This document shows, piece after piece, positions 1 to 56,680 of a DNA stretch of 56,680 bases. The stretch is from Taibaiella helva (GTDB taxonomy: Bacteria > Bacteroidota > Bacteroidia > Chitinophagales > Chitinophagaceae): assembly GCF_003545695.1 (NCBI RefSeq), contig NZ_QUZZ01000019.1:1-56680 (forward strand). The letters are read 5' to 3'. Below the pieces are notes generated by a model, which searched no databases, had not been told where the DNA came from, and worked only from the letters and a program-made list of their open reading frames with translations. Numbering within the stretch: position 1 is the first letter of the stretch; each line of letters opens with the position of its first letter. The translations under genes were made by a program, and so were the position numbers.

Positions 1-120
1 GCATACAACAGCATTACCACCGGCATTGGCGGTGCAATCCTGCGCCAGGGCTATGCCTGCGCCCAGGAGCACAGCAGCAGCAGTAAGCAATACCGCCTTT
101 AAAGTAAATTTTGCGTTCAT
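1..120 (-). CDS. Secreted protein, N-terminal fragment
   Basis: The reverse strand opens with ATG at 120 and stays open to the window edge, giving 40 residues. The start is a classic signal peptide: a short basic stretch (Asn-Ala-Lys), a Leu/Ala/Val-rich core and a cleavage-like Ala-Leu-Ala-Gln at about residues 24-27. The mature end begins with Asp-Cys-Thr-Ala-Asn-Ala-Gly-Gly, a style often seen at the start of PKD-repeat or gliding-motility-type secreted proteins of Bacteroidota. The rest of the gene lies outside the window, so its function and any T9SS sorting domain cannot be judged. Confidence 0.75.
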   Translation of the reverse strand, partial: MNAKFTLKAVLLTAAAVLLGAGIALAQDCTANAGGNAVVC

Positions 121-628
121 TGTTATTTGGGTATTTATTGGTTAGTAAGGGAATATTTATCTAGTTCAATTGCGTATCTAGGTCAATTGCGCCCCCTTCA
201 ATGGAACAGATCAAAAATAGAACTGTTTTATATGTACTTCGTGTCGTATAGAGAAACCCGAATGATGGACCTCAAGAAGTTGAATAGTTATTTTTCTGCG
301 TTATCAATACTGCCCGTTCGAATATTTAATTCTTGGCTAGCATGCAGAGGTAACAAATTCAGGAGAGCTATTTCGCGTGATGGAGTTATTTCTGCAGAGT
401 TTATTTTGCAGCATTTTAATTTGAAGCGTAGTTCTTGCACCGCTTACGACAGATAACAGTTTTCTTGGGTCAAAAAAAGCGGCCTATTTCAATAGTCTAC
501 TTTTTAAAGGATTACAAATTGAAGCATGTTTAGCAAACAGGGACAACAAGTATCTGAGCAGTGACTTAAATTCAATTGATTGCCGTTTGAGAATACTGTC
601 GCATTCCGTTCTAGCTACCTGCGCCCGT
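121..628. other. Intergenic region, no gene seen
   Basis: About 500 bases, AT-rich, between the start of the partial secreted protein and the end of the response regulator. Open frames here have poor composition and no recognisable domain. It presumably holds the promoter of the partial gene, but no convincing -7 element was found. Confidence 0.4.
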
Positions 629-1294
629 TTATAGATCATCCAATTGTACGATACCATTCTGCAATGCAAACTTGATGATACCGGCCAGGTTCCTTGCACC
701 TATCCGGCGCGACATATTGCTGCGGTATTGCTCTACCGTACGTTCGGTAAGGTGAAGGCTGGCCCCGATCTCCCGGGTAGTCATCTGCTTGCAAAGTAAA
801 CGGATCATTTCAATCTCCTTGCCGGAGAACTTAAAATTGGCGATGAGGTGCGTAGCAGCAAGATCATCTTCTGCATTGGCAAATTTATTGACGATGTGTA
901 TGCGGGCCTCCTGGCAGAAATACTCGCGGCCTTCCATAACGGCGTGTACCGCTTTAATAAATTCTTCGTCGTCCTCCTTTTTGATCACATAGCCATTAAC
1001 ACCGGACTGCACCAGCTTTACAATAACATTGGAAGAATAGGTAAAAGTATACGCCAGCACTCTTGTATAGGGCAGCTTGTATTTCAGCTCCCGCACCAAA
1101 AGATCTCCCGTAGTGTCCGGCAGTGAGTAATCGACAATGATCAGCTGAGGAAAAAATTGCAGGGCTTTGCTGACGCCGCTCATACCATCATGCGCCATAT
1201 AAAAATTATCAAATAGATTACCTATAACCAGTTTTATGCCGTTAGCAACCATCTTATGATCGTCGATCACCAATACCGATTTGTACAAGCTCAT
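629..1294 (-). CDS. NarL/LuxR-type two-component response regulator
   Basis: A 221-residue regulator. Residues 5-125 form a receiver domain with the acidic pair Asp11-Asp12, the phospho-acceptor Asp55 (in Val-Asp-Tyr-Ser-Leu-Pro), a conserved Thr in Ala-Tyr-Thr and the Lys-Lys after Tyr-Val-Ile. Residues about 155-215 form a LuxR-type helix-turn-helix, with the typical Thr-Arg-Glu-Ile-Gly and Leu-Thr-Glu-Arg-Thr-Val-Glu-Gln-Tyr segments. Length and order match the NarL family, which is normally phosphorylated by HisKA_3 kinases and activates transcription as a dimer. No kinase is adjacent; a kinase of that class lies at the other end of the window (53892-55832), but pairing is only a guess. 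The next gene on the + strand is a giant surface protein. Confidence 0.93.
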   Translation of the reverse strand: MSLYKSVLVIDDHKMVANGIKLVIGNLFDNFYMAHDGMSGVSKALQFFPQLIIVDYSLPDTTGDLLVRELKYKLPYTRVLAYTFTYSSNVIVKLVQSGVNGYVIKKEDDEEFIKAVHAVMEGREYFCQEARIHIVNKFANAEDDLAATHLIANFKFSGKEIEMIRLLCKQMTTREIGASLHLTERTVEQYRSNMSRRIGARNLAGIIKFALQNGIVQLDDL

Positions 1295-1351
1295 ATCGTT
1301 TTATTGTCAGTTTAAATATTACGCACAGGGATCAATTGCGGAGCGGAATAG

Positions 1352-1549
1352 TCAGCCGTGTACCACATCCTTCAGGAAATCTTTACTGGGAGGACTTGAT
1401 AGCTTGTGCCAGCCCTTCCTAGTCAGGACCAAAGGCATATCAACCCCCATAGCGACAAGCCTATCTGCTTCCGAAATACTATAGATTACGTTCTCTTCAT
1501 TGACCTGGTCGCCCGAGGCAAAAGACGTGAATAATTTGTACAGAAGCAT
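1352..1549 (-). CDS. Possible small protein upstream of the response regulator
   Basis: A 65-residue open frame on the same strand as the response regulator, ending 57 bases before its start. The sequence is mixed and soluble in character and has no motif I recognise. It could be a short leader gene of the regulator operon, a decayed gene end, or chance. No ribosome-binding sequence or -7 element supports its start. Kept only because its strand and position fit an operon. Confidence 0.25.
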   Translation of the reverse strand: MLLYKLFTSFASGDQVNEENVIYSISEADRLVAMGVDMPLVLTRKGWHKLSSPPSKDFLKDVVHG

Positions 1550-2088
1550 GCGTCAATATACATACACCATGCGGAATCGTAGTACTTGAATTTCTGCGTT
1601 GCACTTGTTCAATTACAAGCCTGAAAATTTTCTGCGGGCATCTTTCCAATCGCTAACATTGGTTACCAGCGCCCCTTACAAACCATCAATAGTCGTTTTA
1701 AGAGTTGAACTTTTACTATTAAAAGAATCAGATTATGCAATGGTTTGAAATTTTCTCTCAACCATGTTGCACTTTTGCACATGACGCAGATACCCGCATT
1801 GCACAGCGAAGCCAAAGCGGGCGCAATACACCAGACCAATACCTACACACGATGGCCAAACAAACACTACACTCCAGCTATTTACAGAGCGGCTTTGCAT
1901 ACCGCTATCAGACTGAACTACCCGATGCTGCATGCTCCGGTTCAGGATACCGGCTGGGATAACTGAGTATACAGACCCAAGGCGCGAATCGCCCGGATCT
2001 TCATCGGGCTCAGCAAGTCTAAGCTATACAGCGGTACAGGACACCATGTCATATTGCTCTCTTCCATTTTTCACAAAAACCAAAATAC
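1550..2088. other. Intergenic region before the giant repeat protein
   Basis: About 540 bases with several short overlapping frames in both directions, none with a recognisable domain. It must contain the promoter of the 2131-residue protein, but I could not identify one. Confidence 0.35.
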
Positions 2089-5000
2089 ATGTACAAGATC
2101 TATCCTACATTTCTTTTGGGCCGGATTGCAGAAAGGCGGCAGCCCCCGGGGCCGTTGCTTACAGCGCTGCTTCTATCTACGGCCCTGCTGGGCGGCTCCG
2201 TTGCCTATGCGCAAAGTCCCGGTGGCGTTCCGGTAGCAGCCTGGTATAAAGCCGATGCGTCGAACACCGTATTTTCAGATGCTGGTACAACAGCAGCGAC
2301 AGATAGCACAACTGTTCAGCAGTGGAATGCCTACACAGGCAGCGGCTTTAACCTTCTGCAGGCAACCGCAGGAGATCGCCCGGTATTTTCCAATGTCAAG
2401 ACACAAGCTAATTTTAATCCTACCGTTACTTTCTCAGGTAGTCAATGGATGCAGTTTACTCCAGGAGCGGGTGTGAATGTGATCGACAGGGCCACAGGGA
2501 CATTATATGCGGCGGGTTATACAAACGTCAGCCAGAATGCCGGGTTTTTCGGTTTCGATGAGACTATGGACTTCCCCGGCTTGCATATGTACCCCGTAAA
2601 CTCCTATTGGAAAACATTATTTTTCAGCAACGGCGGACCGGGATATCAAGGACTTGCGCCGGATTCCATGCTGCCCAAGACGTATTTCACTTCCGGTGGT
2701 GCATGGCAGAACAATGCAGGAGGAACACCCGCTTATGTTTCGGCTACTGCTTCCTATAACGGGATGAGGACAACATATACCGACAACCAGGTTTATAACG
2801 TTAATACTGCCGATGCCTATAAGGAGCTTAGAGTTGGCGGTGACAACAACTTGGGCTCGTTCAATGGACAGCTGAATGAGCTGATGGTATTTGAAGACAA
2901 TCTGAGCAGTACCCAGATGGACCAGGTAGAATCTTACCTGGCCATAAAATACGGTACTACCTTTGCAAAAGGAACCAAAGATTATCTTAACTCAGCTGGC
3001 ACACCGGTATGGAGCGCCGCTGTCAATGCCGGGTACCAGAACAACATTGCCGGCATTGCCAGAGATGACAATTCGGGCTTGTTACAGAAGCAATCCTGGA
3101 GCACCAATACCGGAAAGCAGGTGCTGATCGGCGTTCCGGGTCTGGCCAATACCAACGCAGCCAATACTGGCACGCTAACCGACGGACAGGCGCTGGTATG
3201 GGGGGACAATGGCCTGGCTAAAATACCTTCCGTTGCCGTCGGCAATATTCCGGGAACGAACTATCGTTTTGCATCGGTCTGGAAAGTTCAGAATACCGGC
3301 ACTGTGGGCATGGTCCGTGTGGCCTGGCCTTCCTCTTCATGGGCCAGCTTCAAGCTTATACAAAGCAGCGACCCTGCATTCAATTTGGGAAATACCATAA
3401 CCGACATGACCGGCAATACGCAAACGATCAACGGTGTGGTCTATAATTATGCAGATATTACGCTGGCCAATGGCCAGTACTTTACGTTCGCTGCCTTTGT
3501 ACAGACCCCAGGCGGTGTAGCCTTACCTGCCGTATGGCTGAGAGCAGACGCTGGAACGGATACCACTTTGGTGAGCGGAAGAGTGAGCGGATGGCGGAAC
3601 TATGGCTACTCGGGCGGCATTGCTGGCCAATTAAGCCAGTCGACGAGCGTTACCTATGATTATCCGTATTTCGAAAATAACATCCACAATTTCAATCCTG
3701 CGATAGTAGACAGCTTTACTAATGCAAACGGTGGATTGCTGCTGGCCAATGTATTCCCCAGCTATGCACAAAGGGCCTTATCGACTTTTATACTGCAGAG
3801 CCAGCCCGACGTTACCCAGCAAAGGACTATGGTCTCTTTTGGTAATAACATCAATTTCGGAAGCAGCCCGGATATTCCCTGGTTTGCAAGCCAAAGTGCC
3901 ACTCAGCTTTACTTCTGGTGGGATGGTAGCTATCAACAAGCTCCGGTATTCCCCAATACACTGAAACGCTTCAATAATATCCCCACTATTAATGCCTATT
4001 ATCGTAGCCAATGGACCAGCAATCCCGACACAACCACATTGAGTATGAACGGGGCCACAGCTACGCTGGCCGGTAATTCCTCCGCTTCAGTCGGCATTGG
4101 CAATCATCTTTACATTAATGCGGATGGCGGCAATAACAATCCTTCTGGCGGCAATATCTCAGAGATCCTCAGTTATGACCGTGACCTGACATCTGAGGAA
4201 AAATTAAGGATCAATTCTTATTTCAGCATTAAATATGGCATTACGTTGATGACCGGAGACGGTACGGCGGTGGCTAGCTATCTGAGCAGCACGGGAGATA
4301 CAGTATGGAATGCGAACCGTAACAATGGCTATGCCAACAATATTGCCGGGTTAGCCTACGACTACCGTTCGGGGCTCGACCAGAAGCAATCCATAAGCCA
4401 GAATGCAGGTAAACAGGTGCTTGTCGGCACTACCGGCCTCGCCTCAACCAATACTGCCAATATCAGTGCATTAAGCGAGGGACAATATCTGGTATGGGGC
4501 GATAACGGCCAACCTAAAACACTTTCTGTTCCCATTACCAATATTCCGGGCGCCAACTATCGCTTTGCATCCATATGGAAGGTGCAGAATACCGCAGCAG
4601 TAGGCACAGTGCGCATTGCCTGGCCTGCAGGGCTGAACAGCTTAAAGCTGGTGCAGAGCAGCGACCCCACTTTTGTAAGCGGCAATGCCGTAACCAATAT
4701 GTCGGCAAATACCCAAACGATCAACGACGTAACCTACAACTATGCAGATGTTACCCTGGCCAATGGCCAGTACTTTACGTTTGCAGCTTCTGTGCTGTCT
4801 CCGGGCGGTATTGCCAGCCTGCCCGCAGTATGGTATCGTCCCGATAACGCCAGCGCTTCAAAATGGAAGGATGCCTCCCTCAATGCCCTGGACCTGACCA
4901 GCGAGAACGGAGCAACGGTGAGGAGCGGAGACCAGGCGCACAACTTCCACCGCTGGACCACTGCTTATTCATCGACCAGCTATTACAATTACCTGGACAG

Positions 5001-8000
5001 CACCGTATCCAATACGGATCTTGAAGTAAATCCTGTCTTTGGAAATTATAATTCCAATAGCTTCTCTTATATGCCGCTGACCGTTTTCGGTGTGGCACGC
5101 GATACTCTGGCCACCGGAGGCTCAGGAGTGATCACGGGAATTGACAATGATAAATCCTATGCTGCAGAACCGAGTTTTGGGATTTCCGGGGCACAGCAGC
5201 GCTTCTATCGGTTCAGTAATAACGCCGCAGCTTCAGGCAATGATGTCCCCATTAACATGTCTGCCGTTTATATGTGGCGTCCTGCAGCCGGTGGCGCTAC
5301 CGCCAGTGGTACCGATACGCTTTTGATGGGACTAAATGGCGCTTATAACAGATCACAAATAAATAAAGTAAGTAGTGTTGCCGGCCCCTATTTGAAAATT
5401 GGCTATTCTGCTTTCAACTGGGGCGCATTCCCCGGAGATATCCAGGAAGTCATATGGTACAAGGACTCGCTGGGTTATAACGATATCAGGAAAGTAGAAA
5501 CTTACCTGGCCCTGAAATACGGTACCACGCTGGCCCATAGCTATGTGGCGGCATCCGGGGCCACTATTTACGACCGTGTTGCCGATAGCGTGTACAGCAA
5601 CAATATTGCAGGCATAGGCCGTGAAGATGCCAACGGCGGCCTGGACCAGCGCCAGAGTAATTCCGTAAACACCGGCGACCAGGTATTGATCAGCACTACC
5701 GGTCTGAGCAACAGCAATGACAGCAATTCCGTGCAGCTGGCCAATGCGCAGTACCTGGTATGGGGCGATAACGGCCAGGCCAAATCGCCTGCAGTGTATG
5801 CCGCCGCTCTGGCATCCCAGGGCGTTAATATGGTATTCAAAGCCACCTGGAAGGTACGCAATACCGGCAGCGTGGGTACGGTAAGGGTAGCATGGCCTGC
5901 AGGCATCAACCGCCTGTCCCTGGTGCAGAGCGCCGATGAAGTATTCGACGCTTCGGATGTGGTAACGGATATGACCGTCGATACGCAAACGATTAACGGA
6001 AAGACCTACAATTATGCTGATGTGGTATTGGGCGACGGACAGTATTTCACATTCGCTTCCAGGGTAGACCATGCTCCCGGAGGTGTTTTTTCCGGGTTGT
6101 CCCATTGGTATAGGGCAGATAAAGATGCCGTAAATACCGGTGACAGCACCAATGCCACTTCCTGGAAAGATTATGCCGCAGGTACGGTGGTAAGCCAGAT
6201 GGGCACTAATCCCTATCCTTATTACCGCAGTGGTTCTGCCACGTATTTCAATTTTAACCCGGGAATCAGCTTTACGAATGGTGATCAGTCTTTAGGCAAC
6301 CTGTTGACACAAGCCGTTACCGATACTGCCTACGATATCTTCACATTAACCAAAGAAGGTGTCACCGCAGGAGGAGCAAACGCCCGTATTTTTAGTGTAT
6401 TAGCCAATAAATCACTGCCTGCGGGCAATATCCATTACTGGGATGGAATTGGGATCAATTTTGATGGCCGGCTGGAGCGATACAATTCCACCTCGGGCCT
6501 CGCATATTTAGCCAATCCCGGCACTATTAATTTTCCGGCGAACAGCCCCGGTATTATGTACCACACCTTCACCAATAATACAGTTGCCAAAGGCTCGAAT
6601 GGCGCCCCGAAAGGCACTTCTTCGATTTCAGGGCCTTACGGCATGATTGATGGTGGATTCGTTTTTGGTTCTACGGTTTTCTCAGGCAACGGATCGGATA
6701 ATTACAGCATTAATGGTAGCTTAGGAGAGACGATTATTTATGGTGCCAATAATCTTACCCCTGCCGAGAGAAACAAGGTAGACGCCTACCTTGCTATCAA
6801 ATACGGTATTACACTCGACACCAGCAGGAGCTATCTCAGCTCCGATTCTGTAGTGGTCTGGGATAACATAGCGGACAAAGCTTACTATAATAATGTTGCC
6901 GGTATAGCGCGCGATACAGTATCTGACCTGCATCAGAAACAAAGCCGCAGCCAGGTTACCAATAATGCCAATGGCCAGGTAGCTATTGGTCTCGGCAATA
7001 TCTATGCCACCAATAATGCGAATACGGCAACGCTCCAGGAAGGCCAGTTCATGCTTTGGGGCGATAACGGTAACACGCAGGCTATGACCAACACGGCCTC
7101 GACTTATACCACTTTCGCTTATAACGGCAACAGCAACAACCGTCGCATGAACCGTGTCTGGAAAGTGCGCAATACGAATGTAGCGCAAACAGTCAAGCTC
7201 CAGTTCCCCGTTGCCTCCGTAGGCAGCACAACGATCACGGGCGAAGATGCCTGCGCCAACTATGCAATTATCTATGCTTCCGATGCGGCCTTTACCACTG
7301 GCCTGGTGGTAGCTCCGCTGACCACGAACGGCAGCAACTATGAAGCCTTGAACAATTTCCCGCAGGGCACCAGCTATTTCACCTTTGCCAAGGTCAGTAA
7401 CCTGGCTCCCGGTGTAGTCGTATTGCCCGGCGCAACCACCGTTGCTCCTACCTTTACCACCTGCGCTACCAATACCTGGAAATATGCGCGCCAGGCCGCT
7501 TCGACCAATAAATACCTTGCTATAAGCGGCATGACCGATATACAGCTGGGCAAGCTGAGCGCAACCATCACCCCTAATGGCGCTACCTACAGCAACGCAG
7601 GACAAAGCACTAAAGTCATGCCGAGGATAGCCACGGTTACGGATACCACAGCGGGTACCTATACCGGTGTGAAAGTGAGGGTATATTATGATCCTTCCGA
7701 GCTGGCGGGTACGGCAGTGACCAATGCCCAGACCAATGGCTGGTTCAAGTACGAAGGCGATGCCGCAACCCTCATCACCGACATCAATACCGATGGCGTA
7801 TTCAATACGGGTATGGCTTCCCAGCTGACACCAACAGCAAGCGGTGTTGAAGATGGCGTTGCTTATGTCGAGTTCAGCAATGTCGCTCACTTCTCCAGCT
7901 TCGTGTACCTGTCTTCCACACAGCCGGTGGGCACGGTGCTGCCGGTAACATTGGTTTCTTTCGATGCTTATCGTTCCGGGAACAGAGTAGCGCTGGCATG

Positions 8001-8484
8001 GCGCACCGCAAGCGAGCAAAAGAATAAAGGCTTCGGCATCGAACGCAGCGCGGACGGACAACGCTGGAATACCATAGGTTTTGTCCAATCGAAAGCGCCT
8101 GATGGCAATAGCCGCGAAGAGCTGAGCTACCAGAGCTACGATGAAACGCCTTTCGACGGTATGAATTACTATCGTTTAAAGCAGACAGATCTCGATGGTA
8201 AGTATACCTATAGCCAGATCCGCCAGGTAAGGATCAACAAGGGATCGTCTATCGATATTTATCCCAACCCCGTAAAAAATTACCTAACGATCGGCGGCCT
8301 TGCCGGCAATGAGACCATCAGCGTCTATGATGCTACCGGAAGAAAAGTGAAGACGATAGCTGTTGGGGATCATACACTGAAGATCGATTGCACCGCTATG
8401 GCCGCAGGTGTGTACCAGGTACATATTGTTTCGGCAACAGGGGAAACTGTCTCCAGGAAAATAGTGAAAATAGCTGGATTCTAA
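2089..8484 (+). CDS. Giant T9SS-secreted repeat protein (LamG-like/DUF8202-like repeats)
   Basis: A 2131-residue secreted protein. The N-terminus has a long basic stretch, a Leu/Ala-rich core and a Val-Ala-Tyr-Ala-Gln cleavage-like site near residue 42. Residues about 44-1770 are four long repeats. Each opens with Pro-Gly-Gly and a Trp-Tyr/Leu-Arg/Lys-Ala/Pro-Asp motif, continues with a concanavalin/LamG-like beta region ending in Tyr-Leu-Ala-Ile-Lys-Tyr-Gly, then a block with Asn-Ile-Ala-Gly-Ile-Ala-Arg, Gln-Lys-Gln-Ser, Trp-Gly-Asp-Asn-Gly and Trp-Lys-Val motifs. That block resembles the Bacteroidota family I know as DUF8202 (name from memory). The last ~160 residues contain a fibronectin-like segment and a T9SS type A sorting domain (Tyr-Pro-Asn-Pro, Asp-Ala-Thr-Gly-Arg, Ala-Gly-Val-Tyr). 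Expected location: cell surface or secreted; likely adhesive. The start at 2089 is the only ATG giving a signal peptide. A terminator follows at 8505. Confidence 0.9.
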   Translation: MYKIYPTFLLGRIAERRQPPGPLLTALLLSTALLGGSVAYAQSPGGVPVAAWYKADASNTVFSDAGTTAATDSTTVQQWNAYTGSGFNLLQATAGDRPVFSNVKTQANFNPTVTFSGSQWMQFTPGAGVNVIDRATGTLYAAGYTNVSQNAGFFGFDETMDFPGLHMYPVNSYWKTLFFSNGGPGYQGLAPDSMLPKTYFTSGGAWQNNAGGTPAYVSATASYNGMRTTYTDNQVYNVNTADAYKELRVGGDNNLGSFNGQLNELMVFEDNLSSTQMDQVESYLAIKYGTTFAKGTKDYLNSAGTPVWSAAVNAGYQNNIAGIARDDNSGLLQKQSWSTNTGKQVLIGVPGLANTNAANTGTLTDGQALVWGDNGLAKIPSVAVGNIPGTNYRFASVWKVQNTGTVGMVRVAWPSSSWASFKLIQSSDPAFNLGNTITDMTGNTQTINGVVYNYADITLANGQYFTFAAFVQTPGGVALPAVWLRADAGTDTTLVSGRVSGWRNYGYSGGIAGQLSQSTSVTYDYPYFENNIHNFNPAIVDSFTNANGGLLLANVFPSYAQRALSTFILQSQPDVTQQRTMVSFGNNINFGSSPDIPWFASQSATQLYFWWDGSYQQAPVFPNTLKRFNNIPTINAYYRSQWTSNPDTTTLSMNGATATLAGNSSASVGIGNHLYINADGGNNNPSGGNISEILSYDRDLTSEEKLRINSYFSIKYGITLMTGDGTAVASYLSSTGDTVWNANRNNGYANNIAGLAYDYRSGLDQKQSISQNAGKQVLVGTTGLASTNTANISALSEGQYLVWGDNGQPKTLSVPITNIPGANYRFASIWKVQNTAAVGTVRIAWPAGLNSLKLVQSSDPTFVSGNAVTNMSANTQTINDVTYNYADVTLANGQYFTFAASVLSPGGIASLPAVWYRPDNASASKWKDASLNALDLTSENGATVRSGDQAHNFHRWTTAYSSTSYYNYLDSTVSNTDLEVNPVFGNYNSNSFSYMPLTVFGVARDTLATGGSGVITGIDNDKSYAAEPSFGISGAQQRFYRFSNNAAASGNDVPINMSAVYMWRPAAGGATASGTDTLLMGLNGAYNRSQINKVSSVAGPYLKIGYSAFNWGAFPGDIQEVIWYKDSLGYNDIRKVETYLALKYGTTLAHSYVAASGATIYDRVADSVYSNNIAGIGREDANGGLDQRQSNSVNTGDQVLISTTGLSNSNDSNSVQLANAQYLVWGDNGQAKSPAVYAAALASQGVNMVFKATWKVRNTGSVGTVRVAWPAGINRLSLVQSADEVFDASDVVTDMTVDTQTINGKTYNYADVVLGDGQYFTFASRVDHAPGGVFSGLSHWYRADKDAVNTGDSTNATSWKDYAAGTVVSQMGTNPYPYYRSGSATYFNFNPGISFTNGDQSLGNLLTQAVTDTAYDIFTLTKEGVTAGGANARIFSVLANKSLPAGNIHYWDGIGINFDGRLERYNSTSGLAYLANPGTINFPANSPGIMYHTFTNNTVAKGSNGAPKGTSSISGPYGMIDGGFVFGSTVFSGNGSDNYSINGSLGETIIYGANNLTPAERNKVDAYLAIKYGITLDTSRSYLSSDSVVVWDNIADKAYYNNVAGIARDTVSDLHQKQSRSQVTNNANGQVAIGLGNIYATNNANTATLQEGQFMLWGDNGNTQAMTNTASTYTTFAYNGNSNNRRMNRVWKVRNTNVAQTVKLQFPVASVGSTTITGEDACANYAIIYASDAAFTTGLVVAPLTTNGSNYEALNNFPQGTSYFTFAKVSNLAPGVVVLPGATTVAPTFTTCATNTWKYARQAASTNKYLAISGMTDIQLGKLSATITPNGATYSNAGQSTKVMPRIATVTDTTAGTYTGVKVRVYYDPSELAGTAVTNAQTNGWFKYEGDAATLITDINTDGVFNTGMASQLTPTASGVEDGVAYVEFSNVAHFSSFVYLSSTQPVGTVLPVTLVSFDAYRSGNRVALAWRTASEQKNKGFGIERSADGQRWNTIGFVQSKAPDGNSREELSYQSYDETPFDGMNYYRLKQTDLDGKYTYSQIRQVRINKGSSIDIYPNPVKNYLTIGGLAGNETISVYDATGRKVKTIAVGDHTLKIDCTAMAAGVYQVHIVSATGETVSRKIVKIAGF
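2218..7403 (+). repeat. Four in-frame ~1.3 kb repeats inside the giant protein gene
   Basis: Repeat units start at the Pro-Gly-Gly codons at 2218, 3508, 4801 and 6076; the fourth runs to about 7400. Spacing is 1290, 1293 and 1275 bases, with a slightly longer last unit. The second half of each unit is much better conserved than the first, so the lectin-like parts have diverged while the Trp-Gly-Asp-Asn-Gly part has been kept alike by selection or recombination. Confidence 0.85.
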
Positions 8485-8504
8485 CAATTCTGCTTTGGTT
8501 AAGA

Positions 8505-8544
8505 ACGGCCTACCGGTATTCCTACCGGTGGCCGTATTTTTTTT
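8505..8544 (+). terminator. Intrinsic terminator of the giant repeat protein gene
   Basis: Arms ACGGCC-T-ACCGGT (8505-8517, one bulged T) and ACCGGTGGCCGT (8524-8535), a six-base loop, then a run of eight T. It lies 20 bases after the stop codon. Confidence 0.85.
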
Positions 8545-8932
8545 CGGTGCGGTGTATAACCACACACTATACATGCAGCTCTGTGTACCAAACGCCACAG
8601 GCAGCTTCTATCTTTCTCCTGATAGCTGTACGATATTCCCTGGCATTCCCGGAAAGTACAATCCGCATCCTCAAGTATTTCTGGTACAGCAAAGATTCGC
8701 ATAAAAGGGCATCATTTTTGTACTACTAGCTAAAGAGCCGCACTATATACACTATATAAATCAACTTTTTTAAAACTGCTTGCTTTCGGCAAAAGGCGGT
8801 TATGGTTAAATGAAATGGGCCATCTCAAAGGCTGTATTTTGATCCATAAAGATTTACTCTGCAATAAAATCGATTCTGACCTTCCTGGTATTCGTTATGC
8901 AGGCGGCGGAATTTATACAACTGAATAAAAGA

Positions 8933-9331
8933 ATGTCAGCAATAAACGTAGTAATTGCCAGCAGCTCTCCATTCATGCAGCACGGCATAACCCATATACT
9001 TGGCAATATAGCGAGGCCACTAAATATTAGAAAGGCCAAAAACTACAGTGAGTTCAACAGTGCCGTCCGGGCAAGCAGCGAAGGCCTGCTGATCACTGAT
9101 GAGACCATGCCCGACCTCAATGCTGTGAATCATCAGGCCTTAGACATATATGAGATCCCGCCATGGCTAAAAGTCGCAGTATATCACAGACACATGGGCA
9201 CTAACGGAAAGTACAGCGGAAGAAACAATTGTTACTATATAACCAGCAAGCTGGTTTACATTAGAAACATTCCCGACATTGAAATGCTCCAAGATACCAT
9301 CGCGACCATGCTGCTATACTTTAGGAAGTAA
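8933..9331 (+). CDS. Stand-alone degenerate receiver domain (pseudo-receiver)
   Basis: A 132-residue protein (144 if the upstream ATG at 8897 is used) that reads as a NarL-type receiver without an output domain. The N-terminal Asn-Val-Val-Ile-Ala is the first beta strand, but the following acidic pair is replaced by Ser-Ser. The phospho-acceptor region survives as Leu-Leu-Ile-Thr-Asp-Glu-Thr-Met-Pro-Asp. The Lys-containing segment is altered (Tyr-Tyr-Ile-Thr-Ser-Lys). The protein stops where the linker to a LuxR helix-turn-helix would begin. Loss of the acidic pair suggests it cannot bind Mg2+ normally, so it may act as a binding partner rather than a phosphorylated switch, or be a decaying gene. 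The start at 8933 was chosen because receivers begin a few residues before the first strand. A terminator at 9362 follows. Confidence 0.55.
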   Translation: MSAINVVIASSSPFMQHGITHILGNIARPLNIRKAKNYSEFNSAVRASSEGLLITDETMPDLNAVNHQALDIYEIPPWLKVAVYHRHMGTNGKYSGRNNCYYITSKLVYIRNIPDIEMLQDTIATMLLYFRK

Positions 9332-9361
9332 GCCTTCTTCTGTTTCCTCTTATCGCAATAA

Positions 9362-9396
9362 AAAAGCGGGCATTATAAAAAGGACAGCCCGCTTTT
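9362..9396 (+). terminator. Intrinsic terminator after the pseudo-receiver
   Basis: Perfect arms AAAAGCGGGC (9362-9371) and GCCCGCTTTT (9387-9396) with a 15-base loop, 30 bases after the stop codon. The A/T ends would let it work in both directions. Confidence 0.85.
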
Positions 9397-9445
9397 CATT
9401 TAAACCAATTTTGAGTTTATCGTTCACTCATAAAAATCAATTGAT

Positions 9446-10204
9446 ATGTCTAAAAATGACCTGAGCAACAAAACAGTGCTCATTGCAGGAGGCGGCAAAA
9501 ACCTCGGTGGATTGCTGGCAAGGAATTTCGTAAAGAAGGGCGCAGCAAAAATCGCCATCCATTATAATAGTGAAAGTTCCAGAGCTGCAGCAGAAGCAAC
9601 CCTTGCCGATGTACAGGCGGCCGGCGCCGAAGGCATCCTGTTCCAGGGCGATCTGACTAAAGTAGCGAACATTGTCCGGCTTTTTGATGAAGCCGGGGAA
9701 AAGTTCGGGGGAATTGACATTGCCATTAATACGGTCGGTAAAGTATTGAAGAAGCCTTTTACAGACACCACGGAGGCAGAATATGATAGCATGGCAGACA
9801 TCAATTCCAAAGTGGCGTACTTTTTTATACAGGAAGCGGGGAAAAAGCTAAATGATCATGGGAAGATATGCACTATTGTTACCTCCCTGCTTGCGGCATA
9901 TACGGGTTTATACTCCACTTACGCAGGCCAGAAGGCACCGGTTGAACATTATACTCGTGCTGCGTCAAAGGAATATGGCTCACGGGGTATATCCGTTACC
10001 GCTGTAGCACCGGGCCCTATGGATACCCCTTTCTTTTACGGGCAAGAAAGTGACGAGGCGGTGGCCTACCATAAATCTGCGGCTGCGTTGGGTGGCTTAA
10101 CAGATATCAAAGACATCGCTCCACTGGTGGAATTTCTAGTAACAGAAGGCTGGTGGATCACCGGTCAGACCATTTTTGCTAATGGCGGCTATACCACCAG
10201 ATAA
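9446..10204 (+). CDS. SDR-family NAD(P)-dependent oxidoreductase
   Basis: A 252-residue classical short-chain dehydrogenase/reductase. The cofactor-binding glycine motif is present in the variant Gly-Gly-Gly-Lys-Asn-Leu-Gly-Gly (15-22). Asn95 of the usual Asn-Asn-Ala-Gly is kept, in Ile-Asn-Thr-Val-Gly. The catalytic set is Ser147 (Val-Thr-Ser) and Tyr159-x3-Lys163. The Pro-Gly-Pro-Met-Asp-Thr-Pro loop and a Gly-Gly-Tyr C-terminus are typical. The altered glycine motif and the basic/hydroxyl residues after it would favour NADP(H), but this is inference. The substrate cannot be told from sequence. It stands alone between two terminators, so it is probably monocistronic. Confidence 0.9.
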   Translation: MSKNDLSNKTVLIAGGGKNLGGLLARNFVKKGAAKIAIHYNSESSRAAAEATLADVQAAGAEGILFQGDLTKVANIVRLFDEAGEKFGGIDIAINTVGKVLKKPFTDTTEAEYDSMADINSKVAYFFIQEAGKKLNDHGKICTIVTSLLAAYTGLYSTYAGQKAPVEHYTRAASKEYGSRGISVTAVAPGPMDTPFFYGQESDEAVAYHKSAAALGGLTDIKDIAPLVEFLVTEGWWITGQTIFANGGYTTR

Positions 10205-10212
10205 ACTTACAC

Positions 10213-10241
10213 AAATAGCCGGCGACATCGCCGGCTATTTT
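10213..10241 (+). terminator. Intrinsic terminator of the SDR gene
   Basis: Perfect 12-base arms AAATAGCCGGCG (10213-10224) and CGCCGGCTATTT (10229-10240) with a four-base loop, 8 bases after the stop codon. Confidence 0.9.
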
Positions 10242-11097
10242 AAAATCTGAGGTTATGCTTGTCAAAATCATCGATAGCATCCTTATACTTTTGACTATCT
10301 ATATAGGGATCAAATGTGCAGTATCTTACTGCGGCATCACTTATGAGCAACATTGCACTGCAGGGAGATAGCATGAATGTTGCCATTTGCAGTTAAATTG
10401 AAAGGCAGAGAAATTGAAGAATTATCTTGGGAACCGAAAGAGCGCAGAGCCGCGAAGTATTTGACGTCGGACTTGGAATGTCAAATTACTTTAATTTAAA
10501 TTGTTGCTGTTATTTTATTCTATAGATGATTTAAACAGCGCCCTGAATAGGCGTATAAATTTATTGAATGGAGTGCCTTTGTCTGCTGTTGTAAGCCAGT
10601 CTAAGCCTTAGGTGTCAGAAATCTGGAGTACAATCGATTAATTCCTATGGGAACTTCGATTGTTTAAGTCATTAGATAGTCTGTGATTTCATAGCCAGTG
10701 GACCCCATATTCTTATTGCGCTCAAACTACTCTAGCCACTCAAGACAAAATTAGAACATTCCTTGTATTCAATTATATATCAATTCATATTTGCACAACA
10801 CTGAAAAGGACTCACGGATAAGTCAGCAATAGCGCAGATGCCCATGATTTCGAATTAACATCTATTCGCGTTTCTCCCGGTGCTTGGATATGTGGAAAAA
10901 CGGCTGTCACTTATAACAGCCCATTTTTGCAAGGACTGAGTACATCGTCCAATTACAGGAAAACGGTCCAGAGCCTTTTTTTGCAGGTATTGTTCACATA
11001 ACGCCAAAAGCTACGCATAGTAAATACTTTTTAATCCTTTCCGGATTGTAAAAGTTCCTGATTAAAATAAACAGGTATAAGATAGGTAAAACGAAAT
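10242..11097. other. Long AT-rich intergenic region with possible gene remnants
   Basis: About 850 bases without a convincing gene. A 38-codon frame at 10255-10371 (+) begins with a hydrophobic segment resembling the first membrane helix of a small membrane protein and may be a truncated remnant. A hairpin at 10902-10921 (GGCTGT/ACAGCC, followed by CATTTTT) looks like a terminator with no gene in front of it. Together they suggest a decayed transcription unit. Confidence 0.4.
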
Positions 11098-11127
11098 AAG
11101 CGAGGTTGCTGATGGCAACCTCGCTTT
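11098..11127 (-). terminator. Terminator of the 2822-residue protein gene
   Basis: Perfect 12-base arms AAGCGAGGTTGC (11098-11109) and GCAACCTCGCTT (11115-11126), loop of five bases, about 35 bases beyond the stop codon on the reverse strand; read that way it ends in a T-rich stretch. Confidence 0.85.
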
Positions 11128-11160
11128 CTCTGAGATAAGCAAACTAGAATCTTATAAACA

Positions 11161-14100
11161 TTATAGCTTAATGAATTTAAGTGTTCGAAGAACTTTGTTG
11201 TTGTCTTTCACCAAAAGATGATAAGCACCCGGTGTCAGCTGGCTTACATCAATTTTGTGATTTACAAGCACTGTTTCCTTCACTACTTTTTTGCCGGATG
11301 CATCTATGATGGTTACAGCTGCAGCTTCATCTGTGCCAATTACCGTAATCATATCCGTTGCAGGGTTGGGTAGCAAACTAACACCTCCGGCGTTACATCC
11401 GCCGGAAATCATTAAGATGGCTGAATAGTCTGCAAGGCCATCCGTATAAACCACTCTTAATTGATACATAGCTGTATTGCTGTGCGGAACGTTTACAGTG
11501 TAGTCGGTCTTAATGATATCAACAGCAACTTTTTGTATCACGGAAAATGCCTGGCCATCTTCGCTACGCAATATTTCAAATCTTGCAACGGTTGCCAGTG
11601 AAGGGATACGCCAGGAGAGTCTTGCTTCACAGCCAACTAGTTTACCTGTAAAGTATTCCATTGTCACAGGCAGCGGTGTACTCCAATTCAAATTATAGAT
11701 GGCGGGTGTTTGATCCATTACTCCGGCTGCGTCGATGTAGGCGTAACCAAATTCCAGGGACGTATACCCACTGCCTGTAAATTCAACTTGTAGCAGCGAT
11801 GGATTGAATACAGGGATATTAAATGGATTTGTCAGTGAGGGCGGGTTGATCCCATCAGCACCAAATTCAATAACAGCGCCATTATACCAGAGTGTACCGT
11901 TCGTCGGCAAGCTTGTTATAGCCACTGATTTGGTACTCAGCGAACCGCTTACCGACATATCCTCTGCATCGTTACCGGAAAACACCGGCGGGTTAGCACC
12001 GATACCATCGAGCGCCAGGAAGCTTCCGGCAGCAGGAGGGCTAATGGTCGTTGTTTTGGTATCTGTCTGCGGTATACGTTCTATCCCGAAACTTTGATTG
12101 CTGATAGCAATGCTGCCGGCGTCAAGATTGATAGAAGTACCTGCATCCGGCGTTTGTGCCGCACTGTTACCAGCGCCTACTGCATTAGCTGTTGGCACCC
12201 ATGCCGCAGGATAAGTAATAGTCTCAGGCGCATTGCCCACAGTACTTTGCGTAGTAGAGACCTGGATCATCATGCCTGTAGTATTTGCAGGTACATTTTC
12301 CAGGTTGTAAGTGCCGTCTGCATTTACTGGTATCGATTGCAGCACCATGCCAAGCGGATCAACCAATGTGACGTACAGCAATGTTCCGGCAGGAATACTA
12401 CCTCCTGCAGGTGTATTATTGCCACTTACATTCTGCTCTCCGGCAGTAGCACCATCACCGTTGGCATCGTCCCAAACAGTACCGGAAACGGAGATTACAG
12501 CGAGCGGTACTGCCAGCGTTGCCGTATTGCTGCTTGTTTTTCCTGCATTGTCCGTTACAGTGAATGAAACAGAAGGCGTAACATTACCATCAACCGGGTC
12601 GATACGGATCGGCTGTAACGGCACGCCTGTAGCGTCGGTTGGCACAGAAACTCCGCCCGTAGCCGGGAATGAAGCACAGGTTGCTGTAGGACATATTGCC
12701 GGTATTGATGCTGCATCGGCATAATAGGTAAGGGTACCTACCGCAATGCTGGTAACATCGCTTGGGAAGCTAGTAATATTTACAGCAGATAAGGTACCCG
12801 CCGAAGGGTCGGTGAACAGGAAATGATTAGTGATATCTATGGTGTTGATACCACCAGGATTACCTTGGGATGCTAAAGTATTGTCTACTGCCGCAGGAGG
12901 CTGTTCTATACCAAAGTTAGCAGCAGTAACGGTCTCGGTTACATTGCCTAAAAGCAATTTACCATCTGCAAGCGCATCACTGCCGGGCCCTGTTCCATTA
13001 TGCTCACCCGTAGATAACCATCCACCAGGAAGTGTGACTGCAGGAGGCAATGCACCCACAGTGGCAGCTGTGGTCGTAAGCATCAGCGAATAATTACCAC
13101 CGTCCAGGTTAGAAAACAGGTATTCCCCTGTTAACGGATTTACAGGAACAACAGCGACTACCAGGCCGGTAACTTCATCGATCAGCACTGCCTGAAGACC
13201 TGATGGCACTTCGGTAAGGCCATTTACCGTACCGTCCGTCATACCGTTAACGTCGTTAAATGCAGTGCCTCCTATGTTAAGTACAGGAAATTCCATGGTT
13301 ACCGTTGCCGCTTCACTTTCCTTGCCGGCAGCATCTACCTCTTTGTAAGTAAAGGTGTATGTGCCGCCGCCGGCAGGTGGATCGAAGGTAAGCAGGGCAG
13401 GATCATAGTTGGTTATATTTCCGACGGTAGCTATGTTAGCAGCAGTAAGTAATACACCGTTATAATAGAGGTTGCCTGATGCCGGCAAGGTGCTGATAAT
13501 AACATGATTCAATGAAGTAGCAGCACCATCAAGCAGCCCTTGCTCAGGGTCAGCACCATTTAGTGTCGGCACCTGTATGGCCGCTATTCCTCCGGGATTG
13601 GCGAATGAACCGGAAACATCATTTGCTGTCGGCGGTGCATTTAAACCAAAATTTTGTTCCGTTATATCAGTAATGCCTGTTGTAAGTTCAATTACGCCTA
13701 GTTCTGTACCCTGCACCGCTATATTGCCGGCGCCAACATTTTCACCAGTGAAGAGACCCGTTGGTGGCTCTGGTGTAACGCTGGCAGGATTAGTTGTTAC
13801 GATCAGCATATATCCTTCCGCATTTGGCGGAGCCGGCAGGCTATAAGTGCCATCAGGATTTACCGGCACAGAGACTACAACATTATTAGCGGCATCTACA
13901 AGATTCACATATACTCCGCCACCTCCGTCAGAGTTGTTCTCTGTAGCGTCTCTGATACCATCGCCATTTGCATCACCCCATAAATTACCTGTGATAAATA
14001 TAGCGTTTGGCGCATTTACATTAATGTAATAGTCTTCAACCTCTCCGTTGAACAATTTTACGTCGCCATTATCATTTTTTGTAAATGTGGTAACAGAAGC

Positions 14101-17100
14101 AGTAGCAACCACCCGTATTTTACCCGTAGTATTTACAGATACGGTTCCCGGAATACTGATGCTTGCCACGGCTGTAGCAGGACCACTGTGCGGTGTAACC
14201 CCGGTTACAAAACGATCCACACCGTCATTGAAGCGGCCATTTCCATTTACATCAACCCAGGCCGCCCAATATACATTGGTACCGGCAGGTCCGTTACCAT
14301 TAACGGTAACATTCAAGTCATAATTGCCACCAGGCACGATCTTGAACGGATCTCCGGATGTGCCGGCTCCTGCCACAGCAGGCGTTAACGGCGCAGCGGA
14401 AAGCGTTAAGCCGTGTGTATTGGCATCGCTGACGTTTGTTTCACACTCTGCCGTAGGGTTGTCGGTATTATTACCAAGCCAAACCCTATCACCAGAGGTA
14501 AGAATAGTTGCATAAGCTGTTGGCCAGAAAATGGATGCCGTATTTTGAATATTACCAAAGTCTCTGTATTCAGAAGTATTCCAATCAACAAAATAATCCT
14601 CAATTTCACCGTCACGTGCTGCGCTAAGGGCTCTTTCGTCAACAGTTGTAATAGGGTTGTCCGCTTTTACTTCAGTTGTTAGCCGGATCCTCATGTAACT
14701 GCGAACAATATTTGCTACAGTATTACACTGTACCTGCCCTGCATTTGCCCAGGTCAGCGTAATGCCTGTCTGCTGGGCAGCGCTTGCAGGAATAGTGGTG
14801 GTCGCTATTTCGGTAGGTTCGAAAATGTGATTATTGTTCCAGTCAACCCAACCATAAATAGTACCGGTAAGGCCGCTATTATTAAATGCGCTGATGGTGA
14901 TGCTGTAAGTGCCTTCGCCGTTGTAAGCGCCTTTAATAATACCATCTTCCTCTGACCCGTCGCCGTTGCTGCCTTCATTATCCGCATTGGTATTCACATT
15001 TTTAAGGGTAGCATATTCGTCAGTAGGCAATGTAGTACCAAGGTATACGTCTCGTGAGTAGTAGAAACTATGCACCGCACGATTGTCACCGAAACCGCTT
15101 TCAAATTCTCCCGGAGCATCGCCGGCATCCAGTAACTGAGCGCAGGCAACTTTGGCATCCCCGGTAGAACTACAGTTGAAAATATACTCATATTGGTTTT
15201 CGGTGGTGCCGTCACCTTCGCTTCCATTTATCCTGTGTCCTGCATAACAGTATTTTGAACTGCCATCGGAGACATAAACAGTAGTATGACCGCCTACCTC
15301 AACAAAATTCGAACGCTTTCCGGATGTTGCGAAATCCGGTGGTATGGTAGCATAGGAAACCACAGTCCCTGTTTGTCCAATCATACTTCCATCATTGCTG
15401 CCCCAGGTGTACATATTACCGGTGCTTGTAATTGCCGCCACTGCCGGGTATACATAAGCATCCTGGTCATTGGCAGCAATAGAAACAACATCGCTGAGAT
15501 CGGTGGTGCTGTTGACCTTGACCCTAACCCAGTTTGTGCTGCTGGTCGTCGATCCTATCCCCAGTTGTCCGCTACTGTTGTCTCCCAACGCATAAAGGTA
15601 TCCATCGGTACTCAAAGCATAATAGCCCGGGGTGCTTCCCGTCATCGCAATCATTTTGGTGGCGACCCAGCCCGCAGGCTTAGCCATAGGCCTTGCACGA
15701 TAAAAGGTACCTGCTGCCGTGTTGGAATTGGCAGGTACCACCGGAGCCACGGTAGACACCGCATTGAGGGCAGTACCGTTACCCAGGTATTGAGATGGCC
15801 CCCAGGTGTAAAAATTATCAGCAGCATCTACTGCAAATCCATTGCCATTTGAAATGGCAACATGCTTAATATTGGTAAGCGGCACGCCGGTATACAGGGA
15901 TACCTGATGCCACAAAGCATCGGCAGTGGTAGTAGCGGTGGTACGATCTCCATAGAGGTTGCTGCTGCTACCCAGAACGTAGAGCGATCCGGAAATGGTC
16001 CGGATAATGAGCGCGCCCGGTGTAGCCATCATATACCCGACGTCTGCCGGGTTAACGCCCGCTGGAAGCCCTGTAGTCGCTGCGCCGTTGGCGGGAAGTA
16101 TCTTCTGGCAAGTAGCATTTGAAGTAAGGGCTGTCGGAACGATCCGACCCTCTGCCCCTGCGGCATAAAGCCCGTCAGTAGATAATACGATTACCTGGCT
16201 TGTATTCCCGATACTGTTGGATGCGAGCGTTGCTTTTAGAATTGTTCCTGTTATGGCCGGATACAATGCTTTATTTATAGCTGTCGGGGTAAGTATGTTA
16301 TCGCTGCCGTAAGCAGATCCAAGCCCCGCGCCTTCTCCCCATATCTTATAAATACCATCGGGCCCTGCCGCTATTGATGCGTGGAATGCAGATTGCATGC
16401 GGCCATAAAGAGGACAGTCTGCCATGTTATCAGGCGTTCCTGCGAAATTGGTATTTATTTGATAATCTTCTACCTCGCCTGTGGGTACTGTACCGGTGTA
16501 AGTACCGGCGGAATTGCCATGACCTATACTACGCTCATCTAAACGAGGACCACTAGTGGTTGAAGTAAGGTCGGCCATAGCTGTATTGGTGAGCCGCAGA
16601 CGAACGTATGTTTTTGTATTGGCAGCATTTGCCATCGGCCATACCAAAGGAAGCGTTAAATCGCCTGAACCGGTTACGGTGGCCGTTGCCACTTCGCTGG
16701 CTTCAAAGCGACCATTGTCGTTGAAGTCAATCCAACCGTAAAGTGTAGTTGTACCGGTAACTCCCGTACCCTTACGCACCTTTACGTTCAAGGTGTATGA
16801 GCTGCCCACTTCAAGCAGCCTCCCGTATTCAGTCGCAGTAAGTCCATTTTCATCGGCGCCATCGCCGTTGCTGCTGTTATTATCAAACCCGGTGCCCACA
16901 GAAGCTGGCCCGTTATCGTAGTCGGTAGCTATGTCGGCAGCATGACCTAAATACAATTCTGCAGCGCCCGATGTTATGGTCTGATGTCTTGCCGGGACGG
17001 GTGTAAGGGCTGCATTTATTTCATAAGTATTGGGCGCATCACCATAATCGTAAGAAGGATTAACCGTAACCTGGTAATCTTCCACTTCACCCAAAAACAC

Positions 17101-19629
17101 CTCTGTGCCGTATGTAAGTGTATTATTACCGTCTCCGATGGCCAGCCTGTCCACCTGGGTTGCCGTACTGCCGTTAGTGGTATTGGTATTGCTGCTCAGG
17201 CGTAAACGCATATATATTTTTGATGCGCCCACAGCACCCATTTGCGCGGCAGTCCATGTAAGTGTTACAAGACCATTATTTGTACCCGTGGCTATTGTCG
17301 GCAGGGTAGTAGCGCGCTCCGATTGCTGAAAAACACCATCGTTATTTAAATCAAGCCAGCCATACAGCGTACGCGTGCTCCCGATGTGGTTGGTAACTCT
17401 TACACTAACGCTATATGCCGCACCTACGTTTATTGCCGGAAGAGGGCTGGATATACCATTTTCATCACCGCCATCACCATCAGCACCATTGTTGCTATAC
17501 AAAAATGGAACGGAACCCGCTGAAGCTTCCGCATCCGGGAGACCGCCGATCTTCAGTACATCTGTTGGAATATTTCTCGCTGCTAAATGTACACCATCGC
17601 TATTGTTGTCGAATGTAAGCGGCGCATCGCCAAAATCATAGCTTCCATCAACGACGGCTAATTGATAATCCTCCACCTCGCCTATAGGCATGGTTGCATT
17701 ATTGGCAGCATTGGCGGTTGAGACAGCTCCGTTACCTATACTGCGCTCATCAACAAGCGGACCGCTGCCCGCAGATGTATAATCGTTTAGTAAAGAGCCT
17801 GACAATCTCAAGCGCATATAAACCTTGGCGCCGGTAATTGTATTGACAGAAGCTGCAGGCCAGGTAAGCCTTTGAATACTGGCGCCGACGGTTGTAATGG
17901 AAACCGGACCAGCAACAGAAAGCTCAGCTGCAGCGAACTTACCATCACCATTCAAATCAAGCCAGCCGTATAAATATTTGGTACCGCTGGCATTGGTAAC
18001 ATTCACTGCAACTGTAAAGGCGCCATTTTTATAAACCACAGGTAAGGTTACAAATGCATCTTCATCGGATAAATTATTAGCGTCGTCTCCGTTGGGGTCG
18101 TTGTTGTCGCTTGCCGCTGCTACCGTTGCCGGCGCAGTTTCTCCATCCCACAAGGCCCCAAGGCTGGACCCCTGCTGCTGTTGATGAACAGCAGGGCGAT
18201 CTGTAGTGCCGTCAAACTGCTTTTCGTAACTAATGGGCAGGTCGCCATAATCTGTTCCGGGTTGCACATCCAGTCTGTAATCTTCAATTTCGCCAAGCGG
18301 GACCGCGCTCGCATTAGCTGCGTTGGTTGTCGCTGTAGCCCCGTTACCAATACTACGTTCGTCTATATTTGCGCCACCGGTGGCAGCTGTAGTAAAGTCA
18401 ATCAATGATATACTTGACAAGCGTAGCCGCAAATATATTTTCGTGGCAGCTATCGGAATCGTTCCTAATTGAGCGGCTGTCCAGGTGAGAGTTACTGCAG
18501 ATGTACCAACTGTTGTTGTAGTAGCGGTTGCAGCTTCACCCACCTGGAATTGATTGTCGCCATTCAAATCAAGCCATCCGTATACATATTTAGTACCACT
18601 ACCTCCGGTAACGGGTACAGACATGGATAAACCTGCGGCACCACGGTACACGATGGGCAATACCGTAAAAGCGTCGTCGTTTAATCCATCGCCAAGCGTA
18701 CCGTTATTATCAGCATTGTCAGCTACATAATTGTTAGAAAGCTCGGCATCAAACGTAGTACCGATACGCCAGGTCGATGAAGCGTACGCCGTTGCCGGTA
18801 AATTCATCGTACTGTCCTTATCTGCCTCGAAACCAACAGGCAAATCGCCAAAATCGTATTGCGCAGTAGCAACAGCAGCCCATGAAGCACCTACTGTGAT
18901 GGCGTCTATGTCAAGTACCGGAGACGTTGCTGCTGTACCCTGGTAAAGTTGCACAGAACTAAAGCTGGTGGCTTCCGCACCATTGGTTGCACTGTAAGAC
19001 ACAGCAGGCGTTGGCTCTGTAACGATTGGCGATGGATTGACGTACAGGTCAACGATATCGTTGGTAGCGCCGGCAACACTGGTGTATTTAAGTACAATGA
19101 AATAGGTCACACCATTGGCACGGGGTGTGGTTTCATACACGGGCGTTCCCACCCCTCTGGCTACACCGAAATAAAAGTCGGACGTAACCGGGTCTTTTTT
19201 TACATACACTCTCGCACTTGGAGTAGTGGTAGCACCCAAAGCAAAGAAGTAGTCGCCCAACAGTTGAGAAGATGCTACATTGACAACAGCAGCTGCATAT
19301 ACACTTGTACCAGCGGTGGCCACCGATATAGTTGTGAAACTTTTATAAGCATCTTGCCCCGGGGCAGCGAGGCTCACTTTATTGCCGATACCGTTGCCAG
19401 GCGCACCTGCGTAAGATAGATTGCCGGTTGATGTGGTAAGGGGAGAACCGCTGGCGATACTCGTCCAGCTTAAACCTGTTGTACCCACCAAGGCAGTGCC
19501 GGTAGCAGCGCCAAATGGCTCGTGTAAGGCCGGCTGAGCAATTGCTCTGGTACAAAAGAGCAGCAATACCGAAGCTATAAGCAAATACCGCCCCGACCAC
19601 CTAAAATAAACCGTAGATTTACTTTCCAT
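11161..19629 (-). CDS. Giant T9SS-secreted multidomain protein (GEVED, RCC1-like, SdrD-like)
   Basis: A 2822-residue surface or secreted protein. A signal peptide (Leu-rich core, then Arg-Ala-Ile-Ala-Gln) covers residues 1-32. A lectin-like N-terminal region leads into GEVED-type units, recognised by Asp-Tyr/Phe-Gly-Asp-Leu/Ala-Pro at the start and Gly-Glu-Val/Ile-Glu-Asp-Tyr at the end: four in tandem, then two more after an inserted block. The block between (about 16440-15120) has RCC1/alpha-tubulin-suppressor-like repeats (Tyr-Ala-Leu-Gly-Asp-Asn-Ser-Ser-Gly-Gln-Leu-Gly, Tyr-Thr-Trp-Gly-Ser). From about 14000 there are three SdrD B-like domains (Trp-Gly-Asp-Ala-Asn-Gly-Asp-Gly and relatives) spaced by cadherin-like linkers. 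The end is a T9SS type A sorting domain (Leu-Leu-Pro-Asn-Pro-Ala, Gly-Ala-Tyr-His-Leu). Many Asp/Asn-Gly-Asp loops imply Ca2+ binding. The role is probably adhesion or matrix; this is inference. Confidence 0.9.
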   Translation of the reverse strand: MESKSTVYFRWSGRYLLIASVLLLFCTRAIAQPALHEPFGAATGTALVGTTGLSWTSIASGSPLTTSTGNLSYAGAPGNGIGNKVSLAAPGQDAYKSFTTISVATAGTSVYAAAVVNVASSQLLGDYFFALGATTTPSARVYVKKDPVTSDFYFGVARGVGTPVYETTPRANGVTYFIVLKYTSVAGATNDIVDLYVNPSPIVTEPTPAVSYSATNGAEATSFSSVQLYQGTAATSPVLDIDAITVGASWAAVATAQYDFGDLPVGFEADKDSTMNLPATAYASSTWRIGTTFDAELSNNYVADNADNNGTLGDGLNDDAFTVLPIVYRGAAGLSMSVPVTGGSGTKYVYGWLDLNGDNQFQVGEAATATTTTVGTSAVTLTWTAAQLGTIPIAATKIYLRLRLSSISLIDFTTAATGGANIDERSIGNGATATTNAANASAVPLGEIEDYRLDVQPGTDYGDLPISYEKQFDGTTDRPAVHQQQQGSSLGALWDGETAPATVAAASDNNDPNGDDANNLSDEDAFVTLPVVYKNGAFTVAVNVTNASGTKYLYGWLDLNGDGKFAAAELSVAGPVSITTVGASIQRLTWPAASVNTITGAKVYMRLRLSGSLLNDYTSAGSGPLVDERSIGNGAVSTANAANNATMPIGEVEDYQLAVVDGSYDFGDAPLTFDNNSDGVHLAARNIPTDVLKIGGLPDAEASAGSVPFLYSNNGADGDGGDENGISSPLPAINVGAAYSVSVRVTNHIGSTRTLYGWLDLNNDGVFQQSERATTLPTIATGTNNGLVTLTWTAAQMGAVGASKIYMRLRLSSNTNTTNGSTATQVDRLAIGDGNNTLTYGTEVFLGEVEDYQVTVNPSYDYGDAPNTYEINAALTPVPARHQTITSGAAELYLGHAADIATDYDNGPASVGTGFDNNSSNGDGADENGLTATEYGRLLEVGSSYTLNVKVRKGTGVTGTTTLYGWIDFNDNGRFEASEVATATVTGSGDLTLPLVWPMANAANTKTYVRLRLTNTAMADLTSTTSGPRLDERSIGHGNSAGTYTGTVPTGEVEDYQINTNFAGTPDNMADCPLYGRMQSAFHASIAAGPDGIYKIWGEGAGLGSAYGSDNILTPTAINKALYPAITGTILKATLASNSIGNTSQVIVLSTDGLYAAGAEGRIVPTALTSNATCQKILPANGAATTGLPAGVNPADVGYMMATPGALIIRTISGSLYVLGSSSNLYGDRTTATTTADALWHQVSLYTGVPLTNIKHVAISNGNGFAVDAADNFYTWGPSQYLGNGTALNAVSTVAPVVPANSNTAAGTFYRARPMAKPAGWVATKMIAMTGSTPGYYALSTDGYLYALGDNSSGQLGIGSTTSSTNWVRVKVNSTTDLSDVVSIAANDQDAYVYPAVAAITSTGNMYTWGSNDGSMIGQTGTVVSYATIPPDFATSGKRSNFVEVGGHTTVYVSDGSSKYCYAGHRINGSEGDGTTENQYEYIFNCSSTGDAKVACAQLLDAGDAPGEFESGFGDNRAVHSFYYSRDVYLGTTLPTDEYATLKNVNTNADNEGSNGDGSEEDGIIKGAYNGEGTYSITISAFNNSGLTGTIYGWVDWNNNHIFEPTEIATTTIPASAAQQTGITLTWANAGQVQCNTVANIVRSYMRIRLTTEVKADNPITTVDERALSAARDGEIEDYFVDWNTSEYRDFGNIQNTASIFWPTAYATILTSGDRVWLGNNTDNPTAECETNVSDANTHGLTLSAAPLTPAVAGAGTSGDPFKIVPGGNYDLNVTVNGNGPAGTNVYWAAWVDVNGNGRFNDGVDRFVTGVTPHSGPATAVASISIPGTVSVNTTGKIRVVATASVTTFTKNDNGDVKLFNGEVEDYYINVNAPNAIFITGNLWGDANGDGIRDATENNSDGGGGVYVNLVDAANNVVVSVPVNPDGTYSLPAPPNAEGYMLIVTTNPASVTPEPPTGLFTGENVGAGNIAVQGTELGVIELTTGITDITEQNFGLNAPPTANDVSGSFANPGGIAAIQVPTLNGADPEQGLLDGAATSLNHVIISTLPASGNLYYNGVLLTAANIATVGNITNYDPALLTFDPPAGGGTYTFTYKEVDAAGKESEAATVTMEFPVLNIGGTAFNDVNGMTDGTVNGLTEVPSGLQAVLIDEVTGLVVAVVPVNPLTGEYLFSNLDGGNYSLMLTTTAATVGALPPAVTLPGGWLSTGEHNGTGPGSDALADGKLLLGNVTETVTAANFGIEQPPAAVDNTLASQGNPGGINTIDITNHFLFTDPSAGTLSAVNITSFPSDVTSIAVGTLTYYADAASIPAICPTATCASFPATGGVSVPTDATGVPLQPIRIDPVDGNVTPSVSFTVTDNAGKTSSNTATLAVPLAVISVSGTVWDDANGDGATAGEQNVSGNNTPAGGSIPAGTLLYVTLVDPLGMVLQSIPVNADGTYNLENVPANTTGMMIQVSTTQSTVGNAPETITYPAAWVPTANAVGAGNSAAQTPDAGTSINLDAGSIAISNQSFGIERIPQTDTKTTTISPPAAGSFLALDGIGANPPVFSGNDAEDMSVSGSLSTKSVAITSLPTNGTLWYNGAVIEFGADGINPPSLTNPFNIPVFNPSLLQVEFTGSGYTSLEFGYAYIDAAGVMDQTPAIYNLNWSTPLPVTMEYFTGKLVGCEARLSWRIPSLATVARFEILRSEDGQAFSVIQKVAVDIIKTDYTVNVPHSNTAMYQLRVVYTDGLADYSAILMISGGCNAGGVSLLPNPATDMITVIGTDEAAAVTIIDASGKKVVKETVLVNHKIDVSQLTPGAYHLLVKDNNKVLRTLKFIKL

Positions 19630-20315
19630 AGTTGTTTACATTTTTGTGGTTAAAATGAAGGATGATTAATTGGTATTTATATCATAAAAGTTTGGTTCAG
19701 GACGGGATGATCAATCCTTGGCAGAAAGCTTACCTCTGATACTGTTTCCAGGGTAATGAGGCAACAAAAGGAACCGGCACATACCGTACTGAAGGCATAT
19801 ACAGGAAGCCTGACCTATTAAAACAATGGCTATCCGGCTATAAGAAACAAATTTGCTATTGATTTCAACTTCGGTTGTTGCGCTTGTCGAAGCACCACTT
19901 TAGCGCTGTACTTCACCTTCCGTGAGAAAAGTGCGACAGGCCCGAGGACCGGTAGTTCTTGTTTCCTATATCCGGATAGTCGCTCAAAACAATATCGGCT
20001 AATGCGGCAAGTAAATTTTTTCGACCAGCTCAATCGACGAATTCGCGGGGATTGTTACCAGGTCTATTGCCAAACAGAGTAAGATTGTAAACGAAATATC
20101 TTTTCATATTAAGAGGGTTTGGTAAGGGCAGTTTCGGTCAAACAATTTAATTGGCGCCCAATGGGTGTCGAACACATATGGACGCCAATAAAAGTCTATA
20201 AAAAACATTATATAATTTCAGACTATTGAATAGCTTCTATATTTGTATTGAAAAAGTTCAATGAGCATAGATTAATGTTTAAGGCCAAAGGCGTGCGAAT
20301 TGTACCACGAGTAAA
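19630..20315. other. Intergenic region upstream of the giant GEVED protein
   Basis: About 690 bases. Short frames are present but none has gene-like features. A -7-like TATATTTG occurs at 20238 on the + strand without a gene behind it. The promoter of the 2822-residue protein was not identified. Confidence 0.35.
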
Positions 20316-20351
20316 AGAAAAGCAGGCAGTATGAATACTACCTGCTTTTCT
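20316..20351 (-). terminator. Intrinsic terminator of the small reverse-strand gene
   Basis: 16-base arms (20316-20331 and 20336-20351; one G-T pair) with a TGAA loop. Read on the reverse strand it is followed by TTTTCTTTT-like sequence, as expected for a terminator of a transcript coming from 20.55 kb. Confidence 0.8.
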
Positions 20352-20414
20352 CCTATTTTTAAAGAGTTTGTTGATTTTGCTGATGTTTCAGTTCTGATCA
20401 ATATATCTGGCGCA

Positions 20415-20552
20415 CTACCCAATTTCTGTATTCTGTCGCTTACTTTCTGTAGCATTATTTCGGAATGGCGGAGCGGATTGATCTTCTTTGAACAATCCCA
20501 ATTTCTTTAAAAGAGTAAATATGAACGAGAAAAATTCAAAGATTAAAGACAT
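20415..20552 (-). CDS. Small hydrophobic-headed protein, 45 residues
   Basis: ATG at 20552 opens a 45-codon frame ending with TAG at 20415. Residues 1-14 are hydrophobic and rich in Phe/Leu/Ile; residues 16-45 are hydrophilic (Lys-Lys-Leu-Gly-Leu-Phe-Lys-Glu-Asp, then an Asn/Ser/Arg-rich tail). It could be a membrane-anchored microprotein. Support comes from context: a perfect -7 element TAAGTTTG ends about 20 bases before the ATG, and a strong terminator starts about 60 bases after the stop, so a transcript of about 250 nt is expected. I recognise no family. The alternative is a small RNA whose open frame is accidental. Confidence 0.45.
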   Translation of the reverse strand: MSLIFEFFSFIFTLLKKLGLFKEDQSAPPFRNNATESKRQNTEIG

Positions 20553-20572
20553 GTCAGTTTTTTGGGTTAGGT

Positions 20573-20580
20573 CAAACTTA
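20573..20580 (-). promoter_or_regulatory. Bacteroidota -7 element for the small gene
   Basis: Reverse-strand TAAGTTTG matches TAnnTTTG exactly and ends 20 bases before the small ATG at 20552. No clear -33 TTTG was seen at the right distance. Confidence 0.45.
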
Positions 20581-21070
20581 AATATTGGGTTGAAATACTA
20601 TTAGCAGTCGTTCCCCATCTGACTCCCGCACAATGCCTGTTGTTACCGCAAGTGATGGAGATCATTTTTAATCAGGAGATCATACAGAAGCCATAGTATT
20701 GTGGCTATTACCTTTCGGGTAGCCGATACGCAGATTTTTGACAACACTGCGGCAATTGCTATGGTAATAATCCATGCTAGTATCTGCTGCCAGACAACGG
20801 ATAAAGAATGTCGCATGTAACCAGGTTTTCGGCGATGAGTAAAACGACCTCGAACATACCATAAAAGTAGTCGTTGACGCCAGGTATATCCAATGATCCT
20901 GCTCAATCAGAAAAATGATATAGGTGACTGAGACTTTCGACAGGAAGGTTGTTGTCGCCAGGCTTTCATCTGACGGATTGGTTGGGAGGTTTAACCAAAA
21001 CTGATTGTTACCAGGTAACGAAATGCTTTGTTGGCTCGCCGAATGTAAGGTGTTTTATTATCTGGGCATT
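20581..21070. other. Intergenic region, no supported gene
   Basis: About 490 bases. An 87-codon reverse frame at 20643-20906 has a hydrophobic stretch but no family match, no promoter and an unusual Arg/Trp-rich start; it is not called. Confidence 0.35.
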
Positions 21071-21583
21071 TTATCTGCCCTTCCCTGGTTGCGGTTTTTT
21101 TTCTTCCGGCTGGTATCCTGTCAGCCTGCGGATATCCTGTCCGAGGCGCTGCATATCGTAATTGTATAAACGGGTATAATCTTCCCAGGCGGCCTGTCCT
21201 CCTGTTGCCGGGGGATGTGCAAGTCTTTGTCTCAAAGCTTCATTACGTTCTTTCAGCTTCTTGATCCGTTTGCGATACGGCAAAGGGACCTTCTTTCCCT
21301 TCGGGCTTACCTTCTCTTCAAATTTTTCCAGGGCCCGGGTATTCCGGTTAAGATACGTATTGGCCGTATCGCCGAACTGCCGGTAGGCAGCAGCAGAATC
21401 CCAGCCAGCCTCATCGGTAGCTTTGACGGCTTCGCTTATATCGGCTGTTTCCTTGCTTTTTTCTATTCTTTCTTTATGTATTACGCTTTCTTCCCGCTGA
21501 TGACCATGCCCGCAACGGGCAAGCCCTGTTGTCAGTGTGCCGGCAATAACGATCAGGCGGGCTTTGTAAAATAATGTCTTCAT
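21071..21583 (-). CDS. Exported helical protein, possibly Sll1863-like stress family
   Basis: A 170-residue protein from ATG 21583. Residues 1-24 look like an export signal (Lys-rich start, hydrophobic core, Gly-Leu-Ala-Arg-Cys), so it may be a lipoprotein with an imperfect lipobox. The body is highly charged and helical. Two segments recall the sll1863-type stress protein family as I remember it: a Lys/Arg-rich Tyr-Arg-Lys-Arg-Ile-Lys-Lys-Leu helix around 112-130, and a C-terminal helix with Tyr-Asn-Tyr-Asp-Met-Gln-Arg-Leu-Gly-Gln-Asp. That assignment is tentative. A longer frame upstream adds 35 residues with no signal-like character and was rejected. A decayed relative lies at 52918-53075. 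The gene is divergent from the stress-protein operon starting at 21884. Confidence 0.65.
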   Translation of the reverse strand: MKTLFYKARLIVIAGTLTTGLARCGHGHQREESVIHKERIEKSKETADISEAVKATDEAGWDSAAAYRQFGDTANTYLNRNTRALEKFEEKVSPKGKKVPLPYRKRIKKLKERNEALRQRLAHPPATGGQAAWEDYTRLYNYDMQRLGQDIRRLTGYQPEEKKPQPGKGR

Positions 21584-21806
21584 ATGGAGTATCGATTGTA
21601 AACATAAGTGGTGGCTGAAAATCCGCCCGTAGAAAAGGAATGGACCAATGCCTGTTTCGGATAAGCATAGCGCCGTTTTGTGCAGCAAAGATCCGGATAG
21701 TTATCCATGTGCTGAAATGAGCGGGATCAGAACTATATATGATCGTTATTACAGAAACGGTCGGTATTATTTACTCGTATCTCAGAATCAAGATCATGCC
21801 TGGCGA

Positions 21807-21849
21807 TGCTCCGGATCAGTTTATAGTCTCAGGCGCCGCTCTAATTTTG
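21807..21849 (+). promoter_or_regulatory. Fnr-like box and -7 element of the usp/CoA-hydrolase operon
   Basis: TGCTCCGGATCA (21807-21818; one mismatch to TGAT-N4-ATCA) followed by an exact -7 element TAATTTTG (21842-21849). The box centre is 36.5 bp from the last G of the -7 element, the same spacing as at most other sites of this island. Confidence 0.55.
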
Positions 21850-21883
21850 ATCCGGAAATGTAAAAACACTTTCGATTCATGCT

Positions 21884-22705
21884 ATGAAAACCATAATTGT
21901 CCCTACCGATTTTTCCGCAGCTTCCATCAATGCAGCCTATTATGCAGCAGAGCTCGCCATGCATACCCATGCTGAAATTACCTTGCTACATGTTATAGCA
22001 ATGCCGCTTACGGTGGCAGAAGTGCCTTTGCCGATAGATAGTATCGAAATAGCTATGGGCGAGGCCAACAGGTCGCTGAAAGAGCTTAAAGAGAAGCTTG
22101 AAAGCTATAGCAATGACAAGCTCTGCATTACTTTCCGGACGACTGTGAATAGTTTCCTGGGAGAGCTCGAGAATTTTAACAGGCAAAAGAAGATCTTCGC
22201 GATGGTTATGGGAACAAGCGGTGCAGGCGCTACAGAGGCATTTTTCCTGGGTAGCTTCAGCCTTGCAGCGGCAAAACACCTTGCCCGTCCCCTTATTGTC
22301 GTTCCTCCGGGTTATCGCTTCAAAGAGATACGGAAAATAGGCCTGGCCTGCGATATGCGGAATGTATCGGAGACAGTTCCCTTCCAGGGTATAAAGGATA
22401 TATTCGAGTATTTCCCGGCGAAATTGGAGATCCTGTACGTAAGCAAACCCAAAGAAAAGATGTATCCCCAGGTATTGACGGAAACAAAGTTTATGCAAAA
22501 CAATCTTGCCTGGCTTCATCCCGAGATCAGGATCACGACCAACAACGACATAAAGCAGGGGCTGGAAGATTTCGTGAGCAAAAACAGTATAGATTTGTTG
22601 ATGTTGCTCCCTAAGGAGCGCAATTTCGTTGAAAGCATCTTTCATAAAAGTGTGACCAGGAAAATGGTGCTGCATCCGGAGGTGCCCGTCATGATAGTGC
22701 ATTGA
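21884..22705 (+). CDS. Universal stress protein, two UspA domains
   Basis: A 273-residue tandem UspA protein. Domain 1 (about 1-147) starts with Ile-Ile-Val-Pro-Thr-Asp-Phe-Ser, the standard first strand and loop, and ends with Gly-Ser-Phe-Ser-Leu-Ala-Ala-Ala and Pro-Leu-Ile-Val-Val-Pro-Pro; the Gly-Thr-Ser-Gly-Ala-Gly stretch before it resembles the ATP-binding loop. Domain 2 (about 150-273) is more divergent and ends in Val-Pro-Val-Met-Ile-Val-His. Such proteins are cytoplasmic, often ATP-binding, and induced by stress or oxygen limitation. It heads an operon with the CoA hydrolase/transferase gene 49 bases downstream, under an Fnr-like box. Two other tandem Usp genes lie at 36637-38288. 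Confidence 0.9.
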   Translation: MKTIIVPTDFSAASINAAYYAAELAMHTHAEITLLHVIAMPLTVAEVPLPIDSIEIAMGEANRSLKELKEKLESYSNDKLCITFRTTVNSFLGELENFNRQKKIFAMVMGTSGAGATEAFFLGSFSLAAAKHLARPLIVVPPGYRFKEIRKIGLACDMRNVSETVPFQGIKDIFEYFPAKLEILYVSKPKEKMYPQVLTETKFMQNNLAWLHPEIRITTNNDIKQGLEDFVSKNSIDLLMLLPKERNFVESIFHKSVTRKMVLHPEVPVMIVH

Positions 22706-22754
22706 GAAAGACACCAGGCATGCAATAGTTTTCACATTAATTCAAATACAGTAA

Positions 22755-24050
22755 ATGGATATTCATTATCAGAACGCGGACGAAGCGATACAGCTCGTAA
22801 AAAGCGGGGACAGGGTATTTATTCATGGCAGCGCTGCCACACCCCGGGTGCTGCTGAACAAGCTGCTTGCCAGGGCAGGCGAGCTTAAAGAGGTAGAGCT
22901 GACCTGTATCAGCACCTATGGCGATCTTGCGTGGAACCGGCCTGAAGTGCTTGACAGCTTTTACCTCAATTCCCTGTTTGTTTCAGGCAATGTACGTGAA
23001 TGGGCGAACGGTAGTCATGGCAATTACGTGCCGGTATTCCTGAGTGAGATACCTGGCCTGTTCCGGGAAGGTATCTTGCCGCTCGATGTAGCGATCGTAC
23101 ATGTATCGCCGCCCGATCAGCATGGATATTGCACGCTGGGGACCTCGGTAGACGCGGCACTGAGCGCCGTACGCAATGCGCCGGTAGTGATCGCGCAGGT
23201 GAATCCACGTATGCCAAGGGTACTGGGCGACGGGATCATTCATTATTCGGAATTTACAGCAATGGTATGGGCCGACAGTCCCTTGCCGGAGGTGGATTAC
23301 AGTGCCGGTGCGGATGAGCGGGCGGAAAAGATCGGCAGACATGTTGCCGGTTTGATTGAAGACGGCGCCACACTCCAGATGGGTATCGGCAGCGTGCCGG
23401 ATGCCGTACTGAAGCAGCTTACGACGCATAAGGGCCTGGGCGTGCATACGGAGATGTTTTCGGACGGACTGATACCGCTGGTAGAAAAAGGTGTCATTAC
23501 CAATGAGCATAAAGTAATACGTCCGGGTAAGATCGTAAGCAGCTTTATCCTGGGTACAAAGAAAGTATACGATTTCGCAGACAATAATCCCTACGTGAGT
23601 TGTATGGATGTGGCTTTCGTGAATGACAGCGACATTATCCGCAGAAATCCTAAAGTAGTAGCGATCAATAGCGCTATAGAGGTAGATTTTACAGGGCAGA
23701 TCTGTGCCGATTCCATCGGCACTTATCAATATTCGGGCATCGGCGGCCAGATGGATTTTATGCGCGGCGCTTCCCTGTCCGCAGGCGGGAAACCCATTAT
23801 TGCTATGCCTTCCACAACGAAGAAAGGCGTATCCCGTATAACACCCTTTCTGCGGCAGGGTGCCGGTGTGGTAACCACGCGTGGACATGTACATTATGTG
23901 GCTACGGAATATGGCGTCGTCAATCTGTACGGTCGTAACATGGAGCAGCGGGCCCGCCTGCTGATCAGCATTGCTCACCCCGATCACCGTGAAGCTTTGG
24001 AGCAGGCTTACTACCAGCGCTTCGGTAAGCTGTACACCGTATTGAAATAG
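22755..24050 (+). CDS. Acetyl-CoA hydrolase/CoA-transferase family protein
   Basis: A 431-residue member of the acetyl-CoA hydrolase/transferase family (class I CoA-transferase fold). The proposed catalytic glutamate, which forms the glutamyl-CoA thioester in this family, is Glu233 in His-Thr-Glu-Met-Phe-Ser-Asp-Gly. The Gly-Ile-Gly-Ser-Val-Pro motif and the Gly-Ile-Gly-Gly-Gln-Met-Asp-Phe-Met-Arg-Gly CoA-binding loop are intact. Length matches relatives such as 4-hydroxybutyrate and acetate CoA-transferases. It may interconvert acetate and acyl-CoAs during oxygen limitation, an inference from its co-transcription with a stress protein behind an Fnr-like box. The exact acyl donor cannot be decided from sequence. 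Confidence 0.88.
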   Translation: MDIHYQNADEAIQLVKSGDRVFIHGSAATPRVLLNKLLARAGELKEVELTCISTYGDLAWNRPEVLDSFYLNSLFVSGNVREWANGSHGNYVPVFLSEIPGLFREGILPLDVAIVHVSPPDQHGYCTLGTSVDAALSAVRNAPVVIAQVNPRMPRVLGDGIIHYSEFTAMVWADSPLPEVDYSAGADERAEKIGRHVAGLIEDGATLQMGIGSVPDAVLKQLTTHKGLGVHTEMFSDGLIPLVEKGVITNEHKVIRPGKIVSSFILGTKKVYDFADNNPYVSCMDVAFVNDSDIIRRNPKVVAINSAIEVDFTGQICADSIGTYQYSGIGGQMDFMRGASLSAGGKPIIAMPSTTKKGVSRITPFLRQGAGVVTTRGHVHYVATEYGVVNLYGRNMEQRARLLISIAHPDHREALEQAYYQRFGKLYTVLK

Positions 24051-24138
24051 CCTTTTTATGCTTGACGGGTATAACGCCTGCCTGGAGCGATGACTTTTTT
24101 GATGATACTGGGCAAGAATAGCACACCTAGAGTAAGTA

Positions 24139-24171
24139 GGCAGCGCTTGCGTGTCCAACGTAAGCGCTGCC
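24139..24171. terminator. Bidirectional terminator between convergent genes
   Basis: 13-base arms GGCAGCGCTTGCG (24139-24151) and CGTAAGCGCTGCC (24159-24171), one mismatch-type pair, seven-base loop, located between the CoA hydrolase (+) and the nuclease gene (-). Confidence 0.8.
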
Positions 24172-24188
24172 TGTTAAAATGACTTACA

Positions 24189-25031
24189 CTATGAAGCAAG
24201 ATGGGCACATTCCGCTTTTATTTTTTCCACTCTTTCGGCTGAGAACTTATTTTCCAGTATAGCCTCATGTTCCATCAGTTCGGAACATAGCACCATATTG
24301 CGTTGGAGGAACTCCTGCTTTTCCTGTTGGGTAAGTGTAGTGAGACAGGTAAGGGGATGAAGGCCATACCGATCGATCAGCTCTTTCAGGTTATCCCGAA
24401 CAGGGAAATCCCAGCCCAGCAAATTCAGACCGGCGCACATTCCGAATGCGATTGCATCCTTGGTGAAATGCGTATTGGTAACTACCCAGCCCTGGAAGGT
24501 CAGGGTCTTATTCTTTACTTTCCCGGAAAGGACCTGCTCAATGTCGTTAAAGCGGGCACTGATATATAAAGGGATCTTTACATCACAATAGATCCCCCTT
24601 TGCTGATGAAATTTGCACTCTACCAGGTATTGCTCGTGATCTTTCTGTGCCACCACATCGACCTCATGCCGGACGCATTTTCCTTCCAGTACCTTTCCTG
24701 TGGACGTTGCAAAGCCCATCTTCCTGAAGATACGCGCTATGAACTGCTCAAATGGGAACCCGGTAGGCCCTAGTTCCATAAGCGCATTCTTAAGCTTATA
24801 TTTCGCAGCGGGTCCTTTTTTCTGTTGTTTTAGCAATTGAAAGGCCATGCTGTAGATCTTTGCCGTAGGTATACCATCATAAAGCCGGGAAGTGATCTGT
24901 ATAATAATATCATCTATTATACCAGGAGGGGCGCCAGAACGCAGTAGGGAATCTTTCAGCTTCTTCGCGGAAAAAGCAAGCCGTTCGCCGGAGGCTTTGG
25001 TGATCATCGTTTCTTTAGGCTGATGTCTCAT
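24189..25031 (-). CDS. ATP-cone and PD-(D/E)XK nuclease-like protein
   Basis: A 280-residue two-domain protein. Residues about 9-90 look like an ATP-cone (start Ile-Thr-Lys-Ala-Ser-Gly-Glu-Arg, then Phe-Ser-Ala-Lys-Lys-Leu), the nucleotide-sensing domain of NrdR and ribonucleotide reductases. Residues about 92-180 look like an Mrr-type restriction fold: Phe-Glu-Gln-Phe-Ile-Ala-Arg-Ile-Phe, then the catalytic pattern Asp (His-Glu-Val-Asp-Val-Val) and Glu-Cys-Lys in Tyr-Leu-Val-Glu-Cys-Lys-Phe. All three acidic/basic residues of a PD-(D/E)XK site are present. The function is unknown; nucleotide-controlled DNA cleavage or repair is conceivable. It is the last gene of a three-gene operon (SDR, small helical protein, this) behind an Fnr-like box. 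An alternative start is the Met at residue 9. Confidence 0.75.
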   Translation of the reverse strand: MRHQPKETMITKASGERLAFSAKKLKDSLLRSGAPPGIIDDIIIQITSRLYDGIPTAKIYSMAFQLLKQQKKGPAAKYKLKNALMELGPTGFPFEQFIARIFRKMGFATSTGKVLEGKCVRHEVDVVAQKDHEQYLVECKFHQQRGIYCDVKIPLYISARFNDIEQVLSGKVKNKTLTFQGWVVTNTHFTKDAIAFGMCAGLNLLGWDFPVRDNLKELIDRYGLHPLTCLTTLTQQEKQEFLQRNMVLCSELMEHEAILENKFSAERVEKIKAECAHLAS

Positions 25032-25072
25032 GGTCTGCAGGCATTAAAATGTATTTTCCCTGATAACATAGT

Positions 25073-25456
25073 TCACATCCATTCCGCGCAGAACAGGTTG
25101 AAAGCGTGCCGAAGCAGGTTGATCTCCCTTTCCTCCTCGTGGAAGATCTTCTTTTCCTTTTCCAGCTGTGCCAGCAACCCGGTAGCTGCAAATCCTGTAT
25201 GGCTGGCGATTTCTCCAGCGACCCGGCTGATGTTTTGCCTGATTGCATGGCTCAATTCGTCTATATTATTGCGGTGTAGAATGAATGCATTCTGAAAATG
25301 TTCCACCTGTACGGTCACTTCGTACACTGTATTTTTTTGAGCGATTTCCGCCAGGCGTTCGGTCAAAATACCGATCTCTTCTTTATAGAATTTCAGGGTA
25401 CGTAGACAGTCACTATGAGCGCTATGCCAGTGACGGATATTTGTTCTGATGTTCAT
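25073..25456 (-). CDS. Small helical protein, related to the one at 31773
   Basis: A 127-residue soluble, all-helical-looking protein of unknown function. It starts with a His/Arg-rich segment and continues with three or four amphipathic helices. Its middle (Val-Glu-His-Phe-Gln-Asn-Ala-Phe ... Arg-Gln-Asn-Ile-Ser-Arg-Val-Ala-Gly-Glu-Ile-Ala) aligns with the protein at 31773-32150 (Ala-Asp-Arg-Phe-Gln-Gln-Arg-Phe ... His-Glu-Ile-Asn-Ile-Val-Leu-Ala-Gln-Ile-Ala), so the two are paralogues. There are no catalytic motifs. Its position between an SDR gene and the ATP-cone nuclease (gaps of 32 and 41 bases) places it in the stress regulon. It may be a four-helix bundle adaptor. Confidence 0.7.
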   Translation of the reverse strand: MNIRTNIRHWHSAHSDCLRTLKFYKEEIGILTERLAEIAQKNTVYEVTVQVEHFQNAFILHRNNIDELSHAIRQNISRVAGEIASHTGFAATGLLAQLEKEKKIFHEEEREINLLRHAFNLFCAEWM

Positions 25457-25488
25457 AATAAATCAATGTATTTGCTAAATATTAGTTA

Positions 25489-26241
25489 CTAACGACTTAG
25501 ATAGGCGCCGTCAACCGGGTAGTAGGCTCCATTGACGAAAGATGCTTTTGCTGTACTGAGCCATAATATCAGCTCTGCTACTTCTTCCGGTCGACCCAGC
25601 CTGCCTATAGGATGCAGCGTAGCTATCTGGCGCTTCATTGTGTCATCCATCCCCGCGGCAGTCAATAAAGGTGTCTCGATAAAGCCTGGCCCTACGGCGT
25701 TGATCCGTATGTTCCTGGCAGCATATTCGATGGCTGCTGTTTGGGTAAGCCCGATCACACCGTGTTTTGCGGCAACATAGCCGGCAGCATTGGCAAAGCC
25801 CACCTGCCCCAGTATAGAGGCCATATTGACGATGCAGCCGCCTTGGGACAGCATTGCGGCGATCTCGTATTTCATGCAATAAAAAATGCTGCTCAGGTTA
25901 ATGGCAATTACTTTGTTCCAGCCCTCTATGCTCATATCGCCGGTGGCATTGCTTTCTCCGCCGATCCCCGCATTATTGACCGCAATGTCAAGCTTATTAT
26001 ATTGCTTTAAGGCCTCAGCAACCAGCGCTTCACATTGAAGGGGATCGCTGACGTCCGTTTTTACTGCATAGGCCTGTCCGCCGGCCAGAAGTATCTGTTT
26101 TGTCACGTCCTGACATGCCTGCTCATTAATATCTGATACAATGACTTTTGCTCCCTGCGCAGCAAAGAGCAGGGCCGTAGCAGCGCCGATCCCGGAGCCG
26201 GCGCCGGTAATAACGGCCACTTTACTTTCCAATTGGTTCAT
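25489..26241 (-). CDS. SDR-family oxidoreductase (first gene of stress operon)
   Basis: A 250-residue classical SDR from ATG 26241. The cofactor motif Gly-Ala-Gly-Ser-Gly-Ile-Gly lies near residue 13, followed by an acidic residue at the end of strand 2 (Val-Ser-Asp-Ile) that favours NAD(H). Asn-Asn-Ala-Gly, the catalytic Ser (Met-Ala-Ser) and Tyr-x3-Lys (Tyr-Val-Ala-Ala-Lys) are all present, as is the Pro-Gly-Phe-Ile-Glu-Thr-Pro loop. A longer frame to 26328 adds a non-homologous tail and would overlap the promoter, so the shorter start is preferred. It is the first gene of the operon that continues with the helical protein and the ATP-cone nuclease. The substrate is unknown. Confidence 0.9.
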   Translation of the reverse strand: MNQLESKVAVITGAGSGIGAATALLFAAQGAKVIVSDINEQACQDVTKQILLAGGQAYAVKTDVSDPLQCEALVAEALKQYNKLDIAVNNAGIGGESNATGDMSIEGWNKVIAINLSSIFYCMKYEIAAMLSQGGCIVNMASILGQVGFANAAGYVAAKHGVIGLTQTAAIEYAARNIRINAVGPGFIETPLLTAAGMDDTMKRQIATLHPIGRLGRPEEVAELILWLSTAKASFVNGAYYPVDGAYLSR

Positions 26242-26272
26242 AACGATTCGTTTTTGAATTAAGTAACCGCAG

Positions 26273-26315
26273 CAAAGTAAGACCTGTTTCAGCCTGTGAA
26301 AAATGATGACGATCA
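26273..26315 (-). promoter_or_regulatory. Fnr-like box and -7 element of the SDR operon
   Basis: TGATGACGATCA (26304-26315, full match to TGAT-N4-ATCA). On the reverse strand a -7-like TTACTTTG (26280-26273, one mismatch) ends 36.5 bp from the box centre and 31 bases before the ATG. Confidence 0.6.
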
Positions 26316-26408
26316 TAATATGGGCCAATGCCAGTCAGCCTGCGCCTGCGCGCGAAAAAAAATTGCGTCGGGGCCGGTCGGTTTATCTGCTTGCATCATG
26401 ATCAATAC

Positions 26409-26452
26409 TGATCCAGATCATTGCGCCCCGCATGCCGGCTCTGTTATTTTTG
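26409..26452 (+). promoter_or_regulatory. Fnr-like box and -7 element of the hsp20 operon
   Basis: TGATCCAGATCA (26409-26420, full match) followed by an exact -7 element TATTTTTG (26445-26452). Centre-to-end spacing is 37.5 bp. It is divergent from the SDR-operon site about 100 bases away, so the intergenic region carries two separate boxes. Confidence 0.65.
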
Positions 26453-26522
26453 TAACGGATGGATTGATACCCATTCTGCTTTATTCCAATTTTCTGTTAA
26501 CTATTAAACAAAGGAGAACGTT

Positions 26523-26963
26523 ATGTCAAAGCACTCATTAATCAACCTACGGGAGATATTGCCCGAAACGACTGACGATTTTTTTGCTTCGTGGAACGAA
26601 TGGTTCCGCAGGAATTTTTTACTTAGCCGGATGACCGTACCTGCGCTGAACATGTCCGACAATAAAGATCAATATAAAGTAACCGTAGCTGCTCCCGGCC
26701 TGGAAAAGGAAGACTTCGATATCGAAGTAGAAGACAACGTGCTAACCATTAGCGCGACTTCGGAGAGGGAGCATGATGAGAATAAAAAGAAATACAGGCA
26801 TAAGGAATACAGCTATTCCAGCTTTTCCCGTTCCTTTACGCTACCGGCTGATGTTCGCGCCGATGGGATCGATGCCACCTACGATAATGGTATCCTTACT
26901 TTGAAGCTGCCCAAAAATGAAGCAGCAAAACCCGCTGCCGGAAGAAAAGTAAAAGTGAAGTAA
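26523..26963 (+). CDS. Hsp20/alpha-crystallin small heat shock protein
   Basis: A 146-residue small heat shock protein. The alpha-crystallin domain spans about residues 38-135: Tyr-Lys-Val-Thr-Val-Ala-Ala-Pro-Gly, the dimerising Glu-Arg-Glu region, Phe-Ser-Arg-Ser-Phe-Thr-Leu-Pro, and the signature Asn-Gly-Ile-Leu-Thr-Leu-Lys-Leu-Pro-Lys. The end carries Val-Lys-Val-Lys, which can serve as the Ile-x-Ile-type tail motif. It is an ATP-independent holdase in the cytoplasm. The start follows an AAGGAGA-like sequence directly upstream. It heads an operon with the BON-domain gene 42 bases downstream and is preceded by an Fnr-like box, so oxygen- or redox-controlled expression is inferred. Confidence 0.95.
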   Translation: MSKHSLINLREILPETTDDFFASWNEWFRRNFLLSRMTVPALNMSDNKDQYKVTVAAPGLEKEDFDIEVEDNVLTISATSEREHDENKKKYRHKEYSYSSFSRSFTLPADVRADGIDATYDNGILTLKLPKNEAAKPAAGRKVKVK

Positions 26964-27005
26964 GATGATTATTCTTCAAACAAGTCACAACAAAATAACG
27001 TTTTT

Positions 27006-27656
27006 ATGAAATCAGATAAAAAAATCCAGGAAGACGTAATGGCCGAGCTGCAATGGGAGCCGATGCTGAATGCCGCCGAAATTGGCGTTGCTGTGAACAG
27101 TGGGGTGGTAACGCTTTCAGGAAATGTAAGCAGTTATATGAAGAAGCGACAGGCTGAGCTGGCTGCCAAAAGGGTAAAGGATGTCAGGGCGGTAGCCATC
27201 GATATCAATGTTGATCTGTGGCCGGAAGACAATAGTAACGATACGGAGATCGGAACTGCCATTGTCGATGTGTTTCGCTGGAACGCGCTTGTTCCCGACG
27301 ATAAGATCCAAACCAAAGTGGAGAATTGTTGGGTTACGCTTGAAGGCGAGGTGGAATGGCAGTACCAGAAAACGGCTGCTTATGATGCCGTTAATCCACT
27401 CCGCGGTATCAAAGGTATATCTAACCTGATCCATGTGAAGCCGGCGGCTGATAAGGTATTGGTTAAGGATGCGATCAAAAAGGCATTGGAAAGAAATGCG
27501 GATGTGGAATCCGATAAAATCGCCATTTCCACAGCAGGCCATAAAGTGACACTAAGCGGGAAAGCCGGTTCATGGCACGAAAAAGGCCTTATAGAGCGGG
27601 CTGCATGGTCTTCTCCGGGGGTGGCTGAAGTAATTGACGATATAGAGATTGCCTGA
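27006..27656 (+). CDS. BON-domain protein (three BON domains)
   Basis: A 216-residue protein made of three BON domains (about 1-72, 73-145, 146-216). Each shows the pattern of a helix, then Val-x-Val-x-Asn-Gly/Ser-x-Val-Thr-Leu-x-Gly, here Val-Asn-Ser-Gly-Val-Val-Thr-Leu-Ser-Gly, Val-Glu-Asn-Cys-Trp-Val-Thr-Leu-Glu-Gly and a third copy Gly-His-Lys-Val-Thr-Leu-Ser-Gly. No signal peptide is visible, unlike OsmY-type periplasmic relatives, so a cytoplasmic location is likely. BON domains are thought to bind lipid or membrane surfaces and often accompany osmotic and general stress genes. It is co-transcribed with hsp20 and followed by a hairpin terminator. Confidence 0.92.
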   Translation: MKSDKKIQEDVMAELQWEPMLNAAEIGVAVNSGVVTLSGNVSSYMKKRQAELAAKRVKDVRAVAIDINVDLWPEDNSNDTEIGTAIVDVFRWNALVPDDKIQTKVENCWVTLEGEVEWQYQKTAAYDAVNPLRGIKGISNLIHVKPAADKVLVKDAIKKALERNADVESDKIAISTAGHKVTLSGKAGSWHEKGLIERAAWSSPGVAEVIDDIEIA

Positions 27657-27680
27657 TCCCTGTTATGTCGTCGAGCGCTG

Positions 27681-27710
27681 TGCCTGTCCCCGTAAGACAG
27701 GCATAGTTTT
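27681..27710 (+). terminator. Terminator of the hsp20-BON operon
   Basis: Arms TGCCTGTC (27681-27688) and GACAGGCA (27696-27703), seven-base loop, then TAGTTTTTA, 24 bases after the BON stop codon. Confidence 0.8.
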
Positions 27711-27755
27711 TATCGGGATACTGCATATTTTTATCCTTGCAAAATTGATCATTCT

Positions 27756-30284
27756 ATGTTTTTACCTACAATTCCGGAAGCAGAAGGATTGACCGATCAG
27801 ATGGTTGAAGCTGCAAGAGTACAATATGGAAGCAATGAGCTCTCCTATAAGAAGGAGCATCGCCTTATCATTTTTCTGCGGAGCATTATAGGTGAGCCCA
27901 TGATTATTCTGCTGCTGGCTGCTGCGCTGATTTATGCCATCAACGGGGCACTGGCCGATAGTTTTTTCCTGCTTGCCGCGATCCTGCTGGTTGCGACGAT
28001 TTCCTGGTACCAGGAACGCAGAAGCCGTAATGCATTAAACGCATTGAAAAAGCTGTCACAACCTTTATGTAAGGTGATCCGCAGCGGATCGGAGAGAGCT
28101 GTCGGCAGCGACGAACTCGTAGTAGGAGATATCATTATTATGGAAGAAGGTTCGATCGTTCCTGCCGATGGCGTTATTATCCATGCCAACGATTTCTCGG
28201 TGAATGAATCCATGCTCACGGGAGAATCGCTTCCTGTATTTAAAAATACAGTATTGGAAGATCATTTTGTATACCGGGGAACAATGGTGACCAGTGGACA
28301 GGCATTGGTAAGAATTACGGCAACGGGTAACCGCACGCGGCTGGGTACTATTGGTAAAAGCCTGGAACGGATCGGCAACGAGCGGAGCCCTTTGGAAACC
28401 CGCATGCGGAATTTTGTCAGGAAAATGGCGGTTGTCGGAGGTGTTGTTTTTCTCGCGATATGGGGCATTAATTATTGGCGAAATGCGGAGTTCCTGGACA
28501 GTCTGCTAAAATCGCTTACCCTGGCCATGAGTATACTTCCGGAAGAAATACCTGTAGCCTTTACTTCTTTTATGGCTTTGGCAGCAATGCGGCTGATGCG
28601 GAAAAGGATTGTCGTGAAGCAAATAAAGACTGTCGAAACACTGGGCAGCGCTACGGTTATCTGTACGGATAAAACCGGGACGATAACCCGGAATAAAATG
28701 ACGCTGGCTGCAATATATGAAGCCGGATCGGCCCAGATACAGGACCCCGGAGCACCGCTGAATGAAGCGGAATGCGAGCTGATACGGATGGCAATGTGGG
28801 CCAGCGAGCCACTGCCCTTCGATCCTATGGATATTGCCTTGCACGAGGCCTATGCCCGGCTGTTTGCCGAAGATGAGCGTGCTGTCTATACCATGATCCA
28901 CGAATATCCGCTTAGCGGAAAGCCTCCTATGATGACCCATGTTTTCGGGGATAGTTCCGGTCATCGCATTATTGCAGCGAAAGGAGCGCCTGAAGCACTG
29001 ATCGATGTATGTGGCTTGGATGAAGGTAACAAGGAGCGGGCGTATGCAGCTATAGATCGGCTCGCTCAGCAGGGCTACAGGGTCCTGGGTGTAGGGTCTG
29101 CGATATATCCCGGTAATGAATTTCCTCAACAGCAGCAAGACCTTCCTTTCTCCTTCATGGGATTGGTCGCCTTTAGCGATCCTCCGAAAGAAAATATTGA
29201 TGCGGTATTAAAAGATTTCTACAAAGCTGGAATCGAGGTAAAGATCATAACAGGCGATAATGAGATAACTACCCGTTCCATTGCCCGCTCTATAGGATTG
29301 CAGGGCTATGACAGAAGCATTGGCGGAGCCGAGCTGATGAAGATGAATGACCATGACCTGGAACGGTGTGTGTCGGATAAAATGATATTTACCCGGATGT
29401 TTCCCGAAGCCAAGCTACGCGTGATTAATGCTCTGAAGCGGACCGGAGCCATTGTGGCTATGACCGGCGACGGTATTAACGACGGGCCGGCGCTCAAAGC
29501 CGCGCATATTGGTATTGCAATGGGTAAAAAGGGAACGGAGATCGCCAGGCAGGCAGCTGCGCTCGTGCTGCTGGACGATGATCTTACCGGAATGGTGGAG
29601 GCTATTGCGATGGGACGCAGAATTTATACCAATCTGAAAAAAGCGATACGCTATATCATATCTATACATATACCCATTATCCTTACCGTACTTGTTCCCT
29701 TGTTATTCAACTGGCGATACCCCAATATACTGTCCCCGGTTCATGTGATCTTCCTGGAGCTGATTATGGGGCCTACCTGTTCTGTCATTTATGAAAATGA
29801 ACCCATGGAGCCTAATGCAATGCAGCAAAAGCCGCGGCCATACAGTGCCGACCTTTTCAACTTCAGCGAACTGGCTTTAAGTATAGTACAGGGACTGGTC
29901 ATCGCTCTTGCCGTATTGGCATCCTATTGGTATGGTGTTTTCCGCGGATACGATATAGCAGCAGTCCGTACACTTGTCTTTATCACCCTCGTTTCTGCCA
30001 ACATAATGCTTACATTAATCAACAGGAGCTTCTATTACCCGGTTTGGGCCACCTTGCGCTACAAGAACCGGATGATCCCCTTTATCATCGGTCTTACCAT
30101 TACATTGGTTGTGCTGGTGATATGGCTTCTACCGGTAAGAAATTTCTTCGGACTGACATTGCTGCCTTTATCTGAACTCTGCGGCAGCATATTGCTGGGC
30201 TTATGTTCGGTGGCCTGGCTGGAGTGTTTAAAATGGCTGCGGCGCAAGAAAACGCTTTCTGATGATCATTACATAAGCGCATGA
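27756..30284 (+). CDS. P2-type cation-transporting ATPase
   Basis: An 842-residue P-type ATPase of the Ca2+/Na+-type (P2) subfamily. It has an N-terminal cation-ATPase domain, the actuator motif Thr-Gly-Glu-Ser, helix M4 with Pro-Glu-Glu-Ile-Pro, the phosphorylation site Asp305 in Asp-Lys-Thr-Gly-Thr-Ile-Thr, nucleotide-binding Lys-Gly-Ala-Pro-Glu and the hinge Gly-Asp-Gly-Ile-Asn-Asp. About ten membrane helices are visible, six of them after the hinge. Length agrees with prokaryotic P2 enzymes. The ion is not certain; Pro-Glu-Glu-Ile-Pro is usual for Ca2+-like pumps. It has no clear Fnr-like box of its own, only a weak -7-like TATCCTTG at 27732. A similar association of P2 ATPase, Hsp20 and Usp genes is known from the mycobacterial DosR regulon (ctpF). 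Confidence 0.93.
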   Translation: MFLPTIPEAEGLTDQMVEAARVQYGSNELSYKKEHRLIIFLRSIIGEPMIILLLAAALIYAINGALADSFFLLAAILLVATISWYQERRSRNALNALKKLSQPLCKVIRSGSERAVGSDELVVGDIIIMEEGSIVPADGVIIHANDFSVNESMLTGESLPVFKNTVLEDHFVYRGTMVTSGQALVRITATGNRTRLGTIGKSLERIGNERSPLETRMRNFVRKMAVVGGVVFLAIWGINYWRNAEFLDSLLKSLTLAMSILPEEIPVAFTSFMALAAMRLMRKRIVVKQIKTVETLGSATVICTDKTGTITRNKMTLAAIYEAGSAQIQDPGAPLNEAECELIRMAMWASEPLPFDPMDIALHEAYARLFAEDERAVYTMIHEYPLSGKPPMMTHVFGDSSGHRIIAAKGAPEALIDVCGLDEGNKERAYAAIDRLAQQGYRVLGVGSAIYPGNEFPQQQQDLPFSFMGLVAFSDPPKENIDAVLKDFYKAGIEVKIITGDNEITTRSIARSIGLQGYDRSIGGAELMKMNDHDLERCVSDKMIFTRMFPEAKLRVINALKRTGAIVAMTGDGINDGPALKAAHIGIAMGKKGTEIARQAAALVLLDDDLTGMVEAIAMGRRIYTNLKKAIRYIISIHIPIILTVLVPLLFNWRYPNILSPVHVIFLELIMGPTCSVIYENEPMEPNAMQQKPRPYSADLFNFSELALSIVQGLVIALAVLASYWYGVFRGYDIAAVRTLVFITLVSANIMLTLINRSFYYPVWATLRYKNRMIPFIIGLTITLVVLVIWLLPVRNFFGLTLLPLSELCGSILLGLCSVAWLECLKWLRRKKTLSDDHYISA

Positions 30285-30324
30285 CGGGAATCATTGCCTT
30301 TTACCCCCGCCCGGAGCAATTTTG
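30282..30324 (+). promoter_or_regulatory. Fnr-like box and -7 element before the L,D-transpeptidase
   Basis: TGACGGGAATCA (30282-30293, one mismatch; it overlaps the ATPase stop codon) and -7-like CAATTTTG (30317-30324, one mismatch). Spacing is 36.5 bp. This site was found by applying the spacing rule from the stronger sites. Confidence 0.5.
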
Positions 30325-30338
30325 TGTAAAAAATAAAG

Positions 30339-31661
30339 ATGGATCTTTTAGCCGATATAGCGCAGGGGGTAAAGGTATGGCCGGGCAGGATGAAGCACCT
30401 CATGATGACCGCGGCCTGCATAGGCTGTGTGCTAACCGGCGGAGCCAGAGGATTAACGACGGCAGGCGATCCGGACATGGTTGCGACCTTTTACACGTCG
30501 CGCAGCAACAAGCTGCTGTGGTATGCCGACAGCTCCGGCCGTATACTCAGGTACAATTTGCTGGGTTTGCTAAGCCGGTGCGGAAGCCAGGGTTTAGAAC
30601 CGGATAAATACTCGTTGAATATCCTGCAGGCTTACGAACAGCAGCACGATCAGAGAACAGATCAGGCTGCAGAGGCCGATCGACGCTATACCAGGGCCTT
30701 TATCAACTACCTGGAAGACCTGTTGCATGGAGCATATGCCGATGGCATCAGTGATGATGCGCTTTTAAAAAAAGAGCAAAGCAGAGACCAGAGGCAGATA
30801 CTGGACCTGTTGGCCAGGTGCACCGACAGTGCAGCAATGAATTCTGCTGTAAAAAGCCTGGAGCCCGGAGATCAGGAATACCTGCTGTTAAAAAACGCTC
30901 TGAGCGAAGCGCTGGACAAGGGGCAGCAGGATACTATCTGCTTGCTGAAAACGGCTCTGAATCATTACCGGCGCATTCATCATCCGCATTATCCAAAATG
31001 TGTTGAAATAAATATTGCCTCCGGAATACTACGTTATTATGAGCATGATAGTCTTATGCTGAGCATGAAAGTGGTTGCCGGCAGGCCTTCTACGCCTACA
31101 CCCCGGTTCTCCGCTTATTGCGATGAAGTGATCTTGTATCCTTACTGGAATGTACCCCACAGCATAGCGGTAAATGAATTCCTGCCGCTTTGCAAGAAAC
31201 TGCCGGGTGTGCTGGATTTTATGAACATGCAGGTATTGGACAGGAAGGGACATATAGTAGATCGCAATAAAATAAACTGGCAGCTGTATAACAGGAATAA
31301 TTTTCCTTACCGGTTCCGGCAGGCTACGGGCTGCGACAATGCGCTGGGTGTGATCAAATTCAACCTGGATAGCCCCTATGGCGTCTACCTGCATGATACC
31401 AACAACAAATTGTCGTTTGCAGCAAAGAAACGCTATTTCAGCCATGGGTGTATCCGTTTGGAAAAACCTATGGAACTGGCGGATCAGCTGCTCGGCCGGA
31501 AGCTTGATCATGAATTTCTTGAAACCTGCCTGAAACAGGAGCAACCGCAAACCTTGCAGCTGTCTGCTCCGGTACCTGTATTTGTTGTCTATATCAGGGC
31601 TGTTGCCGATGATCCGGGGGGTAATGTAACTTATTATGATGATGTATATAATTTGAAGTAA
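30339..31661 (+). CDS. L,D-transpeptidase (YcbB/YkuD family)
   Basis: A 440-residue cell-wall enzyme. The N-terminus carries a hydrophobic export segment around residues 20-37; ATG 30390 (residue 18) would give a more standard signal peptide and is a good alternative start. A helical region follows, resembling the N-terminal part of YcbB-type enzymes. The catalytic YkuD domain (about 220-390) has the full signature: Tyr-Leu-His-Asp-Thr, then Ser-His-Gly-Cys-Ile-Arg-Leu-Glu with the nucleophilic Cys. These enzymes make 3-3 peptide cross-links in peptidoglycan in the periplasm and support survival in non-growing cells. A box-like promoter lies just upstream, so it probably belongs to the same regulon. 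Confidence 0.9.
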   Translation: MDLLADIAQGVKVWPGRMKHLMMTAACIGCVLTGGARGLTTAGDPDMVATFYTSRSNKLLWYADSSGRILRYNLLGLLSRCGSQGLEPDKYSLNILQAYEQQHDQRTDQAAEADRRYTRAFINYLEDLLHGAYADGISDDALLKKEQSRDQRQILDLLARCTDSAAMNSAVKSLEPGDQEYLLLKNALSEALDKGQQDTICLLKTALNHYRRIHHPHYPKCVEINIASGILRYYEHDSLMLSMKVVAGRPSTPTPRFSAYCDEVILYPYWNVPHSIAVNEFLPLCKKLPGVLDFMNMQVLDRKGHIVDRNKINWQLYNRNNFPYRFRQATGCDNALGVIKFNLDSPYGVYLHDTNNKLSFAAKKRYFSHGCIRLEKPMELADQLLGRKLDHEFLETCLKQEQPQTLQLSAPVPVFVVYIRAVADDPGGNVTYYDDVYNLK

Positions 31662-31693
31662 GGCGACTTACCCGGCGCAAAGGAAACAGGCAA

Positions 31694-31758
31694 TGATCTC
31701 GATCATCAGATGGAATCATTCTTATTATTAATCTCATAGTTGTCTTGCTTTACTTTTG
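31694..31758 (+). promoter_or_regulatory. Fnr-like box and distant -7 element (58.5 bp class)
   Basis: TGATCTCGATCA (31694-31705, full match) and exact -7 element TACTTTTG (31751-31758). Spacing is 58.5 bp, 22 bp (two helical turns) more than the common class, as in class I versus class II Crp/Fnr promoters. Confidence 0.6.
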
Positions 31759-31772
31759 AAGAATGAAGAGAT

Positions 31773-32150
31773 ATGCAAAAGGAATATAAGTTGAACAGCT
31801 CGTATTATATAAAAGAGGGCAGGAAATGGCTAAACGCTTTAAATGATCTGCGAGCAGAGAATATCCGCCTTAAGGATCAGCTTTCGGAAGCGATCAGCCG
31901 GGAGGTCAGCCTTGATTTTGTAGAGCAGGCAGATCGGTTCCAGCAGCGTTTTGTGGAAAAGGACCAGGTGCTGGACCTGCTCCGCCATGAAATAAATATC
32001 GTGCTAGCCCAAATCGCCGGGCGGGAAATAGTTCCCGCCGATGAACGGCAGTATCAATTGCTGGAAAAAGATATGGAACACCTGATCCACGAGTTTCATC
32101 AAATGAAGCTGTCATTTGCCGACTTTCTTATAAAACGTAAAACCGGTTAG
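31773..32150 (+). CDS. Small helical protein, paralogue of the one at 25073
   Basis: A 125-residue charged, helical protein of unknown function. The central helices align with those of the 25073-25456 protein, and length and helix layout match. It contains no cysteine and no enzyme motif. Heptad-like spacing of Leu/Ile suggests a helical bundle. It stands alone behind a strong Fnr-like box and an exact -7 element. The gene end overlaps the end of the convergent receiver-Crp/Fnr gene by four bases. Two copies of this family in one regulon suggest a real but undescribed stress role. Confidence 0.75.
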   Translation: MQKEYKLNSSYYIKEGRKWLNALNDLRAENIRLKDQLSEAISREVSLDFVEQADRFQQRFVEKDQVLDLLRHEINIVLAQIAGREIVPADERQYQLLEKDMEHLIHEFHQMKLSFADFLIKRKTG

Positions 32151-33208
32151 TTGAACATCTGCTCCAGCTTCTTAAAATTAAGGATCCGTATCCTGCTTCC
32201 TTCCAGGCTTATCAGTTTCTCATCTTTCAGCTCGCTCAGCATCCGTATCAGGGACTCTTTGGCCACACCGGCTATCGATGCCAGGTTTTCGCGTGAAAGA
32301 TCGATCTGGAATTCCGGATCGTTCTGCGTATTGTATTTTCTGTATAGCAGCACCAGGGTGTCGGCTACTTTTTTTCGTAAAGAATTATAGGCAATAGCCA
32401 GCAACTGATCTTCTTTGTCATCGATATTACGCGCCAGTATCCCGATAAATTTTTTCATCACAACCGGATTACTGCCCAGCAGCTCCTCGAATTCGGCGCG
32501 GGGAATGATCGCAAGATCCGTATCTTCCAGCGCCTCCGCCGTTTCGCGATAGGTCTTACCTTCCATCAGCGGAATATACCCTAGAAAATCACCCTCGTTA
32601 TATAAACCGATGATAAGCTCTTTCCCGTCCTCATTCCGCTTGTAGGTCTTTACCTTGCCCTTTTGAATATAGAACAGACGGGAGGGGTGATTGCCTTCTG
32701 AATAAATTACCTGCTTCTTCTTATAGCGATTGATATTTCTGCCTTCTTTTAGCTCATCCAGATGATCTTTGCCGGAGTTGATGCCGATGAGCTCGTTGAT
32801 CCCTTGCAAGTTTTGCGGTAGGGGCTGCCTGAGCTGCTCTGCTTTTTTTAGCCGTATCTCTATTGCATTCAGCAGCTCCGTACCATCGAAAGGCTTGGTG
32901 ATATAATCGTCTGCACCCATTTCCATTCCCTTCCTGATCTCGCTTCTTTCAGATTTTGCCGTCAGGAAAATAAAGGGAATACCCTGCAGTTCGGGATTCT
33001 TCTGGATCATATGCAACACCCCGTAGCCATCCAGCACGGGCATCATGATGTCGCATATAATGAGGTCCGGTTTTTCTCGGGAGGCCGCAGATACGCCTTC
33101 CTTGCCGTTTTCGGCAGTATGTACTTCATAGCCTGCAAGATCCAGGATCTCCGCCATATTCTCTTTTATGTCGGTATTGTCCTCAATGAGTAATATTTTC
33201 TTCTTCAT
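32147..33208 (-). CDS. Receiver-Crp/Fnr fusion response regulator
   Basis: A 353-residue transcription factor from ATG 33208. Residues 3-120 are a receiver with Glu9-Asp10, phospho-acceptor Asp53, Thr in Phe-Leu-Thr-Ala and Lys in Ile-Thr-Lys-Pro-Phe. Residues about 150-270 are a cyclic-nucleotide-binding-type beta-roll (Tyr-Ser-Glu-Gly, Gly-Asp-Phe-Leu-Gly). Residues about 280-345 are the Crp/Fnr winged helix. The recognition helix Lys317-Glu318-Ser-Leu-Ile-Arg322 keeps the Glu and Arg that contact the G-A core in Crp (Glu181, Arg185) and Fnr (Glu209, Arg213). No N-terminal Fe-S cysteine cluster is present, so oxygen or redox input would come through phosphorylation. It overlaps the upstream kinase gene by 26 bases, which implies translational coupling and pairing. 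It is the natural candidate for reading the Fnr-like boxes of this island. Confidence 0.92.
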   Translation of the reverse strand: MKKKILLIEDNTDIKENMAEILDLAGYEVHTAENGKEGVSAASREKPDLIICDIMMPVLDGYGVLHMIQKNPELQGIPFIFLTAKSERSEIRKGMEMGADDYITKPFDGTELLNAIEIRLKKAEQLRQPLPQNLQGINELIGINSGKDHLDELKEGRNINRYKKKQVIYSEGNHPSRLFYIQKGKVKTYKRNEDGKELIIGLYNEGDFLGYIPLMEGKTYRETAEALEDTDLAIIPRAEFEELLGSNPVVMKKFIGILARNIDDKEDQLLAIAYNSLRKKVADTLVLLYRKYNTQNDPEFQIDLSRENLASIAGVAKESLIRMLSELKDEKLISLEGSRIRILNFKKLEQMFN

Positions 33209-34796
33209 AATTCGTAACGGGAAAATGGAGTTCAAACGTAGTGCCTTGCTCCAGCAGGCTTTTGCAGGTAATGGTACCGTTCATCAATTCGGTGTATTTG
33301 CTTACGATATGTAAGCCCAGGCCGGTGCCCTGTATATTGGTCGCGTTCGTTCCGCGAAAGAAACGTTGGAACAGGTGCTGCTGGTCTCCTTCGGAGATGC
33401 CGATACCTTTATCGGTTATGGTCAATGCCAGGGAGCGATGGTCCAATCTGCTTTGTAGCTCAATCCTTGCGCTTTCGGGGGAGAACTTAATGGCATTGGA
33501 CAGTAAATTCATAACAATATGCTTCATCAGGGAAGAGTCAAGTGCGACCAGACTCTGGCCTGTGTGCCTGTAATGTATATGCTGTCCTTTTTTAAATAAA
33601 CCCGCCAGCTCGCTGATGATCTGCTCCAGGTGCTGCCTGATATCGAAAGTAGTAGTGCGGACCTGTATCTTTCCTTCTTCGATCTTACCTACCGAAAGGA
33701 AATCGTTCAGGATATCGGTAAGCATGTTCACAGACGAGACGATACGTTGCACATGCTTTTCTCTTTTGGGATGGTCCTCTTTTTCTTTATACTGAGATAC
33801 CAGGTAGGCCGAAGAAAGTACGGTGCTGAGTGGTGTACGGAATTCATGTGAAGCCATAGAGACAAACCTGGATTTAAGCTCGCTCAGCTCTTTCTCCTTT
33901 TCAAGCGCGATCCGTAGATCGGTCTCTGCTTTTTTCCGTTTGGATACATCCATAGCTATGCCCAGGTAGCCTTCTATATCGCCCTGTGTGTTGCGCATGG
34001 CCGTAAAAGTCTGCGATACGGGAAACCGGTTTTGCCTGCTGTCTATATAAGTTAGCTCATGCTCGTTGGATTGACTGTTGCCCGCTTTTTCAATAAGGTA
34101 ATCAAGTGTGATTTCTTCATTGGCAAAAAAGACCGAAGGGGTCTTTACACTGATCAGTTCAGATGCTGTATAGCCCAGCATTTTCTCGGCTGCGGGATTG
34201 AACATTTTAATCACGCCATCGCTATCCGTTACGAATATGATCGCTTCGGCATGATCCCATATATTATTGAGAAAGGTATTGATGCGGTTCAGCTCAACAT
34301 CCTTGGCTTCCGTTTCCGCAATAAGCGCAGCCAGTTGTTTTACAGTGCTGGTGAGCGTCAACGTTCGTTCGTCGATCTTATGTTCAAGCTCCTCGTTAAG
34401 CTTCTGTAAGGCTTGTTCGGCTTCCTTGCGCTTGGAAATATCGCTCAGAAAAGCAATAACATATTTGCCCTGTTCCGTCTCATAGTTACCCAGGCTTACT
34501 TCTACAGGGAATTCCGTGCCGTCTTTGCGTGCTGCGTAGAGATCCATGCCCAGCCCCATAGGACGGCTTTTGGGATGTTCGTTATAATGCTCCACATGCT
34601 TTACATGCCGGTTGTGGAACCGCTGAGGGATCAGCTTTTCAATACGCTGATGCAGCAGCTCCCCTTCCGCATAACCGAATTGTTCCAAAAGGAAAGGATT
34701 GACCAGCACAATTTTCCCCTGCTCATCTGCTACCAGAATGCCCATCGAGGCATTGATAAATAGGGCATCAAATCCAATGCCGGTATCTCTGTTCAT
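33183..34796 (-). CDS. PAS-PAS histidine kinase with FixL-like first PAS
   Basis: A 537-residue soluble kinase (no membrane helix) from ATG 34796. PAS1 (about 8-125) has the run Ile-Pro-Gln-Arg-Phe-His-Asn-Arg-His64 followed by Arg-Pro-Met-Gly and Arg-Lys-Asp-Gly-Thr-Glu-Phe-Pro. By eye it aligns with the heme PAS of FixL, and His64 falls on the FixL heme ligand (His200 in Bradyrhizobium). The FixL distal Arg220 is a Met here, and non-heme PAS domains with a similar sequence exist. A coiled coil (125-172) leads to PAS2 (173-290), HisKA with His317 in Ser-His-Glu-Phe-Arg-Thr-Pro, and a complete HATPase domain (Asn box, Asp-Lys-Gly-Ile-Gly-Ile, Gly-Thr-Gly-Leu-Gly-Leu). A longer upstream frame overlaps the LOG gene and is not homologous. 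It overlaps the receiver-Crp/Fnr gene. Confidence 0.9.
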   Translation of the reverse strand: MNRDTGIGFDALFINASMGILVADEQGKIVLVNPFLLEQFGYAEGELLHQRIEKLIPQRFHNRHVKHVEHYNEHPKSRPMGLGMDLYAARKDGTEFPVEVSLGNYETEQGKYVIAFLSDISKRKEAEQALQKLNEELEHKIDERTLTLTSTVKQLAALIAETEAKDVELNRINTFLNNIWDHAEAIIFVTDSDGVIKMFNPAAEKMLGYTASELISVKTPSVFFANEEITLDYLIEKAGNSQSNEHELTYIDSRQNRFPVSQTFTAMRNTQGDIEGYLGIAMDVSKRKKAETDLRIALEKEKELSELKSRFVSMASHEFRTPLSTVLSSAYLVSQYKEKEDHPKREKHVQRIVSSVNMLTDILNDFLSVGKIEEGKIQVRTTTFDIRQHLEQIISELAGLFKKGQHIHYRHTGQSLVALDSSLMKHIVMNLLSNAIKFSPESARIELQSRLDHRSLALTITDKGIGISEGDQQHLFQRFFRGTNATNIQGTGLGLHIVSKYTELMNGTITCKSLLEQGTTFELHFPVTNYEEENITH

Positions 34797-34845
34797 GAAG
34801 TGTATATTGGGTGTCACAAATATACCATAATTCGGCAGGTTATGG

Positions 34846-35583
34846 CTATTCACCCAGGAGCGCAAGTTTATGAAATGCTTTTTTCCTTCCTTCGGCATAT
34901 TTTTCAAGGGCCAAATGTTTAATATGATCCAGGGCTTCTTCGATCGAATCTGTGAACAATACATATTTCATATCCTCCGCCCCGATCATATGTTCGGCAA
35001 GCAATTGGTGGAACAAAGGCATTAAGGGCTCCCAATACTCTTTTCCGAAGATAATGACGGGGAAATCGATTATCTTATGCGTTTGTATAAGGGTAAGCGC
35101 TTCAAAAAATTCATCCAGGGTGCCAATCCCGCCGGGCATGATGACGAAGGCGTTTGAATATTTGAACATAAGCACTTTCCTGACGAAAAAATAATGGCAA
35201 ACGAACCATTTGTTCATGTAAGGATTGGGATGCTGCTCCTTTGGCAATCGAATATTACAACCTACCGAGTATCCCCCGGCTTCCATCGCGCCCCGGTTAG
35301 CGGCTTCCATAATACCCGGGCCGCCTCCGGTGATCACGGTAAAGCCCAATCCCGCCAATCCTCTTCCCATTTTACGGGCATCTTTGTAATATTCGGAATC
35401 TTCCTTTACGCGCGCAGACCCGAATATAGCCACACATGGTCCTACGAAATGTAATACCCTGAATCCCCGGATAAACTGCCATAAGACTTTCACCGAAAAC
35501 CAAAGCTCCAAAATGCGCGACCGCGGCCCTTCAAGAAATATTCTTTCACTGCTGCTGCCTTTCCTGTTCCGGCCTTTAAGCAT
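34846..35583 (-). CDS. LOG-family (TIGR00730-type) protein
   Basis: A 245-residue Rossmann-fold protein of the LOG/lysine-decarboxylase-like family. It has the phosphate-binding Gly-Gly-Gly-Pro-Gly-Ile-Met-Glu-Ala and the signature Pro-Gly-Gly-Ile-Gly-Thr-Leu-Asp-Glu-Phe-Phe-Glu. Known members are nucleoside 5'-monophosphate phosphoribohydrolases (cytokinin-activating in plants). An N-terminal extension of ~45 residues is rich in basic residues. It is the first gene of the operon with the PAS kinase, 49 bases upstream of it. A role in nucleotide salvage is possible; why it is tied to the two-component system is unclear. Confidence 0.9.
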   Translation of the reverse strand: MLKGRNRKGSSSERIFLEGPRSRILELWFSVKVLWQFIRGFRVLHFVGPCVAIFGSARVKEDSEYYKDARKMGRGLAGLGFTVITGGGPGIMEAANRGAMEAGGYSVGCNIRLPKEQHPNPYMNKWFVCHYFFVRKVLMFKYSNAFVIMPGGIGTLDEFFEALTLIQTHKIIDFPVIIFGKEYWEPLMPLFHQLLAEHMIGAEDMKYVLFTDSIEEALDHIKHLALEKYAEGRKKAFHKLALLGE

Positions 35584-35652
35584 GAGTACAAATTTTCGAT
35601 AAAGATCAGGAGACCATCGCTCGCTGCAGTTGATGACGATGAATGCTTTTGC

Positions 35653-35695
35653 TGATTGATGTCATTGACTGAAATACCGTGCTGCTATAATTTCG
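35653..35695 (+). promoter_or_regulatory. Fnr-like box and -7 element of the 35717 operon
   Basis: TGATTGATGTCA (35653-35664; one mismatch, the mirror image of TGAC-N4-ATCA) and -7-like TAATTTCG (35688-35695, one mismatch). Spacing is 36.5 bp. It was found by the spacing rule. Confidence 0.45.
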
Positions 35696-35716
35696 AGTAT
35701 TAATTCTTATAGCACG

Positions 35717-36127
35717 ATGGAAATTTATATTATCGAAGATGACCTGGTCAGCAATATTCAACGGGAATTCAGAAAGTGGTATCCTTATCTGAAGCTCCAG
35801 TTCTATAAGACCAGCCACAGGGAAGGGGAATCATCGGGCAAAGCGGACAGGATCAGTTCTGAACTGCCTCTCTCCGAGGTAACCATGTTTCATACCGGCG
35901 GAAAGATCAATATAGATCCTGAAAGGACCGTAGCCCAGGTCGAGGCCGACTTCTTACATCAATTCAGCTTATGTGTCCAGGTCATGCGGCAATCGGGCGG
36001 ATTGTGGCTACAAACGACCGATACCGATCATTGGACATTGCAGCAGCAGAATGAGGAAGGCCGCGTCCACAGCATACCCCTGGAAAGCGAAAAGCCTGCG
36101 GATTTTGATCTGCAGGACTTCAATTAG
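35717..36127 (+). CDS. Uncharacterised 136-residue protein
   Basis: A soluble 136-residue protein without a family I recognise. The N-terminal strand Glu-Ile-Tyr-Ile-Ile-Glu-Asp-Asp superficially recalls a receiver start, but no phospho-acceptor segment follows. The C-terminal half has a well-formed helix (Phe-Leu-His-Gln-Phe-Ser-Leu-Cys-Val-Gln-Val-Met) and a Trp-containing segment. It is followed 21 bases later by a divergent Hsp20-like gene and preceded by an Fnr-like promoter, so it likely belongs to the stress regulon. It is divergent from the LOG-kinase-regulator operon. Confidence 0.7.
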   Translation: MEIYIIEDDLVSNIQREFRKWYPYLKLQFYKTSHREGESSGKADRISSELPLSEVTMFHTGGKINIDPERTVAQVEADFLHQFSLCVQVMRQSGGLWLQTTDTDHWTLQQQNEEGRVHSIPLESEKPADFDLQDFN

Positions 36128-36148
36128 ATAACTACAAACAGAAGGGCC

Positions 36149-36523
36149 ATGACATTCAGAAAACCTTACCGTATTTGCAATAAGGCCAATCCTGCAGCCT
36201 GCCCGGCTCCCCTCAAGTCCGGAGCGGTAACTGCAACCTTAAAAGAGTTGAAGGACCGGTATGAATTACGGGTATGGATACCCGGATCGGAGCAGCATGA
36301 TCATTTCTTGTCTATCTCCGAAGGGCTGCTCTATGTTTACCAGAGCCGCAGTGCATCTTCCGAAAAGGATGTATTGCTGGCCTGCTTTGTGCTGCCGGCC
36401 AATGTTCAGCAGGATAAAGTGGTTGCTTTCTGCCGCAAATACGGTATTAAGATCATAATGCCTGTAGCGCCACTTAACGGGGTGGTCATTTCTATACCGG
36501 TATTGCAGGAACAGGCTGGTTAG
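36149..36523 (+). CDS. Divergent Hsp20-like protein
   Basis: A 124-residue protein whose layout matches an alpha-crystallin domain, although identity is low. Tyr-Glu-Leu-Arg-Val-Trp-Ile-Pro-Gly-Ser corresponds to Tyr-Lys-Val-Thr-Val-Ala-Ala-Pro-Gly-Leu of the Hsp20 at 26523. Cys-Phe-Val-Leu-Pro-Ala-Asn-Val corresponds to Ser-Phe-Thr-Leu-Pro-Ala-Asp-Val, and Tyr-Gly-Ile-Lys-Ile-Ile-Met-Pro to Asn-Gly-Ile-Leu-Thr-Leu-Lys-Leu-Pro. The N-terminus has two close cysteines (Ile-Cys-Asn-Lys ... Ala-Cys-Pro). A chaperone-like or binding role is inferred. It is probably co-transcribed with the upstream unknown gene. Confidence 0.6.
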   Translation: MTFRKPYRICNKANPAACPAPLKSGAVTATLKELKDRYELRVWIPGSEQHDHFLSISEGLLYVYQSRSASSEKDVLLACFVLPANVQQDKVVAFCRKYGIKIIMPVAPLNGVVISIPVLQEQAG

Positions 36524-36636
36524 CCTTAATCAGGTCTTCATTCCCCGACAGGAATAAAACCGAAACAGCCGCCAGGATCAGTTACTGATGCCGCCAACCG
36601 TTTTCATATTTGCTGTAGCCGGTCAGTAAGAAGCAT

Positions 36637-37452
36637 TCAATGGGCAATAAAGATGGGGTGAAGCAGTGTGCCGGAAAGCGGATCTGCGGTACTTTTCCTG
36701 ATTAACCGGGAGAAAGCGCTGCGGCCATAAGCGCCCATGACCACCAAGGCATTCCGGCGCGATAGCAGGTAGAGGATAAGCTGGTCGACAGGATCTCCTG
36801 ATAAAGATTTATAAGTTACCCTGGTATAGTGGCTCTCTATCCACTCCATCAATGCAGGTTCGTCAGGGAATCCGGTATGACCGCTATTGACTGCCAGTAT
36901 GGTAATATTACTTTTCGTGAATTCCGGGAACAGATAGGTAAACTGCTTGATGGCATAAACGGATGCGCTGTTGCCATTGTAGGTATATACGACTTCATGA
37001 ATGCCGTCGAAAGCCTCCGGAGCCAATATGACAGGACATTCGGCGCGGGTCAGTATCGCTCTCGCCAGGGCCGACGGAGCTGTTTCGATATCCTGATTAT
37101 AGGAAAGCCCCGGGGGCAGGATCATGAGATCCGAAAACCGGCTTTCTTCTACAAGCTCCTCGGCAGTAACGCACCGGTCCCCGTGCAGCAGGTAATCTGT
37201 GTCACGGCATATGCAGGCCTCCTTGAAATGGACCATAGCATAGGCCAGCAGGGAGTTGTTGTCGGGCGCCAGATGGGCAACGGACCTTTGATGTTCCATC
37301 TGCAAGGATCTTTTTACGGTTTCGGCGGTATGCGGTGCTCCCAGGAACACACCGGTTATACGGGTATGGGCCAGTTTGCTGAGGTAGCAGGAGAAGTCGA
37401 TCACCTCCCGGTTCATATTGGACGGACTTAAAGCCAGTAATATCTTTTGCAT
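36637..37452 (-). CDS. Universal stress protein, two UspA domains (second of pair)
   Basis: A 271-residue tandem UspA protein. It starts Ile-Leu-Leu-Ala-Leu-Ser-Pro-Ser-Asn, so domain 1 lacks the usual first-loop Asp. Domain 2 begins near residue 152 (Glu-Val-Val-Tyr-Thr-Tyr-Asn-Gly) and ends with Gly-Ala-Tyr-Gly-Arg-Ser-Ala-Phe-Ser-Arg, which fits the ATP-binding Gly-x2-Gly-x-Ser loop, and Pro-Ile-Phe-Ile-Ala-His. It follows the other tandem Usp gene by 11 bases and is clearly its paralogue (shared Gly-Ala-Tyr-Gly-Arg-Ser-Ala-Phe-Ser). Both are expected in the cytoplasm and under the promoter at 38304-38346. Confidence 0.88.
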   Translation of the reverse strand: MQKILLALSPSNMNREVIDFSCYLSKLAHTRITGVFLGAPHTAETVKRSLQMEHQRSVAHLAPDNNSLLAYAMVHFKEACICRDTDYLLHGDRCVTAEELVEESRFSDLMILPPGLSYNQDIETAPSALARAILTRAECPVILAPEAFDGIHEVVYTYNGNSASVYAIKQFTYLFPEFTKSNITILAVNSGHTGFPDEPALMEWIESHYTRVTYKSLSGDPVDQLILYLLSRRNALVVMGAYGRSAFSRLIRKSTADPLSGTLLHPIFIAH

Positions 37453-37463
37453 ATCATGAGGAT

Positions 37464-38288
37464 TTAAAGATGGGCAATAAACACAGGTACCTGCTGGGCG
37501 CTTACCACATCTCTGAGAAAGCTCTTATGAAAGAGTTCAGAGAAGGCGGAGCGTCCGTAAGCGCCGCTTATCAATAGTGCGGGGCCCTTTTCACTGATCC
37601 AAGTAGTGAAGTATTTTTTGGGATCAAGGCTGAGCTTATAATAAGCCAGCTTGCTGAAATGTTGTGCGCAATATTCCCTGATCAGCGGATAGAAGGGGAT
37701 TTCGCCTTTGCCGTCGTCTGCATATACAACCAGGGTATTGAGATCGGTCCATTGCGGGAACAGGTAGATGAATTGCTTAATGGCATGCATAGACGAGGTG
37801 CTTCCGTCGTAGGCAAGAATAATACTGTCTGGCCTGCTAAAAGAACCGGGAAGCAGGATGACAGGACACTCTGCTTTATGGAGGGTTTTATCAAGATAGT
37901 CTTCCTGTATCATTTCACCCAGGTTCTCATAAAAATGTGCGCTGCTCAGAATAAACAGGTCTGCATAGCGCGTTTCTTTAAATAGTTCCTTAACCACTTC
38001 CTTTTGAATGTCCTTATGCACCTTGTAACGGATATGATGCTCCTTGCAGAAATTTTCGAAAAGGGCAATGTTTGTTGCTATAGTTGCAGCGTCTTCTTCA
38101 TATTCTTCGCGATAAAGCGAAGCAATCGCATTGCCATAATAATAGTAACTCATTGCTTCGGCATAATCGGTAGAAGGCAGGAATATGCCTGTTAAGACGA
38201 TGGGCTCCTCGCTGTTCATTTCAAGGGCAAAATCCAGGGTGGAGCTGGGAAAATGCGCTCCGTCAAATGCGACCAGTATCTTTTTCAT
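37464..38288 (-). CDS. Universal stress protein, two UspA domains (first of pair)
   Basis: A 274-residue tandem UspA protein from ATG 38288, which gives the standard Lys-Lys-Ile-Leu-Val-Ala-Phe-Asp-Gly start. The longer frame to 38375 reads through the promoter box and was rejected. Domain 1 ends near residue 148 (Cys-Pro-Val-Ile-Leu-Leu-Pro); domain 2 restarts with Ile-Ile-Leu-Ala-Tyr-Asp-Gly-Ser and carries Gly-Ala-Tyr-Gly-Arg-Ser-Ala-Phe-Ser near the end. A four-Tyr run (about 48-51) is unusual. It is the first gene of a two-gene operon with the strongest, perfectly palindromic box of the region upstream, so it is probably strongly induced when the regulator is active. Confidence 0.9.
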   Translation of the reverse strand: MKKILVAFDGAHFPSSTLDFALEMNSEEPIVLTGIFLPSTDYAEAMSYYYYGNAIASLYREEYEEDAATIATNIALFENFCKEHHIRYKVHKDIQKEVVKELFKETRYADLFILSSAHFYENLGEMIQEDYLDKTLHKAECPVILLPGSFSRPDSIILAYDGSTSSMHAIKQFIYLFPQWTDLNTLVVYADDGKGEIPFYPLIREYCAQHFSKLAYYKLSLDPKKYFTTWISEKGPALLISGAYGRSAFSELFHKSFLRDVVSAQQVPVFIAHL

Positions 38289-38303
38289 ATCTACATTTTT
38301 TGC

Positions 38304-38346
38304 CAAAAGTATTGTCCCCTTTTTCCCAATGCAATGATCCGGATCA
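38304..38346 (-). promoter_or_regulatory. Perfect Fnr-like palindrome and -7 element of the usp pair
   Basis: TGATCCGGATCA (38335-38346) is a perfect 12-base palindrome. On the reverse strand an exact -7 element TACTTTTG (38311-38304) ends 36.5 bp from its centre and 15 bases before the ATG at 38288. Confidence 0.7.
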
Positions 38347-38420
38347 GGCTCCTTGCTGATCTGCGGCCATAGCACGGGATGCCGGCCCGGCCTGTAAGAG
38401 AAATATACACGATCCGGGAA

Positions 38421-38485
38421 TGATCTTTATCAGCTTTCTGCTTCGCGTAGCTCATTTTTTACCTCGGATGGCTGAAGCAATTTTA
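38421..38485 (+). promoter_or_regulatory. Fnr-like box before the hemerythrin-like/cco operon
   Basis: TGATCTTTATCA (38421-38432, full match) and, 58.5 bp away, a weak -7-like CAATTTTA (38478-38485; two mismatches to TAnnTTTG). The spacing equals that of the two other distant-class sites. If real, translation must start at 38501 or later, not at the ATG at 38420 inside the box. Confidence 0.4.
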
Positions 38486-38660
38486 CATAAAATAAAGCCG
38501 ATGGCTAGCCCGCAATTATACAGGAATACCGAGCAGCTACAATCCATCATGGATCAGCTGAACGACTCATTTTACATAAACGTCAAACTTATGGCCCCCC
38601 AGAAACTATACAGCGATATGGAGCAATTACAATCTTTCACAGTGGACCGTTTCATGGACC
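38481..38660 (+). repeat. Degenerate 90-bp tandem duplication
   Basis: TTTTACATAAA occurs at 38481 and 38570, ATGGC(T/C) at 38501 and 38591, and the encoded Leu-Tyr-x-x-x-Glu-Gln-Leu-Gln-Ser and Met-Asp-Gln-Leu-Asn/Ser-Asp segments appear twice. This is an old in-frame tandem duplication at the gene start. Confidence 0.65.
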
Positions 38661-39094
38661 AATTAAGCGATGTCTATTATCCCTGTATGTTGACCAAATT
38701 CCGTTTTCTGACGAAAATGCTGGAGGAAACCAGGATTGCCGGCGCCGAAACCGGGATGACATTGATGCAAAAAGTAAAGCAGGAGTTCGAGTGCATTCTG
38801 CAAAAAGAAGAGGTATTGGTATTTCCTGTATTGAAGATCCTGGAGCAGGAAAGCAAAACGACAGATTGCAAATTGTTCAAGTTGACGAAGCTGAACTATA
38901 CTATTGCACTTTCAGCTATTCAGCAGTTGAAAGAGCTGTTGTCGGCTTATAAGCAGGAACATGTTTTGCATCTTATGATCAGGATAAAGGAAATGGAAAC
39001 GGACTTTATTCAATTGCAGAAGGCAAAGGAAAAATATTTATTCAGCAGGTTCAAAAGCTGCAAAAGCAGCTGTAAAGTATATGAGCAACAGTAG
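38501..39094 (+). CDS. Degenerate hemerythrin-like protein at the head of the cco operon
   Basis: A 197-residue helical protein (up to 224 if an upstream ATG is used). Residues 1-57 are a duplicated helix pair. Residues about 58-112 follow the layout of RIC/ScdA-type hemerythrin domains: a helix where the first His pair should be reads Val-Tyr59-Tyr60-Pro, and the His-Leu-x-Lys-Glu-Glu-x-x-Leu-Phe-Pro motif reads Cys98-Ile-Leu-Gln-Lys-Glu-Glu-Val-Leu-Val-Phe-Pro109. The metal-binding histidines are thus replaced while the fold signature and Glu103 remain. The C-terminus is Lys/Cys-rich (Cys-Lys-Ser-Ser-Cys). The end overlaps ccoI by 14 bases, so it is co-translated with the oxidase genes. It may be a metal-free sensor or an assembly helper. 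Family assignment is by pattern only. Confidence 0.6.
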   Translation: MASPQLYRNTEQLQSIMDQLNDSFYINVKLMAPQKLYSDMEQLQSFTVDRFMDQLSDVYYPCMLTKFRFLTKMLEETRIAGAETGMTLMQKVKQEFECILQKEEVLVFPVLKILEQESKTTDCKLFKLTKLNYTIALSAIQQLKELLSAYKQEHVLHLMIRIKEMETDFIQLQKAKEKYLFSRFKSCKSSCKVYEQQ

Positions 39095-41525
39095 AACGGA
39101 GCAACAGGCACGCTGTTATCATTGCGGTGAAATCTGCGATAGCCACAAGCGGGACATCGGAGCTAAATCCTTTTGCTGTAACGGATGTCGCAGTGTGTAC
39201 CTGCTGCTTAATGAACATGAGCTGAATGATTACTATTGTCTGAATGAACGGCCCGGTGCGACAATGAAAACCGTCCAACCTGAAAAATTCCGATTTCTCG
39301 ACGATGCGTCCATAACGGCCGGGCTTCTTGAATTTTCCAATGGGAAACAGGCGCAGGTCACCTTTTACCTGCCCCAGATCCATTGCAGCTCCTGTCTTTG
39401 GCTCCTGGAGCACCTGGCGCAGCTACACCCCGGGATTATTTCTTCCCGTGTACTTTTTTCGGACAAAGAGCTGTCCGTAACCTTTAAGCCGGATGAGCTT
39501 TCCCTGCGGCAGCTGGCAGAGCTGCTGACCCGTATAGGCTATGAGCCGCATATAACTCCCGGCCAGGTGGAGCCACAGGAAAGGAAAGGATATTCTTCCA
39601 GAAATGCAGCCTATAAGCTGGGCATTACCGGCTTCTGCTTTGCCAATATTATGCTGATCAGCTTTCCTGAATATCTTGGACTACACAGGAATGAAAGCGT
39701 TGCACTGGTAACTTTCTTTCGCCTGGTCAGTCTCGGGTTATCGCTGCCTGTTGTTTTTTATGGGGCCGGGGAGTTCTTCAGGAACGCTTTCTTAAGCTTC
39801 AGGCAGAGATATATCAATATCGATGCGCCCATTGCCCTGGCCATTTCCATCACCTTCCTGCGCAGCGTCTATGAGATTGCGGGCGGGACCGGGGCCGGTT
39901 ATCTCGACAGTATGAGCGGCATTGTTTTCTTCATGCTGCTCGGACGAACCCTTCAGAACCGTACCTATAGTACTTTGAAATTTAACAGGGATTACAAGTC
40001 TTATTTCCCGGTGGCAGTAAGCAGGATAAAAGAGGCAATGGAGGAGACCATTAAAATACAGGATATACAGGAAAAGGATGTATTGCTGCTCCGGCACCAG
40101 GAGATCATACCTGCAGACGGTATGGTATCAAAAGGTAAAGCTTCTGTCGATTACAGCTTTATTACCGGTGAAAGCCAGCCGGAGTACCTGTCGGCCGGCG
40201 ACCTGGTCTATGCTGGTGGCAGAATAATTGGGAATGCGGTGGAAATAGTTGCGCTCAGGGATTTCCGGCAGAACAGCTTTACCCGGCTCTGGAATAATAA
40301 GGCATTTGATCGGCAGCAATCCGATAAAGAAACAATGACCACCGTTATCAGCAAATATTTTTCACTGGCGGTGATTCTTATCGCCCTGGCCGCTTTTGCC
40401 TACTGGCAGTGGCACATACCGGAACGATCCTGGAACGCGCTTACTGCGGTGTTGATCGTCGCCTGTCCCTGTGCGCTCTTGCTCACCACAACCTTTACCA
40501 ACGGCCACATGGTGGCGTTTTTTGCTGCTCACGGCCTTTTCCTCCGTAACGCCCAAGTGATCGGGGATATGGCAAAGGCGGACCATATAGCTTTTGATAA
40601 AACAGGAACCATAACAGAAGCGGAGGACAGCGCGCTTCTGGTATCCAGGATGTTGCTGGACGTGGCAGAAAAGGAATCGTTCCTATCTGTAATGTCTCAG
40701 TCGATCCACCCGCTGGCAAGGATCATTACAGCCCATTACCGGTATACAGGCGCTCTTATACCGGAGCATATAAAAGAAATACCCGGTAAGGGTATGGAGG
40801 CCTGGCTGGATGACCGCTATTTCAGGATCGGGAGCAGATCATTTGTATATGGAGAGGACAGCGGAAGGGGACAGGAGCAAACCGAAGTATATGTAGCGGT
40901 GGATGGGATTGTAAAAGCACATTTTCTTTTTGAACATCATCTTAAGCAGGGCGTGCCGGAGCTGCTCCGGCGCCTGGCAGGCTATAGCCTATCCATGGTC
41001 AGCGGCGACAATAGCAGCAGCAAGGCGCAGATGCGTTCCCTGTTCCCGGAAGATACACAGCTTTTATTCCGGCAAACACCACAGCAAAAGCTGGAGCACA
41101 TACAGTCCCTGCAGGCAAGCGGGAAGAAGGCAATGATGATCGGTGACGGGCTCAATGATGCAGGGGCCCTGAAGCAAAGTAATGTCGGTGTATCCGTAGT
41201 GCAGCATTCTTTTTCTTTTTCACCGGCCTGCGATGCTATACTTGAAGGAAGCAGGCTCAGTGATCTGCCTGCATTCCTGAAGATGGCAAAAGCCTCGCAG
41301 AAGCTTATTCTCTATGGATTTGCCTATTCCATAGTGTTCAACATCATAGGTATCGGCTATGCGGTAAGCGGCCACCTGTCCTCCTTGCTGGCAGCTATTC
41401 TGATGCCATCCTCTTCCCTGGGTATTATGCTGATCGCTTATGCGGGTACCCGGTGGATAACGGGAAGACGGTTCGCTAAATATTCCGGCATGCTGAAAGC
41501 TGACGAAGATCATCTTTTAGCTTAA
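39081..41525 (+). CDS. ccoI: CcoI-type copper-transporting P1B ATPase
   Basis: An 814-residue heavy-metal P-type ATPase of the FixI/CcoI group. The N-terminus has a Cys-rich metal-binding region (Cys-Tyr-His-Cys and Cys-Cys-Asn-Gly-Cys) found in cbb3-linked ATPases, then an HMA domain with Cys-Ser-Ser-Cys. Core motifs are Thr-Gly-Glu-Ser, the metal-site Cys-Pro-Cys in helix 6 (Ala-Cys-Pro-Cys-Ala-Leu-Leu), Asp506 in Asp-Lys-Thr-Gly-Thr-Ile-Thr and the hinge Gly-Asp-Gly-Leu-Asn-Asp. CcoI supplies copper for the CuB site of cbb3 oxidase. It overlaps the hemerythrin-like gene by 14 bases and is followed by ccoS. Its last codons contain an Fnr-like box for the downstream genes. Confidence 0.95.
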   Translation: MSNSRTEQQARCYHCGEICDSHKRDIGAKSFCCNGCRSVYLLLNEHELNDYYCLNERPGATMKTVQPEKFRFLDDASITAGLLEFSNGKQAQVTFYLPQIHCSSCLWLLEHLAQLHPGIISSRVLFSDKELSVTFKPDELSLRQLAELLTRIGYEPHITPGQVEPQERKGYSSRNAAYKLGITGFCFANIMLISFPEYLGLHRNESVALVTFFRLVSLGLSLPVVFYGAGEFFRNAFLSFRQRYINIDAPIALAISITFLRSVYEIAGGTGAGYLDSMSGIVFFMLLGRTLQNRTYSTLKFNRDYKSYFPVAVSRIKEAMEETIKIQDIQEKDVLLLRHQEIIPADGMVSKGKASVDYSFITGESQPEYLSAGDLVYAGGRIIGNAVEIVALRDFRQNSFTRLWNNKAFDRQQSDKETMTTVISKYFSLAVILIALAAFAYWQWHIPERSWNALTAVLIVACPCALLLTTTFTNGHMVAFFAAHGLFLRNAQVIGDMAKADHIAFDKTGTITEAEDSALLVSRMLLDVAEKESFLSVMSQSIHPLARIITAHYRYTGALIPEHIKEIPGKGMEAWLDDRYFRIGSRSFVYGEDSGRGQEQTEVYVAVDGIVKAHFLFEHHLKQGVPELLRRLAGYSLSMVSGDNSSSKAQMRSLFPEDTQLLFRQTPQQKLEHIQSLQASGKKAMMIGDGLNDAGALKQSNVGVSVVQHSFSFSPACDAILEGSRLSDLPAFLKMAKASQKLILYGFAYSIVFNIIGIGYAVSGHLSSLLAAILMPSSSLGIMLIAYAGTRWITGRRFAKYSGMLKADEDHLLA

Positions 41526-41565
41526 GCAGCGGCATTTCCCATGCGGCCCTGCCAATGCAATTTTG
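41501..41565 (+). promoter_or_regulatory. Internal Fnr-like promoter before ccoS-ccoNO
   Basis: TGACGAAGATCA (41501-41512, one mismatch, inside the end of ccoI) and -7-like CAATTTTG (41558-41565, one mismatch). Spacing is 58.5 bp, identical to the site at 31694. It would let the oxidase structural genes be induced separately from ccoI. Confidence 0.5.
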
Positions 41566-41585
41566 TGATATCAAAAGCCACCGTA

Positions 41586-41750
41586 ATGATCGTAACCGTC
41601 TTTCTGTTATCTGTAAGCCTCCTGGTAGGACTGATTTTCCTCGGAGCCTATATATGGAGCGTCAGGTCGGGTCAGTTTGACGACGACTACTCGCCTGCAC
41701 ATCGCATCTTCTTCGATGATCTGTCCAAACCTTTCAAATCCAAAAAATAA
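41586..41750 (+). CDS. ccoS: CcoS, cbb3 oxidase maturation protein
   Basis: A 54-residue membrane protein with one N-terminal helix (Val-Phe-Leu-Leu-Ser-Val-Ser-Leu-Leu-Val-Gly-Leu) and the CcoS hallmark Trp-Ser-Val-Arg-Ser-Gly-Gln-Phe-Asp-Asp, followed by a short Lys-rich tail. CcoS is needed for inserting heme and copper into the cbb3 catalytic subunit. The ATG at 41586 gives the usual length; the frame is open further up to 41541 but that part is not CcoS-like and lies over the -7 element. It ends one base before the ccoNO start. Confidence 0.92.
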   Translation: MIVTVFLLSVSLLVGLIFLGAYIWSVRSGQFDDDYSPAHRIFFDDLSKPFKSKK

Positions 41751-41751
41751 A

Positions 41752-43878
41752 ATGGTAGTATTGGAAAAATTCTATTATGACAACAAGAGTGTCAGGATGT
41801 TTGGCATAGCCACGCTTTTCTGGGGCATAGTGGGTATGCTGGTAGGGGTGCTTATCGCCTTTCAGCTGGCTTACCCGGCATTGAATTTGGGCATTCCCTA
41901 CACCTCTTTCGGCCGGCTGCGCCCCATTCATACCAATGCCGTGATCTTTGCTTTTGTAGGCAATGCCGTTTTCGGAGGAGCTTACTATATACTTCAACGG
42001 GTATTGAAAACGCGCATGTACAGCGATCTGCTGAGCCGTATCCACTTCTGGGGCTGGCAGCTGATCATCGTATTCGGGGCCGTCACTCTTGCTCTAGGAT
42101 ATACCACAGGTAAGGAATATGCCGAGCTCGAATGGCCGCTCGATATACTGATCACCATTATATGGCTTGTTTTCGGTGTCAATATGTTCGGTACGATACT
42201 GAAACGCAGAGAACGCCATCTTTATGTAGCGATCTGGTTTTTCATCGGGACCTGGGTAACGGTAGCCATGCTGCATATCGTCAACTCTTTCGAATTGCCT
42301 TATACCTGGCTGAAGAGCTACAGCCTGTATGCAGGTGTCCAGGATGCGCTGGTGCAATGGTGGTACGGACATAACGCAGTAGCCTTCTTTCTTACAACTC
42401 CGTTCCTGGGACTGATGTATTATTTCGTGCCCAAAGCCGCAGAGAGGCCTATTTATTCCTACCGCTGGAGCATTATTCACTTCTGGGCACTGATCTTTAT
42501 CTACATATGGGCCGGGCCGCACCATTTATTGTATACCGCATTGCCGGGCTGGGCCCAGGCCCTGGGTACGGTCTTCAGCGTCATGCTGATCCTGCCCAGC
42601 TGGGGCGGAATGCTTAACGGCCTCTTTACTTTGAGAGGCGCCTGGGATAAAGTGCGGGAAGATCCTATCCTGAAAATGTTTGTTGTTGCGCTTACGGCAT
42701 ATGGCATGGCAACTTTCGAGGGTCCTATGTTATCGCTTAAAAATGTCAACGCCATCAGTCATTATACCGACTGGACCATTGCGCATGTGCATGTAGGTGC
42801 GCTGGGATTCAACGGCTTCCTGATCTTCGGTATGCTGTACTGGCTTATCCCGCGTATGTGGAACACCACACTCTATTCCCGAAAATTGGCCAATACCCAC
42901 TTCCTGATCGGGACCATAGGTATCCTGCTCTATGCCATTCCGCTATACTGGGCCGGCTTTTCGCAAAGCCTGATGTGGAAGAAGTTCACGGAAAGCGGGC
43001 AACTGCAATATCAATTCCTGGAAACGGTTACACATATTGTGCCGATGTATTTCATGCGGGCGCTCGGCGGTACTCTTTATCTGGGCGGTGTATTGCTGGC
43101 CGTGTACAATCTCCGCAAGACGATGAAGGCCGGGACCTTTGTTGCCAATGAGCCGGCAGAGGCCATGGCCCTCAAGGATCAGCCATTACCTAAAGCCGGC
43201 ATGCACTGGCACAGCGTTATCGAACGTAAGCCCGTACGGCTGCTGATCTTTAGCCTTATCGTTGTCGCTATAGGCGGACTGGTAGAGATGATGCCTACTT
43301 TCCTGATCGATAATAACGTGCCGACAATTGCTGCTGTAAGACCTTATACGCCGCTGGAGCTACAGGGCCGTGATATCTATGTAAGGGAAGGCTGCTATAC
43401 CTGCCACTCCCAGATGGTACGCCCTTTCCGGGATGAAGAAGCTCGTTACGGTGAATATTCCAAGGCCGGAGAATTTGTCTACGATCACCCTTTTCAGTGG
43501 GGTAGCAAGCGTACCGGTCCTGACCTGCAACGTGTAGGTGGAAAATATCCCGACAGCTGGCACTACCGGCATATGAACGATCCGGAGGAGATCAGTAGCG
43601 GAAGTATTATGCCTCCATATCCCTGGCTCCTGGATAAAGACCTCGATACCAGCAATACACCGGCCAAGATCAGGGCGATGCAACGATTAGGCGTGCCCTA
43701 TCCGAAAGGATATGACCGGGTGGCCAACAGCGCCTTGCGCAGGCAGGCGGAAGAGATCGCGGTAAATCTGCAAAAAGACAAAATACATGCCGACAGCCGG
43801 AAGGAGATCATAGCTGTGATCGCATATCTCCAGCGATTGGGCGTCGACATAAAGAAAGATAAAATAACACAAAAATAG
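41752..43878 (+). CDS. ccoNO: Fused CcoN-CcoO subunit of cbb3 cytochrome c oxidase
   Basis: A 708-residue fusion. Residues about 1-480 are CcoN, a multi-helix heme-copper oxidase subunit I. It has the heme-ligand His in Arg-Leu-Arg-Pro-Ile-His-Thr-Asn-Ala, the CuB ligand His in Tyr-Gly-His-Asn-Ala-Val and the His pair in Gly-Pro-His-His-Leu, and heme-ligand histidines in Ile-Ala-His-Val-His-Val-Gly. After a connecting region and one more membrane helix (about 500-520), residues about 535-700 are CcoO, a mono-heme cytochrome c with Cys548-Tyr-Thr-Cys-His and the conserved Gln-Met-Val-Arg-Pro-Phe. The fusion is a known feature of Bacteroidota. It is the terminal oxidase with high oxygen affinity. 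ATG 41752 is preferred over a TTG-started extension inside ccoS. Confidence 0.96.
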   Translation: MVVLEKFYYDNKSVRMFGIATLFWGIVGMLVGVLIAFQLAYPALNLGIPYTSFGRLRPIHTNAVIFAFVGNAVFGGAYYILQRVLKTRMYSDLLSRIHFWGWQLIIVFGAVTLALGYTTGKEYAELEWPLDILITIIWLVFGVNMFGTILKRRERHLYVAIWFFIGTWVTVAMLHIVNSFELPYTWLKSYSLYAGVQDALVQWWYGHNAVAFFLTTPFLGLMYYFVPKAAERPIYSYRWSIIHFWALIFIYIWAGPHHLLYTALPGWAQALGTVFSVMLILPSWGGMLNGLFTLRGAWDKVREDPILKMFVVALTAYGMATFEGPMLSLKNVNAISHYTDWTIAHVHVGALGFNGFLIFGMLYWLIPRMWNTTLYSRKLANTHFLIGTIGILLYAIPLYWAGFSQSLMWKKFTESGQLQYQFLETVTHIVPMYFMRALGGTLYLGGVLLAVYNLRKTMKAGTFVANEPAEAMALKDQPLPKAGMHWHSVIERKPVRLLIFSLIVVAIGGLVEMMPTFLIDNNVPTIAAVRPYTPLELQGRDIYVREGCYTCHSQMVRPFRDEEARYGEYSKAGEFVYDHPFQWGSKRTGPDLQRVGGKYPDSWHYRHMNDPEEISSGSIMPPYPWLLDKDLDTSNTPAKIRAMQRLGVPYPKGYDRVANSALRRQAEEIAVNLQKDKIHADSRKEIIAVIAYLQRLGVDIKKDKITQK

Positions 43879-43882
43879 TCTT

Positions 43883-44041
43883 ATGAAATTCACCAACTAT
43901 TTAAAAGACATTCATAATGTCAGTATATACCCGGTCTTCTCACTAATCCTTTTTGCTGCGGTATTTGCGGGGGTTGTGCTATACACCTTCGGCACCAACC
44001 GGAAAAAGATGCAGGAACATGCCAATATTCCCATAAAATAA
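43883..44041 (+). CDS. ccoQ: CcoQ-like small cbb3 subunit
   Basis: A 52-residue protein between ccoNO and ccoP. One membrane helix (Val-Phe-Ser-Leu-Ile-Leu-Phe-Ala-Ala-Val-Phe-Ala-Gly-Val-Val-Leu) is preceded by a short polar head (Lys-Asp-Ile-His-Asn-Val) and followed by a basic tail (Asn-Arg-Lys-Lys-Met). Size, topology and position match CcoQ, which stabilises the oxidase complex. It starts 4 bases after the ccoNO stop. Confidence 0.85.
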   Translation: MKFTNYLKDIHNVSIYPVFSLILFAAVFAGVVLYTFGTNRKKMQEHANIPIK

Positions 44042-44052
44042 CTTTTAATGCT

Positions 44053-45219
44053 ATGATGTTTTTTGAGAACACCTCTTTGAAAGCTATGCCGGTCTTATTG
44101 TTCAGCCTGTTGGCTACAGGCATGCCGCTAATAAGCGTAGCCGGAGAAAAAAATGCTGCTGCGAGTTCCGTTCCGGTAGGAGACGGATATGATATGGTAC
44201 GTTATACCCTCGCCGGCATGCTGGTATTAATGTTGTGTGTCATTGCTATACTGGGCAATGCAGTAAGCAGCGCCGCAAAGCTCTACTGGGAACGTAAAGA
44301 AAAGGAGCGACAACGTCCTCCTTCTGCAACGACGACTGCTCTGTTGGTGCTCATCCTGTTATCGGGTATTGTATTACCAGCCCATGCCCAGGAGGCAAAA
44401 GAAGCAGTGAAAGTGCCGGGTAGCTCATTGCCGGTTGACATTACAGTTTTGCTGATCATCGTGAGCCTTGAATTTGCAGTGATCCTTGTATTGGCAAAAA
44501 TGCTTTTGCAGTTTCTCAATACCCGGGAGCAGGAGGTCAGAACAGTGAAGAAGCTGCGTTTCAAACGGCTGTTCCAGAAGCTGAATCAGACTGTTCCGGT
44601 AGAGGAAGAGCATATCCTTGATCTGCATCATGATTATGACGGTATCCGAGAGCTGGATAATAAAATACCGGCCTGGTGGCGCTATGCTTTCTATGGTACG
44701 ATCCTGTTCAGTGCCGTGTACCTGTACCGTATGTTCGTCAGCGAGGCCTTACCTGACCAGCTGCAGGAGCTGGCTGTAGCCAATAAAGAAGCCGCAATAC
44801 AAAAAGCGGAATACCTGAAAAATGCTGCCAATAATGTGGATGAGAATAATGTGGTCATGATGGGCGCTTCAGCTATAGCAGAGGGGCAGTCCTTGTTTGT
44901 CAGGAACTGCCTGGCTTGTCATGGCGATAAGGGGCAAGGGGGTGTAGGCCCCAATCTTACCGACGATTACTGGTTGCATAAGGGCGGTCTGAAAAATATT
45001 TTTTACAGCATTAAGTATGGATGGCCGGAAAAAGGCATGAAATCCTGGAAGGAAGATTTTTCACCGGTCCAGATTGCCCAATTGGCAAGCTTCGTAAGAT
45101 CGATTCAGGGCACATCACCGGCCGGAGGTAAAGAACCGCAGGGTGAGCTGTATAAAGATGATGCTGTTGTGCCCGTTACGCCCGCGGCAGGCGCTGCTGC
45201 GACTACAAACCTTAACTGA
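44053..45219 (+). CDS. ccoP: CcoP, cytochrome c subunit of cbb3 oxidase
   Basis: A 388-residue subunit with a long N-terminal extension. A signal-like helix (about 12-30), a second helix (about 50-72), a third that itself resembles a signal peptide (about 94-112, ending Ala-His-Ala-Gln-Glu) and a fourth (about 130-152) precede the canonical CcoP start, His-Asp-Tyr-Asp-Gly-Ile-Arg-Glu-Leu-Asp-Asn and Pro-Ala-Trp-Trp. The anchor helix follows. Only one heme site is present (Cys286-Leu-Ala-Cys-His), whereas proteobacterial CcoP has two; a Met-Lys-Ser-Trp supplies the likely axial ligand. A low-complexity Pro/Ala tail ends the protein. It passes electrons to CcoO. Confidence 0.93.
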   Translation: MMFFENTSLKAMPVLLFSLLATGMPLISVAGEKNAAASSVPVGDGYDMVRYTLAGMLVLMLCVIAILGNAVSSAAKLYWERKEKERQRPPSATTTALLVLILLSGIVLPAHAQEAKEAVKVPGSSLPVDITVLLIIVSLEFAVILVLAKMLLQFLNTREQEVRTVKKLRFKRLFQKLNQTVPVEEEHILDLHHDYDGIRELDNKIPAWWRYAFYGTILFSAVYLYRMFVSEALPDQLQELAVANKEAAIQKAEYLKNAANNVDENNVVMMGASAIAEGQSLFVRNCLACHGDKGQGGVGPNLTDDYWLHKGGLKNIFYSIKYGWPEKGMKSWKEDFSPVQIAQLASFVRSIQGTSPAGGKEPQGELYKDDAVVPVTPAAGAAATTNLN

Positions 45220-45220
45220 C

Positions 45221-46609
45221 ATGGATACCGAACCTTATTATTATGGAGACAAGATATCGACGGTAGATAGCAAAGGGGGACGAAGGTGGATATATGCTTT
45301 CCAGCCCCGGGGCGGATTATACCGTTACCGTACTGTGCTGAGCCTGGTTTACCTGGCGCTGTTCTTTTCTCTTCCATTCGTCAGGGTAAAAGGGGTGCCG
45401 CTTTTCCTGTTCGATTTTCCCCAGGCTACTTTTATTTTCTTTGGAAAGGTATTCCTGCCGCAGGACTTTATTTTACTGGGCGTCGGGATGCTCACCTCGC
45501 TGCTGTTCATTATTGTCTTCACCCTGGTATTCGGCAGGATCTTCTGCGGCTGGGCCTGCCCGCAAACCATTTTTATGGAAATGGTATTCCGCCGGATAGA
45601 GTACTGGATCGAGGGCCCGGCGCAAAAGCAGATGGTGGCCGACAGGAAAGAATGGAGCGTGGATCTTTATGTACGTAAAACAATAAAACATCTTGTTTTC
45701 TTTGCCTTATCCTTTCTTATAGCCAATACTTTCCTGGCTTATATCATCGGCACCGATGCATTATTCCATATCATTACGGAGCCTGTAGCTGAGCACATCG
45801 GCGGTTTTATTGCCATCTTGGGTTTTACCGCGGCCTTTTATGCCGTTTATGCTTTTGTACGGGAGATTGTTTGTACGGTCATCTGTCCTTACGGAAGACT
45901 GCAGAGTGTATTGCTGGATAAAAACTCGCTGGTCGTTGCCTACGATCATGTGCGGGGAGAGCCCAGGAGCAAGCGAAAGAAGGCAGGCAACGGCCCGACC
46001 GGGGACTGTATCGATTGTGGTATGTGCGTGCATGTATGTCCTACCGGTATTGATATCCGGGATGGCCTGCAGATGGAGTGCATCAATTGTACAGCCTGCA
46101 TCGATGCCTGTAACCTGATGATGGATAAAACGGGGCGGCCAAGACAGCTGATCCGTATTGCGAGCGAAGCCTCGATCGCAGAAGGAAGAAAGACCAGGAT
46201 CAATTACCGCACCCGGGCTTACGGAATCGTATTGGCAGCACTGCTTGTGATATTGGCCGGTCTCATTATAACCCGCGCCAAATTTGATGCTACCGTCCTT
46301 CGTGTACCGGGTCAAATATTACAGGAGAACAACGACGGGACCATTTCCAACCTGTACCGCATCAAGATCGTGAACAAGAGTATGCATCCTGAACCCTACC
46401 GCCTCGCGCTGGATGATAAGGACGCCCGCATCGAATACGTCGGCAGGCATCTTGATTCGCTCTATACCGGCAAGACAGCGGAAGAGACTTTCTTCATTAA
46501 AGTGCCCGCCCCTAAGATCCGACGGCGCAAAGAGCAATACAGATTACTGATCCTGTCGGGCGACCAGGTGGTGCAGACCAGGAAAGTAACTTTCATTGGT
46601 ACTTACTAA
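45221..46609 (+). CDS. ccoG: CcoG/FixG, polyferredoxin-type assembly protein
   Basis: A 462-residue membrane protein of the CcoG (FixG/RdxA) family. Several helices surround a first cysteine group (Phe-Cys-Gly-Trp-Ala-Cys-Pro-Gln-Thr) and Cys-Thr-Val-Ile-Cys-Pro-Tyr. A cytoplasmic ferredoxin loop carries two 4Fe-4S motifs (Cys-Ile-Asp-Cys-Gly-Met-Cys-Val-His-Val-Cys-Pro and Cys-Ile-Asn-Cys-Thr-Ala-Cys-Ile-Asp-Ala-Cys). The C-terminus is an Ig-like periplasmic domain. In known systems CcoG is a cupric reductase feeding Cu+ to cbb3 assembly. The start at 45221 is one base after the ccoP stop; the frame is open further up but only inside ccoP. Confidence 0.95.
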   Translation: MDTEPYYYGDKISTVDSKGGRRWIYAFQPRGGLYRYRTVLSLVYLALFFSLPFVRVKGVPLFLFDFPQATFIFFGKVFLPQDFILLGVGMLTSLLFIIVFTLVFGRIFCGWACPQTIFMEMVFRRIEYWIEGPAQKQMVADRKEWSVDLYVRKTIKHLVFFALSFLIANTFLAYIIGTDALFHIITEPVAEHIGGFIAILGFTAAFYAVYAFVREIVCTVICPYGRLQSVLLDKNSLVVAYDHVRGEPRSKRKKAGNGPTGDCIDCGMCVHVCPTGIDIRDGLQMECINCTACIDACNLMMDKTGRPRQLIRIASEASIAEGRKTRINYRTRAYGIVLAALLVILAGLIITRAKFDATVLRVPGQILQENNDGTISNLYRIKIVNKSMHPEPYRLALDDKDARIEYVGRHLDSLYTGKTAEETFFIKVPAPKIRRRKEQYRLLILSGDQVVQTRKVTFIGTY

Positions 46610-46625
46610 TAAAATACCGATCACA

Positions 46626-47078
46626 ATGGCAACAGGTAAATTGACCCACCCGGGAAATATAGTGCTGGCAGGCTTCGGCTTTTTCCTGCTGATGATGAGC
46701 TTCCTGGTTTATATGTCAGTAAAGCAGGAGATTCCGCTGGTGAGCGCTGATTATTATGAGCAGGAGCTGAGTTACCAGCATAAGCTGGATGCTATGAATA
46801 ATGCCAATACCTACGACAGCCGGTTTTCTGCCCGTTATGAAAAAGACCTTATTATTGTAACATTACCTGCGGTGCTGAGCCGCTCTTTGCAGAAGGGCAC
46901 CATACGTTTTTACTGCCCGGCCGATAAATCCCTGGATCGCGAAGTGCGGCTGGATGCCAGTGGAGCGGGCATCTATACCTTCAGGCGCAGCCTGTTGTCA
47001 GGTAAGACATACAAAGTCAGGTTGTCGTTTAGCGCCGATGGGAAAGACTATTATAAAGAAATGACACTGCAGCAATGA
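46626..47078 (+). CDS. ccoH: FixH/CcoH-family protein
   Basis: A 150-residue protein with one N-terminal membrane helix (about 15-35) and a periplasmic beta domain. The helix is followed by the FixH pattern Lys-Gln-Glu-Ile-Pro-Leu-Val-Ser-Ala-Asp-Tyr-Tyr-Glu-Gln-Glu-Leu. FixH/CcoH is needed for maturation and stability of cbb3 oxidase. It starts 16 bases after ccoG and overlaps the next gene by four bases (ATGA), so it is part of the same operon. An earlier in-frame start at 46596 would overlap ccoG and adds no FixH-like sequence. Confidence 0.9.
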   Translation: MATGKLTHPGNIVLAGFGFFLLMMSFLVYMSVKQEIPLVSADYYEQELSYQHKLDAMNNANTYDSRFSARYEKDLIIVTLPAVLSRSLQKGTIRFYCPADKSLDREVRLDASGAGIYTFRRSLLSGKTYKVRLSFSADGKDYYKEMTLQQ

Positions 47079-47770
47079 ATGTGGTAATACTCATATCATC
47101 CTTTATGCTCGGCCTTGGCGGAAGCCTTCATTGCCTGGGCATGTGCGGCCCCCTGGCGCTGTCCGTGCCTTTTGCCCGGGAAGGAAAAATCAGAGGGCTT
47201 CGGATTGTTGTTTATTACCTGGGCAAAGCCTTTGCTTACGGATGCCTGGGGGCATTATCAGGTTTGCTGGGCAAAGGCATTATGCTGATGAGCTGGCAGC
47301 AGGGACTCTCTATAGCAGCCGGCCTGGCGATTATATTGATGGTTTGTATACCCGCGTTGAAAGCTCCCGGTGGTAATTTCCTTTTCCGCCGGCAATTCTC
47401 GATACTCTACAACCGGTTGCAGCACAAAGCCCGGTTAAGCGATTACGGGCTACTCGGCTTCCTCAACGGAATGCTGCCCTGCGGACTGGTCTATACTGCA
47501 CTTGCAGCAGCGTTGCTGGCGGGAGGATGGGCCGGCGGCTTTACGGCCATGTTCCTCTTCGGTTTGGGTACGGTACCTGCCTTGGTTTTGCTAGTCTTGT
47601 TCCACCAGAAAATAAGTATAAAGCTGCGTCGGCGACTCAGGCCGGCTTCAGTGATCCTGTCTGTAGGCATCGGACTTCTGCTTATCCTGAGAGGTTTGAA
47701 CCTGGGCATACCTTATATAAGTCCTGAATGGAATGGAAAAACAGTGAAGCATTGCTGTTCCAGGAAATAA
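47075..47770 (+). CDS. SafE/UreH-like membrane protein of cbb3 biogenesis
   Basis: A 231-residue membrane protein with about six helices, of the sulfite exporter TauE/SafE (DsbD_2-like) family. The start holds the characteristic Gly-Gly-Ser-Leu-His-Cys-Leu-Gly-Met-Cys-Gly-Pro, a Cys-x3-Cys site in the first helix; the second half repeats the topology with Gly-Phe-Leu-Asn-Gly-Met-Leu-Pro-Cys-Gly. Related proteins sit at the end of cco operons (often called CcoH-like or SenC-linked) and are thought to move copper or thiol-redox equivalents. It is translationally coupled to ccoH. It closes the oxidase operon; no clear terminator follows. Confidence 0.9.
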   Translation: MNVVILISSFMLGLGGSLHCLGMCGPLALSVPFAREGKIRGLRIVVYYLGKAFAYGCLGALSGLLGKGIMLMSWQQGLSIAAGLAIILMVCIPALKAPGGNFLFRRQFSILYNRLQHKARLSDYGLLGFLNGMLPCGLVYTALAAALLAGGWAGGFTAMFLFGLGTVPALVLLVLFHQKISIKLRRRLRPASVILSVGIGLLLILRGLNLGIPYISPEWNGKTVKHCCSRK

Positions 47771-48201
47771 TAGTCGGTTTTAAACAATTTTGTAGAACAA
47801 AGAAATGGTTCACTTTAAAGCAGAAAGTTTCAATTGACAGGTGTGTTAAAGTAATTTATAAATGCGCCGACTGACTTAGCAGTTGTAATTATGAATTAAA
47901 CCTCATAGCCGATTTTTTCATGGATACAAACATAGATGCACAAATGCATTGCTGAGAACTGCAGATGATTTGAAGTAGCATTAAGCCAAGTCATTTGCTT
48001 CGAAGATAAAGCTTTGCCGATAACAATATGAGGCCGATATCAGCTTCTTAAAGCCACCCTGTAGCCTGCCCTTATTGTTACGCATAGAACTTGGTATGTA
48101 GATTGTGTTACCTTCTTTTTGCATAATCTATACCCCGCTTTTGCCTGATTCTATAAAATGGCGATTTAAATTGCTGCCCGAAACCAAACTCAATATTTCA
48201 A
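47771..48201. other. Intergenic region after the cco operon
   Basis: About 430 bases, AT-rich. A -7-like CAATTTTG occurs at 47785 but without an Fnr-like box at 36.5 or 58.5 bp. No gene or terminator was recognised. Confidence 0.35.
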
Positions 48202-49929
48202 ATGAGAATGTTTACATCCAAGCTGCTTCCACTGGCCAGGAAAGTATTATTGCTGGCGGGTCTTTTCATTGCTTTTTTTACTACAGTCAAAGGACAATCC
48301 ATTCCTCCAAAAATTACCATTCAAAAGATATCCGATGCCATTGAAGGAGGAACTAACGGCGTATTCAGAATTGCGTTGAACTATCCTGTTCCAGTTGCTG
48401 AAAATATTGTTATTCATTTTTCCTATACAAACACACCGCCGAATGCAACGCCTGGCACAGATTTTACGCTATTGGGTCTTAGCGGAGCCAATATGCTGAC
48501 TATCCCTGCCGGTGCTACCGAGATTTTTCTTGATGCAGATGCGGGAAATGATGGTGTTATTGAAGGACCTGAAAGTGTAGGTATAAAGCTTAATACGGCT
48601 ACTTCAATAAGTCAAACCTATTCTATAGATTCTGCCAGTGATTCAGCAACCGTATTGATTGTAGATGGTAATGCTGTTTCCAGTACACCGTTGCAGATAA
48701 TAACAGGCGCCAATGGAGCGGAACCCTCTTCTTCTGGCAGCTTCACGATAAAGCTTGCGGGCGTTGCTACCTCAGCGTGGCCAGTAAAAGTAGCCGTTTC
48801 TCTTTCCGGAACAGCGTCTGCAGGTATAGACTGCCAATCAATAGGGCAGATTACAATACCAGCCAATACGAACAGCGTACAAATACCGTTTACTGTAATT
48901 GACGATCATATCATCGAGCAAACGGAAACATTTACAATAAATATCCTTTCTGGTTCGGCAACTGACGGTGGCGGCAATGCCTTTATATTTCCTCCTGATC
49001 CCGCGAATAGTGATATTACCGTAAGCCTTACTGATAATGATAATGTTACTGCCAATAAAGTTTTGACAGTAACAAAAATAACGGATGCTGCAGAACCGGC
49101 TACTAATGGTCTTTTTTCAGTAAAGCTTCCTTCAGATTATAGATCGTCCGGTAATATTACTTTATCGTATTCTGTTACCGGCACCGCAACGCAGGGCGCC
49201 GATTATACAATGGGGACAATTAATTTACCCGCCTATCGAAATATTATTCAAGTGCCGGTTGCAGTGGTTGATAATGGGGTTGTTGAATCAACTGAGACTG
49301 TTATTTTTACTATGCTTAATGGCAGTACTGACGGCAATGGCTTTGCTTACATTCCTAATCCCGGATTTGCAGCAGATACAATAAATATAGCAGATAATGA
49401 TATACCTTTACCACTTCACCTGTTAAGCTTTACCGGAAGCATACAGGGCAACGGCAATATTTTACTGGATTGGGAAACGGCCGATGAGCAAAACACAGAC
49501 CGTTTCAAAATATTACGTAGCAATGATGGCAGCAGGTTTGAAGCCATAGGCGAGGTCCAGGCTCGTAAAACAGGCAATAACCAATACGCATTTACCGATG
49601 GGCATCCACAGCTTAGCAACTACTATCGTTTGCAAATGATAGACGCCGATGGCGCAACTACATACAGCAATACCATCCACCTGAAAAAAGGTTGGGATAA
49701 TCAGTCAACTACCGTCTATCCCAATCCATCAAAAGGCCAGGTTACCCTGATCATAGGCGATAATAAGCTACTCGGGACAAAGGCTACATTAACGGATGCT
49801 GTAGGGCGGCTATGCCAGATGATCCGTGTTACCGATCCCGAACAGGTCATTTATCTGGAAAACGATACTCCGGGAGTATATTTTTTGAACCTGGAAAATG
49901 GAGAGCATATCAGAGTGATATTGGAATAG
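48202..49929 (+). CDS. T9SS-secreted Calx-beta-type surface protein
   Basis: A 575-residue secreted protein. The signal peptide covers about residues 1-32 (Leu-rich core, Val-Lys-Gly-Gln). Three Calx-beta-like units follow (about 35-155, 158-285, 290-400), each with Thr-Asn-Gly-x-Phe-x-Ile/Val, Gly-Thr/Ala-Asp-Phe/Tyr-Thr and Ile-Glu-x-x-Glu-Thr/Ser-like segments ending in Asp-Asn-Asp; the motif implies Ca2+ binding. A fibronectin-like segment (Leu-Asp-Trp-Glu-Thr-Ala-Asp-Glu-Gln-Asn) leads to the T9SS type A sorting domain (Val-Tyr-Pro-Asn-Pro-Ser-Lys-Gly, Gly-Val-Tyr-Phe-Leu). It is probably a surface adhesin or matrix component. It is monocistronic. Confidence 0.88.
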   Translation: MRMFTSKLLPLARKVLLLAGLFIAFFTTVKGQSIPPKITIQKISDAIEGGTNGVFRIALNYPVPVAENIVIHFSYTNTPPNATPGTDFTLLGLSGANMLTIPAGATEIFLDADAGNDGVIEGPESVGIKLNTATSISQTYSIDSASDSATVLIVDGNAVSSTPLQIITGANGAEPSSSGSFTIKLAGVATSAWPVKVAVSLSGTASAGIDCQSIGQITIPANTNSVQIPFTVIDDHIIEQTETFTINILSGSATDGGGNAFIFPPDPANSDITVSLTDNDNVTANKVLTVTKITDAAEPATNGLFSVKLPSDYRSSGNITLSYSVTGTATQGADYTMGTINLPAYRNIIQVPVAVVDNGVVESTETVIFTMLNGSTDGNGFAYIPNPGFAADTINIADNDIPLPLHLLSFTGSIQGNGNILLDWETADEQNTDRFKILRSNDGSRFEAIGEVQARKTGNNQYAFTDGHPQLSNYYRLQMIDADGATTYSNTIHLKKGWDNQSTTVYPNPSKGQVTLIIGDNKLLGTKATLTDAVGRLCQMIRVTDPEQVIYLENDTPGVYFLNLENGEHIRVILE

Positions 49930-50186
49930 AGCCAGTAAAACATCGCTGTCGCTTTGTTATAAGTACACATACGCCAGCATAGTCGCATAGGCTTCTCAGC
50001 TGGAGGCGATATTTGGCTCTTCTGGTTTCATTTTTTTTATCGACTCAATTTAATGGCGAACATCTTTTTCACGGCAGCCTGCTATAGCTGATTTTCAGCA
50101 ATGCTGTTACAGACTCATGGTAATTCAAGAGGTAAGCTTATAAAACCAGCCTTAGGGCAGCGCTTTACACTCGTCCCGGCTGCCTG

Positions 50187-50543
50187 CTATTGAGACTTAA
50201 GCATTTTGATATGGTTCTTGCCCCATTTTTCCATAGGTTCAGCTACTGATTGTGTGCTCAGGCAATAAGGAGTTATTGTGTACTCAATGCGCACCGGATA
50301 ATCCGGGATGATCGTCCTGTTGATCAACCGGTTTTCTTCCAGGTGCTTGAGTTCTTTTGATAGTACCCTGTTTGTCATTTCTGGGATGGAGGCTGCAATA
50401 TCATTAAAACGCTTGTTACCACTATAGATCGATAAAATAACAGGCAACCTCCACTTGCCGCCCAGCACGAACATTGTGTCCTGGATCGCCCTGATCTTGA
50501 CACGGAAACGCTCGTTCTCTTTAATGTTTCTTTTGTCTTTCAT
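50187..50543 (-). CDS. HxlR-family transcriptional regulator
   Basis: A 118-residue winged-helix protein. The core shows Leu-Gly-Gly-Lys-Trp-Arg-Leu-Pro-Val-Ile-Leu, Arg-Phe-Asn-Asp-Ile, Met-Thr-Asn-Arg-Val-Leu-Ser-Lys-Glu-Leu-Lys and the wing Tyr-Pro-Val-Arg-Ile-Glu-Tyr, all standard for HxlR. The N-terminal cysteine used by redox/aldehyde-sensing HxlR members before the Gly-Gly-Lys-Trp motif is missing (Asp-Thr-Met-Phe), so a different signal is expected. It is divergent from an SDR gene with 85 bases between the starts, the usual arrangement for local control. Confidence 0.93.
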   Translation of the reverse strand: MKDKRNIKENERFRVKIRAIQDTMFVLGGKWRLPVILSIYSGNKRFNDIAASIPEMTNRVLSKELKHLEENRLINRTIIPDYPVRIEYTITPYCLSTQSVAEPMEKWGKNHIKMLKSQ

Positions 50544-50554
50544 TATCGCACCAG

Positions 50555-50590
50555 GTATACTTTAGGATACAGGTATCAAAGATATACTTT
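50555..50590. promoter_or_regulatory. Candidate HxlR operator
   Basis: TATACTTT occurs twice as a direct repeat (50556-50563 and 50583-50590) between the divergent HxlR and SDR starts, with a related AAAGATATAC between. A -7-like TAATTTTG for the SDR lies at 50599-50606. Assignment is by position only. Confidence 0.35.
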
Positions 50591-50628
50591 GTTCCGGTTA
50601 ATTTTGCTTTCAACAAAAGATATTTGGT

Positions 50629-51417
50629 ATGAAAACAGTTTTTATCACCGGTACGTCAACAGGCATCGGGAAAGCAACCGCGAAGTTATTTCAGGCTAAA
50701 GGCTGGCATGTAATAGCAACCATGCGTACACCTGAAAAGGAAACCGAACTGAGGAAATTGGAAAATGTTACCATTCTTCCGCTTGACGTGACCGATCTGG
50801 CACAAATAAAGGATACGGTAGCAAACGTTATGTCAACTTTTGACGTTGGCGTTGTGGTCAATAATGCAGGCTATGGCCTGTTGGGCGCTTTGGAGGAATT
50901 TACTAATGAAAACATTGTTCGGCAGGTAGAAACCAATTTTTTAGGTACTGTAAGAGTTACCCAGGCATTCATTCCCTTTTTTCGTAAATCTCAAAAGGGT
51001 TTGTTTGTGAACGTGACCTCTATTGGCGGCCATACCGGCTTCCCGTTTACAAGTATTTACAACGGTACCAAATGGGCGGTCGAAGGTTGGAGTGAGTGTC
51101 TGTCGATCGAGCTTTCGATGTTCAATGTTGGCGTGAAGACCGTAGCTCCAAGCAGCACCCATACAGAGCTATTCAGTCACAATGCCGCTGTAACTGCTTT
51201 GCCGTTTTACGAGGCGACCGAAAAGAAAATGGTTGGCATGATTAAACCCGCCTCTGCGCCTGAAGACATTGCCCGGGTAATTTTTGAGGCATCAACTGAC
51301 GGAAAAGACCAGCTGCGTTATTTTGCCGGTAAAAGTGCGCAGGCTATATACGACAGGCGCCAGGAAATCGGTGCAGAGGCGTCCATAAAAGAGATTAAAA
51401 AAAATCTATTTCAATAA
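50629..51417 (+). CDS. SDR-family oxidoreductase controlled by HxlR
   Basis: A 262-residue classical SDR. Cofactor motif Gly-Thr-Ser-Thr-Gly-Ile-Gly (8-14) is followed by an Arg after strand 2 (Thr-Met-Arg), favouring NADP(H). Asn-Asn-Ala-Gly, Ser in Val-Thr-Ser-Ile and Tyr-Asn-Gly-Thr-Lys-Trp give a complete catalytic set. The C-terminal Asp-x-Leu-Arg-Tyr-Phe-Ala-Gly pattern is typical of the group often found beside HxlR or TetR regulators and active on aldehydes or ketones. It is divergently transcribed from the regulator. The specific substrate is unknown. Confidence 0.92.
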   Translation: MKTVFITGTSTGIGKATAKLFQAKGWHVIATMRTPEKETELRKLENVTILPLDVTDLAQIKDTVANVMSTFDVGVVVNNAGYGLLGALEEFTNENIVRQVETNFLGTVRVTQAFIPFFRKSQKGLFVNVTSIGGHTGFPFTSIYNGTKWAVEGWSECLSIELSMFNVGVKTVAPSSTHTELFSHNAAVTALPFYEATEKKMVGMIKPASAPEDIARVIFEASTDGKDQLRYFAGKSAQAIYDRRQEIGAEASIKEIKKNLFQ

Positions 51418-51547
51418 TCTGTATCCCTAATAGCATTGTCGCTGATTATAAGCGGCATCCTATATTAAAGAGATGAGAACATAAATAAAAGGACGACCTC
51501 AAAGCTAACATACACGGCAGACTACCGGTTCCCGGAATAATACGATT

Positions 51548-52330
51548 TTACATCAATGCTGAACGGTACCTTTTAGCCAGCAGTCCCGTAGCCAGTGCAG
51601 GATCGATCTCCGCCAGCGTTACACCGGGCTTACCATATTCCCCATGCGCAATGCATGCGCCATCAGGGGCTATGATAGAACTGGCGGAATCAGGATATTT
51701 AAATGCGTAATTGGCGCTGGCAAAGTAGATCGTATTTTCCAGCGCGCGCATCATCATCGCTTTCTCGTAGTACGGGTTATTTTTATCTCCCCATTCTGTA
51801 AGCAATACGCCGGTAGTATCGCTGCCGGTACAGTGCGGATGAAACACGATTTGTGCGCCGTGCCGGGCGGCCCACCGCACTGATTCGGGGTAACGGAATC
51901 CTTCGTGGCAAATGGTGATACCGAACTTTACGCCATTCACTTCAAAAATATTGCGCTCTGTACCGGGAGTCCAGAAAGTATCTTCCGTAGGGTCCAGCTG
52001 GTTCTTGGCCTGGTAACCAAGCACCTCGCCGGTTGCGGAAATAACAAAGGCCACGTTTAAAACGGAAGCCCCTTCGTACCAATCCATAGGCATAATAATG
52101 GCAATAGCATTTTTGGCGGCGATTCCCTTTACCTGTTCCAATGCCTGCTGCATTCTTTCCGGCGACCGATCGCCAGGCAACCCCATCCCGGGATAGCCCG
52201 GTATATACGATTCAGGGAAACAGATAATTTCCGCCTGCTGTTTTGCAGCTTTTTCCACCAGTTGCGCTGCCTGTAATAAGCCATCCGCAACGGATACAGG
52301 AGGGAGAGGCGATGCCAATGCTATTTTCAT
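51548..52330 (-). CDS. Carbon-nitrogen hydrolase (nitrilase superfamily)
   Basis: A 260-residue nitrilase-superfamily enzyme with the complete catalytic triad: Glu40 (Cys-Phe-Pro-Glu), Lys109 (Gln-Ala-Lys-Asn-Gln-Leu-Asp-Pro) and nucleophile Cys141 (Thr-Ile-Cys-His-Glu). Length and motifs fit aliphatic amidase or N-carbamoyl-type members rather than true nitrilases, but the substrate is unknown. It is cytoplasmic with no signal peptide. It is convergent with the SDR gene and is not obviously in an operon. Confidence 0.9.
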   Translation of the reverse strand: MKIALASPLPPVSVADGLLQAAQLVEKAAKQQAEIICFPESYIPGYPGMGLPGDRSPERMQQALEQVKGIAAKNAIAIIMPMDWYEGASVLNVAFVISATGEVLGYQAKNQLDPTEDTFWTPGTERNIFEVNGVKFGITICHEGFRYPESVRWAARHGAQIVFHPHCTGSDTTGVLLTEWGDKNNPYYEKAMMMRALENTIYFASANYAFKYPDSASSIIAPDGACIAHGEYGKPGVTLAEIDPALATGLLAKRYRSALM

Positions 52331-52382
52331 AAGATGAAGATTATAACAACAAAGGTATTTAATTTGAAACAGGTGGATCTGT

Positions 52383-52410
52383 AAAGGCTGACCTAATGGC
52401 CAGCCTTTTT
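52383..52410. terminator. Hairpin terminator between thioredoxin and nitrilase genes
   Basis: Arms AAAGGCTG (52383-52390) and CAGCCTTT (52401-52408) followed by T residues on the + strand. It lies after the thioredoxin stop on the reverse strand, so it may end that transcript. Confidence 0.55.
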
Positions 52411-52509
52411 ACGATCAACGCAATGCCGTTATCCTTTTCATTCTTTTGGTGTGGGTAAAGAAGTTCCTGCGATGCTATCCCGGTACATTGACATATCCCG
52501 TTGATATCC

Positions 52510-52812
52510 CTAGGACAGATTCAAATGATTGAGCGTTGCAATAAGCTGACTGGCCTGCACGACACCTGACTGGCGCCAGAGTATCTTGCCTTCCTTAAAA
52601 AGAATGAGCGTGGGCACTCCCTGCACCTGGAACTGTGCTGCCGCAGCCGTATTGCGGTCTACATCTACTTTGATAATGGATATGCTGTCTCCTAAGGTTT
52701 TTTTTACCTGTTCCAATATGGGCGACATCATTTTGCATGGGCCGCACCAGGTCGCAAAAAAATCTACGAGCACAGGTTTGCTGCCGTTTATCAGTGTTGC
52801 AAAATGGTTCAT
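52510..52812 (-). CDS. trxA: Thioredoxin
   Basis: A 100-residue thioredoxin with the active site Trp22-Cys23-Gly-Pro-Cys26-Lys, the buried Asp (Val-Asp-Phe-Phe-Ala-Thr), and the cis-proline motif Gly-Val-Pro-Thr. No signal peptide, so cytoplasmic; it would reduce disulfides in partner proteins. It is slightly short at the N-terminus compared with E. coli TrxA. It stands alone; no Fnr-like box was found in front of it. The symbol follows the family; this genome may hold other thioredoxins. Confidence 0.92.
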   Translation of the reverse strand: MNHFATLINGSKPVLVDFFATWCGPCKMMSPILEQVKKTLGDSISIIKVDVDRNTAAAAQFQVQGVPTLILFKEGKILWRQSGVVQASQLIATLNHLNLS

Positions 52813-52917
52813 TTGTTATCCGGTTAGCGTTTCTTGTTATATTACTGCAAGATCACCCATATAGCGCCCTTTGTTTAATAACACTCCTGCTTGAAATATG
52901 TTTTGTGTATCCCGCAT

Positions 52918-53075
52918 TTATCTTTCCCTTTCCGGGGCGCATTTGCTTTTGCCCGGCCGAAATCCTGTCAGCCGGCAAAGTATCTGCTTAAGGCGCTGCA
53001 CATTGTAGCCGTATAAACCGAGATAGGATAGGGCAGCCTTCTTTCCCTTCCCGCTTACTAAATAACTGGCTTCGC
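52918..53075 (-). pseudogene. Remnant of a gene related to 21071-21583
   Basis: Reverse-strand translation ending at TAA 52918 gives Val-Ser-Gly-Lys-Gly-Lys-Lys-Ala, then Leu-Tyr-Gly-Tyr-Asn-Val-Gln-Arg-Leu-Lys-Gln-Ile, Arg-Leu-Thr-Gly-Phe-Arg-Pro. These match Val-Ser-Pro-Lys-Gly-Lys-Lys-Val and Leu-Tyr-Asn-Tyr-Asp-Met-Gln-Arg-Leu-Gly-Gln-Asp-Ile, Arg-Leu-Thr-Gly-Tyr-Gln-Pro of the protein at 21071. The stretch of about 45 residues between the two blocks is missing, as is the whole N-terminus, so this is a decayed paralogue with an internal deletion. The nucleotide sequence around AGGCGCTGCA is also shared. Confidence 0.6.
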
Positions 53076-53133
53076 ATCCCCGGCGTCAATGCTTAATACA
53101 TTGCTTGTCCAATCGGAATCGGCTACAAGCTCC

Positions 53134-53406
53134 CTAATTGGAGGCTTTTGCGCTTTCACCGGGATCAAATGCATCCGGTGAAAAATAGACCATGCCAAAT
53201 CTGTTCAGCTTTAATTTGCGTAGGATGTCGGCAGGATTGAGCGCTCTGATCACCATAAAATATTTTACGATCTCACCGGATGTGTCTTTTACAGGAGTTA
53301 TTTCTGAATGATGAAGCTGAAGATATTCTTCAAGTTCAATTCCCAATAAGGTGGCAACCTTACCGGCCATTGGATCAAATAAGATCCTTTTCGCCAGGCT
53401 GTTCAT
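53134..53406 (-). CDS. Uncharacterised 90-residue protein
   Basis: A small soluble protein of unknown function with mixed helix and strand character; the C-terminus contains Met-Val-Tyr-Phe-Ser-Pro. No family recognised. An exact -7 element TAAATTTG (reverse strand, 53439-53432) ends about 25 bases before the ATG, which supports a real, separately transcribed gene. No Fnr-like box at the standard distances. Confidence 0.6.
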   Translation of the reverse strand: MNSLAKRILFDPMAGKVATLLGIELEEYLQLHHSEITPVKDTSGEIVKYFMVIRALNPADILRKLKLNRFGMVYFSPDAFDPGESAKASN

Positions 53407-53891
53407 AGTTGTGTTGGTTAATGGTTAGCTTCAAATTTACTTTTTTGTATTAACCCCCTGTACGTAAAACCCGTAATTAGGATTTCCTAAACGTAATCTC
53501 AATAAACAGCCAAGCACCCCGGCAGCAAAATACGCCGCCGGCTTTCGTTGGATTACCGGCGGCGCCTGTATTGAACACGCGTCAAAGACAGTTAAACACA
53601 GCAAAGCCAATAGCTGCAAGGGTCAGCACAGCACCGATAATACCGGCAATCCCGCACTTACGGCGACTATGGGTAAATAGAAGATTCCTGCTTTTTATAA
53701 TTTATAATTGTTAAAGCTGAACAGCGATCATCTAAGGGAATAAAGCCTGGGCCAGGCTGTCAGCTACCACCCGGTGATGCTGTATTGTAACCAGGTATGA
53801 AGTACCCATAAACGATAATAATTTACTCAGGATATAAAGTGCACAGGCCAGCCTGATCTTCCGTTGAGCATATAAAGCCAGGAGCGCCTGG
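53407..53891. other. Intergenic region with a GC-rich hairpin and possible small membrane peptide
   Basis: About 485 bases. A strong hairpin CGCCGCCGG (53533-53541)/CCGGCGGCG (53556-53564) looks like a terminator stem. Upstream of it on the reverse strand a frame ending with TGA at 53582 encodes Arg-Arg-Lys-Cys-Gly and a clean membrane helix of about 20 residues (Ile-Ala-Gly-Ile-Ile-Gly-Ala-Val-Leu), but it has no ATG, so it is either a non-ATG microprotein or a remnant. Confidence 0.35.
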
Positions 53892-55832
53892 TTATGCTAA
53901 CCTGCATTCGATGTTGATCACCGTGCCGCCGTTTTTCCGGGCGGTGATCTCAATGGTACCATTTAAATATTCCACGCGGGCCGTTACATTCTTAAGTCCG
54001 GCGCCTGCATGTCCGGCGGTAGCATCGAAGCCTGTGCCATTGTCTTCTATGGTTATCAGCAGAAGGTTTTCCTGCAATGTAGCCTGTACCAGCATTTCCG
54101 TGGCCCGGGCATGTCGCATCACATTGGTTGCCAGCTCCTGGACGATCCGGTAGATCATCAGCTGCGTTGTGTTGCTGGTAATCGCTTCCAGGCCATTATG
54201 ATGAAACAGCACCTGCAGGCCGGAGCGGCTGATGGTACCGGTGAAGTCTTTCAGCGCTTCTGTGAGGCCATATCGCAGCAATACTTCCGGCATCATATTC
54301 CGGGAGATATGCCGCAGATCGGAAATAGCCGTTTCGAGCCGTTGTGCGGAAGCGGCCGCTGCTGCTGCCGAAGGGTGCCTGGCGACCTCGTCGAGCTGGA
54401 GCTTCAATGCGGCAAGGGTACCGCCCAGGCCGTCGTGCAGATCGCGTGCCAGACGAAGCCTTTCCTGTTCCTGGCCTTCCAGCATAGCAGTGTAGGAGGT
54501 GAGGCGCTGCTGCTGCTTTACCTGTTCCAGCTCCTGTCGTATGATTTTTCTTTTGTTACGGTAATAGAGCACAGAGAAAAGAACGCCGAGTAAAACCAAG
54601 CCCGTCAAGCTGCCCAGCAGTAGCTGTTTGTTGCGGGCCTGCTGGAGTATTTTTTCCCGGGCTTCCCCGGCTGCCTGAAGGGCCAGGATCTTCTTTTCCT
54701 GCTCCAGCGTACGGTACCGTATTTCCAGGTCATTGACCCGCAGATTCATTTCCTGCAACCCCAGGCTGTCCTTCAAGGGCTGGTATTGCTTGTACAGGGC
54801 CAATGCCTGCAAAGGGTGACCCAGCTTTTCTTCCAGCCCGGCCATATCTTTCAGCGCATTGAGCTGATAGTACGGCAGCTTATCCTCCTCTCCCATGCGC
54901 CGTAGGGTGGCAGCGGCCGCCAGCGCGTCTTTCCACCGGCGCCGGGCGCTATGATGATCCATTAATGCGGTATAATAGTTGAACAGGTTGGGCCGGTCTT
55001 TAAACTTATCAATAACGATGCGTGCCCGTTCCAGCAAAGAGTCTGCTGTGCTGTACTGCCCGTTGGCGCTGGCATACATAGCGGAATAGATATAGTAAAT
55101 ACCCCATTGCCGTGACCCGGGAAGCTGATCGAGCAGCTTTCGCGCCTTATGAAGGTAGGCGGGCATGGCTGCAATACTGTCCATCTTGTACAACAAGGAT
55201 GCCATATCGGTGTAAGATCCGGCGGTGTTTTCTTTTTCACCACCCCGTTCCGCCATGGCAATATTGCGCCGCAGGTACTGGTAGCCCTGCTCATAGCGAC
55301 CAATGTTAATCAGCTTAAAGGAAATGTTGTGCAGGCATACGGCCAGCGAGGCGGTATCGTGCAAGGCTTCGAATTCGGGGACCAGCGAGATCAGGATCGC
55401 CAGCTCACGGTCGGCCAATCCCTTCCTGCCCAGCGCGACAGACAGGTTGCCAGACGCTTTGGCTCTCATCTGGCGGGCAGGGGTGCTGGTATCCTTTTCC
55501 AATGCTTGCAGCGCTTCCTCGAAATGCCGGATGGCATCATCCAGGTGATTGGAGCGTACCTGTAAAATACCCTGCATTCCGAAGGCTTTGGCCAGGTACA
55601 GGCGGTTACTGCTGCGTCGACTGACCGCCAGGGCTGCCTGTGCATAATACATAGCGCTATCTGCGGCGCCTGCCCGGAAGCTGGCTTCCGCCAGCTGAAT
55701 GAGCAGGGAGGTGCGACCTGTATCCGTTTTGTTAGTGCTCAGCAACTGCCGCAGACTGTCTTGCACCTGCCGGCTATGGGCAGGTGCTATTAACCATAAA
55801 AGTAAAAGGACGGGAAGAAGAACCTTATTCAT
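53892..55832 (-). CDS. TPR-containing sensor histidine kinase (HisKA_3)
   Basis: A 646-residue kinase from ATG 55832, which gives a signal peptide (Leu-rich core, Ala-His-Ser-Arg). Residues about 30-360 are a periplasmic TPR-like helical region with repeated Ala-x-x-Tyr and Leu-Gly-type helix pairs. A coiled coil and a single membrane helix (about 400-420) follow. The HisKA_3 domain has His466 in Ala-Arg-Asp-Leu-His-Asp-Gly-Leu-Gly-Gly, and the HATPase carries Asn box, Asp-Asn-Gly-Thr-Gly-Phe and Gly-Ala-Gly-Leu-Lys-Asn. This architecture is common in Bacteroidota and partners NarL/LuxR-type regulators, usually encoded next door; none is inside the window on its downstream side. The N-terminal extension to 55892 is not signal-like. 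Confidence 0.9.
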   Translation of the reverse strand: MNKVLLPVLLLLWLIAPAHSRQVQDSLRQLLSTNKTDTGRTSLLIQLAEASFRAGAADSAMYYAQAALAVSRRSSNRLYLAKAFGMQGILQVRSNHLDDAIRHFEEALQALEKDTSTPARQMRAKASGNLSVALGRKGLADRELAILISLVPEFEALHDTASLAVCLHNISFKLINIGRYEQGYQYLRRNIAMAERGGEKENTAGSYTDMASLLYKMDSIAAMPAYLHKARKLLDQLPGSRQWGIYYIYSAMYASANGQYSTADSLLERARIVIDKFKDRPNLFNYYTALMDHHSARRRWKDALAAAATLRRMGEEDKLPYYQLNALKDMAGLEEKLGHPLQALALYKQYQPLKDSLGLQEMNLRVNDLEIRYRTLEQEKKILALQAAGEAREKILQQARNKQLLLGSLTGLVLLGVLFSVLYYRNKRKIIRQELEQVKQQQRLTSYTAMLEGQEQERLRLARDLHDGLGGTLAALKLQLDEVARHPSAAAAAASAQRLETAISDLRHISRNMMPEVLLRYGLTEALKDFTGTISRSGLQVLFHHNGLEAITSNTTQLMIYRIVQELATNVMRHARATEMLVQATLQENLLLITIEDNGTGFDATAGHAGAGLKNVTARVEYLNGTIEITARKNGGTVINIECRLA

Positions 55833-56122
55833 GGCCGGGGATTGGAGCTGTAATACAAATATAGCGAGCGGGGGGCACATACCCGACGGCATTTCTTAAA
55901 ACCAGGAAGCGGAAAGTCCCACATGGCAATGAACAGGCCCGCATTGCTCCTTTCATGTAAAAAGAGTTTTCCGGAAGATGATATACACATGAAATAACGA
56001 GCGTCTGGATGCCCACCTTATGGCCGGATTACTTATCGTTTCCGGAACCTGCCTGTAACCTGCTATGAGCAATATTCCTGTTTTCCCTGCAAGCCTTCCT
56101 GTGTGCTGAAAAGCAAAAGAAA

Positions 56123-56150
56123 GAGGTCGCCTCCTGTTAGAGACGACCTC
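56123..56150 (-). terminator. Terminator for the T9SS remnant at 56226
   Basis: Eleven-base arms (56123-56133 and 56140-56150, one G-T pair) with a six-base loop; on the reverse strand it is followed by TTTCTTTT. Confidence 0.75.
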
Positions 56151-56225
56151 CTCCTCACTCCCGTTTTGATCTTGCTGAAGCCATTGCAGCTTTCAGCCAT
56201 TAAACCCTGTATGAACGTTGGCCTT

Positions 56226-56499
56226 AGTTCACTTTCGCTACCTTCCGGGAAATGACCGTACCATTGGCTCCGCTAATGTGAATATGGTAGGCGCCGTTGT
56301 TCAATCCCTCCGGGTCAATCGTAACAGACGCCTGCACTGCCTTTATCTCTTTGATCATCCGGCCGGTTGCGTCATACATCCTTATTGATTCACCGCCGTT
56401 CAGGCCATCGACAGTGACATAAGCGCTGAGTCAGCGTCGTACCGCATTTGAGTACAGGATTGATACAGCAGCCCAGGCCGATGTTTCCCGGGAGATATA
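56226..56499 (-). pseudogene. Frameshifted T9SS sorting-domain remnant
   Basis: The reverse strand encodes a T9SS type A C-terminus in two frames. One frame gives Cys-Cys-Ile-Asn-Pro-Val-Leu-Lys (the Tyr-Pro-Asn-Pro-like start of the domain). After a frame change near 56430, the other gives Ala-Tyr-Val-Thr-Val-Asp-Gly-Leu-Asn-Gly-Gly-Glu-Ser-Ile-Arg-Met-Tyr-Asp-Ala-Thr-Gly-Arg and ends Val-Ala-Lys-Val-Asn, stop at 56226. An in-frame TGA separates them. The rest of the gene is absent: the neighbouring gene's terminator and stop lie just upstream. It is probably a leftover of a tandem surface-protein gene. Confidence 0.65.
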
Positions 56500-56503
56500 A
56501 AAA

Positions 56504-56525
56504 CAGCCCCCATTGCTGAGGACTG
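56504..56525 (-). terminator. Terminator of the right-edge T9SS gene
   Basis: Reverse-strand AGTCCTC/GGGGGCT arms (56524-56518 and 56511-56505) followed by TTTTT (56503-56499), about 28 bases after the stop at 56553. Confidence 0.6.
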
Positions 56526-56552
56526 CTTACTCTAACTAACCAATGAACCATC

Positions 56553-56680
56553 TTACTTTGTTTTCATCATTTTTCCTGAAACGGTATTCCCGCTCATACC
56601 GGTAATAGAAACATGGTACAGACCTTCGCTTAAGCCATCGAGGAACAGCTTAACAGAGGATTGCGCCTGATTTATTTCCC
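56553..56680 (-). CDS. T9SS-secreted protein, C-terminal fragment
   Basis: The last 42 codons of a gene entering from the right edge: Val-Lys-Leu-Phe-Leu-Asp-Gly-Leu-Ser-Glu-Gly-Leu-Tyr-His-Val-Ser-Ile-Thr-Gly and a Lys-Met-Met-Lys-Thr-Lys end. This is the end of a T9SS type A sorting domain (Gly-Leu-Tyr-x-Val and basic C-terminus). It is similar to the remnant at 56226, suggesting tandem related surface-protein genes. Everything N-terminal is outside the window. Confidence 0.75.
   Translation of the reverse strand, partial: EINQAQSSVKLFLDGLSEGLYHVSITGMSGNTVSGKMMKTK

Follow-up and report, generated by a model that had tools for sequence, protein, structure and literature searches.

Genes and predicted promoters at the locus

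The window, that is, the whole 56,680-nucleotide stretch of Taibaiella helva DNA that was analyzed, encodes a regulator in which a receiver is fused to a Crp/Fnr-type part and, next to it, a histidine kinase (Table 1). Around these two genes, we predicted promoters in which two TGA-N6-TCA boxes stand upstream of TAnnTTTG, the −7 element of Bacteroidota. A preliminary description of the window had named usp, hsp20, SDR, transpeptidase, hemerythrin-like and cco units as targets. Predicted promoters stand before each of these units; the hemerythrin/RIC-like identity is no more than possible, the TIGR03652 match of that protein being weak (E 0.0076, far under the cut-off). The first two promoters in Table 1 had been overlooked. 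The box pair of the 136-aa protein was also matched on the opposite strand and could possibly provide an autoregulatory promoter of the LOG-kinase-regulator genes.

Table 1. Regulatory genes and predicted promoters in the window (scores from the weight matrix trained on relatives)
Feature	Position	Strand	Distal box	Proximal box	−7 element	Remarks
Tandem promoter, no clear gene downstream	20862–20927	−	20916–20927	20894–20905	TACTTTTA 20862–20869	Spacer 24; 30.2 bits at spacing 24
Tandem promoter, divergent from usp; downstream ORF 21071–21688 (ATG 21583)	21686–21751	−	21740–21751	21718–21729	GATCTTTG 21686–21693	Spacer 24; 29.5 bits at spacing 24
Tandem promoter of usp (21884–22705)	21785–21849	+	21785–21796	21807–21818	TAATTTTG 21842–21849	3/18 mismatches; 20.4 bits
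Tandem promoter of SDR gene (probable start ATG 26241)	26273–26337	−	26326–26337	26304–26315	26273–26280	19.5 bits
Promoter of hsp20 (26523–26963)	26387–26452	+	26387–26398 (weak, 3/6 letters)	26409–26420	TATTTTTG 26445–26452	Spacer 24; 18.9 bits at spacing 24
Tandem promoter of L,D-transpeptidase gene (30339–31661)	30260–30324	+	30260–30271	30282–30293	30317–30324	2 mismatches; 26.4 bits
Tandem promoter of 125-aa protein (31773–32150)	31694–31758	+	31694–31705 (strong)	31716–31727 (degenerate)	TACTTTTG 31751–31758	2 mismatches; 31.7 bits
Receiver, cNMP-binding domain, HTH_Crp regulator	32147–33235	−				362 aa; Pfam
PAS-PAS-HisKA-HATPase kinase	33183–34964	−				Pfam; probable true start M57
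Box pair of the 136-aa promoter, opposite strand	35600–35664	−			35600–35607 (weak)	3 mismatches; 22.7 bits
Tandem promoter of 136-aa protein (35717–36127)	35631–35695	+	35631–35642	35653–35664	35688–35695	2 mismatches; 26.6 bits
Tandem promoter of usp gene (probable start ATG 38288)	38304–38368	−	38357–38368	38335–38346	TACTTTTG 38304–38311	23.3 bits
Tandem promoter, possibly hemerythrin/RIC-like protein (probable start ATG 38501)	38421–38485	+	38421–38432 (strong)	38443–38454 (degenerate)	CAATTTTA 38478–38485	4 mismatches; 20.0 bits
Tandem promoter of cco genes (ccoNO 41677–43878)	41501–41565	+	41501–41512 (strong)	41523–41534 (degenerate)	CAATTTTG 41558–41565	3 mismatches; 25.0 bits

Geometry of the boxes in the window and in relatives

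The preliminary description rested on nine TGAT-N4-ATCA-type 12-mers, all of which were located in the letters at the positions given for them; five are perfect (26304, 26409, 31694, 38335, 38421) and four carry one mismatch. Re-measurement reproduced its box-to-TAnnTTTG distances at all nine sites: the spacer N is 23 (36.5 bp from the box centre) at 21807, 26304 (minus strand), 30282, 35653 and 38335 (minus strand), 24 at 26409, and 45 (its 58.5 bp) at 31694, 38421 and 41501. The −7 element matches TAnnTTTG exactly at four sites, with one mismatch at four and with two at the remaining one (38421). The nine were selected from the 52 boxes that the window contains when up to one mismatch is allowed. 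Shuffles gave an expectation of 27.6, so boxes by themselves show no more than about a twofold enrichment, and it is the spacing that carries the weight of the evidence.

Relatives of the receiver-Crp/Fnr gene and their surroundings gave 80 loci for comparison. There, TGA-N6-TCA, with TGAY-N4-RTCA as its preferred form, showed two peaks upstream of TAnnTTTG, at spacers of precisely 23 and 45 bases. With the exact box, 23 of 43 TAnnTTTG matches fell at N = 45 and nine at N = 23; none of the remaining spacings among 110 tested had more than two, and eight unrelated or inner palindromes used as controls gave none at either spacing in these loci. The two peaks belong together: a partner box (at least 4/6 letters) occupied the N = 23 position at 71 of 72 N = 45 sites, 34 of them exactly, compared with 34/576 control offsets under the same criterion. 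Conversely, 42/48 N = 23 sites had a partner 22 bp away (19/384 control offsets), and 6/48 stood alone. Of the 166 box pairs separated by no more than 120 bp, 72 had a distance of exactly 22 bp, and the next most frequent distance accounted for six. Allowing one mismatch at most, the tandem pattern was found 92 times at the true geometry and 0 to 4 times at 12 altered geometries. A third box another 22 bp upstream (N = 67) occurred at only two TGA-N6-TCA sites in the 80 loci. The spacing to the −7 element is looser than that between the boxes, since one-base shifts gave 45 and 43 matches of at least 22 bits compared with 150; these shifted matches arise partly from T-runs. The box and TAnnTTTG overlapped at offset −18 at 13 sites, by our estimate roughly the number expected from shared letters. 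Among 138 sites in the relatives, 24 precede ccoNO and 17 the kinase gene of the fusion's operon.

The same partner is present in the window, where it had been overlooked: a degenerate box lies 22 bp away at eight of the nine noted sites, and the partner score at offset 22 reached 37/54, compared with 27 for the best of 215 other offsets. A weight matrix had been proposed as a check. Trained on the relatives alone and then applied to the window, it recovered 8/9 noted sites at the standard spacing and, at spacing 24, the hsp20 promoter and the two overlooked ones; at a threshold of at least 12 bits, it gave 12 matches in the window and none in 30 first-order Markov copies. The sites thus represent a single promoter type with tandem boxes whose centres lie 22 bp apart.

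The fused regulator and the adjacent kinase

PF00027 and PF13545, both above cut-off, place the regulator in the Crp/Fnr superfamily (best PDB match 2gau), and its PF00072 receiver places it among response regulators. The phospho-acceptor D62, K114 and the recognition-helix residues E327 and R331 are kept in all 81 aligned sequences. The E. coli Fnr/Anr family is characterized by the Crp fold, an E...R recognition helix, a TGA half-site and the class II distance; the first three recur here, and the last is predicted; in contrast to that family, the regulator carries a receiver domain in front, and the Fnr cysteine cluster is absent from its Crp/Fnr part, the sole cysteine being C61 in the receiver. 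The earlier term "Fnr-like" is therefore apt for the box and not for the fused protein. With E. coli Crp, the regulator shares the cNMP-binding fold and the HTH, whereas the cAMP contacts of the phosphate-binding cassette, E72 and R82, are not kept: they align with Y220 (Y in 70, H in 11 of 81 sequences) and Y229 (81/81), and T or K stands opposite Crp R180.

Among the 14 PDB sequences that matched the first PAS domain of the kinase best, 13 were FixL or DosP. Residue H120 aligns with the heme-binding histidine of both proteins and is kept in 64 of 79 rows; 12 rows are gapped at this position, so that 64 of the 67 remaining ones have it. The heme-pocket arginine of FixL aligns with M140 (M in 35, L in 14 of 79 rows), and the NCBIfam equivalog for rhizobial FixL (NF041777) scored 108.6 bits, below its cut-off of 850. 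Heme is the probable cofactor of the first PAS domain, and O2 (or NO or redox) its probable signal.

Occurrence in the genome of T. helva and in other genomes

Eight of 11 tandem matches in the own genome (seven box pairs) lie inside the window, which makes up 1.2% of the genome; the site at 38421–38485 is absent from these matches because of its four mismatches. Two further tandem sites adjoin genes for single-domain Crp paralogues whose recognition helix is similar. The regulon is thus local in its bulk, as had been claimed, with an extension to these paralogues, and there is good support for tying it to the receiver-Crp/Fnr protein. Exact-box matches at C33:150721 and C30:139005 lie among seemingly unrelated genes, in stretches with nothing of at least 10 bits, and, like C27:507371 (three mismatches), were attributed to chance; further ones lie at C28:217096, C30:124762, C32:246652 and C31:115170, the last before a DUF983-like gene.

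Across 119 genomes, we found 319 tandem sites in 87 genomes. Of two altered patterns, a box distance of 23 bp gave 34 sites and a −7 element 4 bp farther gave seven; as the reversed-pattern control gave none against these 34, a distance of 22 bp is dominant, not absolute. Sites were present in 68 of 75 genomes with the fusion (called at E up to 1e-60; mean 3.7 sites, 7/75 without any at this stringency) and in 19 of 44 without it (mean 0.9), an association that ignores phylogeny, with relatives that are not independent and with overlap between the 80 loci and the 119 genomes. Chitinophaga filiformis and C. rupis are among the cultivable carriers of the fusion. Single matches in four distant members of the phylum (G165, G179, G220, G247) were rated as chance, the reversed control giving one.

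Proposed mechanism and alternatives

We favour, with a probability of roughly two thirds, a single tandem promoter type whose activator is the receiver-Crp/Fnr protein, phosphorylated by the adjacent kinase. Two dimers of the Crp/Fnr-fold activator would bind the two TGA-N6-TCA boxes, about two helical turns apart, with the proximal box ending 23 bp (sometimes 24) before TAnnTTTG. In Flavobacterium psychrophilum, according to an excerpt of PMC9723704, this element occupies −12 to −5; with the same positions here, the proximal box would be centred near −41.5, as class II boxes are, and its distal partner near −63.5. Contact with RNA polymerase would be made by the proximal dimer, and the distal dimer, on the same face of the DNA, would assist cooperatively, which would allow degeneracy in one member of a pair. 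Phosphorylation of D62 by the kinase would switch the protein on, and we infer activation rather than repression of the target genes.

The strongest competitor, which we nevertheless consider unlikely, assigns the window boxes to the single-domain paralogues (G000:C11 and C31 genes, 235 aa) or to a cysteine-rich Fnr-like protein (C28), leaving the fusion a minor or different role. Both 235-aa paralogues have the same E...R recognition helix and each lies beside its own tandem site; moreover, 18 of the 19 fusion-less genomes with sites have a single-domain Crp relative, compared with 9 of the 25 genomes that lack the fusion and the sites alike, and in one of the fusion-less genomes (L131) a Crp-like gene adjoins a tandem site as well as a Cu-ATPase-like gene. 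The geometry is consequently not unique to the fusion, and the sites of the window may belong to the paralogues or be shared with them. However, the own-genome matches cluster around the fusion, sites are about fourfold more numerous in fusion-bearing genomes, the relatives' sites include those before the kinase gene of its operon, and the C28 protein has K instead of R at the second recognition position.

It is improbable that one box activates while the other represses, an arrangement that an excerpt of PMC7888657 describes for rhizobial fnrN with its two anaeroboxes; here, both boxes lie upstream of the −7 element at a fixed helical phase, whereas a repressing box would be expected closer to the start site. 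Even less credit goes to the original proposal of a division into class I promoters (58.5) and class II promoters (36.5). Both spacings are genuine, and some N = 23 sites of the relatives do stand alone, but the partner boxes join the two supposed classes in the relatives and in the window, where a degenerate box holds the N = 23 position at each of the three N = 45 sites. A chance or compositional pattern, to which the modest enrichment of single boxes might point, has a negligible probability, as altered geometries, the reversed pattern, Markov copies and offset tests all fail to reproduce the tandem.

Relation to known systems

In this bacterium and many relatives, promoters with paired boxes precede genes for low-oxygen respiration and stress. 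The mycobacterial DosR regulon likewise combines a heme kinase, hypoxia, usp and hsp20 targets and repeated boxes; it differs in its unrelated NarL/FixJ-type DNA-binding domain. The literature we found holds little on low-oxygen sensing by Bacteroidota outside gut genera, and the top matches of the open-licence literature searched (including excerpts of PMC4999443 and PMC8510549) contained no description of a receiver-Crp/Fnr fusion or a 22-bp tandem in Bacteroidota. The findings suggest how, in a distant phylum, cbb3 oxidase, small heat-shock and universal stress genes could be linked to a kinase with no Fnr-type cluster involved. The tandem geometry is strict enough for predicting candidate regulons from sequence in many genomes of the order, and the sites, the candidate regulator, its phosphorylation site and the candidate heme sensor are directly testable.

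The sensor-regulator pair looks like a shortened rhizobial FixL-FixJ-FixK cascade. The control of fixNOQP by FixL-FixJ-FixK or hFixL-FxkR-FixK has in common with the T. helva locus a heme-PAS-like kinase, a receiver, a Crp/Fnr-fold activator and a cbb3 oxidase operon. In contrast to the rhizobial systems, receiver and Crp/Fnr part here form one polypeptide, the boxes stand in tandem at 22 bp, and the −7 element is that of Bacteroidota; the fusion would reduce a cascade of three proteins to a switch of two. Tentatively, and at slightly less than even odds, a dimer-of-dimers code at 22 bp could be a general low-oxygen promoter design of a Bacteroidota order, with the receiver fusion compressing FixL-FixJ-FixK into two proteins. 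The rhizobial anaerobox, given as TTGAT-N4-ATCAA in the excerpted part of PMC7888657, resembles the box found here, and a small heat-shock protein gene of Rhizobium leguminosarum is under such a box according to an excerpt of PMC11784457.

Spacing of boxes and -7 elements

As a preliminary description had claimed, nine boxes resembling TGAT-N4-ATCA and their fixed distances to a TAnnTTTG element (the -7 element) are both present in the window. Boxes by themselves are weak evidence, with 52 in the window at no more than one mismatch against 27.6 expected and 202 perfect copies across the 4.82 Mb Taibaiella helva genome (seven of these within the window); the weight of the evidence lies in the distance rule. 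In this genome, an exact box is followed by an exact TAnnTTTG five times at spacers (N) of 10 to 40 (N=23 twice; N=24, 25 and 34 once each) and five times at 41 to 70 (N=45 twice, including one window site). Relatives were collected by a search with the receiver-Crp/Fnr fusion protein of the window (32147-33235, minus strand), and the best 80 loci of at least 582 relatives, 1.41 Mb in total, were analyzed; many titles name Chitinophagaceae, and two loci (L017 and L060) share one genome. In these best 80 loci, 43 TAnnTTTG elements neighboured TGAT-N4-ATCA at the 110 spacings considered; 23 of them had N=45, nine had N=23 and no other spacing occurred more than twice. The looser TGA-N6-TCA was found at N=45 in 72 and at N=23 in 48 of 205 cases.

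The division of the window sites into class II (six at N=23 or 24) and class I (three at N=45) gives way to a tandem architecture, as the N=45 sites carry a second box at the N=23 position. A second TGA-N6-TCA is centred 22 bp downstream at the 72 N=45 sites of the best 80 loci: position by position, T, G and A of its left half occur in 67, 62 and 67 sites, T, C and A of its right half in 70, 53 and 66. This second box was exact in 34/72 and kept at least four of six letters in 71/72 (control offsets: 34/576). Conversely, the upstream partner of the 48 N=23 sites was exact in 34, kept at least four letters in 42 (controls: 19/384) and was absent in six. Among TGA-N6-TCA pairs within 120 bp, 72/166 lie exactly 22 apart, the next distance accounting for six. 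The 18-letter pattern of two boxes plus -7 element matched these loci 34, 92 and 138 times at up to 0, 1 and 2 mismatches, compared with at most 1, 4 and 15 for twelve altered geometries. At up to three mismatches, the true geometry gave 180 matches, and shifting the -7 element by one base still gave 95 and 47; the -7 distance is therefore less sharp than the box-box distance.

Tandem sites in the window

If the tandem model is correct, each window site needs a 22-bp partner in the predicted direction. The nine partners scored 4, 4, 3, 5, 4, 5, 4, 4 and 4 of six letters at a window base rate of 4% for scores of at least 4, and their sum of 37 compares with a mean of 13.9 (sd 3.9, maximum 27) at 215 other offsets. 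Thus, in the "class I" sites the distal box is strong and the proximal one degenerate; the "class II" sites show the opposite pattern.

The matrix scan against randomised controls suggested earlier bore out the sites: a matrix trained on the 138 sites of the best 80 loci, to which the T. helva genome contributed none, found 12 window matches of at least 12 bits, whereas 30 Markov copies contained none. Four other stretches of this genome (59 kb), picked for holding other matches, gave one match of at least 10 bits. The 12 matches comprise eight of the nine sites, two instances of the same boxes on the opposite strand and two one-base-shifted images of new promoters. Placing the -7 element one base further recovered the hsp20 promoter (18.9 bits) and these two new candidates, listed below. 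With the box-box distance changed by 1, 2, 5 or 11, the window had no match at 12 bits; shifts of the -7 element by as much as 10 left 0 to 10 window matches, several being shadows of the same boxes.

Candidate tandem promoters newly found in the window
Feature	Position	Strand	Score	Remark
Candidate tandem promoter	20862-20927	minus	30.2 bits	-7 element one base further
Candidate tandem promoter	21686-21751	minus	29.5 bits	-7 element one base further

The candidate at 20862-20927 is among the top scorers in the window. No clear protein-coding gene follows it, and the sequence downstream might encode a small protein or an RNA or hold a decayed gene.

Distribution across genomes

At up to three mismatches, 11 tandem places were detected in the T. 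helva genome (reversed control: two). Eight of these matches (seven box pairs) fall within the window, which makes up 1.2% of the genome, supporting the proposed local regulon. Outside it, two adjoin single-domain Crp genes (contigs C11 and C31), and one on C27 is probably due to chance.

Of 119 genomes of the order, 87 carry tandem sites at up to one mismatch, 319 in total (reversed control: none); these counts represent kin genomes, partly the same as those of the 80 loci, and not independent events. Boxes 23 bp apart occurred at 34 sites in 25 genomes with an empty reversed control, and therefore a minor spacing variant probably exists; moving the -7 element by 4 gave seven sites in six genomes (reversed control: two). 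Among 148 genomes of the phylum, 22 had a site, 18 of them from the same class (reversed control: one). One genome of the same family (G101) has an expanded regulon of 28 tandem sites, 12 on a single contig (C21) together with its receiver-Crp/Fnr gene. Genome G016 has a possible spacing variant (G016:C2:108206-108271), a tandem pair at 23 bp located less than 2 kb from the receiver-Crp/Fnr gene of that genome.

The probable regulator and the neighbouring kinase

In favour of the fusion as the regulator, tandem sites cluster around its gene in T. helva, lie ahead of the fusion's own operon in relatives and are present in 68/75 genomes with the fusion versus 19/44 without it, figures that ignore kinship. 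Those 19 genomes speak against the fusion as sole reader; a single-domain Crp relative (open frame of 193 to 291 aa) occurs in 18 of them, compared with 9/25 genomes that lack both the fusion and the sites. The data are best explained if tandem boxes are characteristic of a Crp/Fnr subfamily that includes the fusion as one of its branches, the fusion being the probable regulator of the island; single-domain paralogues may share the island's sites.

Two T. helva loci, G000:C11:254286-257350 (L085) and G000:C31:106001-126000 (L081), each encode a 235-aa Crp/Fnr paralogue without receiver adjoining a tandem site. Reading of the sequences indicated methyltransferase-like genes near both and GcvH-like and SulP-like genes at L081. 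At G000:C28:84041-84256 (L099), a cysteine-rich Fnr-like protein, whose cysteines could hold a cluster, adjoins a chloride-channel-like gene.

The fusion consists of receiver, cNMP-binding and Crp HTH domains, with D62, K114, E327 and R331 invariant across 81 sequences. In contrast to Crp, its cAMP-holding residues are replaced, and unlike Fnr it lacks the Fnr cysteines. Eight of the 119 genomes (G040, G104, G107, G117, G102, G008, G052 and G103) have two matches to it. In 78 of the best 80 loci, a same-strand gene for a kinase homologue (>100 bits) is located no more than 600 bases upstream. Among PDB sequences, the first PAS domain of the window kinase matched 13 from FixL or DosP and one from a multi-sensor kinase, ahead of two weaker matches. 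The heme histidine of FixL and DosP is aligned in this domain and kept in 64/67 rows with a residue there (12/79 rows are gapped), and heme sensing is a plausible signal. An arginine of the FixL heme pocket aligns with Met, and the ligand may therefore not be O2 alone.

According to a start-site mapping study in Flavobacterium, TAnnTTTG lies at -12 to -5 (PMC9723704), which would put the box centres at -41.5 (proximal) and -63.5 (distal). Since 22 bp corresponds to about two turns, the two dimers would lie on one face of the DNA. A signal sensed via heme would lead to phosphorylation switching on the activator, and two dimers might then activate cooperatively.

Genes downstream of the sites

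Downstream of the 138 sites (up to two mismatches, best 80 loci), genes resemble ccoNO (24), the kinase (17), hsp20 (16), the window proteins p31773 (125 aa) and p35717 (136 aa; nine each), usp genes (7) and the Cu-ATPase (6). The 42 without a window homologue include, to judge from their sequences, genes for a protein like di-iron repair proteins and for a rhodanese-metallo-hydrolase. Within the stress island, the window also holds a gene for an Mrr-type restriction endonuclease (24189-25031, PF04471), and two very long open frames of 2131 and 2822 aa lie beside the island (2089-8484 and 11161-19629).
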